Assembly: GCA_030645235.1 (NCBI GenBank)
Contig: JAUSMV010000030.1
Span: 620,001 to 684,000 of the forward strand
DNA: 64,000 nucleotides
From: Parvibaculum sp.
GTDB taxonomy: Bacteria > Pseudomonadota > Alphaproteobacteria > Parvibaculales > Parvibaculaceae
Direction of reading: 5' to 3'
Shown here: positions 1-64,000 of the stretch, in pieces
How positions within the stretch are numbered: the first letter of the stretch is position 1
How the letters are laid out: every line of letters begins with the position of its first letter
Program-made: the position numbers and the translations under genes
The notes under the pieces: model-generated
The model's database searches: none
Seen by the model: the letters and a program-made list of their open reading frames with translations, nothing else
Told to the model about the DNA's origin: nothing

Positions 1-148
1 TTTGCCAACGGGTCGCCGGCCCGATGTCGCCAACCACCCCCCGCGGCGCTTCAACCACATCCCAACCTTCGCAACGCAGGTGCGCGACGGCCACGGCGCC
101 GATAAAGCCATCTGCCCCAGTGACGAGGACTTTGCGCGAAAGGCTCAT
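1..148 (-). CDS. NAD-dependent epimerase/dehydratase, N-terminal part (truncated by window edge)
   Basis: Reverse-strand translation from ATG at 148: MSLSRKVLVTGADGFIGAVAVAHLRCEGWDVVEAPRG..., with Rossmann motif TGADGFIG. Confidence 0.75.
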   Translation of the reverse strand, partial: MSLSRKVLVTGADGFIGAVAVAHLRCEGWDVVEAPRGVVGDIGPATRWQ

Positions 149-322
149 TTGCTATGGCCGGACAATTTAAAGGACAATGAATCAACTGAAAATAATATCT
201 GAGGAAAAACGGGTTGCAAAATCTCAGAAACGACTTCGAATCTCAGTATATGTTAGAATGAACAAGTCTTTTGCTCATGAATACAGCAATCTAATCAGAG
301 TGCGGCCATCTAGCTGACCGCC

Positions 323-2224
323 ATGAGCATAAGTTGGGCCAAAAGTATGGATGCGACAGGTCAAAAGAAAGCCCGACTACTCATAGCTGTTTGGGGCAGT
401 AAATATTTCGATTATTTGACGGAATTTTCACTGCCGTCTTGGCTTGCCCCCGACAACCTTCCCGCATTAGCCCGTTTGGTCGATCTCGAAATTGATTTTC
501 TGACGAGCGATGCAGACGCCCGCAATTTTTCGGCCACGACACATTTTGCCAATCTGCAAGCTATCTGTCCGGTCAATTTCGTATCCATAGACGACCTTAT
601 CGGCCGCGATATGTATACGATCACGCTGACCGGTGCTTTTGGTCGAGGCATGATCCGGCATGGCGAGGGCATGACGGATATTGCATTCATATTTATGAAT
701 GCCGATTTTGTATTAAGTAATGGATCTCTCGCTCATGTCGGCTCACTCATCCTGAGCGGAGAAGAAGCTGTCATGGCGCCGAGCTATCGTTCCACAGAAG
801 AGGCTGTGGCACCACAACTTACCGAGTGGTTCAACTCGCATGATGAGACGCTCAACATATCGTCGCGCGACCTCGTCCGCTTTGCATTACGCGCGCCGCA
901 TCCCACAACAATTGCAAAATCAGTAACACAATCAGGATTTGTTACGCGCCGACCCAATCAGCTCTATTGGCCGGTCGATGACAACACAGTGATCGGACAT
1001 CACCTGCTGTCTTTTATGTTGTGCATAAAGCCGGATCGAGTTGTCACCCATGTCAATTCTTATTGCGATTACAGTTTTATTCAGCATTTTTCTTCACTTA
1101 GAAAACTACATACGATCAGTGATTCAGATGATTTTTTTATGCTCGAAATGCAATCGCATGATTTTGAACGCGACCTTATACATACCGGGGAAAACAGCGC
1201 TGACTACGTTGTTCAGATGACACGACGCTGGGCAACGGCACTCCATTATGAAAACCTGAAACAGCAGCTTGTGTTTCACGACCAGGAATTGCCCGAAAAT
1301 TTTGAATCTCACGCGGTGCGGGCCCATGTATTCATTGAGCAGGTCCTGAAAAAACTTCCGTCGCCGCACGATCACGTTGGCCATCCGCATTGGATCGGTG
1401 GCTTAATAAATTGGAGGCTCCGATCAGACATTCGTATCGTACCGGATGAATTTGACCATGCTGATAACCACAACGGCTTGACCCCGACTTCGGCGAGTCA
1501 GAGATTTCTACGGCTCATTCGCCGGATGAACCGCAATTTCAACGATGATTTACCAAGAGTACACTTCTGGCATTTTTATTGGTCTACATATCGACGTTTT
1601 GCTTCCGAGATCCGGACAGAAAGCGCCCGTGGAGAAATGTTGCTGATACGCGATACGGAGGTTCACGCGAACGGAATCGACCGCCTTGCAAAAAACCGTG
1701 TCGTTTCATGGACGCTCCAGGACCTCTTGCGAGAGTCAGATAAAACGGTGGAGACCGAAGCACATTTTGCCGCCGTCATTCTGCATCCCGACCGTTTGCG
1801 AAATGGAAGGCGTCTGATCGAAGCGCTGCATCGCCGCTTTCCATCGGTCACCAAAATAGCTCTTTTCAGCCCGCTCCATCTAGCTGTATATCCACAAATC
1901 GGCGTTCCGGTTTCTTCTGTACTTCGCTATGTCGATGATATTTTTCCGAACACGACATCAAAAATGAAGTTGCGGTTTTCAGGGCAGCGCCTGCATATGC
2001 TCGCGCATGCTGCAACCATCAAACTCACTTTGATGTTAGAAACGCGACCGCGCATGGCAATTCTGATCGCCGCCGTTTGTGCGCCTTTCCTCATTCTGCT
2101 GGGAATCGCGGGGAGCTGCATTGAGACAATGCGCGGGGACCAAAGTTCGGACGCGTCATATGTGTCTGGCCTTGATATGATAATAGAATTTGGCGAAAAA
2201 GCTTCGACTAGAGACAAAAACTAG
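323..2224 (+). CDS. Large uncharacterised protein of the polysaccharide locus (possible glycosyltransferase-like) with C-terminal hydrophobic segment
   Basis: 633-aa ORF; N-terminus RLLIAVWGSKYFDYLTEFSLPSWLAPDNLPALA; hydrophobic stretch MAILIAAVCAPFLILLGIAG near C-terminus. Confidence 0.7.
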   Translation: MSISWAKSMDATGQKKARLLIAVWGSKYFDYLTEFSLPSWLAPDNLPALARLVDLEIDFLTSDADARNFSATTHFANLQAICPVNFVSIDDLIGRDMYTITLTGAFGRGMIRHGEGMTDIAFIFMNADFVLSNGSLAHVGSLILSGEEAVMAPSYRSTEEAVAPQLTEWFNSHDETLNISSRDLVRFALRAPHPTTIAKSVTQSGFVTRRPNQLYWPVDDNTVIGHHLLSFMLCIKPDRVVTHVNSYCDYSFIQHFSSLRKLHTISDSDDFFMLEMQSHDFERDLIHTGENSADYVVQMTRRWATALHYENLKQQLVFHDQELPENFESHAVRAHVFIEQVLKKLPSPHDHVGHPHWIGGLINWRLRSDIRIVPDEFDHADNHNGLTPTSASQRFLRLIRRMNRNFNDDLPRVHFWHFYWSTYRRFASEIRTESARGEMLLIRDTEVHANGIDRLAKNRVVSWTLQDLLRESDKTVETEAHFAAVILHPDRLRNGRRLIEALHRRFPSVTKIALFSPLHLAVYPQIGVPVSSVLRYVDDIFPNTTSKMKLRFSGQRLHMLAHAATIKLTLMLETRPRMAILIAAVCAPFLILLGIAGSCIETMRGDQSSDASYVSGLDMIIEFGEKASTRDKN

Positions 2225-2333
2225 GTGTTTTTACTGCCTTAACGCCCTTGTCTCGCCACATGCTGCTCCCTATACTTTCCGAGGCGGGCATTCCAAAAAT
2301 CGCACGTTGATTGAGAGCAAGAGCACGCATCCG

Positions 2334-3173
2334 ATGCAGAAAGATTTTAGCTCAGCAGTATTTGACAACTCGAACGGCGCGGGCACTCCAAAAGCATTCG
2401 GTGATGAAATTTCGATGCTTCCGCCACGTGAGATATTTCGCTCAGATCAGCGCGATGAGCGTTTGTTCGGTGGCGAGCTTGGATGCCGCCAAGGTCCGAG
2501 ATTGCGCGATGATGAAGTGACGCGTATCCGTGAGCTGATCAAAGAGCGCCTAGTTTATAACGCAGGAAATCTCAACCGCAAAGAAGTTGATCTGATTTCA
2601 AACTGTTCACTCGATCAGTATCACACTGTCTCGTCACATTTTGATCATCAAAAAATGCTCTGCAAAGCAGGCCGCATTCTCTCAAAAGAAGCGGTTGAAG
2701 AAATTCGTTCGATGTCGATATTTGATTATTTCAAGGAGGGTCTCGGCTCGTTTGACTTGGCCGACGAAGACAATGTTGGCCACGAGCAAGTTTGCTTTCG
2801 TGTGGTGCGTCCAAACATGAAGGAAGACGTCGGGTCACTTCATTGCGATTCATGGTTTTGGGATTACTACAATTGGCCTACACCTGCCGGTCAAAACAGA
2901 CTGAAAGTGTGGGTGCCGATTTGTGTCGATGCGGGTAAGAATGGTTTAATTGCGGTACCGGGTTCGCACACCGAGGACAGACTCTACCAGACAAAGTTGG
3001 CAGGGCACAAAATTGCCTTTGAACCGGGCTTCGACATCAGCAACCTTGACTACCGATTGTTCGACCGTCCGGCAGGAACAACTTTTCTGTTCAACTATTT
3101 CATGCTGCATGTAGGCGCGGCGAATATCTCTGCCACCACGCGCGTCAGTATTGAATTCACGGTTCTCTACTGA
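2334..3173 (+). CDS. Phytanoyl-CoA dioxygenase-like Fe(II)/2-oxoglutarate oxygenase
   Basis: LHCDSW (HxD) and distal H in FNYFMLHVGAAN; start set to MQKDF rather than the longer ORF. Confidence 0.65.
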   Translation: MQKDFSSAVFDNSNGAGTPKAFGDEISMLPPREIFRSDQRDERLFGGELGCRQGPRLRDDEVTRIRELIKERLVYNAGNLNRKEVDLISNCSLDQYHTVSSHFDHQKMLCKAGRILSKEAVEEIRSMSIFDYFKEGLGSFDLADEDNVGHEQVCFRVVRPNMKEDVGSLHCDSWFWDYYNWPTPAGQNRLKVWVPICVDAGKNGLIAVPGSHTEDRLYQTKLAGHKIAFEPGFDISNLDYRLFDRPAGTTFLFNYFMLHVGAANISATTRVSIEFTVLY

Positions 3174-3208
3174 ATTTTTCCTTCGATTTGATTTTGAAGT
3201 TAGTTCTT

Positions 3209-4378
3209 ATGCAAGCTTGTGACTGTTGCGGCACGCAAACTTTCCGGCCATTCTTGGAATTTGGAACGCTCCCGCGAACAGGCATATACCTTGCCGCGCA
3301 AGAGAGCCTTACAGTGCCTCAAGCCTCTCTTAATCTTGAGTATTGTGCAGCATGCGGTTTCATCCGACAGGTTCAAGAAATACAACCGAGCATCGACTAT
3401 GCTCACGTTGAACGTGGAACGGCGCAACAACTGCCCCATTATACGACGACGATCATTGACGGGATGAAAAAAAGAGGAATTACAACACAAGACTTCATCG
3501 TCGAAATCGGCTGCAATGATGGTTCTTTTCTCGATGCCCTTAAAGCAAGTGGCTTTGAAAACCTTCTCGGTGTCGAGCCATCGGTTGGTTTATCTCAAAC
3601 CGCGGCCTCTAAAGGTTTCCGCGTTGAGCCTATTCCGCTCACACCCGACAATGCACGTAAGATTATCGGCAAGCATGGGCAAGCCGATGCTGTCGTGTGC
3701 CGCCACACATTAGAGCATGTACCTGCACCGAAGGACCTGATTGCTGCCATCGCCACCCTTCTGAAGCCGGGCGGCATATGTATCATTGAAGTCCCGGACA
3801 CGGATTGGGTTATTGAGCATTTATGCATCCACGAAATCTGGGATGAGCACATCAGCTACTTCCGTCCGGGTTCGCTTCACCGTTTGTTGAAAAGTAAAGG
3901 CTTGAGTGTTCTGGCACTCGATGCCATACGCTTTCGCGACACGCGAAATTTGGTGTGCTTTGCTATGCGTGGCGAAACGCCCGACGCATTGGAGCAAGTC
4001 AGGGATCAAACGACGTTAGAGGATATTGCAAATTGCGCTGATCGCTGGCGCATACTTATCAACTCGTTGCAAAACGCAATCGCGGCGGCTCCAAAGCCTT
4101 TGATCGCTATTGGCGCTTCACACATTCAGATCAATTTTATCAACTTTGCCAAACTCGACATGCAGATTCAGATTTTGATCGACGACGACCCACGAAAACA
4201 AAATCGCCGAGCGCCGATCGGAAAAGGCATCCCAATTATATCAACCGACGATGCCATTGAGAGCATTGTCCAAGGCACGATCCTGAGAACAGCATTTCCC
4301 TATCCCGCATGGATGGACAAAATCACCGACACCATGGCTGCCAAAGGCGTCACAATTATTGATCCGTTTGATTTGTGA
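3209..4378 (+). CDS. Class I SAM-dependent C-methyltransferase with N-terminal zinc-binding domain (Methyltransf_13/14 type)
   Basis: N-terminal CDCCG...CAACG; SAM motif IVEIGCNDGSFLDAL; C-terminal domain AIGASHIQINFIN. Confidence 0.85.
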   Translation: MQACDCCGTQTFRPFLEFGTLPRTGIYLAAQESLTVPQASLNLEYCAACGFIRQVQEIQPSIDYAHVERGTAQQLPHYTTTIIDGMKKRGITTQDFIVEIGCNDGSFLDALKASGFENLLGVEPSVGLSQTAASKGFRVEPIPLTPDNARKIIGKHGQADAVVCRHTLEHVPAPKDLIAAIATLLKPGGICIIEVPDTDWVIEHLCIHEIWDEHISYFRPGSLHRLLKSKGLSVLALDAIRFRDTRNLVCFAMRGETPDALEQVRDQTTLEDIANCADRWRILINSLQNAIAAAPKPLIAIGASHIQINFINFAKLDMQIQILIDDDPRKQNRRAPIGKGIPIISTDDAIESIVQGTILRTAFPYPAWMDKITDTMAAKGVTIIDPFDL

Positions 4379-4385
4379 TCCACCG

Positions 4386-6407
4386 TCAATCTAATAGATA
4401 TTCATAGCGCTTTAGAAAACGAGCACTGATACGGCTTCCAACAAAACCATTATTTGCCAATGCAATGTCGTTGAAACGCTCAATGCGAGACTTATCGTCG
4501 TCACTCAAAATAAACTTACCCCTAACTGTTTCAAATACCTCAACCGTGGCATCAAGCAAATCTTCAGGATCGTTTTCAACGACTTCCAAATTTGCTTTGG
4601 CATAATCTTTAGTGAACTGTGACCAACCGGCGATTGACGAAAACATTTCGCGGAAAGTCAGCAAGCGCCCTGTTGACTTTTCCCGTACAAGTTTTGGTAC
4701 ATAAACATCATCAAGATACCAATTCGGAATAGCAAGAGGCGACCAGTTCGTCAGCGCGCATGGCTTCCCGAACATCGCAGGAACAACGCTGAATCCGGAA
4801 TTGGTTCCAAGAAAAAATTCGCATGTCGCGCAGAACATGACGTCGAAATCCGGGCTTCGGAATTCGCTGGTTGCGTAGTCAATCACTCGCTCGTGGGGCG
4901 CATATGGAGGCATATGCGAATCGCCCAAGCGCACGACCCAACCACCCTGAGCGACAATCCAGTTAATCGCTTCTCTGTAAGTTTCGATTTCAGCATTACG
5001 TGTACCTGGATGCGCCTCATGCCATTTTTGATGAAACCCCGGTGTCCTGACATGCACTCCGACAAACCAAGCGTCACGCGGCAATCCAAAGATACTTTCC
5101 ATTGAGGCGCGAAAATGCGCAGTCTCAGCATTTGTCATGCTAAACAGCGGACCATTCGATCCCGCCTTCCAGGCTCGCTCAACTTCCGCTCCGTGCGGCG
5201 CAAACCATTTGACGACACCATCTGCAGAAGGACCGTACCAAAAATCATCCGTCGTCGCGATCCTCACCTCCGTTGCGGCGCTCTTATCTCCCCCAGTCTC
5301 GCTATCATACAGTCCAACTTTCGTGACGACATCATCGATATGTCCCGGCAGATAATGGACTTGCTCAACATATTTTCCCAGATAGGGAAAGAGCGCCCGT
5401 CCCGGCAATGTTGCGCCGGTGCTCGTGGGGACTATGATGCGACTAACATCGCGCCAACCAAGCTTTGCCGCTTTGATATATGTGTCAATATATGCGGTAT
5501 GCCCGATCGCGATAAAAAAACTATCCCCCAAAAGCCGCGTTTTTGCACTTCCGATACCAAGTTTCGTGCGCGTCTTCTCCCTCGTCGTCGCAAGAATATT
5601 CCAATGACGTTCGGCATCCTGATAGCGACCGGCAAGAAAGTATGTGACCCCGACCTGCAGCCTTAGTAGTGCATCGTCCGGAACCTTCTTGATGCTTCTC
5701 AAATAAAATGGCAATGCGCTAGCGGCATCCCCACTGCTCAAAAATTTGTCACCCATATTGTTCAGGGTGATCGGGAGCAAAGCCATGTACAGCTTCTCCG
5801 GTATTTCAACCGAAGCTCCAGTTTTTTCATTCCAGTTTACAATTGCTTCAATAAGCCCCATAGCGAGATCTGGGACATCAGCCCCCTGAACACTTTCGAA
5901 ACCGTTCAAAATAGTTTCAATGCAATTAAGTGTTGGCCTGTCCTCAAGATAGTCTAGAAGCTTCCGGCCGCTGTGAAACCGTCCGTCATCTTTATCGACC
6001 GCAACAAATTGTGCAAAGGCCTTCATTGCATAATCAAGATCGCGCAGACGGAGAAAACTATTACCGAAAGTGAACATCAGGTCAGGTGCTGTCGCATACC
6101 GAGTCTCAGTTACTTCATTGAAACGTTTACGAAGCTCGTCGCCGTTTCGGCGTCTGGTCAACTTTTCGACCCGGCCCATTAATGCCAGAGCGGCAAAGCG
6201 GCCTCCCGTCTTCTTGGGATCAATCTGAGCAACAGTGTAAACGGTATCAATTTGTCCGCCTAACATCCGGCGTACACTTTGCTCAAATGAATAGAGATTC
6301 TGGTCAACGCGCGGAAGCCAATAGCGGACCAATGAACCGACTCTTGCACTTCGCTGCGACCCTAATGCCGAACGCAGCATCTCCTTCGCGAGAATTCTTG
6401 GTTCCAC
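4386..6407 (-). CDS. TPR-containing TIGR04372-like glycosyltransferase
   Basis: FVGVHVRTPGFHQKWHEAHPGTRNAEIETYREAINWIVAQGGWVVRLGDSHMPPY pattern; TPR-like repeats upstream. Confidence 0.7.
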   Translation of the reverse strand: MEPRILAKEMLRSALGSQRSARVGSLVRYWLPRVDQNLYSFEQSVRRMLGGQIDTVYTVAQIDPKKTGGRFAALALMGRVEKLTRRRNGDELRKRFNEVTETRYATAPDLMFTFGNSFLRLRDLDYAMKAFAQFVAVDKDDGRFHSGRKLLDYLEDRPTLNCIETILNGFESVQGADVPDLAMGLIEAIVNWNEKTGASVEIPEKLYMALLPITLNNMGDKFLSSGDAASALPFYLRSIKKVPDDALLRLQVGVTYFLAGRYQDAERHWNILATTREKTRTKLGIGSAKTRLLGDSFFIAIGHTAYIDTYIKAAKLGWRDVSRIIVPTSTGATLPGRALFPYLGKYVEQVHYLPGHIDDVVTKVGLYDSETGGDKSAATEVRIATTDDFWYGPSADGVVKWFAPHGAEVERAWKAGSNGPLFSMTNAETAHFRASMESIFGLPRDAWFVGVHVRTPGFHQKWHEAHPGTRNAEIETYREAINWIVAQGGWVVRLGDSHMPPYAPHERVIDYATSEFRSPDFDVMFCATCEFFLGTNSGFSVVPAMFGKPCALTNWSPLAIPNWYLDDVYVPKLVREKSTGRLLTFREMFSSIAGWSQFTKDYAKANLEVVENDPEDLLDATVEVFETVRGKFILSDDDKSRIERFNDIALANNGFVGSRISARFLKRYEYLLD

Positions 6408-6482
6408 GAACCCGCCCCCAATCTATGGTCGCACAAAGATACCCGAAATGATTCAGGTCACGAATATCTCGGACTTCAATCA

Positions 6483-7163
6483 CTATTTAGGATGAGCGCA
6501 GACACCCATCAGGTAATGAGCCATGGGATAAAAGCCGGTGTGGACGACCTCGTCATTCATCGAAAATATGAAAACGGAATGGAAATACTTCTCCAGTGTT
6601 GCCTTCAGATCCTTGCCCGTTTTACAATTCACATGTCCCTCCTTGCTTTGCGGCGATGCGTACGCTTGGGATTCGAGTGACGGCATACCAAAAATGGCAA
6701 CACCGGTTGGCGACAACGAGGCGACAGTGTTCGCCAGAAATTTATGCTCAAGGTCGGGCTCAATATGCTCCAGCACGTCAAGTGCATAGATAGCATCAAA
6801 AGTTCCCGAAACGGGCCCGGCAAGCATGTCATGTACAGCCAGATCGAACGGCCAATGCGGATCCATCCGCTCTCTGGCATCCTCTATAAAAAGCGGATCG
6901 AAGTCGACAGCCGTTACATGTCCGACTGTCTGCTGCACAATACGCGTTCCGAACGCGTCAGCACACCCCACCTCGAGCACCTTCTCACGTCCCTCGAAGA
7001 GCCTTGAGACAAATTTGTACCTAACTAAAGTGAAGACAGTACGTTTGGGATCCTGGTTCCAAGATTCGTTGACCATCACCCCAAGCCTAGATACCCCATG
7101 CTTTCTCTTGACGTCGAAAAGCATATTGTATTGCGGTTCTTTGGTCCCCGATCCTGTACTCAC
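6483..7163 (-). CDS. Class I SAM-dependent methyltransferase
   Basis: VLEVGCADAFGTRIV motif; FDAIYALDVLEHIEP. Confidence 0.85.
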   Translation of the reverse strand: MSTGSGTKEPQYNMLFDVKRKHGVSRLGVMVNESWNQDPKRTVFTLVRYKFVSRLFEGREKVLEVGCADAFGTRIVQQTVGHVTAVDFDPLFIEDARERMDPHWPFDLAVHDMLAGPVSGTFDAIYALDVLEHIEPDLEHKFLANTVASLSPTGVAIFGMPSLESQAYASPQSKEGHVNCKTGKDLKATLEKYFHSVFIFSMNDEVVHTGFYPMAHYLMGVCAHPK

Positions 7164-7304
7164 TTAAGTCTCCCGGCATTGGCCGTTTTGGTATAAACAT
7201 TGAGCACGATCCTACACTGACCCGGCGGCTCTTATCTGATGTATTTTATCAGAATTTCACCCTTTATAGTCAGCCAAAATAGTCAAGTATCGAGCAAATC
7301 ATAA

Positions 7305-8186
7305 ATGAGCAGTATACTGGTAGTGGGCGGATCTGGCTATTTGGGGCAAAGCTTAAGCCATATTCTGGGTCAGGATGGAGTTGCGACTTATCATAGCAAA
7401 CCAATCGCTGGGGGCTTTTTTTTTGATGCGTCAAAGGATCGATTAAGTGCACACCTGTCCAGCCTGCCCGCCGATCTGAGCCATGTCATTATTACCTATG
7501 GCGTTATTAATCCAGAACTTTGCGCAAGGGATCCCGAAAGAAGCGCCCACATCAATGTTAGTTCCGTTATCAGGGTTTTGAGCGATGCAATGGATGCCGA
7601 TCTCATCCCTATCTTTCTGTCGACCGACTATGTCTTCGATGGAACAAAAGGATCACGCAACGAAACTGAGTTACCCTGTCCGACAACACAATATGGCAGA
7701 CAGAAAGTTGCGGTCGAAAACTGGCTGCAGTCGACAGGTAAACATTGGATCATTGCACGCGCTTCGAAGCTCGTCAGCGGGGCCCTCAATACCCATAGTG
7801 TGCTCGGCCAGTGGGTCAATGACATTAAGGCTGGACAAGAAATGCGCTGTGCTAGCGATCAGATTTTCTCTCCCGCTTTGGTAGATGATGCGGCCGCCGC
7901 GATTTTGCATTTGGCAAATACCAACAGCGCCGGAATATTCCATGTTGCAGGCGAACAGGCTCTCAGCCGTTTTGCATTAGCCGAAACACTAGTGAACGCC
8001 GTCCATCGCGTTGCGCCCGACCTCAGCATCAATCTCAAGAGAGCAAAGCTCGCCGACTTTCCGTTTCTAGAAACACGTCCGCTCAACACGTCGCTTTCGA
8101 CAGAGAAGCTGCGCGCACTTTCCCCGCCACCTTTCCGCAGCATGGAAAGCCTTTGCGCGGAAATAGCGCGCATCAATTTTTCATGA
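7305..8186 (+). CDS. RmlD-like SDR / NAD(P)-dependent sugar reductase
   Basis: ILVVGGSGYLGQSL; STDYVFDG...YGRQKVAVE. Confidence 0.85.
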   Translation: MSSILVVGGSGYLGQSLSHILGQDGVATYHSKPIAGGFFFDASKDRLSAHLSSLPADLSHVIITYGVINPELCARDPERSAHINVSSVIRVLSDAMDADLIPIFLSTDYVFDGTKGSRNETELPCPTTQYGRQKVAVENWLQSTGKHWIIARASKLVSGALNTHSVLGQWVNDIKAGQEMRCASDQIFSPALVDDAAAAILHLANTNSAGIFHVAGEQALSRFALAETLVNAVHRVAPDLSINLKRAKLADFPFLETRPLNTSLSTEKLRALSPPPFRSMESLCAEIARINFS

Positions 8187-9232
8187 TGTCTGCCATGCAC
8201 AGCTTGCGTCTAAGCGCCATTATTCCAAACTACAATCACGCTCCGTTCATTGGCAGAGCGATCGAGGCTCTGCTCAAGCAAAGCACGCCACCTGATGAAA
8301 TTATTGTCGTTGATGACGCATCGACGGATAATAGCATAGAGGTCATCAACGCATTCATCTCCGCCAAGCGCGGGAACATCCGCCTCATTTCACTCGCAAC
8401 AAACGGCGGAGCTATTCCAGCGCTCAATCGTGGATTGAGAGAGGCACGCGGTGAATATATCTATTTTGGTTCCGCCGATGACGTCACGCTCCCGCACTTG
8501 TTTCACTCAATGCTTAATTTACTCGAAGCATATCCATCGGCCGCTCTCGCTTGTGGAGAGACCGCGCTGACCTACGCGAGCGGGAAGATTGTCGGACATC
8601 GCCCGATTGCTCGCCCATCACATACGCCACGATTTTTCTCGCCCGCAGATACAAGGCGCCTAATCGCACATTCCGACCATTGGATACTGACCGGCGCGAG
8701 CGTCTATCGTCGCATGATGATCTCAGAACTTGGTGGTTTCAACGAATCTCTCGAATCTTTTGCCGATGGCTTTGTCAGCAAGCAACTCGCGCTAGGTCAC
8801 GGCTTTTGCTTTGTACCAGACGTCGTCGCCATGTGGAGAATTGATCCAAAGGGATATTCCCGCACAACCGCAGCGGACCCAAACACGTCCAGAATTCTGA
8901 TCAGCAAACTCCGAGAAGTTATAAAAGCCGATCCCGCCTTCCCATTCGGTTATGCCGACCTCTATGAAAGGCGTATCCGCTTTGCTGTTTGCCGTCTGGC
9001 CATAGAAGCAACCCCTCGCAATTTCAATTTGTTGCAAATTTTAGGTCCATCACGCAAGTTCGACCGGTTGAGCCTCACAATTATAAAGCGAGTACGACCG
9101 AGCATTCTGCAACATTCCGTACTTCTCTTCTGGCTTACGTTACATTTTCGTCCGACTTCTCTTTTATCGGTGCTCACGACACATCTCAATCGCTTATGCA
9201 AAACACGAAACGCGATTTCCTCGAAGACCTGA
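8183..9232 (+). CDS. Glycosyltransferase family 2
   Basis: LSAIIPNYNHAPFIGRAIEALLKQSTPPDEIIVVDDASTDNS; start uncertain within ORF 8153..9232. Confidence 0.9.
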   Translation: MMSAMHSLRLSAIIPNYNHAPFIGRAIEALLKQSTPPDEIIVVDDASTDNSIEVINAFISAKRGNIRLISLATNGGAIPALNRGLREARGEYIYFGSADDVTLPHLFHSMLNLLEAYPSAALACGETALTYASGKIVGHRPIARPSHTPRFFSPADTRRLIAHSDHWILTGASVYRRMMISELGGFNESLESFADGFVSKQLALGHGFCFVPDVVAMWRIDPKGYSRTTAADPNTSRILISKLREVIKADPAFPFGYADLYERRIRFAVCRLAIEATPRNFNLLQILGPSRKFDRLSLTIIKRVRPSILQHSVLLFWLTLHFRPTSLLSVLTTHLNRLCKTRNAISSKT

Positions 9233-9313
9233 TGGCGACAGCAAAAATCACTATATACTTGAACCAATACACTCCCAGCCAAGAGCACCAGCGATGAGCC
9301 AAGGGTAAATGGA

Positions 9314-10816
9314 ATGCAAAGCGCCAACGATCAAGGACATTCGATTGAGGCTATCAGGAAATTGGCGGGACCGGATCGCCGGATCGCTTTCGTGTCCGGC
9401 AATTTCAACGTCGTCCATCCCGGCCATCTTCGCATTCTCAAGTTTGCGAAGGAGAATGCCGACTTCCTTGTTGTCGGCGTGACGCCAGATTCAACCGCTG
9501 GTGTATCACTTCCTGCGACGCTGCGCCTTGAAGGTTTGTTGGCCATCTCGATCGTCGACTATACATTTCTTCTCAGCGAGCCCCCAGAAGAATTCATAGC
9601 ACGTCTCAAGCCTGAAGTTGTCGTGAAAGGCAAAGAGTACGAAGCGAGAGTAAATTCGGAACAATCAACTGTGGAAAGTTACAACGGCAAACTCCTTTTC
9701 AGCTCCGGCGAAATGCGATTTGCATCCTTCAACCTCCTGCAAAAGGAATATTACGAAGCGGATCTTTCAATGATTCGTAAGCCGCTCGACTTCCCCAAAC
9801 GACGCGGATTTCTTGTGCCCGATCTGAAGGCAATTTTGCCCAAATTAGCAGGCCTGCGCGTTCTGGTTATCGGCGATCTCATTGTGGATACCTATCTCAA
9901 TTGCGAACCGCTTGGCATGTCACAGGAAGATCCGACAATTGTAGTGACCCCGATTGATGAAAAATCATTCATCGGGGGGGCAGGCATTGTTGCTGCACAT
10001 GCCGCGGGCCTTGGAGGCAACGTTCATTTCATAACCGTCGCTGGCAAAGACGAATGGATGGAATTTGCAGAATCTGCTTTGCAAAACTCACATGTTAGTT
10101 TCGATATTCTTCTGGATTCGACACGCCCTACCACACACAAAAAACGCTTCCGCGCGAACGGGAAAACTTTATTGCGAGTCAATAATTTGCGTCAGCATGC
10201 CATCAATTCTGAACTCACCGAAGAGATGCTCAACGCTGTTCGCTTACGCTTGAAGCAGACAGACCTCATTTTGTTTTCTGATTTCAATTATGGCTGCCTG
10301 CCGCAACCGCTGGTCGATGCTGTCATTGATATGGCGCGAGAACACGAAATTATGATGGCTGCTGACAGCCAGGCGTCTTCCCAGATTTCAGACATATCAC
10401 GGTTTAAAGGTATGGAACTTGTGACCCCGACCGAACGTGAGGCACGGCTTGCTTTACGAGATCAGGAATCCGGGCTCGTCATACTCGGTGAGCGGCTTCA
10501 GCTTGCTGCGAGTGCACATAATGTCATCATCACACTTGGCTCCGAAGGCCTTCTCATTCACGGCAATCACGAGGGCAACTTCGTAACGGACCGCCTCCCA
10601 GCATTCAACTCATCGCCCAAGGACGTGGCCGGCGCCGGTGACAGTCTTTTCACCTGCACAGCGATGGCACGTTGCGTAGGCGTCGATATTTGGCAAAGCG
10701 TTTACCTTGGCGCACTTGCTGCCGGTTGTCAGGTATCGCGTGTCGGCAATACGCCTTTATCCCTGGAAGAATTGATTACTGAGATTGAAGACCCCGCCTC
10801 ATATTCAACAAACTAA
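9314..10816 (+). CDS. Bifunctional protein: N-terminal cytidylyltransferase-like domain + C-terminal PfkB/HldE-like sugar kinase (domain order opposite to HldE)
   Basis: N-terminal FVSGNFNVVHPGHLRILKFAKENADFLVVGV (HxGH) and VVKGKEYE; C-terminal LVIGDLIVDTYLNCEP...FIGGAGIVAAHAAGLGG... and DVAGAGDS. Confidence 0.85.
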   Translation: MQSANDQGHSIEAIRKLAGPDRRIAFVSGNFNVVHPGHLRILKFAKENADFLVVGVTPDSTAGVSLPATLRLEGLLAISIVDYTFLLSEPPEEFIARLKPEVVVKGKEYEARVNSEQSTVESYNGKLLFSSGEMRFASFNLLQKEYYEADLSMIRKPLDFPKRRGFLVPDLKAILPKLAGLRVLVIGDLIVDTYLNCEPLGMSQEDPTIVVTPIDEKSFIGGAGIVAAHAAGLGGNVHFITVAGKDEWMEFAESALQNSHVSFDILLDSTRPTTHKKRFRANGKTLLRVNNLRQHAINSELTEEMLNAVRLRLKQTDLILFSDFNYGCLPQPLVDAVIDMAREHEIMMAADSQASSQISDISRFKGMELVTPTEREARLALRDQESGLVILGERLQLAASAHNVIITLGSEGLLIHGNHEGNFVTDRLPAFNSSPKDVAGAGDSLFTCTAMARCVGVDIWQSVYLGALAAGCQVSRVGNTPLSLEELITEIEDPASYSTN

Positions 10817-10834
10817 TGGTCAGGTCGGTTTCTA

Positions 10835-11542
10835 ATGCGCGCGCTACTGCTAGCAGCTGGAATGGGTACACGTCTTCGTCCTATCACCAACGCGATCCCA
10901 AAATGCCTTGTCCCTATCCACGGACGACCCTTACTGGACTATTGGCTTGAACTCCTATTTGACGACAACGCCATTGAAAGAATACTCGTCAACACTCACT
11001 ATCTTTCGAACAAAGTTGATAGCTTTGTCGCGAACTCGCGGCATCGCGACCGAATTGATCTCATCTACGAGCCGAGTCTTTTGGGGACAGGTGGAACGAT
11101 GGTTGCTAATCGTGAGTATTTTTCGGACAATGCACTCCTTGTGGCGCACGCGGATAATCTCACTGATTTTGACGTCAAAGCATTTATGCAGGCTCACGAA
11201 ATGCGCCCGCAAGGCTGCGTCATGACTATGCTTGCTTTCCGCACTGACGATCCCCGATCATGTGGCGTGCTAGAACTCGACAGACGAAATGTGCTCCAAG
11301 CCTTTTATGAGAAAGTTGCAGAACCACCGACCAATCTCGCCAATGCAGCTGTTTACATCGTGGAACCGGAGGTCATTGCCTTTATGGCTTCACTTGGGAA
11401 AGATTTTATTGACCTGAGCACAGAAGTCATTCCGCATTTTATTGGTCGCATTTTCGTGTTTGAGACAAGTGGCTACCATCGGGATATCGGAAGCGTTGAA
11501 AGCCTGGCACGCGCGAACCTTGAGTTCTCCCCGAAAAATTAA
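10835..11542 (+). CDS. Sugar-phosphate nucleotidyltransferase (HddC/RmlA-like)
   Basis: MRALLLAAGMGTRLRPITNAIPKCLVPIHGRPLLDYWLE signature. Confidence 0.9.
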   Translation: MRALLLAAGMGTRLRPITNAIPKCLVPIHGRPLLDYWLELLFDDNAIERILVNTHYLSNKVDSFVANSRHRDRIDLIYEPSLLGTGGTMVANREYFSDNALLVAHADNLTDFDVKAFMQAHEMRPQGCVMTMLAFRTDDPRSCGVLELDRRNVLQAFYEKVAEPPTNLANAAVYIVEPEVIAFMASLGKDFIDLSTEVIPHFIGRIFVFETSGYHRDIGSVESLARANLEFSPKN

Positions 11543-11553
11543 GACTCATCTTC

Positions 11554-13137
11554 CTAACTCTTTACTACCAAACCTTGTCCAGTGGGGAGCTCTAAAACAG
11601 CGTTCCCACGCGATGACATAAACTGATCAGCAGCTTCTTTTTGCTTGCCAAACAACTTCCAACCATAGTCATCAAAGATGATAATACCGCCAGGGGTTAC
11701 GCGATCGTATAATACGTTAAGGCAGCCAAGTTCCGCGCGCCATGAATTCAGATCAACATGCAGGAAACTCACCTTATCTGGTGCGTTTCCTTTCAGTGCC
11801 TCCGGCAAAAAGCCTTTGTGGACCTTCACCTGAGGCGAGTCCTGAAAACGCGATAATACGCTCTCATATAGTCCTGTTTTTTTGTAAAATTGATTGGAGT
11901 AATTTAAGAATCCATTGTTTCCAGGATAGTCGTCCTCTGACGACAAAGAAGGCGAGAAGCCGTCGAAGGAATCAAACAAATGGAACGCCTTCCGAGCCTG
12001 CGCGATGTCACACATAGCGCAAATAAAGGCCGCCATATCGCCGCGAAAAGTACCACACTCAACAAAATCACCATCAAGCGAAAGGCCGATCCGCGCCGCC
12101 CAAACGAGGGTGTGCAATCTCCATGCAATAGAACCTGATCCCATATATTGATCATACGGATGATCCTTCGGGAATGCTTCAAATGCGGCGGTGAAATCAG
12201 GTTCCTCCATAAAGCCCGCGGCTTTGTCCAATGTCAGCAGACGGTCACCCCAGAAATGCGAAATGTGGCTCCGAGCCGAAACATGGTCCACAACTGCGTT
12301 AAAAAACTTTGTCGCTTCGTCATTTGGACCGGTTGAGAGCCTGTTGATATTCTCGCTGAGGCTCTCATCGGATGCCGCCGCCTTCGCCGGGTCAGACGGG
12401 AATAACACACTATTCGCAGGCAGAAGTCTGATAAGTTTATCAAACTTTGCTTCGTCCAACTTCCAGAAATTGTGCACGCGCACTATCGGCAATTCGCCGA
12501 TTTTTACGCGCGCGCTGTCAATCGCAATGTCGATATAGACTGAATGCGGGTTTACCTTCGCGTAGCCTTGTAGCGCCGACAAACAGTCTCGCGCCTGATC
12601 GACCGTTGTACCCACGCAAAGAGCAAGTGCCATGGCGTCAGCGATGACATGACGTAGAGCATCATTACCGGTGCTGCTGGCATAAGCCACAAACAACAAG
12701 GAGAGCGTCGCAACACGGTCCAACACCGGCGCTTTATCGGAAGCCACCGCCGTCACTGATGTGAGTTCGTAAGCCGGATAGCCCCAGTAGAGAGGATGCG
12801 AAACACCGTCCGGCAAGCCGATGAAACAGGATATGTCGGGTTCATCTTCGGCCGCAAACAACCAGCATCCGAAGAGATTTGCAGCCTCCACCGCTCTGCC
12901 GCTCAAAGCCTCTGTTAATCCACGTAACAAAAGCGAATTAGAATAGCCAACCTCGCCCATCAAATCGGTAATGAACCGGGACGCCTCATTTTGCGTGGGA
13001 CAGACGATGTAGTTATCTGACGCAGATGCCTGAGCGGTACGGCGAACAAGAAAAAGCGGGTGAACACCCAATTGAGTTATTTTGCTCAACATCCCCCGAT
13101 CAAATCTCACCGCTTCATATCCTCTCCACTTGAGCAC
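11554..13137 (-). CDS. TylF/MycF-family O-methyltransferase with long N-terminal extension
   Basis: GDFVECGTFRGDMAAFICAM...FHLFDSFDGFS...FLHVDLN...TPGGIIIFDDYGW. Confidence 0.85.
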   Translation of the reverse strand: MLKWRGYEAVRFDRGMLSKITQLGVHPLFLVRRTAQASASDNYIVCPTQNEASRFITDLMGEVGYSNSLLLRGLTEALSGRAVEAANLFGCWLFAAEDEPDISCFIGLPDGVSHPLYWGYPAYELTSVTAVASDKAPVLDRVATLSLLFVAYASSTGNDALRHVIADAMALALCVGTTVDQARDCLSALQGYAKVNPHSVYIDIAIDSARVKIGELPIVRVHNFWKLDEAKFDKLIRLLPANSVLFPSDPAKAAASDESLSENINRLSTGPNDEATKFFNAVVDHVSARSHISHFWGDRLLTLDKAAGFMEEPDFTAAFEAFPKDHPYDQYMGSGSIAWRLHTLVWAARIGLSLDGDFVECGTFRGDMAAFICAMCDIAQARKAFHLFDSFDGFSPSLSSEDDYPGNNGFLNYSNQFYKKTGLYESVLSRFQDSPQVKVHKGFLPEALKGNAPDKVSFLHVDLNSWRAELGCLNVLYDRVTPGGIIIFDDYGWKLFGKQKEAADQFMSSRGNAVLELPTGQGLVVKS

Positions 13138-13155
13138 ATCAGGTGTTACTCAAAC

Positions 13156-14205
13156 TCACGATATCACAAGCATCTCTCTCTTTATTTTGCGCAACTCCTC
13201 GAGCCGCTCAATTGAAGCCTTCTCATTGGGTCGGATTTTTAGCACAGCTTCCAATGTTTCAATTTCGAGATCAACCGGCACATCCTTGCCTTGCTCACTG
13301 AGCAACTTACAAAGCCGTTGCAACATGGCTGGATCACCGACGCTTAATTTGATCGCATGCCAGAGCGCCAACTCTTCGATATGGATCGGAACCGTCTCGC
13401 CACGCTGCACGCTTTCCCGAACCAATTGGAGCATGCGCATGCCGCTCTCTTCATCGTCGCTAGCGGCGCTCTCGGCGACTGACTGATGATAGGCGGCTAT
13501 AACTTCGGTAATGGGACCGTCAGCCATGATACGGCCTTGCTCCAGAAAAATACCACGGTTGCAAATTGCGGACAGAAGGCCAGGTGAATGAGAGGCCATA
13601 ACCAGGATCGATGAACGCTCCGCCAGATCGACAATTCGTTTCTGAGCCTTGTCGGCAAACTGCGCATCGCCCGTCCCCAGGGCTTCATCGACCAGCAAAA
13701 TCTGCGGATTGATCGACGTGGCGATGGAGAAAGATAAACGCATCCCCATACCGGCGGAATAGACACGAACCGGCATGTCCAAATATTCACCCAAACCTGA
13801 GAACTTGGCGATTTCATCGACCTTCGCCAATACCTCTTTCTTCGTCATGCCGAGAAACAGACCGCAATTCACAATGTTTTGATAGCCAGTATCGTCAGGC
13901 TCCATGCCCGCACTCGCATGGAACAAAGCCGAAATATTTCCGTTTATCTCGATAGTGCCCTTTTTCGGTGCATAGATTCCGGACATCGTGCGGAGCAAAG
14001 TCGACTTCCCCGCGCCGTTGTGACCAATCAAACCGACACGTTCTCCCTTGTTGATCTCAATCGAAATATCGTTCAACGCATGTACAATGCCGGCTTTGCG
14101 ATCTATCTCTCCGCCCGCGCGACGCACAAAGCCACGCAACGCACGTCCAACACCGACACGCACAGAAAACTCAACTGAGACATCGTTCAGTTTGATAAAA
14201 GCCAT
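13156..14205 (-). CDS. Polysaccharide ABC exporter ATP-binding protein (Wzt/KpsT-like)
   Basis: Walker A GHNGAGKST, signature YSAGMGMRLSFSIATS, Walker B ILLVDEALGTGD; start set to MAFIKLNDVSVEF. Confidence 0.92.
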   Translation of the reverse strand: MAFIKLNDVSVEFSVRVGVGRALRGFVRRAGGEIDRKAGIVHALNDISIEINKGERVGLIGHNGAGKSTLLRTMSGIYAPKKGTIEINGNISALFHASAGMEPDDTGYQNIVNCGLFLGMTKKEVLAKVDEIAKFSGLGEYLDMPVRVYSAGMGMRLSFSIATSINPQILLVDEALGTGDAQFADKAQKRIVDLAERSSILVMASHSPGLLSAICNRGIFLEQGRIMADGPITEVIAAYHQSVAESAASDDEESGMRMLQLVRESVQRGETVPIHIEELALWHAIKLSVGDPAMLQRLCKLLSEQGKDVPVDLEIETLEAVLKIRPNEKASIERLEELRKIKREMLVIS

Positions 14206-14206
14206 A

Positions 14207-14989
14207 CTAGTACCAATAGGCCATGCGACGCCGCACACCGGCATAAATCAAAAATGTCGCCAGCGAGCCGACGATAGCCATACCCCCACACCAAATCCAG
14301 TTTTCGGAATCCGGCATGCGTCCGGCGAGGGGTTCGCGTACGATCTGCAGTAAATGATAGAGCGGATTATACTCAACCGCCCAAGCAAGCGACGGCGCGA
14401 TGAGCGCTACTGGCCAGAAAACCGGCGTCACGAATTGCGCCACCTGTATACCAATGCTCACCAGCATTTGAATGTCGCGGGCTTTGAGACAGATGATGCC
14501 AACCAGCATCGCCATCCACACGCAGTTGATTGAGGTCAATAAAAAGCCCGGCACCAGCAAAAGCATAGCGGCATTAGGAGGCGTTTGATAGACGATCATC
14601 AGCGCCACAATGAGCAAGAGATGATGCGCAAACGTGATCGCCAGTTTCCAGATCAATCCGAGGACCAAAACCGGATAAGGCAGATTGATCGTCAGAATTG
14701 TTTGCTGGGCATTCAGGAACACAGCCGTGCCTTCCAATATCGCTGCGGAAATAAAGCTCCACGCGACAAGGCTGGGCGTGAGATGATTTGCGTAACTATG
14801 AAAGTCGGTTTTTAGCACGGACGCCCAAATGAGGCCCATGCAGAGGATAAAAACACCAAGCGACAGCGTATGCCACAGCGGTCCGAGAACGGTTCGGCGA
14901 TACCGACGCGCAACATCAGCCCATCCAAGATGCAGCCAAAGTTGGGTTAGATGCAAAGTGCGTTTGCAATCATCAAACACAGCGTCCAT
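14207..14989 (-). CDS. Polysaccharide ABC exporter permease (Wzm/ABC-2 type)
   Basis: RYRRTVLGPLWHTLSLGVFILCMGLIWA; multiple TM segments; stop abuts start of the ATPase gene. Confidence 0.92.
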   Translation of the reverse strand: MDAVFDDCKRTLHLTQLWLHLGWADVARRYRRTVLGPLWHTLSLGVFILCMGLIWASVLKTDFHSYANHLTPSLVAWSFISAAILEGTAVFLNAQQTILTINLPYPVLVLGLIWKLAITFAHHLLLIVALMIVYQTPPNAAMLLLVPGFLLTSINCVWMAMLVGIICLKARDIQMLVSIGIQVAQFVTPVFWPVALIAPSLAWAVEYNPLYHLLQIVREPLAGRMPDSENWIWCGGMAIVGSLATFLIYAGVRRRMAYWY

Positions 14990-15243
14990 TCTGCCTCAGA
15001 ATACGTTATGAGAGGATGTCTGCGACGCCAAACCGCTGATCGTCTCTCGAAATTTAAGAATCCAAATGACCTTTTTTGACTCTATGCAATGGACCCAAAC
15101 CCTCAACTTTCCTCAAAAAGACTACCACATATCGATTCTCAGCTTCCACTATAAGCACTATAGGAGAAAAATACCGGGGCCGCACATCGTGCTGTCCCTC
15201 CCTCGCATAGATTTTCTGCTCTTCACAACGCTTAGAACGCGAA

Positions 15244-16272
15244 ATGGATAATATCGATCTTAACGGCGTCCCTATCGGCGATCTCAATCGGGACGGGCTG
15301 GACCTTTTGGATGACGCAACCTTGCAGTCTTATGCCGCACATTTCGCGCACCATGGATTCGAAAATGAAAGCAGAAACTTTCGCTTACTAACGCAAATTC
15401 TCGATATCTACAAACATCACGACGCTCGGGAATTAGTCGATCTGTTTCATAGGTCGATTCCCTTTCCTTCCTACCCTTGGTTTCAGAGCGAGAGCCTTGC
15501 GTCATACCTGAATTTCTCCGCTCACTATTTTCAACAATTGACGGCGGCGAAAGAGGCCAACCGGCCCAACATCCCCTTCTTTGCCTTTCCAAAGACCGGT
15601 AGCAGTTTTGTCACAAGCACCTTTTCTACCGCCCTCGATATCCCCTTCGGTATAACGAGCGTCGAAGGCCGCCATGCGGTTCCCGCATGGTCAAAACTCT
15701 TCACGTCAGGACCCGGCGTTCTGCACGATCATTTATGGATGAACAAAGCCAACTCGGCGATCTTTCTGACTGCCAAATTTGAAAGAATGATTGTCCACGT
15801 CCGCGATCCGCGTCAGATCATCATCTCCATTGCTCATCACGTACCTGAAAGTCCTACAACAGCGCAAATTTTCGGTGATGTCCGGGTGAGTGACCTGAAG
15901 TCACGCTCCCCCGCTGAAATCATTCAAAACGTCATCGACAGGGGACAGTTCATTTCCGCCTATAACAGGTGGCTCGAAGATTGGCTTGAAGAACGCCATA
16001 AATTTCGGATCATGATTTCACGCTATGAAGTCATGAACGAAGATGTTCATAAATTCTTTCACGACGTTTTGAAATTTTGCAATGCCGATCAAGATGCCGT
16101 CGCCACCACCATGACCTATCTCGACAATCAATCCGACAAAGAGCGCGGGAAGAATTTTAATTTCCGCGCAGGCAGTTCCGACGAATGGAAAGACGTCCTC
16201 AGCGACCAGCAAAAAGACGCCATCGCCCGCCAAATGCAAGGTACCAAACTCCGGGAGCTTTATGAGGACTGA
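15244..16272 (+). CDS. Sulfotransferase-like protein
   Basis: FFAFPKTGSSFVTSTF (PAPS 5'-loop-like) and MIVHVRDPRQIIISIAHH (3'-phosphate-like motif). Confidence 0.65.
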   Translation: MDNIDLNGVPIGDLNRDGLDLLDDATLQSYAAHFAHHGFENESRNFRLLTQILDIYKHHDARELVDLFHRSIPFPSYPWFQSESLASYLNFSAHYFQQLTAAKEANRPNIPFFAFPKTGSSFVTSTFSTALDIPFGITSVEGRHAVPAWSKLFTSGPGVLHDHLWMNKANSAIFLTAKFERMIVHVRDPRQIIISIAHHVPESPTTAQIFGDVRVSDLKSRSPAEIIQNVIDRGQFISAYNRWLEDWLEERHKFRIMISRYEVMNEDVHKFFHDVLKFCNADQDAVATTMTYLDNQSDKERGKNFNFRAGSSDEWKDVLSDQQKDAIARQMQGTKLRELYED

Positions 16273-17195
16273 TCAGGCTGCGATGACCGCCCCCGCAAGA
16301 GACGCGCCAGAATGTTTTTATATGATCTTGGCTCCGGCCTGTATTTATTGATAAGCACCGAAATACGCTCAAACGCTTGTGGTTCGAAAACAGTCCAATA
16401 GCGATCATGTAAGGCTTTGTTGTCCGTCGTCACACCGGTGGGCACATCAATCGGTGGGACGAATTCGATGTCGTAAACTTTCTTCAGGATCACCTTGATC
16501 ATGACGTCTTCTGTGCGATAGGCATCAACCAGAGGTGATGTTTTTTCTGTTGTCTGCATATTATCCCGGATATTGTCCGGCATAGCGTAAGTGTCACCAG
16601 CTGGCTGCACCGTGAGATAGTTCAAGGTATAGCCATTGCTCCGCGCCAACATCCAAAAGAATTTGGGATTATAATTTACTAAGCCATGATTCATCATGCC
16701 TTGCGCAGGTAGATTATGCATCATAAGCCCGCCAAGTTTCGTCAGATCATGAATGACCTTGAAGGCATTAAGCTGATTGCAAACGTGCTCTGTCGTGCCA
16801 AAATTTGTCACAAGATCATACTGTCCACGATGTCTACGTGGAATGGCATCAACGTTCAGATCAATCGGGATGCTCCCCGGACTTCCATCAATATCAATTG
16901 ACGCGTATTCAAAACCAAGATCGGTCCAGAAACTCCGGGCAAAGGGCGCATCTGCCGCCTGATGCTCCAAAACACCATGCTGAATAGCCTGGGTATGAAT
17001 CTGACTCGATTGATCGGCCGAAGCATCGCGCTCTTTGCCAAACAGTTTATATAGCTTCGTAAGCTCGCTACCTGCTCCCAAAAACGAATTTGAGAGCTGC
17101 TGTGCTCCGATCTCAACCACCCGTTTTGCGTCACTCAACTCGCCTGTATTCTTCAGGAGAGTCAAATCGTAAATCAGGTCACTTCCGATACCCAT
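16260..17195 (-). CDS. SAM-dependent methyltransferase-like protein
   Basis: RVVEIGAQQL; YDLVTNFGTTEHVCNQLNAFKVIHDLTKLGGLMMHNLP. Confidence 0.6.
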   Translation of the reverse strand: MGIGSDLIYDLTLLKNTGELSDAKRVVEIGAQQLSNSFLGAGSELTKLYKLFGKERDASADQSSQIHTQAIQHGVLEHQAADAPFARSFWTDLGFEYASIDIDGSPGSIPIDLNVDAIPRRHRGQYDLVTNFGTTEHVCNQLNAFKVIHDLTKLGGLMMHNLPAQGMMNHGLVNYNPKFFWMLARSNGYTLNYLTVQPAGDTYAMPDNIRDNMQTTEKTSPLVDAYRTEDVMIKVILKKVYDIEFVPPIDVPTGVTTDNKALHDRYWTVFEPQAFERISVLINKYRPEPRSYKNILARLLRGRSSQPDQSS

Positions 17196-17336
17196 GAGGC
17201 TTTACCCCTGTTTATGCACCTGACGTCTCTCATCACTAATGTGAGGTACGAGCATCGTAATTGGCGCTAACACAAAATGCCCCGAGACAGTATCACAGCA
17301 ATTCCGTCATGAAAGTCCTGAGTGAACCTATCCTTC

Positions 17337-19283
17337 TCAGCGGGCATTTTCTGGACCAGCCAGCCCGCACTCAAGAATCGCATAGCTCCCTAAGCCCGCC
17401 TCGCCAGGGATTGCAAATTTCATCTTCGATCCGGTTTGGCCGCATTGATACTCGACACGATAATCCTTTTCGCAGCCCCGCGCAGGGTCGCCAAGTTTGC
17501 TCACATCGACACGATAAGCACAGCTCATCTGACCTGTGCAAACGCGCTCAATATCTTTCGTGACATTGCCCCGCCTAGCGCCGCAGTTTTCCCCATAGCT
17601 CGCAGACAGAACCCGAACGCCGTCTTCATGCTTGCCGCTCTGGAGTTTGAGCGCAGTGTCTGGACACATCAGGGAGGCAGATATCTTTCCCGCAGCACCC
17701 GTCACTATGTCCGCACGCAGCGCCTGCGGATTTTTCGAACACTGATAGGCGACAGTCAAGTCGTCCGGAGAACAACCCGGCTGAAGGCGTTTTAGTTTTC
17801 GACTGTCAATGTTGTAGCTGCAAGTTTCCCGCCCGTCACAAACCCGCCGCAACAGATTGGTTGCATTCCCTGCCGTACCTCCGCAAGTCTTTCCATAGGA
17901 GGCGGAAATGACTCCGATGCCCCCATACACAGCGAGTTTTGGAAGAAAGGTCGACACGTAAAGTGCAACAGCAAGAGCCGTCACAACCGGTATCGCGACA
18001 ACGATCAACGCAAGCTGCCGTCCTTTCAGATTGAACACCTTTACGTCTTGGCCACCCCAGAGAGCTTTGAGCCAGCGCCGGACAGGTACATCAAAACTCC
18101 GGTGCAACAGGACGGACGCCAACAAGAGTAGCACCATGCCCGCGGAAAATCGGATGAGTGAACCCGTTACGCCCACTCCGTCACCGAGCGCCGGCTGAAA
18201 CAGCTTGGCGACAAGCACAAAAACCGGAATGTGGATAAGGTATAGTTCATAGCTCGCATCGCCAAACTTCGTCATCCAGCGCGCCGACACAAAGCGCGTC
18301 AGTGGATCCCGATACCGAGCCATGCAGAAAATCAGAATCGCTACGCTTGGTGCCACGGCAAAGCTGTTGCGTAATTTGATGAGCAGCAACGGCGAAACTA
18401 CGTCCATATACATGACCACAGTGATTATGATGATCGTTGCAATGGCCACTGCTTGAAATAATGCTCCAGAGATACGTTCGACTTTTCTAACGGGAATTTT
18501 CTCCACCAGCAGATAGAGCTGCGCGAAAATGCAACCCAAAACAAACTCACCAATTCTCACATAAGGCGAAAAGTAAAGCAGCCAGCGGTAATAAGAATCC
18601 TGATAGGAAGTGACCTGAGATGCGATTTCGCCATATTTCTCAATCGCCCATGGTTCAATCACATTCATGCGATCAAACAAGACCACAATAAACGCCGCCC
18701 AAATGGCACACCAGAAAATGGCGGCCGCAATGGCGATAGAGGGCCGGCGTAACAAAAGAATAATGGGTGCAATGAGAGGGAACGCAAGATAGAAAAACCA
18801 TTCCGTGCTGATCGACCATGTGACGGGTACGGCAAGTCCGATCGCATATATCAACGAATAATCGCGAATGGGTACATAAACCCAGCTTTGTAATGACAAG
18901 AGATAGTAGGGTAAGGCGCGCAACTGAGCATCTGGCTGAAGGAGTTCGCCCGGACGAAGCGTATGGAACGTGAAATCTAGCGCGAGCAAAAGCAGAAAGA
19001 GCGGGTAGAGGCGGACAAACCGCGCCCACATAAAAGCGCCGATGCCGCGCAAGCCACCTTGCGTCACCGATGTCCGGTAGTTGAGATGAATAACAAACCC
19101 GCTCAGGACGAAAAACAACGTCATGCCAAAAGCTGTGCCGCGACCCAACCAATCGATAATGTATGCGTGCTCAGGACCAAAGCGCAGCGTGATCCCTGCG
19201 CCATGAGCAACGGCGACAGATAATGCCGCAATGAAACGCAGTCCGGTGAGTGCGGGGATGTCATTCTTGTCCGAGCTTAACAC
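17337..19283 (-). CDS. Acyltransferase family 3 (OafA-like) with two C-terminal Cys-rich SUEL/Gal-lectin-like repeats
   Basis: IPALTGLRFIAALSVAVAHG; SGFVIHL; C-terminal repeats SASYGKTCGG...CDGRETCSY...GC...VAYQC and SASYGENCGA...CTGQMSCAY...GDPARGCEKDYRVEYQC. Confidence 0.85.
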   Translation of the reverse strand: MLSSDKNDIPALTGLRFIAALSVAVAHGAGITLRFGPEHAYIIDWLGRGTAFGMTLFFVLSGFVIHLNYRTSVTQGGLRGIGAFMWARFVRLYPLFLLLLALDFTFHTLRPGELLQPDAQLRALPYYLLSLQSWVYVPIRDYSLIYAIGLAVPVTWSISTEWFFYLAFPLIAPIILLLRRPSIAIAAAIFWCAIWAAFIVVLFDRMNVIEPWAIEKYGEIASQVTSYQDSYYRWLLYFSPYVRIGEFVLGCIFAQLYLLVEKIPVRKVERISGALFQAVAIATIIIITVVMYMDVVSPLLLIKLRNSFAVAPSVAILIFCMARYRDPLTRFVSARWMTKFGDASYELYLIHIPVFVLVAKLFQPALGDGVGVTGSLIRFSAGMVLLLLASVLLHRSFDVPVRRWLKALWGGQDVKVFNLKGRQLALIVVAIPVVTALAVALYVSTFLPKLAVYGGIGVISASYGKTCGGTAGNATNLLRRVCDGRETCSYNIDSRKLKRLQPGCSPDDLTVAYQCSKNPQALRADIVTGAAGKISASLMCPDTALKLQSGKHEDGVRVLSASYGENCGARRGNVTKDIERVCTGQMSCAYRVDVSKLGDPARGCEKDYRVEYQCGQTGSKMKFAIPGEAGLGSYAILECGLAGPENAR

Positions 19284-19323
19284 GACACTTGCCCCACCAC
19301 CTTCTTAGACCCAAGCGCAAGTC

Positions 19324-20370
19324 TTACATCCTAACCATGACACGGCCTGCGGTGTCACCACCACGCATTGCAGCGATGGCTTTGTTAATATCGTCGAGGC
19401 TAAAACGAGCTGTAACGAGGCGATCGAGATCGATAACACCTTGCGCGTATAGCGATTGGTAGCGTGGTATATCAATCTCGGGAACAGCTTCGCCGCCGTG
19501 CGAACCGCTAATGGATTTTCCGAAATGAAGTGGCAGAGAATAGATCGTTGTGTCACTGCCCTTCTTTGGCACACCTACCAGCACAACACGACCCTGCGGC
19601 TTTGTAATTTCATAACCCATCTGAATGATCGGTGGCTGACCTGTATTGTCGATAAAGACATCCAGACCTTGCACGCCTGTGATTTTCTCGATGGTGGCAC
19701 GCGCATCACTTGTTTTGGCGTTGATTAAATGGGTCGCGCCCAATGAGCGAGCGAGTTCGAGCTTGTTATCATAAAGATCAACAGCGATAATTGGATACGC
19801 CGTCGAGAGAGCGGCCGCCTGAATAATGTTGAGGCCGATGCCACCGGCACCAAAGACAACAACGGACTCGCCAATGTTAATTTTGGCATTGTTAACGACG
19901 ACGCCGAAGCCCGTGGTGACAGCGCAGCCAAACAAAGCAGCGACTTCCATGTTGCTATCAGCGGGAATTTTAGTCAGGCGATTTTCAGAAATGATGGCAT
20001 GCTGGCTGAAAGTCGTGACCCAACCGGCATTGACCTTTTTGCCATCCCACAAATAAGCAGGTGGCTGGGCCTCGATGCCCGGACCTTTACGCCAATGCAT
20101 GACGACTTTGTCATCGGGCTTCACCTGACGCACACCTGCACCGACAGCGAGCACTGTGCCAGACGCTTCATGCCCGAGAAGATGCGGCAGAAATCTATCC
20201 GGACCCTTCGCACCATCGATTTCGCCGATCTGCGAGCCGCAAATGCCGCTATGCTGGATTTGAACAAGCACTTGCCCAACATCGAGAGCGGGCGGCAAAT
20301 CTATCTCCGCAACGACAAGAGGTTGGCGCTGCTCAACAAGGATCGCGGCTTTTGTTTTTGTGGGAAGCAT
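19324..20370 (-). CDS. Zinc-binding medium-chain alcohol dehydrogenase
   Basis: GHEASGTVLAVGAGV; VVFGAGGIGLNIIQAAAL; start set to MLPTKTKAAILVEQ. Confidence 0.88.
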   Translation of the reverse strand: MLPTKTKAAILVEQRQPLVVAEIDLPPALDVGQVLVQIQHSGICGSQIGEIDGAKGPDRFLPHLLGHEASGTVLAVGAGVRQVKPDDKVVMHWRKGPGIEAQPPAYLWDGKKVNAGWVTTFSQHAIISENRLTKIPADSNMEVAALFGCAVTTGFGVVVNNAKINIGESVVVFGAGGIGLNIIQAAALSTAYPIIAVDLYDNKLELARSLGATHLINAKTSDARATIEKITGVQGLDVFIDNTGQPPIIQMGYEITKPQGRVVLVGVPKKGSDTTIYSLPLHFGKSISGSHGGEAVPEIDIPRYQSLYAQGVIDLDRLVTARFSLDDINKAIAAMRGGDTAGRVMVRM

Positions 20371-20380
20371 CAGAGCAGTC

Positions 20381-21049
20381 CTATTCGAAATAGATGAAGG
20401 AATGATCGCCGCTATACCCGGTCTGTTTGAACCACCACGCCCATTCATCCGGCGTGTTAAAGGCTTCGCATGTCACCTGCCAATAGAGGAGGTTCGCCTT
20501 TTCGGTTTCGTTCCGATAAGACTCAACGCAAATATATTTGTGTTTCTTGCCGACGCGCTCCATCTCGCGCAACGCTGGATCAAGGTCATAGTTATGCAGG
20601 TTGTGTAATGTGTTGATCGAGAAGACAAGATCAAACTCATTGTCGGCAAAAGGCAACCTATTGGCGTGGCCCACTTGCACACGGTCTTTTACGCCTTCAA
20701 CGACGTTTTCAATTGCGTATTCAGACACGTCAATGCCGCGTACTTCGACGCCCGACACGACTTGCGTAAAGTCATAAATCAGGAAGCCTTTGCCGCAACC
20801 GATGTCGAGGATCTTGTCACCGGGTTTAATACCGTAGTGGTCGGCCATAGCTTTGGCTACTTTTGCCCAGCGCCCGTCATAGCGGTAGCCACCATAATTG
20901 ACGCGACGATCGCCGTCCCAATAATCAAAACCCCATTTCTTCGCGAGGTCAGCCGCCTTGGCCTTCGGAAATTCGGGGTCGTTGACACGCGCGAGATAGT
21001 CTCGCGTCGTGGCCTTGTGGATGACGGATAGGAAATCGACGTAAGCCAT
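20381..21049 (-). CDS. Class I SAM-dependent methyltransferase
   Basis: ILDIGCGKGFLIYDF; FDLVFSINTLHNL. Confidence 0.9.
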   Translation of the reverse strand: MAYVDFLSVIHKATTRDYLARVNDPEFPKAKAADLAKKWGFDYWDGDRRVNYGGYRYDGRWAKVAKAMADHYGIKPGDKILDIGCGKGFLIYDFTQVVSGVEVRGIDVSEYAIENVVEGVKDRVQVGHANRLPFADNEFDLVFSINTLHNLHNYDLDPALREMERVGKKHKYICVESYRNETEKANLLYWQVTCEAFNTPDEWAWWFKQTGYSGDHSFIYFE

Positions 21050-21058
21050 TAAAAATCC

Positions 21059-22081
21059 TCAGTGCTTCAGTGCGGTCAACGCAACTCTGACCTTATCAAG
21101 TTGCATCCGTTTGCGCAGAGACTTTTCAGCCTCCGGATTGGCAAAGCGACGCCGCTTTGCATCATCGGGGAGAAAATCGTTCAGCATGATGCAAGCCCAT
21201 TTCAGTTTTTGAGCCGGCAACAGGATACGGGCGCGACGCTTCAGACCCTCCGCGTCGTCACAAAAAAACATTGTACGCTCAAGGAAGCGCTCGAAATGAT
21301 CGGCCGACACAGGCACCTGCGGTTGGCAAAAGAAGTCCGCCGCCATCTTGGCCGGATCGTCCAGGCCGGCATACTCAAAATCGATAAAAGTGACGCCGCC
21401 GTCTGGGCGCAACAATGCATTGTGAAAGCCGAAATCGGAGGGGGAGACGCAACGTTGAACGGAAGGTAAAACCTGATCGGGTTCAAGTTGGCATATAGCG
21501 AGTTCGGCCTTAATCACCCTTTTGGTTGAGGTCCATACCTTTTCGATCTCCGCCACATAGGATCTGGCTTCCTTACCCGCCTCGTCGTCGATTTCAATCG
21601 CAGCAAGACGTGCGACGCGGCGGTCGATGAGTGAACAATGATCGGCTATACTGAAACAGGCTTCGGAGGCGACGGGCATTTCTTTCGCATATTCAGCGCG
21701 GTCAGCGCCGTTGAGCGCGACAAAAAAATCTGCCGCCATGTCAACATGGCGAGCATTCAGCTCCTGCGTTGAGAGTTTTCGTCCCTCGATAAACTCGTAA
21801 AGACCGATACCGTTCTCTTCGTCCTTGGCAATGGGTTTGGGTACATTCGAAATACCCTGCCCTATTGCATAAACGATAAGTGACCATTCAGCGCCGAGGC
21901 GATCGCGTGGGTCCTGTCCGCTGCGATAATATTTTTTGGCGAGGACACGTTTGTTGCGCAGATGAATTTCATAGACGAGATTATTGCCACCCTCGCGGCA
22001 GGGACAAGCAGAAAATTCGCTAAGGTCCTCGCCTTGAAGAGTGAGAAGCATTTTGACCTGTGTCAAAAATTCATTAGACAC
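21059..22081 (-). CDS. Aminoglycoside phosphotransferase (APH)-like small-molecule kinase
   Basis: VLAKKYYRSG; SPSDFGFHNALLRPDGGVTFIDFEYAGLDDPAKMAADFF (HN..FxDFE motif); GTG start overlapping upstream gene. Confidence 0.8.
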   Translation of the reverse strand: MSNEFLTQVKMLLTLQGEDLSEFSACPCREGGNNLVYEIHLRNKRVLAKKYYRSGQDPRDRLGAEWSLIVYAIGQGISNVPKPIAKDEENGIGLYEFIEGRKLSTQELNARHVDMAADFFVALNGADRAEYAKEMPVASEACFSIADHCSLIDRRVARLAAIEIDDEAGKEARSYVAEIEKVWTSTKRVIKAELAICQLEPDQVLPSVQRCVSPSDFGFHNALLRPDGGVTFIDFEYAGLDDPAKMAADFFCQPQVPVSADHFERFLERTMFFCDDAEGLKRRARILLPAQKLKWACIMLNDFLPDDAKRRRFANPEAEKSLRKRMQLDKVRVALTALKH

Positions 22082-22685
22082 GTGTCACCCCAAGATGGCG
22101 CGCAATGCTACCCCAAGACGTCTGGCGCAACAGGCTTGTATGATCCGTATGAATATCGTCGGGATCAAAGAGGATAGGGCTTACGCCCGAGGGGAAATAG
22201 GAAGCCAGTAAAATTTCCGGCAGATCATCGATGAAAAAATCGCATTGAAGCACGCCGACACGGACGAGTTTCTCTTCTTTGGTGAGTTCAAAATAGGCGC
22301 GGTCGGAGGGGATCAAAGCGCCCTGTTCGTCACGCAACGATGCCTCAACCCAAGTGCGGGCCGCCTCATGCAAATCATATTGCACACCGCGGAAAGGATA
22401 GCGCGTCTTATGACTGACGATAAAAAGCTCATGACCCTGTACCTGTGCCGCACGCATAAAGTCAAAGGCACCGGGATAGGCAATGGCTTCCGCCATGCGT
22501 CCGCCATAGACCGTACCCTGCATTTCGGTCCAGTCATCTTCGCGGCCAATTTTTCGCAGGTGATCGCGCACAGCAACTTTGGTTTGCACTATGTTTGGAG
22601 GAACAAGCCCCGCCTCATGCGCCACTTTGAAAAATAGCGCGTCGTAGCTCACGATTGTGTTATCGAAATCTATTCCGATGCGCAT
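22074..22685 (-). CDS. HAD-like hydrolase/phosphatase
   Basis: MRIGIDFDNTIVSYD (DxDxT-type), FIVSHKTR, FIDDLPEI. Confidence 0.8.
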   Translation of the reverse strand: MRIGIDFDNTIVSYDALFFKVAHEAGLVPPNIVQTKVAVRDHLRKIGREDDWTEMQGTVYGGRMAEAIAYPGAFDFMRAAQVQGHELFIVSHKTRYPFRGVQYDLHEAARTWVEASLRDEQGALIPSDRAYFELTKEEKLVRVGVLQCDFFIDDLPEILLASYFPSGVSPILFDPDDIHTDHTSLLRQTSWGSIARHLGVTRV

Positions 22686-22692
22686 CGGGCAC

Positions 22693-23616
22693 TCATGCCA
22701 AAGCCGCTTTGATCTTTTGTGCCATGTGTTCAGCGCCAAGGCCCAATTGTTCGCGGGCATATTCCTGTTCGCCTGACAAACGGAAGAATGCGTCCGGTGT
22801 ACCAAAGCGCAGGAACTTCGAGATCTTCACCTCGCCATCAATCAGCCATTCCGACACGGCAGCGCCTAAACCACCAATGAGGCTGTGTTCTTCGATTGTG
22901 GCGACGAGTTTGAACCGCGAGAAGGCTTCGGCAAGGCAAGCTTCGTCGAGCGGCTTTACAGTGTGAAAACTCACGACGCGGGCCGTGATGCCCTGATCCC
23001 TCAACAGTTTCGCGGTATGCATGACTTCGGGCAGCATGTTGCCGGTGGAGAGCAGGCAAACATCCACGCCCTCTTCCACCGTGATGGCCTTGCCGATGGC
23101 GAAGTCTGCAGGGATACCGGCATGGACAACGGGTTCGCCCTTTTTACCCATGCGAATATAGACCGGGTTATCCTGTTTCAGCGCCGCGCGCATAGCGGCG
23201 CGCACTTCCCATGCGTCGGCGGGGCAGACAACTTTCATGTTAGGCAGCGAGCGCAAAATAGCGATGTCCTCGCAAGAGTGATGCGTAGGCCCCAGACCCG
23301 CATAGGACATACCCGCGCCAACAGCGACGATGATAACGGGGGCTTCCTGATAGCAGACATCAACGCGGATTTGCTCAAAGCAGCGCGAGGTAATGAAAGG
23401 CGTGATCGTGTAGGCGATGGGGCGCAAGCCTGACATGGCCATGCCCGCTGCAACGCCCATCATGTTTTGCTCGGCGACACCGCAGTTAAGAAAACGTGAT
23501 TCATGGGCAGCGCGGAACTTATCGAACAGACGGTTGCCAATGTCGCCCGACAGCATGACGACACGCGGATCTTCGTTGCCAAGCTTGGTGAGTTCGTCTG
23601 CGAATGCGTTTCTCAT
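22693..23616 (-). CDS. Transketolase, C-terminal subunit (pyrimidine-binding + C-terminal domains)
   Basis: VMLSGDIGNRLFDKFRAAHESRFLNCGVAEQNMMGVAAGMAMSGLRPIAYTITPF; ATG overlaps stop of upstream subunit (ATGA). Confidence 0.92.
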   Translation of the reverse strand: MRNAFADELTKLGNEDPRVVMLSGDIGNRLFDKFRAAHESRFLNCGVAEQNMMGVAAGMAMSGLRPIAYTITPFITSRCFEQIRVDVCYQEAPVIIVAVGAGMSYAGLGPTHHSCEDIAILRSLPNMKVVCPADAWEVRAAMRAALKQDNPVYIRMGKKGEPVVHAGIPADFAIGKAITVEEGVDVCLLSTGNMLPEVMHTAKLLRDQGITARVVSFHTVKPLDEACLAEAFSRFKLVATIEEHSLIGGLGAAVSEWLIDGEVKISKFLRFGTPDAFFRLSGEQEYAREQLGLGAEHMAQKIKAALA

Positions 23617-24455
23617 GCGAGGCCAAGCTCCTTGTGCGAAATCACAACTTCCTCGGCGGTCGGTGCGCGGTAATGCCAGTTATTGTCGTCTTCCATGAAG
23701 GAGACGCCTTTGCCTTTCACAGTGTGCGCGACAATCGCCACAGGCTTACCGCTGCCGTTCGGTACATTGGCCATCAGAGCGGCGACGGCACCGATGTCAT
23801 GACCGTCAACTTCAACCGCATCCCAGCCAAAGGCTTCCCATTTTTCACGCAAAGGCGCTAGCGCCAGCGTTTCATTAGAACGCGCTGTCGCCTGCCATTT
23901 GTTGTAGTCGATGATGACACAGAGATTTTCAAGATTCTGAGCGGCGGCAAACATCGCCGCTTCCCAAACAGAACCTTCGTTGCATTCGCCGTCGGACATC
24001 AGCGCATAGACACGGTATTTCTGACCTTTGATGCGGCCCGCAAGGGCCATTCCGTTGCCGATCGGCAGACCATGACCGAGTGAACCTGTCGCTGCCTCAA
24101 CACCGGGCAATGAATTTGCAGGCGGATGCTCTGCGAGTTTTCCGCCATCCTTCGTGTAGGTTTCGAGCAGGCTTTCAGGATAGAAGCTGCGAAAAGCGAG
24201 TGCAGAATAAATTGTAGTGGCCGCATGTCCTTTCGAAAGAATGAAGCGGTCGCGGAGTTCGTCCTTGGGTTGCTTCGGATCAATATGCAGCACATGCCAA
24301 TAAGCGGCGGCAACAATGTCACAGCAAGAAAGCGACGAGCCGAGATGCGCGCTACCCGCAGCATGAGACATTTCGATCACTTTGCCGCGCAGACGGCGCG
24401 CAGCATCTTCAAGCGATTTGACGTCTAGATTTGCCTTCGCGGCCTGAACATTCAT
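23613..24455 (-). CDS. Transketolase, N-terminal subunit (ThDP pyrophosphate-binding)
   Basis: SHAAGSAHLGSSLSCCDIVAAAYW; GSLGHGLPIGNGMALAGR; MSDGECNEGSVWEA; AAGGAGAC-like RBS upstream of ATG 24455. Confidence 0.93.
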   Translation of the reverse strand: MNVQAAKANLDVKSLEDAARRLRGKVIEMSHAAGSAHLGSSLSCCDIVAAAYWHVLHIDPKQPKDELRDRFILSKGHAATTIYSALAFRSFYPESLLETYTKDGGKLAEHPPANSLPGVEAATGSLGHGLPIGNGMALAGRIKGQKYRVYALMSDGECNEGSVWEAAMFAAAQNLENLCVIIDYNKWQATARSNETLALAPLREKWEAFGWDAVEVDGHDIGAVAALMANVPNGSGKPVAIVAHTVKGKGVSFMEDDNNWHYRAPTAEEVVISHKELGLA

Positions 24456-24487
24456 CGGAACGGTCTCCTTGCGCTGATCCGACAGGA

Positions 24488-25486
24488 TCAAGGCTTGTGC
24501 ATGTAGTCCGCAGGCAGGCGCTGCAACTGGTCGATATATTTTTCGGCCCAGAGGATTGTATCCTCCAAACCTTGTTCGAGCGAAATCTTATCACTCCAGC
24601 CAAGCTCTGTGCGCAGCTTATCGCTGTTGAGCATATAAGCTGTGTCTTTGCCGGGACGTTCATCCACAATTTCGACGGCTTGTGCCATGTCTTTGCCGAG
24701 GCGCTTGACAATCATCTCGACCAACTCGCAGATCGAAATAAGACGCGGCGTCGAGATGTGGTAAGTGTCACCCAATGTGCCTTTGAGGGCGATGGCAAGC
24801 GTTGCTGCCGACACGTCGCGCATATCAATAAATGAGCGAATCGAATGGCCGCCGCCGTGAAGCTGGAGCTTGCGACCCGTCATCGCAAACAAGATCGTGC
24901 GCGGCACGATGCGGTAAAGCTGCTGACCGGGACCAAAGACATTGGCCGCACGTGTCGAAACAGCCGGAAAGCCATGTTGCTTCACATAAGTCTTAAGACT
25001 CATGTCGCCCGCAGCGCGCGAGACGGCATAGGGCGTTGTCGGATTTAACGGCATATCCTCTTTGATCCAGCCATCTGTGCTGCCATAGACCTCCGGCGTC
25101 GTCACATGGACATAGCGGTCGAGAAAATCGAGATGGCGCAGGCGTTCATGCAAGCGCACGGTTGAAACGACATTGGTCATCATCCAATGGTCCGGATATT
25201 TCCAGCTTTCGCCGACCATGCTTTGCGCGGCGAAATTGACCACGTGGCTTGGACGTACGCGGCGCAGGATTTCATCGAGCTTGTCGAGGTCGTTGTTGAT
25301 ATCAACGGTCTCGAAGGTCACTGTGCCAGCGCGCTTCTGCCATTTGTAAGGCAGAAAGGCATCATGCGGTTCGGGCGAGCGGCTTGTCGCCACAACATCA
25401 TAACCCTGCCCCGCTAGATAGTCGGCAAAGGTCGCGCCGGAAAATGAATTCGAGCCGAGAATAAGAAATTTCTCGTTGGATGACAT
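24488..25486 (-). CDS. NDP-sugar 4,6-dehydratase-like SDR (GMD/RmlB family)
   Basis: FLILGSNSFSGATFADYL; VTTPEVYGST; YAVSRAAGDM. Confidence 0.88.
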   Translation of the reverse strand: MSSNEKFLILGSNSFSGATFADYLAGQGYDVVATSRSPEPHDAFLPYKWQKRAGTVTFETVDINNDLDKLDEILRRVRPSHVVNFAAQSMVGESWKYPDHWMMTNVVSTVRLHERLRHLDFLDRYVHVTTPEVYGSTDGWIKEDMPLNPTTPYAVSRAAGDMSLKTYVKQHGFPAVSTRAANVFGPGQQLYRIVPRTILFAMTGRKLQLHGGGHSIRSFIDMRDVSAATLAIALKGTLGDTYHISTPRLISICELVEMIVKRLGKDMAQAVEIVDERPGKDTAYMLNSDKLRTELGWSDKISLEQGLEDTILWAEKYIDQLQRLPADYMHKP

Positions 25487-25503
25487 ATTGAACTTCTATT
25501 CCG

Positions 25504-26112
25504 TCAATTAGAAACCTGATCGCGCTGCGTATAGAGCCACTGCATGATCATGTGCCCGACAATCAACTGCATGTCTTCTGAAATTTGCATGTCGTCAATA
25601 TTGAAGTGAATAGGAACATCGACCATGCCCAAAGCCTTGCCGCCCGTGTAGCCGAGAATGCCGTAGGATTTCATACCGATGCGCTTGGCTTCGTCGAGCG
25701 CCACCAAAATATTCGGTGAGTTGCCGCTGCCCGACAGCACAATCAGAACGTCGTCGGGGCGCGCCTGCACCGCGAGTTGCAACGAGAAAATCTTGTCATA
25801 GCCCTCATCATTCGCAAGGCAAGTCAGCACGGCGGAATTGGCGGGTAGCGCATGGATGCGAAGGCCTGAACCCGGCTTTTTGGAAATGCCGTAAACAAAA
25901 TCATTAGCAAGGTGGATGGCATTGCCTGCGCTACCGCCATTGCCTGCGATAAAAATCTGACGGCCCGTCTTCCAACAATCGAGGAACTCTTCGGCAAGCG
26001 CCGAAACAGGTGACCAGTCAGTGTCCGCCATCAACGCAGAGAGACGCACCGAATAGTCGGCGAACAAGGCGTTTGATTGGGAGAGCTCTGAGGAACCGCG
26101 CAGATTTTGCAT
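25504..26112 (-). CDS. SIS-domain phosphosugar isomerase (GmhA-like)
   Basis: IFIAGNGGSAGNAIHLANDFVYG; DVLIVLSGSGNSPNILVALDEAK. Confidence 0.85.
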   Translation of the reverse strand: MQNLRGSSELSQSNALFADYSVRLSALMADTDWSPVSALAEEFLDCWKTGRQIFIAGNGGSAGNAIHLANDFVYGISKKPGSGLRIHALPANSAVLTCLANDEGYDKIFSLQLAVQARPDDVLIVLSGSGNSPNILVALDEAKRIGMKSYGILGYTGGKALGMVDVPIHFNIDDMQISEDMQLIVGHMIMQWLYTQRDQVSN

Positions 26113-26114
26113 AC

Positions 26115-27050
26115 TCACAATACCTCTTTCTGCATCCACTTCAGATTGTGGAAGCGTTCCTCATCCTTCAGAGCATTCTGACGATAGAGGCCAACAATTT
26201 CACTCACGGCGTCTTCAACTGTCTTTTTGGGACGGAAGCCTGTCGCCAGCAGCTTGTCGGAATTCACGCGGTAAGACCGCGGATCGTTCGACGGCGTTAC
26301 GATGATTTCGGCAGGCACGTGTTTTGCGACAAGCTCGGCAATTTGCAGGATCGAGATATTCTCAAAACCTGCATTATAGACGCCGGTGTGCTCGGGATGA
26401 TCGATCAGAAAGAGATAGAGATCCGTGATGTCATCGATGTGAATATTGGGTCGTGTCTGATCGCCGCCAAAGACCGTGATGCGCCCATTGGTTAGCGCCT
26501 GCATAGTCAGCATGTTCACTGACACATCGAGGCGCATGCGCGGTGAAAATCCGCAAACAGTTGCCGGGCGCACGATTTGCACCACCATATCGTCTTTGTA
26601 GGAGAGCAAGATGCGCTCGCCGCACATTTTTGTTTTGTTGTATTCCGAGATCGGTAGCAGCTCGAGATCTTCGGTGACTTGTTCTTCGTCTTTGACACCG
26701 TAGACGCTGCCGGACGATGCATAGATGAAACGTTTAATACCCAGACGCTGCGCCTTGTCGGCAAGCTGCATAGTGGCAAGACAGGAGATTTCCCATGTGA
26801 GCTGCGGGTTGAGATCGCCGCACGGATCGTTTGCCACACTGGAAAGATGGATGATCGCGTCAACGTCGTCGAGATTGACCTCGTCAATGTTGCGGATGTC
26901 GCCCTGCACAACGGTCAGCGCCGGATGCGGCTGGAGGAAGTTTCCAAACCACATAATGTCAAAGGCCGTGACGCTGTGGCCCTTGGCCAATAGCTTCGGC
27001 ACAAGAACGCTCCCCTTATAGCCGCACGCACCCGTCACAAAAATCCGCAT
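26115..27050 (-). CDS. NAD-dependent epimerase/dehydratase
   Basis: MRIFVTGACGYKGSVLVPKLLAKGH; YASSGSVYG; YNKTKMCGE. Confidence 0.9.
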   Translation of the reverse strand: MRIFVTGACGYKGSVLVPKLLAKGHSVTAFDIMWFGNFLQPHPALTVVQGDIRNIDEVNLDDVDAIIHLSSVANDPCGDLNPQLTWEISCLATMQLADKAQRLGIKRFIYASSGSVYGVKDEEQVTEDLELLPISEYNKTKMCGERILLSYKDDMVVQIVRPATVCGFSPRMRLDVSVNMLTMQALTNGRITVFGGDQTRPNIHIDDITDLYLFLIDHPEHTGVYNAGFENISILQIAELVAKHVPAEIIVTPSNDPRSYRVNSDKLLATGFRPKKTVEDAVSEIVGLYRQNALKDEERFHNLKWMQKEVL

Positions 27051-27246
27051 CCGCCCCTCTCCGCCCGTTTACGAGCGCCAAGGAGGCACTCTATCGTTTA
27101 TCAGAGGCGACGCATGACCGCGCAGCACCGCGAAATCTGATCCGGCTCCAAACTAACCCCATTTGTGGTTAATGAAAACCACCCATACTTTTAGGACTTC
27201 ACTAACTATTTATAAACTTTCGGAAAACAGGCATCCGCAAGCCTAA

Positions 27247-27717
27247 TCAGGGCATATGCCCGGCAATAACGATCTCTGTGCGCAACGAATTGGCAATGAA
27301 GCATTTCTCATGGGCCTCATGATGCAACGCCGCCAATCCGGCGGCGTCTGGTCCCTCGCCGCCAGCAAAGACGATCACGGGCGCCAGCGTGATTCTCGTC
27401 ATGGCCATGCGTCCGCGGTCGTCCTTGGCCATAATACCCGATGCATCATCGCTATAACTAAGAACGGCGTGGCCCGCCTTGGCAGCCAAGGAGAGAAACC
27501 AGAGCATGTGGCAGGATGAGGCTGAGGCGACCAGCGCCTCTTCGGGATCGACGCCGACCGGATTGGACCACGGCAACGGCACGACCAAAGGTGAGGACGA
27601 GGCTTCGACGACCGCGCCGCCATCAAAATGCCAGCTATGGGCGCGGCTATAGCGGTTGTCAGCAAAGCTCTCGCCCTGCTTCAGCGTCCATTCGACTTTG
27701 ACAACATATTTGGACAT
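27247..27717 (-). CDS. OsmC family protein
   Basis: NPVGVDPEEALVASASSCHMLWFLSLAAKAG; start set to MSKYVVKVEW. Confidence 0.88.
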   Translation of the reverse strand: MSKYVVKVEWTLKQGESFADNRYSRAHSWHFDGGAVVEASSSPLVVPLPWSNPVGVDPEEALVASASSCHMLWFLSLAAKAGHAVLSYSDDASGIMAKDDRGRMAMTRITLAPVIVFAGGEGPDAAGLAALHHEAHEKCFIANSLRTEIVIAGHMP

Positions 27718-28018
27718 ATACGAATCCACAGAAGTTTGCGTTTTTTTGATTATGCCGGATATTGCAACCAACATCCATCGGCAGTCCCTGCGGTATTACG
27801 TTTGAAGATCTCTGCTAAACCGACTACGAGTTGTGCCAAAAAGGGGCCGTGGATTGAGGGCATAATTGACCAACACGTCGAGCCGCAACAACCACAGATC
27901 ATTCGTGTCAAGAATATTCAGCTTTTGTGCATACGCGTATGAATATCAGATCACAACACTCAACCAGCATGGTAAAATGATATGATTGAAGAGCTTCAAT
28001 ACGACAGGTGAACAGTAA

Positions 28019-28606
28019 ATGCGCGTTGTCGGTGTCATTCTTGCGGGCGGACAGAGCCGTCGCTTCGGTTCACCCAAGGCGCTGGCACCGTGGCGGGGTG
28101 CGACGCTGATTGAGCATGTCGCGCAGCGACTGAGTCCGCAGGTTGCTGACCTTGCAGTTGCGGGTGATGCGGGGCCGCTCAAGAACATCCTATCGCTCAG
28201 CGACAGCGTCTTTGCTGACAAGGGTCCGCTCGCAGGTGTTGCGGCGGGACTTGTATGGGCGGCGTCGCTGGGGGCCGACTATCTCGCCACGGCACCCTGC
28301 GATGTACCGTTGCTGCCGCAAAATTTTGTATCAATGCTCCTTACTCATGCGAACGCGGAGCACTCATGTTCCATTGTACCGCGCATGGGCAAATTCAGCG
28401 AGCATGCCTGCGCGCTCTGGCCTGTGCGGCGTCTCGCTGATGTCACCCACCGGTTGCAAAACGAGCCGCCGCCCTCACTCCACGAGATGCATGCGATCCT
28501 CAACGTGATCGCCGTTGACCTCGCGCCCGCCGCTCTCACCGGCAATTTTTACAATGTGAATACAAAAGCTGATCTCACCCAACTCAGCAAAGACGAATCC
28601 GAATGA
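28019..28606 (+). CDS. mobA: Molybdenum cofactor guanylyltransferase
   Basis: VVGVILAGGQSRRFGSPKALAPWRGATLIEHV; APCDVPLLP. Confidence 0.92.
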   Translation: MRVVGVILAGGQSRRFGSPKALAPWRGATLIEHVAQRLSPQVADLAVAGDAGPLKNILSLSDSVFADKGPLAGVAAGLVWAASLGADYLATAPCDVPLLPQNFVSMLLTHANAEHSCSIVPRMGKFSEHACALWPVRRLADVTHRLQNEPPPSLHEMHAILNVIAVDLAPAALTGNFYNVNTKADLTQLSKDESE

Positions 28607-29109
28607 CGTCGAGCAATTTTGACAAGGTGGTCGGCATTATCGGCTGGAAAAACAGCGGCAAGACAATGCTTGTGAAGGAACTGCCCCGCCACTTCACCGC
28701 GCAAGGCCTGCGCGTGGCGATAGTGAAACGCGCCCATCACGCCCTTGGTGTTGACCACGAAGTCAAAGACAGTTTCGCACATCGGCAGGCGGGGGCACGT
28801 AAGGTCATTGTCACTTCGGCTCGGCGCTGGGCGCATATGCGCGAGATCGACAGTGAGCGCGAACCCAGGTTGAAAGAATTGACGGAACAACTTTCACCCG
28901 CCGATATCGTTCTGGCGGAGGGTTTCAAGCGCGAGGATCACCCGAAGATTGAAGTCTGGCGCGACACGACGGATAGGCTGCCGGCGGCAAGTGACAAGAC
29001 GATCCGCGCCGTTGTGACGGAAGCAAACCCGACATGCTACAGCGGACCCTGTTTCAATCCGTCGGACATTGAGAACATTGCAAAGTTCGTACTGTCATTG
29101 CGGCGCTGA
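28603..29109 (+). CDS. mobB: Molybdopterin-guanine dinucleotide biosynthesis adaptor protein
   Basis: VVGIIGWKNSGKTMLVKELPRHFTAQGLRVAIVKRAHH; ADIVLAEGFK; overlaps mobA stop. Confidence 0.92.
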   Translation: MTSSNFDKVVGIIGWKNSGKTMLVKELPRHFTAQGLRVAIVKRAHHALGVDHEVKDSFAHRQAGARKVIVTSARRWAHMREIDSEREPRLKELTEQLSPADIVLAEGFKREDHPKIEVWRDTTDRLPAASDKTIRAVVTEANPTCYSGPCFNPSDIENIAKFVLSLRR

Positions 29110-29139
29110 ACAGAAAGGATTTGGCTGTGCAGACAGTCC
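29103..29139 (+). repeat. Left copy of ~37-bp direct repeat bracketing the ectoine region
   Basis: GCGCTGAACAGAAAGGATTTGGCTGTGCAGACAGTCC; matches 37375..37410 with 2 substitutions and 1 indel by eye. Confidence 0.85.
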
Positions 29140-29366
29140 AAATCTCTTAGGCGAAGCTAGTCTAGAAAAACCCGCCGAAGGAACCACTACCCGAAGCTCG
29201 CCCCGATGATTGGCTATACAGGTCAAACGACAGAAAGCTTCGCCCACCACAGATGAAGGTGCCCTGATCGCCCCAAAAGCCGTCGCAAAACTTAACATGA
29301 ACTCCTCGTTGCATTATCGACGATTGTCGAAACTGGAATAGGAGCCGTCTCTGATTGTTGAACTAT

Positions 29367-30593
29367 TTATTGCCTCGGCGCATGTGGGTCGAGCGACGCG
29401 GACATAGGTGTGGTGCGGGGAAGTATCTGGTAAGGGTGTTGCAATTCATTTGGCACAGGCACACTCATCCGCTGGCGCCAAAGCGCGAAGGCAAGCGCAC
29501 CGATAGCGCAGAACGAAATGAAGATATAGAGGCCGGCCGGACCGAAAGTCGTCATCGCAACGGCACCGATCACTGGTCCAGCTGCGGCTCCAATCGAATA
29601 GGCGAGCACTAGACCTCCACTCGCGCCAACGCGCTCTTCGCGGGTCAGATGATCGTTTGTATGTGCAACACATAACGGATAGAGCGCGAAGGTGAGCCCC
29701 CCGAAAAGCGCACCCAGGATCAGCAATTGGTGCCCGGGCACGCCGACAAGAATGATACCAATGCAGACGGCGACGGTTGCCGCAAAAGTACCTACAATCA
29801 CTCGACGGCGCTCAAACTTGTCCGACAAAAGCCCGATCGGCCATTGCAGCACGACACCACCCAAAATAACGATACTCATGAAGAGAGCCGCTGCCGACAT
29901 ATCCATACCAAGTCGGCTCACATAGACGGCACCAAGGGCATAGAAGGCGCCAAGCATCATGCCCGTGATCGCCGCGCCGACGATGCCAAGCGGCGAAACT
30001 TCATAAAGGCGGCGCAAGGTGAGCGGCGCGCGCGCTTCGAGCACCGGCTCCGTAATACGCGTCACCGCTACAGGTATGACAGCGAGCGACAATAGGATAG
30101 AGGCTGCCATAAATGGCATGGAAGGCTTCTCATGGTTGAGATTGAGCAGGAATTGTCCAATGGCTTGTCCCGCATAAAGCGAAATCATGTAACCAGCGAG
30201 AACCGTGCCGCGCGCTTCAGGCTCCGCGCGTTCGTTGAGCCAACTCTCGAGACAAACGAAAACACCAGCCATGCAAAAGCCATCGACGAGGCGCAAGCAT
30301 GCCCAGAGACTTGCGTCCTGATAAACAGCATAAGTAAGTGTGCTCGCTGAGAAGAGCGAAACGAATGTTGCGAAGGCGCGGATATGGCCGACACGCCGAA
30401 TAAGTGTCGATACACAGAGCGATCCGATTGTAAGGCCAACAAAATAAAACGTCGCGACAAGTCCGATCAAGATTGGCGCCGTGCCATCCGCTTCAAGCTG
30501 CAGACTGATCAGCGTCGACAGAAACCCGCTCCCCGCCATTAGCATGAAGATAGCAACGAAGAGGCTCCGCACCGGCAAGATGGCTGCGAGCAT
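29367..30593 (-). CDS. MFS transporter (YcaD-like)
   Basis: Twelve-TM-like hydrophobic protein; LLSDKFERRRVIVG; FCMAGVFVCLESWLNERAEPEARG. Confidence 0.85.
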   Translation of the reverse strand: MLAAILPVRSLFVAIFMLMAGSGFLSTLISLQLEADGTAPILIGLVATFYFVGLTIGSLCVSTLIRRVGHIRAFATFVSLFSASTLTYAVYQDASLWACLRLVDGFCMAGVFVCLESWLNERAEPEARGTVLAGYMISLYAGQAIGQFLLNLNHEKPSMPFMAASILLSLAVIPVAVTRITEPVLEARAPLTLRRLYEVSPLGIVGAAITGMMLGAFYALGAVYVSRLGMDMSAAALFMSIVILGGVVLQWPIGLLSDKFERRRVIVGTFAATVAVCIGIILVGVPGHQLLILGALFGGLTFALYPLCVAHTNDHLTREERVGASGGLVLAYSIGAAAGPVIGAVAMTTFGPAGLYIFISFCAIGALAFALWRQRMSVPVPNELQHPYQILPRTTPMSASLDPHAPRQ

Positions 30594-31999
30594 TAACTAA
30601 TGGCCTCCGAAGTAACGTTGTGAGAATCCATCATCTGAAGCTCGCGCATCGATGCGTTCGTTCCGGGAATTTCGGTCCCGCGGAGCGAATGGCCCGCGGT
30701 TTCAACGACGAACATCAGAGCGATCCCTCCGATCACACAGGCACCCATCATAAGGTAAGCCGGTATGAGCGCACTGCCGGTTGCCGCGATCATCCAATCG
30801 TTAACGGCGGGCGCTGTGCCTCCGAAAAGTGAGGTCGAGATGTTATAGGCGATAGCAAAGCCGGCAAGTCGCACGTGTGTCGGGAACATGGCCGGGAAGG
30901 TCGCGGAGATCGTTGCGAGTTGCGGCACATAAAGAAGTCCGAGTACCACAAAACCGATGATCGCGCCGGCGAAACCCGTGGCCATCAAATGGTAGAGAGG
31001 AATGGCGAGCACAAAGAGCCCAACGAGTGAGAACCACCAAAGCGGCTTACGTCCCACCTTGTCCGACAGATGCCCGGCAAAAGGTAGAAACAGCATCATG
31101 AACAACATGCCGATGATCGGCACAACGAGCGACTGATCCGTCGTCAGTCCAAGTTGCGTTGAAAAATAGGTAGGCATGAAGCTTAGTAGCGTGTAGTTGA
31201 CCACGTTGAGCGCGACGACGAGCCCCGCAAGAGCAAGCAGTGATCGCCGATAGTTGGACATGAGGGTCTTCAACTCCGCGCCGACTTCACGCTCCTGTCT
31301 ACCGGCTTGTTCAATTTCTTGAAATACCGGCGTGTCTTCGATCTTCGAACGCAAATAGATACCGACCAGGCCAAACGGGGCTGCAACAAGAAACGGCAGC
31401 CTCCAACCCCAGTCATGCATCACCTCCTCGCCCATCAAGACCAAAAAGCCAAGCATCAGTAACGCACCAAACGAGAACCCGGCAAGTGTACCGAATTCGA
31501 GAAAGCTGCCGAAGAATCCGCGCCTTTGGTCAGGTGCATATTCCGCCATAAACGTTGCAGCGCCGCCATACTCACCGCCCGTCGAGAAGCCCTGCACCAT
31601 GCGCAGCAGAACAAGCAGTAAAGGCGACCAAAACCCAACACTGTCATAAGACGGAATCAGACCTATACAGAAGGTCGAACCAGACATCATCAGAATGGTA
31701 AGCGAAAGCACCGATTTCCGACCGAACCTGTCGCCCAGCACTCCCCAGAAGAGGCCGCCGAAGGGACGTACCAGAAACGAGATGGCGAATGTCGCGAGAG
31801 CGAAGAACGTCGCTTGTTGCGCATTCCCCGGGAAGAGTGCACCGGCAATGTAAACGACACCATATGCATAAATACCGTAGTCAAACCACTCGGTCGCATT
31901 GCCAATGGCCGAGGCCGCGATGGCGCGCCTCATCACGCTGGGCGGCACAGCGCCTTCAGAGCCAGGAGTGCTACCGCCCGCCGGTCCCGCGACCAACAT
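30593..31999 (-). CDS. MFS transporter, metabolite:H+ symporter (ProP-like) family
   Basis: ASAIGNATEWFDYGIYAYGVVYIAGALFPG; GVLGDRFGRKSVL; GHLSDKVGRKPL. Confidence 0.9.
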   Translation of the reverse strand: MLVAGPAGGSTPGSEGAVPPSVMRRAIAASAIGNATEWFDYGIYAYGVVYIAGALFPGNAQQATFFALATFAISFLVRPFGGLFWGVLGDRFGRKSVLSLTILMMSGSTFCIGLIPSYDSVGFWSPLLLVLLRMVQGFSTGGEYGGAATFMAEYAPDQRRGFFGSFLEFGTLAGFSFGALLMLGFLVLMGEEVMHDWGWRLPFLVAAPFGLVGIYLRSKIEDTPVFQEIEQAGRQEREVGAELKTLMSNYRRSLLALAGLVVALNVVNYTLLSFMPTYFSTQLGLTTDQSLVVPIIGMLFMMLFLPFAGHLSDKVGRKPLWWFSLVGLFVLAIPLYHLMATGFAGAIIGFVVLGLLYVPQLATISATFPAMFPTHVRLAGFAIAYNISTSLFGGTAPAVNDWMIAATGSALIPAYLMMGACVIGGIALMFVVETAGHSLRGTEIPGTNASMRELQMMDSHNVTSEAIS

Positions 32000-33441
32000 C
32001 AGGCGGCTTCGCTTTCGGCAACCGGTGCGACACGAGAAACAATAAGTGCCTCATGCAGTTCACGCACCGCCGCATCGAAATCGTCCGGCTTGATAAGGAA
32101 CTGAACATCAACATTGCGAATTTGGTGCTGGAGCCCCAGCACCTCGATGCCCGCGTTACTCAGGGTCGTCATCGCATTCGCGACGAGCCCCGGCTCGCTG
32201 ATATCGCTGCCGATAACGGAGACCATCGCCACGAGGTGCGCAGAAACTTCCGCGCTCGGGAAGCGCTCTTCGAGATCAGCGATAACACGCCGCACCGCCG
32301 TCGATTTACTCGCCAGATAGTGCGTGATCGTATTGGCATTGGATGACTTGCTGACAATCCAGATCTTGTTCTTCGTCAGGGTATCAAGGATGGCGACGTC
32401 GTATCCCTTTTCGCCCACCATGTCTTGCTCGAAGAATTCGAGCGCAAAGAGCGAGCGTAGCCCTGTAATGATCTCAACGCGCGGCTTGTCGGAAACATAA
32501 TCGCCGCAGATCAGTGTGCCGCCATCGTCGCGTTCAAAAGTATTGCGTACCCGAAGCGGAATACCTGCCTGTCGCAAGCCGCGCCCGGCTCCCGGATGGA
32601 TAGCCTCCATGCCAAGATTGGCCAGTTGGTCGGCAACATCATAATTTGTGCGACCAATCTTGCGCGCTTTTTCCCGGCCAACGAGTTTCGGATCGGCGCT
32701 TGAGAGATGAAATTCCTTATGGATGATCGCTTCGTGCGCACCAGTAAGGACCGCTGCTCGCGAGAAGATAATCTCGGAATATCCGCGATCATAACGGCGT
32801 ACCGTTCCTTCTTTGCTCGCGGCGTAGCCCGTCACAATCGGTAGGACGGTCGAGATGTCGATCGAAGAGAGTGTTTCACCAATGCGTTCGTCGAGTGTGA
32901 GCTTAGCGGTGTCGCCCCACCCTGTCAGATCGACAAAAGCGGCATTTACGTCCCTATCACGCAGCAGCAAGGCCGTGCTGTGCGCACTATGTGCTTCTCC
33001 AAGGCAGGCCAGCATTTCGCGAACTGTTACCAGAGGTTCTGTCAACAAGAACTGGCCATGACGGCGCAGCCGGTCGAGATCCTCCAGACAGATGCGCATT
33101 TCATCAATACGAGTGTCGATGAAGTCATCGGCTTCCGCCCGACTTTCCGAGCGAGCGAACATATCGGCATTGTGAGTCCGCATGGCAGCGCGAACAGTAT
33201 ATAACGCTTCCTGCCATGGTGCCCCGGTATCGTCGGAAATGAAGTGTCCAAAGACGCCAGGTTCACCACTCTTCTTATGCTCCAGAAGAAGGTCCGTGAT
33301 ACCGGCATAAGCCGAGACGACAAATATGCGCTCATAAAGGTCAGCACCTTTGCGCCCACCGATCAGAACATTGTCGAAAACCGTCTCGGTCACGGCCATT
33401 GACGTGCCACCAATCTTCTCAACGCTGTGTGCTGTTCTCAC
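31999..33441 (-). CDS. ask: Aspartate kinase, ectoine-specific type (Ask_Ect)
   Basis: VRTAHSVEKIGGTSMAVTETVFDNVLIG; GTG start overlapping ectD stop (GTGA); ACT-like C-terminus. Confidence 0.9.
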   Translation of the reverse strand: MRTAHSVEKIGGTSMAVTETVFDNVLIGGRKGADLYERIFVVSAYAGITDLLLEHKKSGEPGVFGHFISDDTGAPWQEALYTVRAAMRTHNADMFARSESRAEADDFIDTRIDEMRICLEDLDRLRRHGQFLLTEPLVTVREMLACLGEAHSAHSTALLLRDRDVNAAFVDLTGWGDTAKLTLDERIGETLSSIDISTVLPIVTGYAASKEGTVRRYDRGYSEIIFSRAAVLTGAHEAIIHKEFHLSSADPKLVGREKARKIGRTNYDVADQLANLGMEAIHPGAGRGLRQAGIPLRVRNTFERDDGGTLICGDYVSDKPRVEIITGLRSLFALEFFEQDMVGEKGYDVAILDTLTKNKIWIVSKSSNANTITHYLASKSTAVRRVIADLEERFPSAEVSAHLVAMVSVIGSDISEPGLVANAMTTLSNAGIEVLGLQHQIRNVDVQFLIKPDDFDAAVRELHEALIVSRVAPVAESEAA

Positions 33442-34352
33442 GTTGCAGACTCCATCAGCGGACCAGACACAGAACACAATGGCTTGGCCTCACGGGATGC
33501 GATGAAGAGTGGACGCGGCTTCGTCGCACCGAATGGCCGCGCCAAACGGTTCGTTACGGCATTGTAAACAATGAACGCATTGGAGCGCCCGAATGGCGTG
33601 ATATTGCCGTTCGAGCCGTGCATCAGATTGCAATCAAAGACAACCACCGTGCCGGGATCGCCGAGCGGTGCCACGATCCCGTGTTCGCCCGCGAGCTCGG
33701 TCAGAATCGTTTCGTCGGGTACGCCGTATTCCTGCTTTTTCAGCGACATCAAATAGTGGTTGTCCGGTGTTTGACCGACGCAGGTCACATATTTGCGGTG
33801 CGAGCCCGGCATCACCATCAATGGCCCGTTATTCGGCGTATTAGGTGCGAGCAGGATCGACATGGACAAGGCGCGCATGCGTGGCATCCCGTCTTCAACG
33901 TGCCAGGTTTCAAAATCAGAATGCCAGTAGAATTCTTTACCTTTGAATCCCGGTTTGTAGTTGAGGCGAGACTGGTGGACATAAATGTCATCGTCGAGCA
34001 GAAATCGTGCGACGCCTGCCAACCGCTCATCGGCTACGAGCCGCGCAAGCTGCGCGTTCTGTTCATGGATGCGGAAAATCGAGCGAACCTCATCGCCGCC
34101 GGACTCGGTGACAATCGTGTATGGATCGAGCGCAGAAGGATCGTCAAGAAGCTCTCTCGTTTCGGACTGAAGGAGCTTCACTTCGTGCTCGCTGAAGACG
34201 TTTTCGAGGATGAGATAGCCTTGCTCTTCGAACTGTACCGCCTGTTCACGGCTCAACGGTGCGGTGACATCCCAACTTCGGTGAACGACGGGATCAAGAC
34301 GCAGTAGCACCTCAGCGCGTGCCGCGCATCGCGAAGGATAGAAATCTTGCAT
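33438..34352 (-). CDS. ectD: Ectoine hydroxylase
   Basis: FYWHSDFETWHVEDGMPRMRALSMSILLAPNTPNNGPLMVMPGSHRKYV signature. Confidence 0.97.
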   Translation of the reverse strand: MQDFYPSRCAARAEVLLRLDPVVHRSWDVTAPLSREQAVQFEEQGYLILENVFSEHEVKLLQSETRELLDDPSALDPYTIVTESGGDEVRSIFRIHEQNAQLARLVADERLAGVARFLLDDDIYVHQSRLNYKPGFKGKEFYWHSDFETWHVEDGMPRMRALSMSILLAPNTPNNGPLMVMPGSHRKYVTCVGQTPDNHYLMSLKKQEYGVPDETILTELAGEHGIVAPLGDPGTVVVFDCNLMHGSNGNITPFGRSNAFIVYNAVTNRLARPFGATKPRPLFIASREAKPLCSVSGPLMESAT

Positions 34353-34375
34353 AAGTTCGAGCCTCTGGATCTTGA

Positions 34376-34789
34376 TTAACTGGCAAGCGCCTGCGCCACG
34401 GCCACGTCAGCTTCAACGGGATAGGCACCCGTCTCGTCATGAACTTCACGACCGGTGACCGGCGGATTAAATACGCAAGCAGTAACAATATCCGTGCGCG
34501 GCCGCACGATGTGTTCGTCATGGCTGTTCAGCGCATAGAGCGTGCCCGGTCGCAAATCGTGGACATGCCCCGTACCCAGATCCTCGATCGTTCCCTCGCC
34601 TGCCAGCACGAAGACCGCTTCCACATGGTTTTTGTAATGCATGTGCAGTTCCTTGCCTGCATACATTGTTGTGATGTGGAAGGAGAAGCCCATGCCTTCT
34701 TCCTTCAGGAGAAGGCGAGCGCTCTCCCATCCACCCGTCACAATGTTGCGGTCAGAACTGCGCGTGTCGTCAAGTTTGCGAATAAGCAT
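34376..34789 (-). CDS. ectC: L-ectoine synthase
   Basis: [66 protein letters not shown]. Confidence 0.97.
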
Positions 34790-34805
34790 ATGGTTTTCTC
34801 CTGGT

Positions 34806-36110
34806 TTAATCAGCAGCAACGACGAAGGCAGGCTCATAGGCGCGCCGCACGCAATCTTCGAGAATGTCGAGGCCCTGCACGAGAAGATCATCGTCGATAA
34901 CAAGGGGAGCGAGCACTTTGACAACTTCATCATGCGCACCGCTGGTTTCGATGATCAGTCCACGTTCAAAAGCGACGCTGGTGATGCGTTGAGCAATTTT
35001 GCCGGACTTCACGTCCAAACCTCGCATCATGCCGCGGCCTCGCGTCGAGAGGTCGTGAGCTTCAGCCATTTTCTCAAGCCGCTTGCCGAGATAATTGCCG
35101 CGACGTTTCACATCTTCCATGAAGGCGTCACTACTCCAGAAATGACGAAGCGTAGCGGTCGCTGTCACGAAGGCATGATTGTTGCCACGGAATGTGCCGT
35201 TATGTTCGCCCGGTGACCACTGGTCGAGCTCCGGGTGAAAGAGCGTGAGGGCAAAAGGAAGCCCCATGCCTGAGAGTGATTTTGCCAGTGTCACAATGTC
35301 GGGAACGATGCCGACATCCTCGAAACTGAAGAAACTCCCCGTACGTCCACAACCAGCTTGAATATCATCAACAATCAGCAAAGCGCCGTGGCGCTTGGCG
35401 ATATCAGCAATGCTGCGTAACCATTCCGGTGAAGCGGTGTTGAGACCTCCTTCGCCCTGAACCGTCTCGACGAGAATTGCTGCTGGCGCATCAAGACCAC
35501 TCGACGGATCGGATAGGCGTTGATCGAGCATCTGCGCCGTATCGACATCCGGCCCGTAATAACCATCATAGGGTTCGTGGCTAACATGATTGAGCGGAAT
35601 GCCTGCGCCACCGCGTTTGCCAGCATTACCGGTGCAGGCGAGCGCACCTAGTGTCATGCCATGGAAGCCGTTAGTGAAGGCAACGACATGCTGTCGTCCT
35701 GTGATCTTGCGTGCGAGCTTCAGCGCCGCTTCAACAGCGTTGGTGCCGGTCGGACCGGTGAACATAGCGCGATAATCGAGATTGCGAGGCTTCAGGATGA
35801 GCGTCTCGAATGTATGAAGGAAATCAGCTTTCGCTTCGGTGTGCAGATCAAGGCTATGTGTTATGCCATCCGCCGAGATGTAATCGAGCAATGCTTGTTT
35901 CAGAATTGGATGATTGTGACCATAATTAAGGGTCGAGCACCCCGCAAGGAAGTCAAGGTAGCGTCCATCGTTCTCGTCATACATCCAAACACCTTCGGCG
36001 CGCGTGAACTGGCGCGGCATGGAACGCGCGTAGCTGCGCACCTGCGATTCCATACGGTCATAGATGGCAAGTTTAGGGATGGTTCGTGTCGGACGGGGTT
36101 GAATAGTCAT
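34806..36110 (-). CDS. ectB: Diaminobutyrate--2-oxoglutarate transaminase
   Basis: [48 protein letters not shown]; class III aminotransferase. Confidence 0.97.
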
Positions 36111-36775
36111 GTTGCTTCCTTTGCGGATAATTCGAGTTGTGGGGTGAGCAACCTGATCGAGACGAGAAACTCGGTGTCGTGCTCCCCAGCGAAATGGACG
36201 TCGCGTTGGAATATCGGGCGCCGCTGAAGGCCTGCACCGCGGCGACGCGCAAATGAACCGAACAAGGCCCAAGAAGCGTTATTCGCTTCCGTGATCGTGG
36301 TGATAAGCGTTGTGACATCCTTCACTGCCTGCCGCGTCATCAACTCATCAAGCATCCGCTTACCTAATCCCGTCCCTCGTGCAGAGGCATGCACCGCGAC
36401 CTGCCAGACGAAAATCCGGTCCGGTTCGGCCGGCGGACGATAGGCCGAGATCCAGCCGATCATTTTGCCGGCCCGCTCCGCAACGACGCAGGTCTCTTTG
36501 AAATGCGTGCACAAAAGCAGTCCGCAATAGGCCGAATTGGTATCAAGCGGCGGGCAGTCGCGGATCAGCGCTGAAATATCCGCGCCATCGTCCAAACGGG
36601 GAGTGCGAAGGGAGAGCGAGAAAGACTGTTTACGATCCCTGGATGTCGAAAGGCCGCGAGCCTCATCCTGTTCACATATACTAATTGCTTCGTCCTCCGA
36701 AGTTTTTAGTTTTGACTTTATTGCCAATCGCTTAAGAACTAGGCAATATATAAAGGGTTTATGCATATTTATCAA
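36107..36775 (-). CDS. ectA: L-2,4-diaminobutyric acid acetyltransferase (start uncertain)
   Basis: LDTNSAYCGLLLCTHFKETCVVAERAGKMIGWISAYRPPAEPDRIFVWQVAVHASARGTGLGKRML; ATGA overlap with ectB. Confidence 0.95.
   Translation of the reverse strand: MINMHKPFIYCLVLKRLAIKSKLKTSEDEAISICEQDEARGLSTSRDRKQSFSLSLRTPRLDDGADISALIRDCPPLDTNSAYCGLLLCTHFKETCVVAERAGKMIGWISAYRPPAEPDRIFVWQVAVHASARGTGLGKRMLDELMTRQAVKDVTTLITTITEANNASWALFGSFARRRGAGLQRRPIFQRDVHFAGEHDTEFLVSIRLLTPQLELSAKEAT
36688..36702. promoter_or_regulatory. Candidate operator inverted repeat CTTCG-tcctc-CGAAG in ectA 5' region
   Basis: Perfect 5-bp arms read directly; function inferred. Confidence 0.25.
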
Positions 36776-36823
36776 CCTCTTTGAGTCATTCAGTCACCAG
36801 AAGCGCATAAAAGCCACATTATT

Positions 36824-36840
36824 ACTTCGGTTTTTGAAGT
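36824..36840. promoter_or_regulatory. Candidate operator inverted repeat ACTTC-ggttttt-GAAGT between ectA and ectR
   Basis: Perfect 5-bp arms in the divergent intergenic region; EctR binding inferred. Confidence 0.35.
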
Positions 36841-36887
36841 TATTAAGGTGCTTGGCAGGGGACCGGCAAACCGATATTCGTTGGCGA

Positions 36888-37373
36888 ATGGAAAGACAGA
36901 TCACCAACGCAACGCTTCGCGCGATCCGGCGGATTCTGCGCGCGACCGACCAGGGCGGGCGCAAGCTCGCAGCAGCCACCGGCCTTACGCCTTCACAGTT
37001 GATGGTTCTTCAGCAGATTGAGCGAAGCGGCGAGACGACACCGAGCACCGTTGCTGCGGCGCTTCAATTCGGACAGGCGACCGTGACAAATATCGTCGAT
37101 CGACTTGAGGAAGCGGGTCTCGCGACGAGGCAGCGAAACGAACGCGACAAGCGCCAATTCCTGCTCCACGTCACGGAATCAGGCCGCGCCATGCTGGAGG
37201 CAGCACCCGACCTTTTGCAGGAGCGTTTTCGCGACCGCTTTGAAGTACTGCCTTCCTGGGAGCAGGCCATGATCCTCGCCGCACTCGAGCGGCTCGGTGA
37301 GTTGCTGGACGCAACCGACATTGACGCGGCACCGCTGATCGACACGGGCGCTATCGACAGATCGCTCGGATGA
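36888..37373 (+). CDS. ectR: MarR-family transcriptional regulator of ectoine operon (EctR-like), divergent from ectA
   Basis: TPSQLMVLQQIERSGETTPSTVAAALQFGQATVTNIVDRLEEAGLATRQRNERDKRQFLLHVTESG; placed next to ectABCD. Confidence 0.88.
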   Translation: MERQITNATLRAIRRILRATDQGGRKLAAATGLTPSQLMVLQQIERSGETTPSTVAAALQFGQATVTNIVDRLEEAGLATRQRNERDKRQFLLHVTESGRAMLEAAPDLLQERFRDRFEVLPSWEQAMILAALERLGELLDATDIDAAPLIDTGAIDRSLG

Positions 37374-37374
37374 C

Positions 37375-37410
37375 GCGCTGAACAGGAAGGATTGGCTGTG
37401 CAGGCAGTCC
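37375..37410 (+). repeat. Right copy of ~37-bp direct repeat bracketing the ectoine region
   Basis: GCGCTGAACAGGAAGGATTGGCTGTGCAGGCAGTCC, begins just after ectR stop. Confidence 0.85.
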
Positions 37411-37429
37411 TGCGCGCACCCGTCTCACC

Positions 37430-37627
37430 CTGTTTTTCCCTGTTAATAGGGAAATTACAGGGAAATCCGTCAAAATTCGGCACTTTCCTCCGTCTCTCGC
37501 GCCAAAAAACTACGCAAAATCCGTGGCTTACAGACAAATTCCCTGCTTCAAAAAAACAGGGAACATTTTTGAAGCGAACAGGGAAAAGTTTGAAACTAAC
37601 AGAGAAGAATTTTGGCTGAACAGGGAA
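37430..37627. repeat. Intergenic element rich in CAGGGAA/TTCCCTG words with palindrome TTCCCTGTTAATAGGGAA
   Basis: At least six TTCCCTG/CAGGGAA words within 200 bp. Confidence 0.7.
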
Positions 37628-38161
37628 TGGGGAACGCTATGATTTCAAGACGGCTGTAAATGAGAATGGAGATACCTCGTCAACGGGTCCGCATTGCAGG
37701 TTCACTCTCAGATTTTGCCCTGAGGGCATATCAAGAATTTTTGACCTGTTTTTTTCTAGATAACGCAAGACCGTGTCGCTATGCAAAGCGTCGGATAGAG
37801 AAATCTCATCTGTGTAGTGACTCTGAGCTTGCCCTCAACCCTGAGCAGTCGAACTGGAAATTTTGGCTTGATGCGGCGGTATCCAGAATTCGCGTACGCA
37901 TACTATTGAACTCTGTCAGACGTGCGCTTTGCGCCGCCTGCGGGCATTCACTGCCAACCGATAAAGCTTGAATCATCGATGGGTGGCATTTGACTCAGGC
38001 GTAGTTTGGCCAAGGTCAACATTGATTGATCGATCGACGACCTCAATGCACCTCACCTAATGAGGGTGTGAGAACTCCACGAACATCTCGATATTCATCG
38101 TCGCCTCGCGCTTGGTGACAACGATATATTTCCTAACGACGGCGTCGGATATCCACGCCAC

Positions 38162-41100
38162 CTAAAGGCGCACGCGAAGATGACGGACACCTTCTCTATC
38201 GTCAATCTCTATGCGCAGTGGCCGTTCATTGAGCGTTACGCCATCGAGGTCGGCCATCACGACGCCTCGGCTATGGCCTTCCGGATTTTCGATAACAATT
38301 TCGTAGCGCGCCGCGCCATGCAGAAAAGTGATCCGAGCCTCGGGCCATGTTGTTGGCAGGCAAGGATCGAGGCAAAGTACCGTGCCCTCAATGCGCAAGC
38401 CTAAGATGCTTTCGATACCCGCACGCTGCATCCAGCCCGCCGAACCCGTGTACCATGTCCAGCCGCCACGCCCGACATGCGGCGCGATCGAATAGACATC
38501 GGCGGCAACGACATAGGGTTCCACCTTGTAGCGATGCACGTCGGCGCGTGTGCGTGCATGGTTGATCGGGTTCAGCATCGCAAAAAGCTCAACCGCTTTG
38601 TCGCCTTGTCCAAGCTCCGCCAGAGCCATGACCGACCAAAGGGCTGCATGGGTGTATTGTCCGCCATTCTCGCGGATGCCCGGCGGGTAGCCTTTGATGT
38701 ATCCCGGATCGAGCGGCGTTTTGTCAAAGGGTGGCCGGAACAGAAGTGCGACGCCATCTTGCGGGCGGACGAGTTCGCGTCCGGCGGACGCCATCGCTTG
38801 TGTTGCGCGCTCGATATTTTTCGAACCGGAAAGCACGGCCCAAGATTGCGCGATGCTGTCGATTTGACATTCGATACTCGCCGCAGAACCGAGTGGTGAG
38901 CCGTCATCAAACCAACCGCGACGATACCATTCGCCATCCCATGCTTCGCGGTCGAGCGATGCCTCAAGCGCTGAGGCGTGAGCGCGCCACGTCACGGCGC
39001 GTTTTGCGTCGCCGCGTGCCTCGGCGAGAGGACCGAATGCGTTTAATGTGGCCAATAGCAACCAGCCAAGCCAAACGCTTTCGCCGTCACCACATGCGCC
39101 GACGCGATTCATCCCGTCATTCCAATCACCTGTGCCGATAAGCGGTAAGCCGTGGCCGCCCGATGCAAGACTGCAATCAAGCGCGAGAGCGCAATGTTCA
39201 TAGAGGGATGCCGATGTGTCGGATATGGTCGGCTGAAAGTAAGCATCGTGTTCATTGGGACCGAGCTTCGGACCTTCTAGAAAGGCAACTATTTCATCGA
39301 GCACGGCATCGTCGCCGCTACCCTGAATGTAATGGGCTGCGATATAGGCGAGCCATACGCGGTCATCTGAGAAATGAGTGCGAATACCCTGACCGGAATG
39401 AGGCAACCACCAATGCTGCACATCACCTTCGATGAATTGTCGTGATGCGGCGTGCAGCAGATGCTGGCGCACCATCGCGGGGCTGGACGCCAGCACCGCT
39501 GTCCCGTCCTGCAACTGATCGCGAAAGCCATAAGCACCGCTTGATTGATAAAAAGCGGAGCGCGCCCAGATACGGCAGGCGATTGTTTGATAGAGCAGCC
39601 AACCATTCAGCATGATGTCCATTGAGCGGTCTGGTGTTTTGACCTGCACCTTGCCGAGGACGTTCGTCCAGAATGTTTCGATTTCGCGCTCCACGATGTC
39701 GAGATCGGCGGCGCGATAGCGTGTGATCAGCGCTCGGGCGTCGCCCGTATTTGCCGCCTGACCAAGAAAGAACGCGATTTCAATACTCTCGCCGGGTTGA
39801 AGCTTAACCGTCGTCCGCATCGCGCAACACGGGTCGAGGCCCGCGCCTGTTGATTTTGAAAACGCAGTCTGCCCGACCAAGGCTTCTGGCTGGCGGAGTG
39901 TTCCGTTGCGCCCGATGAATTCTGTGCGGTCACCCGTCCAGTCATCTTGCAGGTTTTCCATATCGGCAAAAGCAATCTTCGATCCGAAGGGGCCGTTCCA
40001 CAGATTTTGTGCAAAGAGAGCGCCTGTTTCCTGGTCTATCGTCGTTGTCACAAAAGCAGCGGAAGCTTGACGCGATGGGCCTAGCACCCACTCCGCATAA
40101 GCCGTCAAATCCAGACGCCGCACGCGGCTCGAATGGTTGCGCAGCCGCAGGCGCGAGATTTTAATTGGGTCGCAAAGCGATACGAATTGGGTCAGGTCAA
40201 CCGCAATTTCATAGCTCGTATGACTGAACCGGCTGTAGCCGCGACCGTGACGTGCGATATAAGTTGCGTTCTCATTGCGAATGGGTGAGGCCGTGGCGCT
40301 CCAAAGGTCGCCTGTGTCTGCATCCCTGATGTAGAAGGCCTCGCCAGAACGATCGGAGACAGGATCGTTTGACCAGGGTGTCAGCTGATTTTCACGCGCG
40401 TTGCCGGACCACGTGCATCCGCCGCCTTCAACACCAACCTGAAAGCCAAAGCCGGTATTGGCGATGACGTTGATCCACGGCGCCGGTGTTGTCTGACCTG
40501 ATTGCAGGATCGTTACATATTCACGCCCGTCATCGGAGAAACCTCCAAGGCCGTTAAAAAATTCAAGCTCCCTCGTCATCGCGGCATTATCTGACGGGGC
40601 TGTGCTGACGGGTTTTGGACGCTTGATAACCGGTGCTGGATTCAGCGCGCTGCCGGAGGCATGCTCGAGCTGATCGGACAAACGCCCGCGTCGACCGACA
40701 AGAACAACGCGCGAGACGGAGATCAGAAGCGCGCGAGCATCTGCGGACATCAGATCGGATCGCAACACGAAGATGCTGCCTGCGGTGCGTTTATGGTCTG
40801 CTGCGAGGCGCGACTGGTTTGTGCGCACCAATGTCTCAATAGCGATCTGAAGATCTTGCACATAGGATGAGGAGCGATCATTTAGAATGACAATGTCCAC
40901 CGCAAGCTGTTTCATTTTCAGATATTGGAACGCTTGCAGTACCTCATGCACAATGTCGAGATCTTCCGTTTCCGAAATGCGCAAAAGCAGGATTGGGACA
41001 TCACCCGAAATGCCGTAGGGCCAGAGCGAGGACTGAGTGCCCGCACCGCGCAGAATCGTCTCGGAGGAAGGACGCAGCGTTGATGTGGCATAGAGGAGAT

Positions 41101-44100
41101 GACCCGCGAGGCGCTGGAAGTATCCCGCCTCAGACGGGCTCACGCCCAGATGACGAAGCTGAACTTGTGCTTGTGTCCAGGCAAGCGCGGAGGCACGTTC
41201 AAAGGCATTCACGTCGCGGTGTTTGTCGATGAGATCGAGCAGATCTTGCCGCGTCGAAGCCGCCATCGTCCAAAACGCGATCCGCATCGTAGCGCCGGGA
41301 GCAATACGCACACGTCGGCGTTGAGCAAAAATGGGATCAAGCACAACGCCAACCGTACCGGATAATGTGTGTGCTCCGTTCGTGGAAATTGCGGTGCGCA
41401 GGTCTCTGTTGCGTCCGATAAAACGGGCTCTGTCGGTTTCCACTTCCGCTTTTCCGACCGCCTCGCCGTCAAGCACAGCAAGATGGGCAGCCCATATTTC
41501 AGGCTCTTCCGGTGAGCGGCGTCGCCGCGTTGCCAGAATGGCGCTTTCATTGGCGAGGTACTCGGTAACGACAAACAATTTTGAAAAAGCCGGATGGGCA
41601 ATATCTGCGGCTTGCGGGGCAAGCACGATTTCTGAATAGGATGTGATCTCAATTTCTCTGGCGGCAAGGCCTGAATTTGTGATCGATACCCGACGGACTT
41701 CGGCGTCATCTTCGGCTGAGACTACAATTTCCTGAAGTGTCGTGAGGGTGCCATCGACGCGCGTATACTGAGCGCGGTCTTCGTTGAAAATCACTTCATA
41801 AGTATCAGGCTCGATGCCGGCTGGTTGAAATCCGGTAGACCAGACCGCGCCGCTGTCGACGTCCCGCAAGAAGACATACGATCCCCAATCGTCGCATGTC
41901 GCATCCTCTCGCCAGCGCGTGATGGCGTGGTCCCCCCATCGGGTATAGCCGGACCCTACTGCCGTCATCATCACGGTATAGCGACCATTCGAGAGAAGCT
42001 GTGTGACCGGTGTCGGGCATTGCGTCGCGGTGAGACGGCGACCACCCGAAGCGGTCAGGGTCTCGCTCTTCGGGGCTGGCTTTACTTCCGACATCCATGG
42101 GGCAACCGAAGCAACTTCGCGTGGTGAGCGCTCCTGAAGCAAAAGCTCTGTTGCTTGCATCATCGGGTCGGCATGGAACCTTGTTCGCATCACGCCATCG
42201 AGAAGCGTATTGGCGATGGCGACAATGGTCATGCCCTGATGATGCGCCATGAAGGCGCGCACAATTTCGACTTGCCTGCCTTCGGGCACGCGTGAGCGCG
42301 TGTAGTCCAAGGCCTCGTAAAAGCCATAACGGCCTGCGCTGCCTTCCGCTGTCAGCCTTGTCAGATTCTCCACCGCCGCTTGCGGGTTGACCATGCTGGC
42401 GAGCGCTGTTGCATAGGGCGCAATCACCGTGTTGCTTTCAAGCCCACGCTTCAGACCTAGGCCCGGCACACCAAAGTTTGAATATTGATATGTGAGTTCT
42501 ATATCGCGCGCGTTATAGGCGGATTCTGATATGCCCCACGGGATGCCGAGCTTGGTGGCATAGGCGCGCTGCTGATGGACGATCAACCTGTTTGTCTGTT
42601 CAATCAGACTTCCCGCAGGGGCTCGCATAACAAGGGAGGGCATCAGATATTCAAACATGGAGCCTGACCATGAGATGAGTGCAGCGCCGCCAGCAATCGG
42701 TGTGACAGCGCGGCCAAGCCGGAACCAGTGGCGCGCAGGAATGTCACCTTTAGCGATGGCAAAGAAGCTGGCGAGTCGCGCCTCAGAGGCCAGCAGATCG
42801 TAGCAACTCGGATCAAGCTTGCCTTCGGTAACGAGATAACCGATTGAAAGCAACTTGCGGTCATCGTCGAACAAAAACTTATAATCCATTTCAAGTGCCA
42901 TGGATCGTGCTTTTGTCGCAATGGTCACAAGGCGCTCCGTGAGAGATTGCGCATTTATGACATCTCGATGGTGGCTCGCGATGGAGAGGCTGAGCGCGTC
43001 TATCCAGTAGATGAGGTCAGGATCAGCAACACCGCTCTCTGCAGAGAGAACTTTAAAGATGTCAGAGATTGTTTCAGCACGCACCTCAAGCTCGGTAAAT
43101 TCTTTGGCAAAGCTATCGCGATGCGCGGCGGCATAGAGCAACGTTGCGAAACCGTCGATGGCTTCGTTGAGTTGATGCCATGTGGGTGAGTGTGTTTGGT
43201 GCTCTCTACTCAGACGTTCAACTTCGGAGCATACGATCGTCAATGTATCGGTAAGGCTGGAGAAGCATTTTTTCGTATCCGATGGCGCCGTGGACCATTC
43301 CTGACACGCATTGGCAATGGCAATGAGATGACCGGCGAGATTGCCGCTATCAACCGATGAGATATAGGGAGGTTCAAGGACACGCATGTCCTGCGTATCA
43401 TACCAATTGTAGAAATGACCGTGAAAGCGAGCGAGTTTTGACATTGATGAGAGTGTCGCATCAAGACGTTCGGCCAGATCAATCCGGCCTATCCAGCCGA
43501 AGTCATGGGCGCTGACGGCGGATAAAAGATAGAGTCCAAGATTGGTCGGTGATGTGCGATGCGCAATCATCGCGATGTCTTCCTGATAATTGTCAGGCGG
43601 CAACATGTTGTCGAGCGGCGTCACAAAGGTTTCAAAGAAGCGCCACGTCTTGCGCGCGGTCAGGCGCAGAGCTTTAGCATCATCAGGTGTAACTGATATG
43701 TGGCCCGCGATATGCGGGGGACGACTAATCCAGCGCGCGCACATCGGGGCGAATGCCCAGCCGATGACGAAAGGGAGCGCCAGCATCCATGTCCCTGTAC
43801 CGAAAGTGAGGGATGCAGCCAATGTCAGAAGCGCGATGACAACACTGCAGACCATATGCCGATAGAAGCTCACCAGATCGAGGTTGCGACCGAGCGCCGC
43901 TTGAGCGGCGGGGGTCCATTCGAGCAGCTGGCGCCGCGTGACCAGGAGACGGACAAGCGTTCGCATGATGGCATCTGCCATCGACCAGGCTTGATTGGCG
44001 AGCAGGATGACCAGGAGGGCGGACTGAAGGAGGGCTAGACCTAAATCGTCCATGAGCGCGCTGAAATGGCTCCGCATCGTGATCTCAGGATGAGCCGGAA

Positions 44101-46744
44101 GGATCGCCGTGACGATAGGGAAGAATGACGGCAACAGCATTGTCGCCATGATAAAGAGCGTCCATAGCGCAGCGGCGTGAAGCGGTAATGACCACCCCAC
44201 GATGAGGGCGAAAATGAGCGCCGGTGCCGACAGTGTTCGACGTAGGTTGTCGAGCATCTTCCATCGACCCATCGCCGAGATGGCGTTGAACTTGTGATCA
44301 CCATCACCGCGCGGGCCGCATCCCAAAATCCACGGCAAGAGCTGCCAATCACCACGCGCCCAGCGATGATGGCGCGACATCGCGACGTCGTAGCGGGCGG
44401 GAAACTCCTCAACAACCTCAACATCTGAGGCAAGCCCGGCATGCGCGAAGATGCCTTCGAACAAGTCGTGACTCAGTAAAGTAGAATCCGGCACACGATT
44501 GGCAAGTGAATCCTCAAAGCAATCGACGTGATAGATGCCTTTGCCGGCATAAGAACCTTCGCCGAATAAGTCCTGATAAACATCGGAGATAGCTGACCCG
44601 TATGGATCAATGCCGTTCATGCTGGAAAAGACGCGCTGGAACAGCGACCCTTCACGGGCAACGGGCAGCGACGGGGTCACGCGTGGTTGCAGAATGGCAT
44701 AACCTTCAACGACGCGACCAAGCTTTTTATCAAAGCGCGGTCTGTTGAGAGGATGCGCCATCTTGCCGATCAAACGACGCACAGCATCGCGCGGCAACCG
44801 CGTGTCTGCATCGAGCGTGATGACATAGTGGACGTCGACCGGAGCATTGCTGCCTGTTGTGATGAATGTTGTATCGGTGGCACCGCGGAGCAGGCGATTG
44901 AGTTCATGCAACTTGCCGCGTTTGCGCTCCCAACCGATCCAGCATTGTTCACTTTCGTTCCAGACGCGACGCCGATGAAACAGCAAAAAACGTGCGCCAC
45001 CCGGCGCGGCGCCGTAGCGTTCATTCAATTTGGCGATGCCCGCTATCGCCAAGGCGAGCAGTTCATCGTCATCGGCCTCATGTTCGTGGGTTGCATCTGT
45101 CCAATCGGACAGAAGTGCAAAGTGGAGATCCCCTTCAAGACTTGCGAGATGGTGAACTTCTAATCGCTCGATCTGCTCTTCAATCGCGAGAGATGTTGTG
45201 AGCATGGTGGGAACGGCGACGAGCGTGCGCAAATGCGATGGAACGCCGTTGGATAGATCAAGAGCGGGCAGAAGGGTGGCGCCGAAAGCACGCGTGAGAA
45301 TTTGATTGAGAATTGCGACGGATAAATCAATGGCGGGAATAATACCCGCAACTGCCATAAGGCACAGCCACAACCCATCCACGCCAAACGAAGCGAGCTT
45401 GAACAGTGGAATGGCGAGGATCGCAGCAGCCATGATGAGACCGGCCCCCGCATAGCCACGAATGCCGAGAGCCCGGCCTTTGCGGCCAAACCATGCGCGA
45501 ATGCCGGGCGTGAAGCCAATGCCCTTTTCAAATGCGGGGCGCCCGCCTGCGAGCAAATAGTAACCCGGATCGCCTTGTCTTTCGTCTATCACTCCATCGT
45601 ATGAGCATGAAGCGCTCTGTGCTGCCGCGACAGCGCGTTCAGCGATCTCGATTTCAGTGCAGCTTGATCCGCGCGCAAGATTTTCAATGGCGCTGCGATA
45701 TAGATTGCGGGTTGGAAAATCCATCGAAAGATAGACCTTGCAGACCGCGAGCGCATCATCGACGAGACTCGTGCGTTCAAACAGGTCAGACCAATCGACA
45801 TCTGAAATGGAGCGCATACTGGTGATGATGTTGCGAACAGTGACACTGCCCGACCCTTGCCGTTGCAACTCTTTTCGCACCACGGCTTCGGCCGTTGTGC
45901 CTTGCGAGATGAGCCGCTGATCGAGCCAGGTGAGAACCGGCGTGACCTTCGGGTCTTGATCATGCAGCCGATGGATGAGTTCCACCGCAAAGGCATCCGG
46001 GAGCAACATGTGTTCGATATCTGCGAGGACCGACTGAGCGGGTTCGGGCGCGTGTTCCCCAACGCCGAGCAAACGATCGGCCAGCCGATCAGCATCCTGC
46101 CTCGCCACATAGCTATCAACGATGCGACCGGCCAATCGTCTGAGATTTTCGACTAAGACAATGCGCAGCGTAATGGAGACGGCCCACAGCTCGCCGATCA
46201 TCAGGGGTTGCACTTCCTGATAGGCACGGACAAACCGGCACAGCATATCACCGTCAAAGCGACTATCAGCATGGGCAACGAAAGCCCATGCGATACCGAA
46301 GACGCGCGGGTATCCCGCGAATGGCCCATCGGCTAGTTTGGGTAATTGTCGATAGTAACCCGGCGGAAGGTCGCTACGGATCTCGCGGATTTGTCTGTCA
46401 ACCAGATGATAATTGTCGATCAACCATTCGGCTGCTGGTGTTATGGCGCGGCCTTCATCAATGGCCTTAGCAATTTTGAGATGAGCATCGAGCAAAGCAG
46501 CGGCGTTGTCAGCCAATCGACCCGCCAGCGGTAGTCCGCGCGGAGAACCTGATGCTACGGGTTGAGCGCGCGCAAGGCTCCGCGCATGCTCCTCCATGCG
46601 CTCAACGCCGAAAAGCTCTTCGCGAATAGGCTGACGGTTATCCCAGGCGAACGCAGCAGGCGCGCGTCCGAGGAGACTGCGTATGGATGTCTTCAAAGCA
46701 ACCTTTCTTCCGCGTGATTGGATCGGCAAGCACGCAGTCGACAA
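38162..46744 (-). CDS. ndvB: Cyclic beta-1,2-glucan synthase
   Basis: 2860-aa ORF; YVITLDADTRLPRDAVRRLIGKMAHPLNRP (glycosyltransferase part), HHRWARGDWQLLPWI, C-terminal GH94-like GTGDWNDGMNRVG. Confidence 0.96.
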   Translation of the reverse strand: MSTACLPIQSRGRKVALKTSIRSLLGRAPAAFAWDNRQPIREELFGVERMEEHARSLARAQPVASGSPRGLPLAGRLADNAAALLDAHLKIAKAIDEGRAITPAAEWLIDNYHLVDRQIREIRSDLPPGYYRQLPKLADGPFAGYPRVFGIAWAFVAHADSRFDGDMLCRFVRAYQEVQPLMIGELWAVSITLRIVLVENLRRLAGRIVDSYVARQDADRLADRLLGVGEHAPEPAQSVLADIEHMLLPDAFAVELIHRLHDQDPKVTPVLTWLDQRLISQGTTAEAVVRKELQRQGSGSVTVRNIITSMRSISDVDWSDLFERTSLVDDALAVCKVYLSMDFPTRNLYRSAIENLARGSSCTEIEIAERAVAAAQSASCSYDGVIDERQGDPGYYLLAGGRPAFEKGIGFTPGIRAWFGRKGRALGIRGYAGAGLIMAAAILAIPLFKLASFGVDGLWLCLMAVAGIIPAIDLSVAILNQILTRAFGATLLPALDLSNGVPSHLRTLVAVPTMLTTSLAIEEQIERLEVHHLASLEGDLHFALLSDWTDATHEHEADDDELLALAIAGIAKLNERYGAAPGGARFLLFHRRRVWNESEQCWIGWERKRGKLHELNRLLRGATDTTFITTGSNAPVDVHYVITLDADTRLPRDAVRRLIGKMAHPLNRPRFDKKLGRVVEGYAILQPRVTPSLPVAREGSLFQRVFSSMNGIDPYGSAISDVYQDLFGEGSYAGKGIYHVDCFEDSLANRVPDSTLLSHDLFEGIFAHAGLASDVEVVEEFPARYDVAMSRHHRWARGDWQLLPWILGCGPRGDGDHKFNAISAMGRWKMLDNLRRTLSAPALIFALIVGWSLPLHAAALWTLFIMATMLLPSFFPIVTAILPAHPEITMRSHFSALMDDLGLALLQSALLVILLANQAWSMADAIMRTLVRLLVTRRQLLEWTPAAQAALGRNLDLVSFYRHMVCSVVIALLTLAASLTFGTGTWMLALPFVIGWAFAPMCARWISRPPHIAGHISVTPDDAKALRLTARKTWRFFETFVTPLDNMLPPDNYQEDIAMIAHRTSPTNLGLYLLSAVSAHDFGWIGRIDLAERLDATLSSMSKLARFHGHFYNWYDTQDMRVLEPPYISSVDSGNLAGHLIAIANACQEWSTAPSDTKKCFSSLTDTLTIVCSEVERLSREHQTHSPTWHQLNEAIDGFATLLYAAAHRDSFAKEFTELEVRAETISDIFKVLSAESGVADPDLIYWIDALSLSIASHHRDVINAQSLTERLVTIATKARSMALEMDYKFLFDDDRKLLSIGYLVTEGKLDPSCYDLLASEARLASFFAIAKGDIPARHWFRLGRAVTPIAGGAALISWSGSMFEYLMPSLVMRAPAGSLIEQTNRLIVHQQRAYATKLGIPWGISESAYNARDIELTYQYSNFGVPGLGLKRGLESNTVIAPYATALASMVNPQAAVENLTRLTAEGSAGRYGFYEALDYTRSRVPEGRQVEIVRAFMAHHQGMTIVAIANTLLDGVMRTRFHADPMMQATELLLQERSPREVASVAPWMSEVKPAPKSETLTASGGRRLTATQCPTPVTQLLSNGRYTVMMTAVGSGYTRWGDHAITRWREDATCDDWGSYVFLRDVDSGAVWSTGFQPAGIEPDTYEVIFNEDRAQYTRVDGTLTTLQEIVVSAEDDAEVRRVSITNSGLAAREIEITSYSEIVLAPQAADIAHPAFSKLFVVTEYLANESAILATRRRRSPEEPEIWAAHLAVLDGEAVGKAEVETDRARFIGRNRDLRTAISTNGAHTLSGTVGVVLDPIFAQRRRVRIAPGATMRIAFWTMAASTRQDLLDLIDKHRDVNAFERASALAWTQAQVQLRHLGVSPSEAGYFQRLAGHLLYATSTLRPSSETILRGAGTQSSLWPYGISGDVPILLLRISETEDLDIVHEVLQAFQYLKMKQLAVDIVILNDRSSSYVQDLQIAIETLVRTNQSRLAADHKRTAGSIFVLRSDLMSADARALLISVSRVVLVGRRGRLSDQLEHASGSALNPAPVIKRPKPVSTAPSDNAAMTRELEFFNGLGGFSDDGREYVTILQSGQTTPAPWINVIANTGFGFQVGVEGGGCTWSGNARENQLTPWSNDPVSDRSGEAFYIRDADTGDLWSATASPIRNENATYIARHGRGYSRFSHTSYEIAVDLTQFVSLCDPIKISRLRLRNHSSRVRRLDLTAYAEWVLGPSRQASAAFVTTTIDQETGALFAQNLWNGPFGSKIAFADMENLQDDWTGDRTEFIGRNGTLRQPEALVGQTAFSKSTGAGLDPCCAMRTTVKLQPGESIEIAFFLGQAANTGDARALITRYRAADLDIVEREIETFWTNVLGKVQVKTPDRSMDIMLNGWLLYQTIACRIWARSAFYQSSGAYGFRDQLQDGTAVLASSPAMVRQHLLHAASRQFIEGDVQHWWLPHSGQGIRTHFSDDRVWLAYIAAHYIQGSGDDAVLDEIVAFLEGPKLGPNEHDAYFQPTISDTSASLYEHCALALDCSLASGGHGLPLIGTGDWNDGMNRVGACGDGESVWLGWLLLATLNAFGPLAEARGDAKRAVTWRAHASALEASLDREAWDGEWYRRGWFDDGSPLGSAASIECQIDSIAQSWAVLSGSKNIERATQAMASAGRELVRPQDGVALLFRPPFDKTPLDPGYIKGYPPGIRENGGQYTHAALWSVMALAELGQGDKAVELFAMLNPINHARTRADVHRYKVEPYVVAADVYSIAPHVGRGGWTWYTGSAGWMQRAGIESILGLRIEGTVLCLDPCLPTTWPEARITFLHGAARYEIVIENPEGHSRGVVMADLDGVTLNERPLRIEIDDREGVRHLRVRL

Positions 46745-47014
46745 CGCGCGCTCACAACGCGTTGCATAGGCCCCTCTGAACGATAGGCAAGAACTGTGGC
46801 ACCGATGCGGCGAAGCGCCGACAAATCATCCGCAAAGCCCCTTGGGGGGCATGGAGAGGAGAATATCGGGACACCGGACTGTGCAGAAAGCATCGGAAAC
46901 TACTCAGGCCATCGTGACAATCCCCCACGCAGCGGTCTTCCGTGAAGTATTGCTTTGACCATTTTGTCCGTTTTGCGCCGATATTGTTGAAAAACCCCGC
47001 CATTGTCGGCGCCG

Positions 47015-47206
47015 GGGACACGTGATCTCAACGAAGATGCCCGCGATGTCGCCAGAGCCATTGCGGCCACATCCGCTTACGAACGCTCCCGGCATCACCG
47101 CAAGAAGGTTGAGATGCTCTTTGTGCACCTCAAGCGCATTCTCCAGATGGCGCATTTGAGGCTGCGGGGTCCGTGCGGTGCGCGAGACGAGTTCCTGCTT
47201 GCCGCC
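47015..47206 (+). pseudogene. Transposase C-terminal fragment (IS1182-like)
   Basis: RDLNEDARDVARAIAATSAYERSRHHRKKVEMLFVHLKRILQMAHLRLRGPCGARDEFLLAA without an N-terminal catalytic part. Confidence 0.7.
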
Positions 47207-47310
47207 AACGCCTCACACGGCGTCCATTGCCGCATAAAGCGCCCCAACGGTCACCCTGCCCCCCCACATCACACTGGTAGTTGGAAAACACCCGGAAAGA
47301 CCGGACTGAT

Positions 47311-47385
47311 TGGCTGGGGCGGGAGGATTCGAACCTCCGAATGACGGAATCAAAATCCGTTGCCTTACCACTTGGCGACGCCCCA
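47311..47385 (-). tRNA. tRNA-Gln (anticodon UUG)
   Basis: Reverse strand TGGGGCGTCGCCAAGTGGTAAGGCAACGGATTTTGATTCCGTCATTCGGAGGTTCGAATCCTCCCGCCCCAGCCA. Confidence 0.95.
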
Positions 47386-47554
47386 GCAGGACCCTTAGGG
47401 CAAATCAAGTTTGCCGTTCAAAGCGCGGCGGAAGATACAGAGAACATCTGTCCAAAGCAACCGAACGGGGGCCTAAAAATAGCGGCAAAAGAGGCCTGAA
47501 TCTTGGGCTTGCAGGGGCCAAGCGCGGAGGCTATAACGCCGCCTCGGATTGGAA

Positions 47555-47631
47555 CGGAGTGTGGCGCAGTCTGGTAGCGCACGTCGTTCGGGACGACGGG
47601 GTCGGAGGTTCGAATCCTCTCACTCCGACCA
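47555..47631 (+). tRNA. tRNA-Pro (anticodon CGG)
   Basis: CGGAGTGTGGCGCAGTCTGGTAGCGCACGTCGTTCGGGACGACGGGGTCGGAGGTTCGAATCCTCTCACTCCGACCA. Confidence 0.95.
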
Positions 47632-47771
47632 ATCTGATAATGCTTACGGTGAAGCATTTCCCGAGTTTCCCTACAGAATAGCGAGTGACGGATGCGTTGA
47701 GCCCTGTGGCCCACACGCCACTGTGCCTATTTGACATGCCCTTCTCCCTCCCTATTATGCGCCCTGCTTGA

Positions 47772-47985
47772 TGGTTCCTGAGACGTGACCCCGGTCGCGG
47801 TCGAAGGAGGCAAGAGGGAACGGGGTGAGTTTTCACAAAATGAAAGCGATGCCCCGGCTGCCCCCGCAACTGTAAGCGGTGAGGTCCCGTTCAATTAAGC
47901 CACTGTTGCGCTCTTCCTTTTCGGATGGGTGTGATGGGAAGGCGGAACGCGACTGATGACCCGTGAGCCAGGAGACCTGCCACTG
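47772..47985 (+). promoter_or_regulatory. Cobalamin (adenosylcobalamin) riboswitch
   Basis: AGAGGGAACGGGGTGAG...GCTGCCCCCGCAACTGTAAGCGGTGAGG...AAGCCACTG...GGGAAGGCGG...GTGAGCCAGGAGACCTGCC (B12 box). Confidence 0.93.
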
Positions 47986-48121
47986 AGCGCGTCAACTGCC
48001 GGTGGCCGGGGTGTGTCAACGGGGCGGTATCCGCTCGTCCGGGCCTCGCCTCATTTGCTCTCATTTCATGTCACCGGTCCTTGCGGCCGGGGTTGGCCGC
48101 TTCGACATGATGGGGGTTCAA

Positions 48122-50098
48122 ATGAACAACTCACACTTTGGGGCGCTTTGTATTTCCGCGCTCACACTCGCCTTGACGACCGCTCCGGCTCACGCCGATG
48201 AGACAATCACCACACAGGAACTGCTGATCACAAGCGGCGCGGAAGCGCGACCGACGAAGGAGATTGCAAGCTCTTACACGATCATTTCTGCCAAAGACAT
48301 TGAGACCTACCAGTACCGCGATGTCGTGGCGGCGCTTCAGACCGTGCCCGGATTGCAGGTCGTGCGCTCCGGCGGCGCGGGGCAGATTGCTTCCGTGTTC
48401 ACACGCGGCGCGAACTCGAACCAGACACTCGTGATGGTCAACGGTCTCGCCATCAACGATCCGTCGTCACCCGGCGGCGCGGCGAACCTCGCCAATATCC
48501 CGATGGAAAATATCGAGCGCATTGAAGTCGTGCGCGGCGCCCAAAGCGCGCTCTATGGCAGCCAGGCCATTGGCGGCGTCATCAATATCATCACCAAGTC
48601 GGGCGGCGACACACCCGTCTCGACCGCCAAGGTGGAAGCCGGCACGCTCGGCACCATCAACACGTCTGCCTCGACCAGCGGCAAAGTGCTGGGGACGGAT
48701 TATTTTCTCTCCGCCTCACGCGACGCCACCGACGGCAATGATGTGACGCCCACATACCTGCGCGGCACACAGACCAAAGAAAAAGACAGCAACGAAGCTT
48801 ACGGGATCTCCGGCAAAGTCGGCTTCCCGATCGGTGACATCGCGAAGTCGAACCTCTCCATTCAATATACGAGTGCGAACACGGATATTGACGATTCAGG
48901 CGACGATGCTTTCTTTACGCCTGTTTACGAGAACTATAACAACCAGATCAAGACGACACGCCTCCTCATCGGCGGCGATGTCAGCGGCAGCTACTTCAAC
49001 AATCGCTGGCGTCCGAAATTTTCAGCCGGTCTCGTGCGCACGATTTCAAACTCCTATGATTATGCGGCGGGTGCCGATGATAGCGTCTATTCCTATCAGC
49101 TCGGATATTCAGGCGACACCAAGACACTCGCTTTCGACAATGCGTTTGATCTGACGGAAAATATCGGCCTGACATTCGGCGAGTCCTATTCAGAAGACAG
49201 CTACGCGGCCAACGGCTATCGCGACTTTACCGGCGGCTTTGTCATCGCACCGAACACTGACGCCGAAACATCAACATCGGCGACTTATCTCGGCGTGAAT
49301 TTCAACATCAATGACAGTTTCTTTCTGACACTCAGCGGTCGCTATGACGTGCCGGAAGATTTCGACAATCGCTTCAGCTACACGATTGCACCGGCCTATG
49401 AAATTGCGTCAACCAATACACGCTTCATGGCGAGCTATGGCACGGGCTTCAAAGCACCATCGCTCTATCAGATGTTTGGTTTTGATCCCAATTCGTTCGG
49501 CAATTTCTATATCGGCAATCCGAACCTGAAGCCGGAAACAAGCAAGAGCTGGGACGCAGGGTTCGAGCAAGGTCTGCTCGACGACAAGCTGCGCCTCGGG
49601 GCGACATGGTTCCACTCCGACATCAAAGACGCGATCTCGATTGTCTTTATCGGCTTTGACTCAACCGCCATCAATAGCGACGAACTTTCAAGCGAAGGGC
49701 TTGAAACGTTCATCTCCTATGATGTGACGACACGCATCAGCACACGGATCGACTATACCTATACGCTGATTGATGCGGATATTTACACCACCACGATGAC
49801 GCGCCGCCCGCGCCACAAGATCGGCTTCACGGCGGATTGGCGTCCGCTCGACGGCACGGTCCTCTCGACCAATGTGCAATGGGTCGATCCCTATCGCGAC
49901 GTGCCGCGTGACGGTTTTGGCTATTATGTTTACCCCGCGCCTTACACGGTCGTGAACGTGGCATTGAGCCAAAAACTTACCGATGCGCTGACGCTGACGG
50001 CGAGAATCAACAACCTGCTCGATCAGAAATATGAACCCGCCCACGGCTTTGAAGCCGCCGGTATTGAGGCTCTGGCGGGGCTGGCCGTGACGTTCTGA
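48122..50098 (+). CDS. btuB: TonB-dependent vitamin B12 receptor (BtuB-like)
   Basis: Plug domain DVVAALQTVPGLQVVRSGGAGQIASVFTRGANSNQTLVMVNGLAINDPSSPGG; C-terminal LLDQKYEPAHGFEAAG; downstream of B12 riboswitch. Confidence 0.88.
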   Translation: MNNSHFGALCISALTLALTTAPAHADETITTQELLITSGAEARPTKEIASSYTIISAKDIETYQYRDVVAALQTVPGLQVVRSGGAGQIASVFTRGANSNQTLVMVNGLAINDPSSPGGAANLANIPMENIERIEVVRGAQSALYGSQAIGGVINIITKSGGDTPVSTAKVEAGTLGTINTSASTSGKVLGTDYFLSASRDATDGNDVTPTYLRGTQTKEKDSNEAYGISGKVGFPIGDIAKSNLSIQYTSANTDIDDSGDDAFFTPVYENYNNQIKTTRLLIGGDVSGSYFNNRWRPKFSAGLVRTISNSYDYAAGADDSVYSYQLGYSGDTKTLAFDNAFDLTENIGLTFGESYSEDSYAANGYRDFTGGFVIAPNTDAETSTSATYLGVNFNINDSFFLTLSGRYDVPEDFDNRFSYTIAPAYEIASTNTRFMASYGTGFKAPSLYQMFGFDPNSFGNFYIGNPNLKPETSKSWDAGFEQGLLDDKLRLGATWFHSDIKDAISIVFIGFDSTAINSDELSSEGLETFISYDVTTRISTRIDYTYTLIDADIYTTTMTRRPRHKIGFTADWRPLDGTVLSTNVQWVDPYRDVPRDGFGYYVYPAPYTVVNVALSQKLTDALTLTARINNLLDQKYEPAHGFEAAGIEALAGLAVTF

Positions 50099-50116
50099 TC
50101 GTCTGACTACGGATGG

Positions 50117-50154
50117 AAAAAGGGCGCGCGGGAATCACCTTCGCGCCCTTTTTT
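50117..50154 (+). terminator. Rho-independent terminator after btuB
   Basis: AAAAAGGGCGCG-CGGGAATCACCTT-CGCGCCCTTTTTT hairpin with T tract. Confidence 0.85.
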
Positions 50155-50377
50155 GATGCCTCGCGAAAGCGGGGATAGGCAAGTTATCCATCAACTTTGA
50201 GGCTCGGATTCATCAAGATTCTTGCAAGAGATTCGAGGTTTCCATGCAGAGATCGTTGGTTTTTCATTGGTTGGTTTCGAGGGTGCGGCAAAACGAGAAA
50301 TAATCAGGCGGGGATAGTGATTTTTTTCCATTTTATCCTGTTGCCCTCTTCCGTTTTTCTCTCCTCGAAAATCGCGT

Positions 50378-50460
50378 GTCACCCCTGCCATGTCGCGGGG
50401 TGACGGTTGCGGGTTTGACCGGCGCTCTCTGGGTTGCTTCGCTGCGCTCGCAATGACGGG
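50378..50460. repeat. Dispersed palindromic repeats: GTCACCCC...GGGGTGAC and GGTTGCTTCGCTGCGCTCGCAATGACGGG
   Basis: Inverted repeat read directly; second word resembles widely dispersed intergenic bacterial repeats. Confidence 0.65.
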
Positions 50461-50477
50461 AGTGAGGAAGCGAAGCG

Positions 50478-50530
50478 CCCCCACCCAAAAAATCTAAGAA
50501 GATTTTTTGACCTCCCCACAAGGGGGAGGT
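50478..50530 (+). repeat. Double-hairpin repeat family, copy 1
   Basis: CCCCCACCCAAAAAATCTAAGAAGATTTTTTGACCTCCCCACAAGGGGGAGGT. Confidence 0.85.
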
Positions 50531-50563
50531 GAGGAAGAAAGAAAGACCCTCACCCGTCGGCGT

Positions 50564-50588
50564 GAAATTAGTCCACCGGACTAATTTC
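50564..50588. repeat. Perfect 11-bp-arm palindrome GAAATTAGTCC-ACC-GGACTAATTTC
   Basis: Read directly. Confidence 0.85.
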
Positions 50589-50601
50589 TAATCCGCCTCC
50601 G

Positions 50602-50620
50602 CCTCTCCCAGAGGGAGAGG
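50602..50620. repeat. Palindromic repeat CCTCTCCC-AGA-GGGAGAGG
   Basis: Read directly. Confidence 0.8.
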
Positions 50621-50685
50621 ACTTTATTGCGAAGGGTACCCCCCTCCCTAGCCCTCCCCCTCAAGGGGGGAGGGGATTTAGGGCA

Positions 50686-51534
50686 TCACTTCCCCGTGAA
50701 ATTTGCTTTTCGTTTTTCGACGAAGTGGGCGACGCCTTCTTTGAAGTCGGCGGTGGAGAAACTTTTTTCCATTTCCTTGTCGCCGACTTCCAGCGCCTCG
50801 TCGAAGGACTGGAACAGGGCTTTCCAGATTTGGGCTTTCATGACGCCCATCGAGCGGGGAGACACTGTTTCGGCGAGGGTATTCGCGTAGTCCATCACCG
50901 CGCCCATGAAGTTTTCAGCTTCAAAGACTTTGTTGACGAGGCCGAAACGTTCAGCCTCGGCTGCGGTGAATTTGCGCGATGACATCAGCAGGTCGAGCGC
51001 GTGGGCGGGGCCGATCAGGCGCGGGAGGAGCCATGAGATGCCGTGTTCGGCGATGAGGCCGCGTTGCGCGAAGGCTGTTGTGAATTTTGCGTCCGACGCG
51101 GCAAAGCGGATGTCGGCGTAAAGCGCGAAGACGAGGCCGAGACCGGCGGCGGGACCGTTGATGGCGGCGATGATTGGCTTTTTGATCTGGAACAAATATC
51201 CAAAGCGGCCGCCATAGTGCGGGCTCACGTCCGGCCCCAGTCCGCTTTTGAAATCGAATGTTTCTTCGCGCGCGGCGGCGGCTGTTTCGCGATCTTCCCA
51301 GTTTGTCGGTTTGATCGACTGCAGGAGGTTCATGTCAGCGCCCGCGCAGAAGCCGCGGCCTGCGCCGGTGATGACGATGGCGCGCACGGTGTCATCGTTC
51401 ACGGCGGCGTGGAGCGCGCGTTTGATGCTTTTTTCCATCGCGCCCGTCCAGGCGTTGAGCCGGTCCGGACGGTTCAATGTGATGAGGCCGACGCGGCCCT
51501 TGACCTCATAGGTGATGTCTTCGTATTGAGCCAT
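50686..51534 (-). CDS. Enoyl-CoA hydratase/isomerase family protein
   Basis: VGLITLNRPDRLNAWTGAM; AIVITGAGRGFCAGADMN; start set to MAQYEDI. Confidence 0.92.
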   Translation of the reverse strand: MAQYEDITYEVKGRVGLITLNRPDRLNAWTGAMEKSIKRALHAAVNDDTVRAIVITGAGRGFCAGADMNLLQSIKPTNWEDRETAAAAREETFDFKSGLGPDVSPHYGGRFGYLFQIKKPIIAAINGPAAGLGLVFALYADIRFAASDAKFTTAFAQRGLIAEHGISWLLPRLIGPAHALDLLMSSRKFTAAEAERFGLVNKVFEAENFMGAVMDYANTLAETVSPRSMGVMKAQIWKALFQSFDEALEVGDKEMEKSFSTADFKEGVAHFVEKRKANFTGK

Positions 51535-51604
51535 TCTGTTTCTCCCCATTTACCTTGCGCAATTTCGCTTTTGAGCGACACTGGCACCTTCATTTTTTAT
51601 ACGG

Positions 51605-52861
51605 ATGCCCGACATGACACTTCCCCTGACACCCATGCCCGATAAGGGAACTGACTGGGACACGCTCAAGGCCGATATGCAAGCACGCGGCGGCAAAGAC
51701 GCCAAGTGGCGTGACGGCAAAACGGCGATTTATGTGTTCAATGCTGGACCCGATGTTGAGCGCGTGCAGAAGGAAGCCTATGCGCTCTATATGTCGGAAA
51801 ACGGGCTCGGGCCTGCGGCCTTTCCGAGTCTGAAGCGGATGGAAGATGAAGTGGTCGGCATGGGATTGTCGCTGCTGCATGCGCCGGAAGGTGCTGCGGG
51901 CAATATCACATCAGGCGGGACGGATTCGATCACCATGGCGATGAAGACGGCGCGCGATTATGGCCGCACCGTCAAAGGTCTCACCGGCAAGCTCAATATC
52001 GTGGTGCCGCGCTCGGCGCATCCGGCTTTCGACAAGGCGGCGAAGGTGATGGAAATTGAAATCCGCCGCATTGCGCTGACGCCGGATTATATGGCGGATG
52101 TTGATGCGATGGCGGCGGCGGCTGACGATCACACGATTATGATTGTGGGGTCGGCCCCGACATTTCCATACGGGCTCATTGACCCGATTGAAAAGCTTGG
52201 CGCGCTGGCGCAAGCGCGCGGGCTGTGGCTCCATGTGGATGCCTGCGTCGGCGGATACATCGCGCCTTTCGTGCGGATGAACGGGGGCGACGTACCGCCA
52301 TTTGATTTTGAAGTCGCGGGCGTTTCGTCCATGTCGGCTGACTTACACAAATACGGCTATTGCGCGAAAGGGGCCTCGACGGTTTTGTTCCGCACGGAAG
52401 CCTTGCGCAAGCATATGATCTTCGATGTGCGCGACTGGCCGGGCGGGCGCATGGTGACGCCGACGCTCGCTGGCACGCGGCCCGGCGGGGCGATTTCAGC
52501 CGCCTGGGCGGTGATGAATTATCTCGGTATTGAAGGTTACCGCGCCAAACACAAACAGGTGACGGATGCGCGCGAGAAGATTGAAGCGGGCGTTGCGGCG
52601 CTTGGCTTTCGCGTGTTGGGCAAGCCACAACTCGGTCTCATCGCCTTCACGCATGACGACGTTGACCCGATGGCCGTCTGGGCGAAAATTTATGAGCGTG
52701 GCTGGTTCACGAGTGTGACGACCGAGCCGCCGGCGCTGCATCTGATGTTGTCGCCGTTTCATTTACAGGTGGCGGACACTTATCTCGCCGATCTGAAATG
52801 GGCGCTCAATGAAGTGCGCGCAGGCAAAGAGGGTGAGAAAAAAGAAGCGCGCTATAGCTGA
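51605..52861 (+). CDS. PLP-dependent group II decarboxylase / sphingosine-1-phosphate lyase-like enzyme
   Basis: AAGNITSGGTDSITMAMKTARDYG; LHVDACVGGYIAPF; SMSADLHKYGYCAKGASTVLFR (PLP lysine). Confidence 0.88.
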   Translation: MPDMTLPLTPMPDKGTDWDTLKADMQARGGKDAKWRDGKTAIYVFNAGPDVERVQKEAYALYMSENGLGPAAFPSLKRMEDEVVGMGLSLLHAPEGAAGNITSGGTDSITMAMKTARDYGRTVKGLTGKLNIVVPRSAHPAFDKAAKVMEIEIRRIALTPDYMADVDAMAAAADDHTIMIVGSAPTFPYGLIDPIEKLGALAQARGLWLHVDACVGGYIAPFVRMNGGDVPPFDFEVAGVSSMSADLHKYGYCAKGASTVLFRTEALRKHMIFDVRDWPGGRMVTPTLAGTRPGGAISAAWAVMNYLGIEGYRAKHKQVTDAREKIEAGVAALGFRVLGKPQLGLIAFTHDDVDPMAVWAKIYERGWFTSVTTEPPALHLMLSPFHLQVADTYLADLKWALNEVRAGKEGEKKEARYS

Positions 52862-52918
52862 TTCTTTTAAAACAAATCAGGATCAGGGTGCCTCATCAGG
52901 AAGACTATCACTCTCTTT

Positions 52919-52972
52919 ACCTCCCCCTTGTGGGGAGGTCAAAAAATCTTCTTCAGATTTTTTGGGTGGGGG
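52919..52972 (-). repeat. Double-hairpin repeat family, copy 2 (inverted)
   Basis: Reverse complement AACCCCCACCCAAAAAATCTGAAGAAGATTTTTTGACCTCCCCACAAGGGGGAGGT. Confidence 0.85.
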
Positions 52973-53015
52973 TTGCAGTATGACGACAGAGTTTGAATCT
53001 CAATCTAGCTTCGTT

Positions 53016-53070
53016 CCCCCCACCCAAAATATTCGAGGCGAATATTTTGACCTCCCCACAAGGGGGAGGT
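53016..53070 (+). repeat. Double-hairpin repeat family, copy 3 (different inner stem)
   Basis: CCCCCCACCCAAAATATTCGAGGCGAATATTTTGACCTCCCCACAAGGGGGAGGT. Confidence 0.85.
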
Positions 53071-53114
53071 TAAGACGAAGAGAAGACATTGACCAAAATT
53101 CCCGCGAGACATGA

Positions 53115-53150
53115 AGAACCCGCTTCGTCACCGAAGCGGGTTCTTTTTAT
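53115..53150. terminator. Rho-independent terminator
   Basis: GAACCCGCTTCG-TCAC-CGAAGCGGGTTC followed by TTTTTATT. Confidence 0.8.
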
Positions 53151-53168
53151 TCCAAGACCTTCAGCTGC

Positions 53169-53372
53169 TCAATTCTCAGGCGTCAGGGCGTCGTCGATCT
53201 TGCGGCCGGTTTCTTCAGCCGGTCCGGGCGGATCAATCGCATCTTTCATGGACTGACCGGCATCGTCGATTTTTTCGCCGAGTTCTTCCGCCGGACCTTT
53301 TTCCTCGCAAGCGGCGAGCATACCGAAAAGCGGGAGGGCAACAGCAAGGCCGATGATTGATTTGCGTAGCAT
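53169..53372 (-). CDS. Small lipoprotein with internal GPAEE-x-G-x-KIDDA repeat
   Basis: MLRKSIIGLAVALPLFGMLAACEEKGPAEELGEKIDDAGQSMKDAIDPPGPAEETGRKIDDALTPEN; lipobox-like LAAC. Confidence 0.75.
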   Translation of the reverse strand: MLRKSIIGLAVALPLFGMLAACEEKGPAEELGEKIDDAGQSMKDAIDPPGPAEETGRKIDDALTPEN

Positions 53373-53418
53373 TAGACGTACCTCATGTTTCGTTTCGACA
53401 GATAGAACGGTGCGGGCG

Positions 53419-53571
53419 CTACAAGACGCCGAGCAGAACCAGCACCAGCAGAATGATGAGCACGGTGCCGAGACCACCGCTGGGGCCATAGCCCCAATTC
53501 GCGCTATAGGGCCAATGCGGCAAGGCACCGGCGACAAGCAGGACGAGAAGAATAATGAGTATTAGGCGCAT
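53419..53571 (-). CDS. DUF3309 family small membrane protein
   Basis: 50-aa ORF below the track cutoff: MRLILIILLVLLVAGALPHWPYSANWGYGPSGGLGTVLIILLVLVLLGVL. Confidence 0.85.
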   Translation of the reverse strand: MRLILIILLVLLVAGALPHWPYSANWGYGPSGGLGTVLIILLVLVLLGVL

Positions 53572-53752
53572 GATGGACCCCATTCAAATAGATTTGTGAT
53601 TACAAGCGCTTAGCTTGTCCGCATCGAGATTGAACAGTCGTTCCTTAGTCGTCGTTATCCAGATTATCAGATTACGATGTGTTCATAATGTGTTGGTGAA
53701 AGGGCCTTCTCGTGGAGAATGGCTTTCCTGATTGTTCCGCCCTGTTACAGTT

Positions 53753-55336
53753 ATGCAAAAGCAAAAACCGGTCGGGGAGGACAGGCGAATGACAGGCATT
53801 ATGCAGTCGGGGGCGAGAATCGCCGACATTGCGAAACTCAATGACAATGCGGCGCGCGCGGCGAGCGGCTTTGAAAGCCTCGGCATCGGCGCGGGCGATG
53901 TGGTTGCGATTTATCTGCGCAATGATTTTGCGTTTTTTGAAGTGTCGGTGGCGGCGGGACTGGTCGGTGCTTATTCGACACCTGCGAACTGGCACAATTC
54001 GCCCGACGAAGCGTCTTACATTTTTCAAAACTCCGGCGCGAAGGCGATTGTCATTCACGCCGATCTTTATCATCCGATCGCCAAGGCTCTGCCTGCCGGT
54101 GTGCCTGTGTTTGTCGTCGAGACGCCAGATGAGATTATGTCTGCTTACGGATTATCGAAAGAGACATGCGCGCTTCCTGCCGGTGTGCCGCTGTGGCGCG
54201 AATGGCTTGCCGGTTTTCCACCCAAGACCAAGGGACCGGACGAGCCGCCGGGCACAATGATCTATACGTCCGGCACAACGGGCCACCCCAAGGGCGTGCG
54301 CCGCGCAAGGCCGAACGCCGAACAGGCCGTGGCGTGGCAAAGCGTGATCGGGCATGTGATGGGCTTTGCGCCCTCCTACGGCGATCCGACCAAGATGGTG
54401 ACGGTTGTGACCGGCCCCATGTATCACTCCGCGCCCAATGCCTATGGGCTATTTGCCTTCCGCGTCGGGGCGAGCGCGATTTTGCAGCCGCGGTTTGATC
54501 CCGAAGAATTGCTGATGCTGATTGAGAAGCACAAGGTCACGCATCTTCATATGGTGCCGACCATGTTTGTGCGGCTCTTAAAGCTGCCGGACGAGGTGAA
54601 GAAGAAATATGATCTGTCATCGCTCAAATTTGTGGTTCATGCGGCGGCGCCCTGCCCTGTGCATGTGAAGCAGGCGATGATCGAATGGTGGGGGCCGGTG
54701 ATTTATGAATATTACGGCGGCACGGAAACGGGCGCTGTCGTCTTTTGCACGTCAGAAGAATATCTGAAGCACCCCGGCACCGTGGGCAAGGCCTTTGCGG
54801 CGGCGGATGTGCGCGTGCTCGACGAGGACGGCAAGGAGCTTGCCAAGGGGGCGACCGGCGAAGTCGTGTGCCGGATGCATTCGCTGCCGGATTTCACCTA
54901 TCACGGCGATGATGAAAAGCGCCGCCGCGCGGAGAAGGCCGGTCTCATCACACTCGGTGATGTCGGCTATCTCGATGATGACGGGTTTCTCTATCTGTGT
55001 GACCGCGCCAAGGACATGATTATTTCCGGTGGCGTCAATATCTATCCTGCCGAGATCGAAGCGGAGTTGCACAAGATGCCGGGCGTCAATGATTGCGCGG
55101 TGTTTGGCATTCCCGACGATGAATATGGCGAGCAGATTTGTGCCGTGGTGCAGCGCTCGCCCAATGCGACGATCTCGGAAGCGGAGGTGCGGGCTTTCCT
55201 GCGCGAGCGGATCGCGGGCTATAAAGTGCCCAAGCGCGTCGAGTTTCACACCGACCTGCCGCGCGAGGATTCCGGCAAGATCTTCAAGCGCAAGCTGCGC
55301 GCGCCGTTCTGGGAGAATGCCGGACGCTCGATCTGA
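53753..55336 (+). CDS. AMP-dependent acyl-CoA synthetase/ligase (start uncertain)
   Basis: MIYTSGTTGHPKGVRR; YEYYGGTETG; GDVGYLDDDGFLYLCDRAKDMIISGGVNIYPAEIE. Confidence 0.93.
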   Translation: MQKQKPVGEDRRMTGIMQSGARIADIAKLNDNAARAASGFESLGIGAGDVVAIYLRNDFAFFEVSVAAGLVGAYSTPANWHNSPDEASYIFQNSGAKAIVIHADLYHPIAKALPAGVPVFVVETPDEIMSAYGLSKETCALPAGVPLWREWLAGFPPKTKGPDEPPGTMIYTSGTTGHPKGVRRARPNAEQAVAWQSVIGHVMGFAPSYGDPTKMVTVVTGPMYHSAPNAYGLFAFRVGASAILQPRFDPEELLMLIEKHKVTHLHMVPTMFVRLLKLPDEVKKKYDLSSLKFVVHAAAPCPVHVKQAMIEWWGPVIYEYYGGTETGAVVFCTSEEYLKHPGTVGKAFAAADVRVLDEDGKELAKGATGEVVCRMHSLPDFTYHGDDEKRRRAEKAGLITLGDVGYLDDDGFLYLCDRAKDMIISGGVNIYPAEIEAELHKMPGVNDCAVFGIPDDEYGEQICAVVQRSPNATISEAEVRAFLRERIAGYKVPKRVEFHTDLPREDSGKIFKRKLRAPFWENAGRSI

Positions 55337-55371
55337 TCTGCGACAATCCGACCCGATATTGCATGTTTTTT

Positions 55372-55399
55372 GAAACGCCCGCCCCCTTGCGGGCGTTTC
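55372..55399. terminator. Hairpin GAAACGCCCGC...GCGGGCGTTTC after acyl-CoA ligase
   Basis: Perfect stem, weak T tract. Confidence 0.55.
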
Positions 55400-55512
55400 T
55401 CTTCAAACCATATACTAAGCAACATATATTAAGTGCAATTAGCATTACCAGTCTTGCTATCTAATGCAATTGCCGCGGAAACCCTGGCAAAACCCTCAAT
55501 CATGAGCCTCGC

Positions 55513-56013
55513 ATGAACCCTCCCGTCCGAAATCCCGGTCTCAATATCGGTTTCCTTGTCGGCGACACGTCCCGCATGTTGCGCCGTATCTTCAATGAAC
55601 GCCTGACGCATCTCGGCATGACGCAGGCGCAATGGCGGGCGCTGGCGCATCTGTCGCGCAATGAGGGCATCAACCAGGTGACGCTGTCGGATCTGCTCGA
55701 TGTGCAGCCGATCACGGTGGCGCGGCTGATCGACAAGCTTGTCGAGGCCGGTCTCGTCACACGCCGCCCTGACCCCAACGACCGGCGCGCGCAACGGCTC
55801 TTCCTCACCGACAATGCGCAAGGCGTGCTCGAACAAATCTGGGAAGTGGCTGACGAGACCTATGCGGTGGTGCTGAAAGGCATCAGCGACACGGAGCGCG
55901 ATACGCTGATCGATCTGCTGGCGCGGCTGCGCACCAATGTCGGCGCGCTTCATCCGTCTGAGGCCATCACCGTGACGAGCCCGCTCTATCCCTTCGACAA
56001 AAACGGCAAGTAA
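55513..56013 (+). CDS. MarR family transcriptional regulator
   Basis: LTHLGMTQAQWRALAHLSRNEGINQVTLSDLLDVQPITVARLIDKLVEAGLVTRRPDPNDRRAQRLFLTD. Confidence 0.92.
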   Translation: MNPPVRNPGLNIGFLVGDTSRMLRRIFNERLTHLGMTQAQWRALAHLSRNEGINQVTLSDLLDVQPITVARLIDKLVEAGLVTRRPDPNDRRAQRLFLTDNAQGVLEQIWEVADETYAVVLKGISDTERDTLIDLLARLRTNVGALHPSEAITVTSPLYPFDKNGK

Positions 56014-56040
56014 CCGGTCCCCCTCATGTGAGTCACAGAT

Positions 56041-57129
56041 ATGTCTGAATTGTTCCAGAAAATCACATTGTTCCGGCAGATCTCCGGCACGGCACGCCGC
56101 ATCACAAGCGACCGCGCATCACTGCGACAATTTTTGATGATCGTTGTGCCCGGCATCGCGCTTCTCCTCATCGGCTATGTTTATGTGACCAGCGGGCGAT
56201 GGGTGAGCACGGACAATGCCTATGTCAAAGCTGACATGGTGTCTGTGAGCCCTGATGTGAGCGGGCGCATTGTGCAGGTCTTTATCAATCAGAATGACCC
56301 TGTGAAAGCGGGCGACAAATTGTTTGAGATCGATCCCGAACCCTACAAGCTCAAATTGCAGGAAGCCGACGCGGCGTTGCAGGCGGCCAGCAGCAATGTC
56401 AAATCCATGCAGGCCAAATATCAGATGACGATGGCGCAGCTCGGCCTTGCGAAATCGAACGTTGATTTTTATACGCGCGAGTTCAACCGGCAGTCCTCGC
56501 TCGCCAAAGCCAATGTCGCGAGCCAGTCGAAGCTCGACACGGCGCGGCATAATCTTGAAACCGCTGTGCAGCTCGGCGCGGTGCTGAAGCAAAGCATCGG
56601 TCAGTCCGTGGCGATGCTCGACGACAAGCCGGACGCGCCTGTCGAGGAGCATTCAAGCTATCTGCAGGCCAAAGCCACGCGCGACAATGCGGCGCTGAAC
56701 CTTGAGCGGACCACTGTGCGCGCGCCTTTTGACGGCGTGCTCGGACGCCAGCCGCAAGTGGGCGACAATGTCATCATCGGCACGCCGGTCGTCAGCATCG
56801 TGTCGCAGAAAAATATCTGGGTCGAAGGCAATTTCAAGGAAACGGACCTTGAGAATGTCCATGCCGGACAAGATGCCGAAGTCACCATCGACACTTATCC
56901 CGATCACCCATGGCACGGGCATGTGCTGAGCATTTCGCAGGCGACGGGCTCTGAATTCTCGGTGCTGCCGGCGCAAAACGCGACCGGCAACTGGGTGAAG
57001 GTGGTGCAGCGCGTGCCTGTGCGCATCGCCGTTGACCAGCAGGCGGGCGATCCTGTCATCCGCGCCGGTATGAGCGCAGAAGTCGAAGTCGACACCCATT
57101 CAGGCCACAAGGACGCCGGTGCGCTATGA
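56041..57129 (+). CDS. HlyD/EmrA-family membrane fusion protein
   Basis: STDNAYVKADMVSVSPDVSGRIVQVFINQNDPVKAGDKLFEIDPEPY; RAPFDGVLGRQPQVGD. Confidence 0.92.
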   Translation: MSELFQKITLFRQISGTARRITSDRASLRQFLMIVVPGIALLLIGYVYVTSGRWVSTDNAYVKADMVSVSPDVSGRIVQVFINQNDPVKAGDKLFEIDPEPYKLKLQEADAALQAASSNVKSMQAKYQMTMAQLGLAKSNVDFYTREFNRQSSLAKANVASQSKLDTARHNLETAVQLGAVLKQSIGQSVAMLDDKPDAPVEEHSSYLQAKATRDNAALNLERTTVRAPFDGVLGRQPQVGDNVIIGTPVVSIVSQKNIWVEGNFKETDLENVHAGQDAEVTIDTYPDHPWHGHVLSISQATGSEFSVLPAQNATGNWVKVVQRVPVRIAVDQQAGDPVIRAGMSAEVEVDTHSGHKDAGAL

Positions 57130-58658
57130 CGCCGAAGATGCAGAGGGCGCTCGTCACCGGCTCGATCATGCTGGCGACGGTGATGCAGACACTCGACTCG
57201 ACGATTGCCAATGTCGCGCTGCCGCATATGCAGGGCACGATGTCGGCGACGCAGGATCAGATCGCCTGGGTGCTGACCTCCTATATTATCGCTGCCGCTA
57301 TCGCGACGCCTGCCACGGGGTTTCTGTCGCAACGTTTCGGGCGCAAGAGGTTGCTCGCGATTTCCATTGTCGGCTTCACTGTGACGTCGATGCTGTGCGG
57401 GGCGGCGCAGACGCTGGAAGAGATCGTGATCTTCCGCTTGCTGCAGGGAGCCTGCGGCGCGGCCTTCGTGCCGCTCTCACAAGCGATCATGCTCGATACT
57501 TATACGATGGCGCAGCGCGGCGGCATGATGGCGCTGTGGGGCGTCGGCGTGATGGTCGGGCCGATTGTCGGGCCTGCGCTTGGCGGCTACCTCACGGACA
57601 GCTATAGCTGGCGCTGGGTTTTCTATATCAATGTGCCCTTCGGCATTCTCGCCTTTGCCGGTGTGATGGTGGCGCTGACGGAATCCAAGATCGACATATG
57701 GCGGCGCTTTGACTGGATGGGCTTTACCTTCCTCAGTCTTGCTGTCGGCTCGATGCAGCTGATGCTTGACCGTGGCAATTTGCAGGACTGGTTCTCGTCC
57801 GGCGAAATTATTTTTGAAGCACTTGTTGCGGGTTTTGCCTTCTATCTCTTCATCACGCATTCGCTGACGGCCAAAGCGCCTTTCGTCAATATGCAGCTTT
57901 TCACTGACCGCAATCTCGTTGTCGGCGTCAGCATGATGTTTGTCGTGGGCCTCGTGCTTTACGCCACGATGGCGCTGATGCCGCCTTATCTTGAAACGCT
58001 GATGGGTTATCCTGTGACCACCACGGGCCTTGTGCTGGCGCCGCGCGGCATCGGCACGATGATGGCGATGATGCTGGCGGGCCGGATTATCAACCGCGTG
58101 GACATGCGCCATATCATTGCCTTTGGTCTGGCGCTCTCATCCTTCTCGCTCTGGCAGATGTCACAGTTCAATCTCAACATTTCCGAACAGACGATCATCA
58201 TCACGGGCGTTATTCAGGGCTTCGGACTTGGATTTATCTTTGCGCCGCTGACAACGATCTGCTTTGCCACCCTGCCCGCGCATCTGCGCACGGACGGCAC
58301 CAGCATTTACAGCCTGTTGCGCAATGTCGGATCGAGCGTTGGTATTTCAACGGCGGTGGCGCTGGTTGCGACCTATACGCAGATCAACCATGCCAATATG
58401 GTTGAGCGGATGGACCCGACCAATCCGATCTTCCGGCCCGAAGCCATGCCTGCCGGTCTCGCGCTCAACACGCCGATGGGACTTGCCTTTCTCAATGGTG
58501 AAGTGACGCGGCAGGCCGCCGCCATTGCCTATCTCAATGATTTCCGCCTGATGATGTATATGACGGCGCTGATCATTCCGCTCGTCTATCTCATGCGCAA
58601 TCCGACCATGACACCGGAAGACGCCGAGGACGCCGCCAAGCACGCTGTGATGGACTGA
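57126..58658 (+). CDS. DHA2-family MFS drug efflux transporter (EmrB-like)
   Basis: MLATVMQTLDSTIANVALPHMQGTMSATQDQIAWVLTSYIIAAAIATPATGFLSQRFGRK; ATGA overlap with upstream gene. Confidence 0.94.
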   Translation: MTPKMQRALVTGSIMLATVMQTLDSTIANVALPHMQGTMSATQDQIAWVLTSYIIAAAIATPATGFLSQRFGRKRLLAISIVGFTVTSMLCGAAQTLEEIVIFRLLQGACGAAFVPLSQAIMLDTYTMAQRGGMMALWGVGVMVGPIVGPALGGYLTDSYSWRWVFYINVPFGILAFAGVMVALTESKIDIWRRFDWMGFTFLSLAVGSMQLMLDRGNLQDWFSSGEIIFEALVAGFAFYLFITHSLTAKAPFVNMQLFTDRNLVVGVSMMFVVGLVLYATMALMPPYLETLMGYPVTTTGLVLAPRGIGTMMAMMLAGRIINRVDMRHIIAFGLALSSFSLWQMSQFNLNISEQTIIITGVIQGFGLGFIFAPLTTICFATLPAHLRTDGTSIYSLLRNVGSSVGISTAVALVATYTQINHANMVERMDPTNPIFRPEAMPAGLALNTPMGLAFLNGEVTRQAAAIAYLNDFRLMMYMTALIIPLVYLMRNPTMTPEDAEDAAKHAVMD

Positions 58659-58707
58659 GGCTCCAAGTTTTGACATTGTGTCCCCTTGAGTTACGCACAG
58701 GTGCGCC

Positions 58708-59592
58708 ATGGCTGTTCAGATCCCTTACGTCCGCGAGATCGAGTTCACTTACGGTGACGCAGATGACGTGTCGCCGCTGATCCGGCGCGTTGTGGCGGAG
58801 AACCCGTCGGCCTTCACGTTCAAGGGCACGGGCACCTATATTATCGGACATGGTGAAGTGGCGGTGATTGATCCCGGTCCGATGATCGATGCGCATGTCG
58901 AGGCGATCATGCGCGCGCTGGAAGGCGAAACGGTCAGCCATATTCTCATCACGCATACGCATAGCGACCACTCGCCTGCGGCGAAGCCCTTGAAAAAACT
59001 CACGGGTGCCAAGACCTATGGCTATGGCCCGCATGGCGGCGGCGTGGGCGAGGAAGACGGCGACATGGAATTTGTGCCGGATGTTGAAATCCGTCACGGC
59101 GACATTATCAAAGGCAAGGGCTGGACGGTCGAATGCGTGCATACGCCCGGCCACACGTCGAACCATATCTGCTTTGCGCTCATCGAAGAGAAGGCACTTT
59201 TTACCGGCGATCATGTGATGGGCTGGTCAACGAGTATCGTCAGCCCGCCTGACGGCAATATGCATGACTATATGAAGTCGCTGCGGCTGCTGCTGACACG
59301 CGATGATGAAGTCTATTGGCCGACACATGGTCCGGCGATCCGCGAGCCGAAGCCTTTTGTGCGCGCCTTCATTGCCCATCGCGAAGAACGCGAGGCGTCG
59401 ATTGTCGAGCAGATCAAAGCCGGTCGCACGCATATCAAAGATATGGTGCCGGTGATTTATGCCGCTGTTGATGCGCGGCTTTATCCGGCGGCGGCACGGT
59501 CAGTTTACGCGCATGTGCTGGGGATGATTGAGGACGGGCGGATTGCGGTCACAGGTGAGCCGCGGATGGATAGTGAGTTAAGGCTGGTTTGA
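58708..59592 (+). CDS. MBL-fold metallo-hydrolase
   Basis: ILITHTHSDHSPAAKPL; HTPGHTSNHICFAL; FTGDHVMGW. Confidence 0.92.
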   Translation: MAVQIPYVREIEFTYGDADDVSPLIRRVVAENPSAFTFKGTGTYIIGHGEVAVIDPGPMIDAHVEAIMRALEGETVSHILITHTHSDHSPAAKPLKKLTGAKTYGYGPHGGGVGEEDGDMEFVPDVEIRHGDIIKGKGWTVECVHTPGHTSNHICFALIEEKALFTGDHVMGWSTSIVSPPDGNMHDYMKSLRLLLTRDDEVYWPTHGPAIREPKPFVRAFIAHREEREASIVEQIKAGRTHIKDMVPVIYAAVDARLYPAAARSVYAHVLGMIEDGRIAVTGEPRMDSELRLV

Positions 59593-59642
59593 GTTTCGCC
59601 GCTCGCGATCAGAGTTAAGCAGCTTTTAGAATATTTCGACTT

Positions 59643-59716
59643 CGCCCGACTTGATCGGGCGATCCATCTTTACTGCATCGTGTGACGCAAGATGGATGCC
59701 CCGGTCAAGCCGGGGC
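59643..59716. repeat. Composite palindromic intergenic repeat (nested hairpins)
   Basis: CGCCCGACTTGATCGGGCG-ATCCATCTT-N18-AAGATGGAT-GCCCCGGTCAAGCCGGGGC. Confidence 0.8.
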
Positions 59717-59739
59717 AAGGCGAGTTTTTGATTAGAAGA

Positions 59740-60480
59740 TCAAACCGCGAGTTTGGCTTTCAGCGCGGCGAGGAAGGCTTCGATGCGGGCGGCGTTGGTG
59801 CCGAGATCGGACATGCCGACGCGGGAGACGGAGCGGACGTCAACTATCGTGCCGGTGCTGCTCTCAACAATGCGGATTGCTACATCGTCTTTGAAGCGGA
59901 GAAGGCCTGTCGTGGCGGTTGCCTCGATGAGACCTGTTTCGGGTTTGGCCGACACAATCGCCCAGCCCATATCCTGCGCCACGCCGCGCGCGGCTTCAAA
60001 GACAACGCCAGCGGGGACATTGAGCGTCAGAGGCGCAAGCGCCGGATAGGCTTTGGCCTGCAATTCGGCGAGGTCGGCAGGGTCTTTGCGATCAAGCGGA
60101 TTGGGCGACGAGGCCCGAAGCGCCACGACGTCCACAAATTGCGGCGGGTTTACAAGGTCCGTCGTGATGTCGTGAATGCGCGGGATGCTGCCGCCTTTGA
60201 TGACGGAGGTCGAAAGCGGCACCATCGCGACACCGGCGAGCACAAGGCCGATGATCGCTATTCCCGCGCCGGACTTTTTGCCTGCCAGCGTGATAACGAG
60301 GCCGATGAGCGACACAATGAGAGCAACGAGACCCAAGGCACCGGCAACCGCGAGGCCAAGGAGCGGGATTTTGAAATCCAGCAATTCATAACGCAGGCCG
60401 ATAATGGCGAGAGCCAAAATCACAATCGCCAATACGGCAAGGCGCAAGCCCCACTGTGCCGTCTTTGATTGGTCGCTCAT
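59740..60480 (-). CDS. DUF1499 domain-containing membrane protein
   Basis: N-terminal TM segments; GSIPRIHDITTDLVNPPQF; C-terminal FKDDVAIRIVESSTGTIVDVRSVSRVGMSDLGTNAARIEAFL. Confidence 0.85.
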   Translation of the reverse strand: MSDQSKTAQWGLRLAVLAIVILALAIIGLRYELLDFKIPLLGLAVAGALGLVALIVSLIGLVITLAGKKSGAGIAIIGLVLAGVAMVPLSTSVIKGGSIPRIHDITTDLVNPPQFVDVVALRASSPNPLDRKDPADLAELQAKAYPALAPLTLNVPAGVVFEAARGVAQDMGWAIVSAKPETGLIEATATTGLLRFKDDVAIRIVESSTGTIVDVRSVSRVGMSDLGTNAARIEAFLAALKAKLAV

Positions 60481-60506
60481 ACTCTTCGTCCCCTAAGCCG
60501 GTTTGA

Positions 60507-62147
60507 TTATTCCGCCGCTGATGCGGTCGGAAGTTTATAATCTTTGAACTGCTGGCGCAGCGTGAGCTTCTGAATCTTGCCTGTCGCTGTGTGCGGAATT
60601 TCCTTCACAAAAGCGACATCGTCCGGCATCCACCATTTGGCGATCTTACCTTCCATATATTTCAGAATTTCTTCCTTGGTCGGTGTTTCGCCCTCCTTGG
60701 CGACAACAATCAGCAAGGGGCGCTCGTCCCATTTGGGATGGAGGATGCCGATGACAGCGGCTTCGGCGACTTTGGGATGACCGACTGCGATGTTTTCAAT
60801 CTCAATTGATGAAATCCATTCGCCGCCGGATTTGATCACGTCCTTGGCGCGGTCTGTGATCTGCATATAGCCCTGCTCGTCGAGCGTGGCGACGTCGCCT
60901 GTGTCGAACCAACCATCGGCATCGAGAATATTGCCGCCTTCACCTTTGAGGTAGGCACCTGCAACAGCGGGACCGCGCACCATCAGATGGCCGAAGGCTT
61001 TGCCGTCGCTCGGAAGTTCGACGCCGTTGTCGTCGGTGATTTTCATTTCGACCGTGTAGATGGCACGGCCCTGCTTGGTCTTGACGTCGATCTGCTGCGA
61101 CAGCGGCAGCTTTTCCATGCCCGCTTTGAGCGCGCCAAGCGTGCCCATGGGCGACATTTCGGTCATGCCCCAAGCATGGAAGACTTTGACGTCATATTTT
61201 TCTTCAAAGACTTCGATCATCGAGCGCGGCGCGGCCGAGCCACCGATGACGACGCGATTGAGCGCGGGCAATTTCGCGCCGGTCTTTTCGAGATAGCCGA
61301 GCAGCATCAGCCAGACGGTCGGCACGGCGGCGGTGCAGGTGACACCTTCTGTGTCGAGCAATTCATAAATGCTGGCACCATCCATATTGGCACCCGGCAT
61401 CACGATCTTGGCGCCGACAGCAGGCGCGGCAAAAGCGATGCCCCAAGCGTTGGCGTGAAACATCGGCACGACGGGCAGGATTGCGTCCGACGCTTTCATG
61501 CCGAGCGCGTCGCCCATATTGGCGGCCATGGAATGAAGCACATTGGAGCGGTGCGAATAGAGCACGCCTTTGGGGTTGCCTGTTGTGCCCGATGTATAGC
61601 AAAGGCCGCAGGCTTCGTTTTCATCGCCTGTGACCCATTTGAAGTCGCCCTTTTCGGCTTCGACAATGTCTTCAAAGCAGAGCGCATTGGGGAGCTTCGT
61701 TGCAGGCATATGCGCGCGGTCTGTCATCACCACATAGGCTTTGACGAGCGGCAATTGCGCGGAGATCGCTTCGAGCACGGGCACGAAGGTCAGATCGACA
61801 AAGATCACTTTGTCTTCGGCGTGATTGATGATGTAGACGAGCTGTTCGGCAAAGAGGCGCGGATTGAGCGTGTGGCAGACAGCGCCGAGACCCATGATGC
61901 CGTACCAGGCTTCAAGATGACGCGCGGTGTTCCATGCCATGGTGGCGACAACATCGCCCTTTTTGATGCCGAGACGCTGAAGGGCCTGAGCCGTCTTGCG
62001 GGCGCGCAGATGGACGGCCTTGTAATTGGTGCGGGTGATCGGTCCTTCGATGGAGCGCGTGACGATTTCGCGGTCACCATGGAAACGGGCGGCGTGGTCG
62101 ATCAATGTCGTGACCCGCAACGGCCAATCCTGCATCAAGCCTTTCAT
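60507..62147 (-). CDS. Long-chain fatty-acid--CoA ligase family (AMP-binding)
   Basis: [72 protein letters not shown]; start set to [12 protein letters not shown]. Confidence 0.94.
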
Positions 62148-62372
62148 GTGTCTCTCCCCCGGCAATGTGTCTGTGTCACTAAAGCGGCCCTGCTGCGCCA
62201 AAACGCAGGGGCCGACATGGTTTTGGCGCAGTGTAATGGCTAAAGCCGGTCCTCACAACCATCCGAACGAGGGGGCAGAATTCGGGCTTTGCGGCCCCGT
62301 TTTCCTTGGCAAAATGACGCCTTCACGGCTTAGAGTTCGGCACAGGTAAATCCTCAGGACCAAAGAAGCCTC

Positions 62373-63833
62373 ATGTCAAAAGACCTCCATTTCCGCTCCG
62401 GCGCTGACCTTGCCCGCATGATCCAGCGCCGCGAAATCTCATCGCGCGAATTGCTCGATCATTATGTGGCGCGCGTCGAGGCGCTGGACCCGATGCTCAA
62501 TGCTGTTGTGGCGCGTGACATTGAACGCGCACAACGTCTCGCGGACGAGGCGGACGCGGCGCAGGCACGGGGCGCGCGTCTCGGGCCGTTGCATGGTTTG
62601 CCGATGACAATCAAAGACGCCTATGAGGTGGAAGGCATCACATCGACAGGCGGTGCGCCGCAATGGTCGAACCATGTGCCGACACGCAGCGCCACTGCGG
62701 TTGAACGCTTGCAGCGCGCGGGCGCGATTGTGTTCGGCAAAACCAATGTCCCTTTCATGTCAGGCGATTTGCAGACTTACAATGATGTCTATGGCACGAC
62801 GAATAATCCGTGGGCGCTGGATTGCGGCCCCGGCGGATCGTCGGGCGGGTCGGCAGCATCGCTGGCTGCCGGTTTCACGGCGATGGAGTTTGGTTCCGAC
62901 ATTGGCGGCTCGATCCGCACACCGGCGCATCTTTGCGGTGTGTTCGGGCATAAGCCGACATTCGGCATTGTGCCCAAGCGCGGCCATCTCGGCCCGCCGC
63001 CCGGCTGGTTGCGCGAGGGCGATCTGTCGGTCGCGGGGCCACTGGCGCGAAGTGCTGAAGATTTGGAGATCATGCTGGGGATCACGGCGGGGCCGGACTG
63101 GGACCTGGCGGACGGATGGAAGCTTGATCTGCCGCCGTCGCGCGTGAAAAGCGTCAAGGGCCTGCGCGTCGCGGTGTGGATCGAAGACCCCTATTGCGAT
63201 ATCGACAAGGAGAGCGTGGGCCTGCTCACCAATGCGGCGAAAGCTTTGGCGGATGCGGGCGCGCATGTGGACCGGAACGCGCGGCCAGATTTTACGCTCG
63301 CTGAAATTTCGGAAGTCTATCTGGTGCTCTTGCATTCCTGCACGGGGGCGGGATTTCCTGAAGGCTTACGCGCGAAAATGCTGGAAGACAAAAAGAACCT
63401 TGCCGCCGACGACAAGAGCCATCGCGCGTTGCAGATCATCGGGGCGACGATGAGTTATGCAGATCGTATGGTGTGGGAAGAGCGTCAGGCGCAGCTGCGG
63501 TTGAAGTGGGCGATGTTCTTTAAAGACTATGATGTGGTTCTGTCACCCGTGCTGATGCGGCCTGCCTTTCCGCATGATCACGAAACCAACTGGCACAAGC
63601 GGCGCATGGATGTGAACGGCATCGAACGGCATTACATGGACGTGCTGATCTGGGCGGGGCCTGCCGTTGTTTCATACCTGCCTGCGTCGGTTGCGCCAGT
63701 GGGCCGCACGAGCAAAGGATTGCCCGTGGGCGCGCAGATCATCGGGCCGCATCTCTGCGACCATACGACGATTGCAGTGGCGGGAATGCTTGAGGAAATT
63801 CTGGGCGGGTTTAAAGCGCCAGCGGGGTTCTGA
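62373..63833 (+). CDS. Amidase (amidase signature family)
   Basis: GPLHGLPMTIKDAYEVEG; PGGSSGGSAASLAAGFTAMEFGSDIGGSIRTPAHLCGVFGHKPT. Confidence 0.95.
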   Translation: MSKDLHFRSGADLARMIQRREISSRELLDHYVARVEALDPMLNAVVARDIERAQRLADEADAAQARGARLGPLHGLPMTIKDAYEVEGITSTGGAPQWSNHVPTRSATAVERLQRAGAIVFGKTNVPFMSGDLQTYNDVYGTTNNPWALDCGPGGSSGGSAASLAAGFTAMEFGSDIGGSIRTPAHLCGVFGHKPTFGIVPKRGHLGPPPGWLREGDLSVAGPLARSAEDLEIMLGITAGPDWDLADGWKLDLPPSRVKSVKGLRVAVWIEDPYCDIDKESVGLLTNAAKALADAGAHVDRNARPDFTLAEISEVYLVLLHSCTGAGFPEGLRAKMLEDKKNLAADDKSHRALQIIGATMSYADRMVWEERQAQLRLKWAMFFKDYDVVLSPVLMRPAFPHDHETNWHKRRMDVNGIERHYMDVLIWAGPAVVSYLPASVAPVGRTSKGLPVGAQIIGPHLCDHTTIAVAGMLEEILGGFKAPAGF

Positions 63834-63834
63834 A

Positions 63835-64000
63835 GTGGATATCGAACTCGCAACGAATGATCCGCTCAAGTCGCTGGTGCTTCAGGACATTGAAAAGCTT
63901 GATGACGGCCATGAGCACGAACCCGGCAACAATCATTACGTCTGCAATCTTGTTGTCGTTTCGGATTGGCTGAGGTTTCACATCCGCTTCTATTTCCAAA
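63835..64000 (+). CDS. Hypothetical protein, truncated by window end
   Basis: GTG start right after amidase stop; (M)DIELATNDPLKSLVLQDIEKLDDGHEHEPGNNHYVCNLVVVSDWLRFHIRFYFQ open to the edge. Confidence 0.55.
   Translation, partial: MDIELATNDPLKSLVLQDIEKLDDGHEHEPGNNHYVCNLVVVSDWLRFHIRFYFQ

Follow-up and report, generated by a model that had tools for sequence, protein, structure and literature searches.

Bradyrhizose, a ten-carbon two-ring sugar on the surface of nitrogen-fixing Bradyrhizobium, closes on OH-4, OH-5 or OH-9, which makes C4 an alcohol carbon that bears a branch (PMC9912281), and LPS built of it does not trigger plant immunity. A 2016 study states that the genes for its synthesis had been unknown and assigns to bradyrhizose an 11-gene cluster that includes gdh and is common to six photosynthetic Bradyrhizobium strains, ORS285, ORS278 and BTAi1 among them (PMC4743980). 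That study reports that gdh insertions abolish the bradyrhizose O-antigen and that, according to its authors, the mutation may be polar (PMC4743980). Loss of O-antigen in gdh mutants need not equal loss of bradyrhizose synthesis itself. Our literature searches retrieved no pathway for bradyrhizose, and those that combined transketolase with any of phosphoheptose isomerase, APH kinase, flagellin glycosylation islands or O-antigen returned nothing. Split transketolases have been proposed to hydroxyacetylate, or branch, keto sugars in the miharamycin and amipurimycin pathways, and a 2025 review lists 13 putative ketone-accepting transketolases, all from Streptomycetes and none characterized in vitro (PMC12247030).

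Here, we analyzed a 64,000-nt stretch of DNA from Parvibaculum sp. (GCA_030645235.1, contig JAUSMV010000030.1, positions 620,001 to 684,000 of the forward strand; hereafter, the window), which, judging from its sequence, very probably encodes the synthesis of a precursor of bradyrhizose or of a close relative.

An 11-gene set orthologous to the gdh cluster

We found that all 11 genes of the window set are orthologs (45–85% identity) of a contiguous operon of the phototroph Bradyrhizobium aeschynomenes (locus L103), and the case for orthology is strong. In L103, the 11 genes are contiguous and co-directional (2222–12330, with gaps of at most 129 bp), and in the window, they fall into two blocks, nine genes on the (−) strand and two on the (+) strand 8 kb away. 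The window set therefore does not form a single contiguous operon, an arrangement that varies among its relatives; since operon status in Bradyrhizobium is itself the authors' inference from synteny and the relatives vary, it was not counted as essential.

Specifically, the (−)-strand block comprises an SDR of the extended epimerase family (26115–27050; YxxxK and SSxSVYG intact, 85% identity to L103), a GmhA-like SIS isomerase (25504–26139; PF13580), an RmlB-like SDR (24488–25486; ortholog of ORS285 gdh, 70% identity to L103), the N-terminal, ThDP-binding subunit (TkN; 23613–24455, 75%) and the C-terminal subunit (TkC; 22693–23616, 77%) of a split transketolase, a HAD phosphatase (22074–22685, with its start probably at 22685), an APH-fold small-molecule kinase (21059–22081; PF01636), a class I SAM methyltransferase (20381–21049; 60%, conserved with the set) and a Zn-dependent alcohol dehydrogenase (ADH; 19324–20370, 45%). 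The (+)-strand block consists of an inverted HldE-like fusion (9314–10816; 57%), in which an HxGH nucleotidyltransferase precedes a PfkB kinase, and a GT-A-type sugar-1-phosphate nucleotidyltransferase of the MurU/HddC/RmlA kind (10835–11542; 64%), which neighbors the fusion at almost every locus where it is present. Two further genes appear to be optional: a second class I methyltransferase (6483–7163, [−] strand), which accompanies the set in many relatives and may serve in tailoring, and an RmlD-like reductase (7305–8186, [+] strand), found with it in some. The polysaccharide is probably exported by the Wzt-like ABC ATPase (13156–14244) and Wzm-like ABC permease (14207–14989) encoded on the (−) strand inside the locus.

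Every gene named in an earlier note on this DNA is an intact open reading frame lying about where that note placed it, and the folds it assigned to the SIS protein, the transketolase halves, the APH kinase, the fusion and the nucleotidyltransferase were recovered; its list was incomplete, the SDR at 26115–27050, the methyltransferase at 20381–21049 and the Zn-ADH having been left off as members. Elsewhere, the host carries canonical GmhA, GmhB and HldE and a full-length transketolase, which indicates that the window set is dedicated and additional to core heptose synthesis.

The link to the published cluster was examined with the ORS285 gdh PCR primers, which match L103 inside the RmlB-like gene with one mismatch in 23 and two in 24 positions and lie 357 bases apart from start to start, as in the published spacing; in shuffled L103, the best matches had 8 and 9 mismatches. 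The window also has the 11-gene content of the published cluster, as compared by gene number and gdh identity only. The gene is present in 16 of 272 Bradyrhizobium genomes, 10 of which have photosynthetic reaction-center genes; carriers thus make up 10 of the 27 reaction-center genomes and 6 of the 245 others (p = 9e-8, uncorrected for shared ancestry). A post hoc split of the phototrophs by reaction-center score, which is descriptive only, separates 10 carriers among 11 genomes from 0 among 16.

Family assignments and conserved residues

The SIS protein scored 105 bits against its best match, the NCBIfam gmhA model (TIGR00441; cut-off 209), and its metal site (H76, D80, E188 and H196) reads H-D-E-H in 57 of 58 cluster members, compared with H-E-Q-H in GmhA. 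It is therefore not a GmhA equivalog, and we propose it as a candidate isomerase converting a ketose phosphate to an aldose phosphate. The fusion is related to the heptose kinase and nucleotidyltransferase families, with scores below equivalog level (199 bits against a cut-off of 345 for TIGR02198 and 60 against 181 for TIGR02199), and its domain order, which the earlier note had recognized as inverted, is the reverse of that in the host's own HldE.

The enzyme previously described as a GMD-like 4,6-dehydratase does resemble the dehydratase family but is nearer to RmlB (TIGR01181, 201 bits, cut-off 365) than to GMD (51 bits). It departs from RmlB as well: the score is below the family cut-off, TPE replaces the TDE triad, YxxxR replaces YxxxK (with K at the R position in 21 of 67 relatives) and GSNSFSG replaces GxxGxxG. 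The SDR at 26115–27050 is proposed to yield a 4-keto or epimerized NDP-sugar, the Zn-ADH to carry out an oxidation prior to ring closure, and the methyltransferase at 20381–21049 is a candidate C-methyltransferase.

In TkC, the ThDP-activating Glu49 and the arginines R2 and R155 are invariant, and the closest solved relative is the split transketolase of Carboxydothermus. The split TkN/TkC pair with its ThDP site is organized as a ketone-accepting split transketolase should be, and its sequence carries no mark pointing to a ketone acceptor.

The HAD protein matches no Pfam or NCBIfam family, although its motif residues (D6, D8, T10, S91, K139, D153 and D154) are invariant. Because its profile found no match among PDB sequences, a structure model was built, in which the predicted fold is capped and nearest to 5′(3′)-deoxyribonucleotidases. 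The earlier note had called a HAD phosphatase correctly, but this protein is not GmhB-like. The APH kinase has invariant catalytic residues (D203, N208 and D221, numbered as in alignment A6), and its model resembles choline kinases, APH(9), methylthioribose kinase and other proteins to much the same degree, so that no substrate can be named.

Distribution and co-inheritance

The core of the set is spread over some dozen phyla or more. The earlier note had suggested a search for co-occurrence of the SIS isomerase, split transketolase and inverted fusion. The association is not due to chance: in an even sample of the class (15 HAD-anchored loci with at least 7.5 kb on each side), TkN and TkC were present in 14 loci, APH, SDR and SIS in 13 each, and the fusion in 12. 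The split transketolase is kept more strictly than SIS or the fusion. Of the 75 loci that have TkN, TkC, HAD and APH, 74 carry these four genes on one and the same strand and no more than 8 kb apart. Many loci are without SIS, the fusion, ADH, the RmlB-like enzyme or the methyltransferase, and their products must therefore differ. Many carriers are not known bradyrhizose makers. The plasmid search revealed one carrier, Solidesulfovibrio pDCAR1.

In a concatenated tree, the window and all four Bradyrhizobium loci belong to one clade of 13 members (support 1.0). Pairwise distances correlate within three blocks, TkN-TkC-HAD-APH (0.82–0.95), SDR-SIS-fusion (0.72–0.87) and methyltransferase-ADH (0.81), a pattern that fits branching, activation and tailoring modules, respectively. 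Between the SDR/SIS/fusion and transketolase blocks, the correlation is uneven (0.39–0.77), and these two may therefore have been combined more than once.

A proposed route and its alternatives

Taken together, it is likely that the window set makes an activated precursor of bradyrhizose, or of a closely related higher-carbon sugar that is C4-branched or carbocyclic, and that this precursor is destined for a polysaccharide; as a product class, this is probable. The chemistry is a proposal, and the detailed scheme below, in which C7 + C2 + C1 give ten carbons, is tentative and less likely than not to be right. In this scheme, SIS would convert sedoheptulose-7-phosphate or a related ketose phosphate to an aldose phosphate, the PfkB kinase of the fusion would place a phosphate on C1, HAD would remove the distal phosphate, and a nucleotidyltransferase would yield an NDP-heptose, on which the SDR would generate a 4-ketone. 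The split transketolase could then transfer a hydroxyacetyl unit from a ketose phosphate onto this ketone, so that C4 would become a tertiary alcohol carbon bearing a two-carbon branch. Oxidation of the terminal carbon by ADH and/or the RmlB-like SDR would allow an intramolecular aldol reaction to close the six-membered carbocycle, and the methyltransferase would add the tenth carbon. The APH kinase has no firm role in the scheme; with the NTP transferase, it may form a second anomeric kinase/nucleotidyltransferase pair, by analogy with AmgK and MurU.

A linear chain is the strongest alternative, and a rather unlikely one. Here, the transketolase would use an aldehyde acceptor, lengthening an aldose phosphate into a phosphate of the octulose or nonulose type before activation; after isomerization by SIS, this product would be activated by the kinases, HAD and nucleotidyltransferase and then cyclized or modified by the SDRs. 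Aldehyde acceptors are the norm for ordinary transketolases, TkC is closest to the ordinary Carboxydothermus enzyme, and it retains R2 and R155, which we take to be the counterparts of transketolase phosphate-binding residues. The lincomycin octose pathway, which uses a transaldolase and a SIS isomerase in like manner, also counts for this route. A linear chain by itself, however, gives no tertiary alcohol at C4 of bradyrhizose and requires that one more C-C bond be formed to make the ring. Both routes would lead to one product class and differ only in their chemistry.

The earlier note's view of one coherent pathway to an unusual activated sugar, which starts like heptose synthesis and yields "a modified heptose or an undescribed sugar", was well founded in outline. 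Its heptose branch, in which the locus yields nothing beyond an activated heptose with a 6-deoxy or other modification and the transketolase just supplies sedoheptulose-7-phosphate, is improbable: SIS, the PfkB kinase, HAD and the nucleotidyltransferases do mirror ADP/GDP-heptose synthesis, but HAD and SIS lie outside the GmhB and GmhA families, the host already has those enzymes as well as HldE and a full-length transketolase, and SIS and the fusion are less strictly kept than the split transketolase. A role for the latter in mere precursor supply is unlikely, given the host's full-length transketolase and the keto-sugar branching proposed for split transketolases, and the Bradyrhizobium ortholog, through the gdh mutants described in PMC4743980, points to a ten-carbon carbocyclic sugar. 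A chance neighborhood of unrelated sugar genes would accord with the many sugar enzymes that polysaccharide loci gather and with the two blocks on opposite strands but is refuted by the recurrence of these genes as a group at dozens of loci across many phyla and by their one contiguous block in Bradyrhizobium, leaving it next to no probability. Flagellin glycosylation was also considered and rejected: large flagellin-like genes lie beside some alphaproteobacterial loci, but the window, with Wzm/Wzt, has the look of a polysaccharide locus.

Returning to the favored reading, an 11-enzyme set with clear catalytic folds, tied to bradyrhizose and with its core in many phyla, offers a testable pathway and a large family of transketolases that are candidates for accepting ketones, and the spread of the core predicts where similar sugars are worth seeking. 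We further speculate, with considerable doubt, that the operon represents a general, widespread way of making higher-carbon surface sugars that are carbocyclic or C4-branched: a split transketolase would add C2 to an NDP-4-keto heptose and aldol closure would give an inositol-like ring, bradyrhizose being only the first known product. If so, related sugars would be expected in Herbaspirillum, Thalassospira, Cyanobacteria, Verrucomicrobia, Planctomycetes and others.

Comparison with known systems

Compared with the gdh cluster, the window keeps the order SDR, SIS, RmlB-like, TkN, TkC, HAD, APH and methyltransferase but has the fusion and NTP transferase on the opposite strand at a distance of 8 kb, ADH last rather than before HAD as in Bradyrhizobium, and other tailoring genes interleaved, for an acyltransferase, a sulfotransferase and further methyltransferases. 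With the ADP/GDP-glycero-manno-heptose pathways (GmhA, HldE or HddA/HddC, and GmhB), it shares the SIS/PfkB/nucleotidyltransferase/HAD logic; it differs in its inverted fusion, SIS metal ligands and HAD family and adds an APH kinase, a split transketolase, SDRs and a methyltransferase. Like the window, the miharamycin and amipurimycin clusters pair a split-gene transketolase with a tertiary-alcohol sugar (PMC12247030); those are Streptomyces antibiotic clusters, whereas clusters of the window type serve the cell surface in many phyla. The YerE/ErwE-type branching enzymes are likewise ThDP enzymes, which build an LPS sugar branched at C4 and carrying a tertiary alcohol, but YerE-like enzymes are decarboxylases acting on 2-keto acids, whereas the window enzyme is a transketolase (PMC12247030).

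Gene set in the window and its housekeeping counterparts

All of the enzymes named in the earlier note are encoded by intact genes in the window, and family searches confirm their folds. On the (−) strand, from 27050 downward, lie genes for an SDR, an SIS protein, an RmlB-like SDR, the N- and C-terminal subunits of a split transketolase (TkN and TkC), a HAD protein, an APH protein, a methyltransferase, and a Zn-ADH, in this order; the (+) strand (9314–11542) encodes an inverted HldE-like fusion, followed by an NTP transferase. Between the two blocks are a Wzm/Wzt-like exporter pair, a sulfotransferase, an acyltransferase, and methyltransferases. In the family searches, no protein of the set matched a specific heptose or dehydratase model at the curated cut-off, and the HAD had no family match in Pfam or NCBIfam.

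The window encodes an acyltransferase-3 membrane protein (17337–19283) whose C-terminal extension resembles SUEL lectin repeats (PF02140 score just under the cut-off), an unusual fusion; a TIGR04372 glycosyltransferase with a TPR-like N-terminus (4386–6407); and a 2,860-aa ORF (38162–46744) that combines GH94 and glycoamylase domains with glycosyltransferase ones and looks like a cyclic beta-glucan synthase.

Some 3–4 kb before the window, a canonical GmhA gene precedes one for a GmhB-like HAD (locus L003, 15927–17137; genome C58:615927–617137), and the pair adjoins two ABC exporters. The same genome encodes a canonical HldE, kinase domain first, as well as a full-length transketolase and DXS (assigned by match length and position). 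The set is additional to these housekeeping heptose and transketolase genes and, since its HAD is confined to 3 of 40 genomes from the order, forms an accessory island. The nearest relative locus, in a Parvibaculum MAG (contig JAUSLL010000097.1) of the same genus group as the window genome, has the same overall layout; this grouping makes the window genome probably Parvibaculum or a close neighbour.

Conservation and spread

A HAD-anchored search of the class found the gene in 23 of 385 genomes. Of these loci, 15 had 7.5 kb or more of sequence on each side of the HAD gene, and among them TkN and TkC were present in 14, APH, SDR, and SIS in 13 each, and the fusion in 12. In the named collection, another 40 loci carried genes for APH (40), TkN and TkC (39), the RmlB-like enzyme (39), SDR (38), ADH (37), methyltransferase (36), SIS (27), and the fusion (26). 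The scan of this collection found at least 319 relatives, the best 80 of which belong to Pseudomonadota, Cyanobacteria, Verrucomicrobia, Planctomycetes, Chlamydiae, Armatimonadetes, Chloroflexi, Acidobacteria, and other groups; many are metagenome bins whose organism names may be wrong. Pairwise distances correlated within three groups (TkN-TkC-HAD-APH, SDR-SIS-fusion, and methyltransferase-ADH), which is no more than supporting evidence, as common descent of the organisms produces such correlations too.

The Solidesulfovibrio carbinolicus plasmid pDCAR1 locus (L010, 6603–18493) carries two distinct split transketolase pairs, one of them accompanied by this set's HAD and APH, alongside pseudaminic-acid genes and another TIGR04372 protein. 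In L046, the seven-gene core has a large flagellin-like gene next to it (3623–6352), and L044, L054, and others have ORFs of comparable length (about 900–970 aa) in the matching place, so flagellin may carry the sugar at these loci.

Catalytic residues and structural models

Catalytic residues are kept in HAD, APH, TkN/TkC, and SDR, and in both domains of the fusion (the HxGH motif and the aspartate of PfkB); the fusion protein of one locus (L106, 5496–6977) has lost the HxGH motif from its nucleotidyltransferase domain. The SIS metal site retains its histidines (the last in 57 of 58 cluster members), with Asp and Glu replacing the Glu and Gln of GmhA in all 58. The RmlB-like enzyme has TPE in place of TDE and mostly Arg at the Lys position of YxxxK. 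The predicted HAD structure (mean pLDDT 98) resembles 5′(3′)-deoxyribonucleotidases rather than GmhB; comparison of the APH model (95.6) picked out no single substrate class.

Link to the bradyrhizose cluster

Four Bradyrhizobium loci had flanks sufficient to show the set. In that of B. aeschynomenes (L103, 2222–12330), it forms one block of exactly eleven genes, each orthologous to a window gene; the RmlB-like genes, orthologs of gdh, share 70% identity. The published gdh primers match the L103 gene with 1/23 and 2/24 mismatches, at a spacing that agrees with the reported 300–400 bp fragment (PMC4743980). In that study, gdh sits in a cluster of eleven genes shared by photosynthetic strains, and its insertion mutants lack the bradyrhizose O-antigen, with polarity of the mutation left possible by the authors (PMC4743980); the window set is matched to this cluster on gdh and on the number of genes. 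Photosynthetic reaction-centre genes occur in the genomes of both L103 and a second locus, L092, and across 272 Bradyrhizobium genomes the RmlB-like gene is commoner in phototrophs (10/27 versus 6/245 others; P = 9e-8, a value that takes no account of shared ancestry).

Sequence comparison strongly indicates that the window set is orthologous to the bradyrhizose cluster, and the product class is probably of the bradyrhizose type. The earlier reading of an unusual activated-sugar pathway is partly right: the set is a coherent pathway whose opening steps resemble heptose synthesis, but orthology points to a product of the bradyrhizose type.

A proposed route to a ten-carbon sugar

Bradyrhizose is a ten-carbon, inositol-fused sugar in which aldehyde closure is possible on OH-4, OH-5, or OH-9 (PMC9912281), from which we infer that C4 bears C3, C5, C9, and a hydroxyl; C4 to C9 would then form the carbocycle, with one more carbon outside that ring. 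The detailed chemistry is a testable proposal, with enzyme candidates for every step in the set. SIS, kinase, HAD, and nucleotidyltransferase would yield an activated heptose (C1–C7), on which the SDR would create a 4-ketone; the split transketolase would add a hydroxyacetyl (C2) unit onto C4, and ADH or the RmlB-like SDR would oxidize C7. Aldol closure of the branch to the oxidized C7 would give a six-membered ring, leaving exactly three chain carbons, and the methyltransferase would supply C10 as a methyl from SAM. We regard this whole scheme (heptose, C2, and methyl giving ten carbons) as possible rather than probable; its main rival is that the transketolase first extends a free sugar phosphate.

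The genetics of the cluster in Bradyrhizobium is already known; its wide spread, the relation to heptose-type enzymes, and a pathway appear to be new in the literature searched. The transfer onto C4 has a parallel in miharamycin and amipurimycin, where the same step, with in vitro proof absent, has been proposed for split transketolases (PMC12247030).
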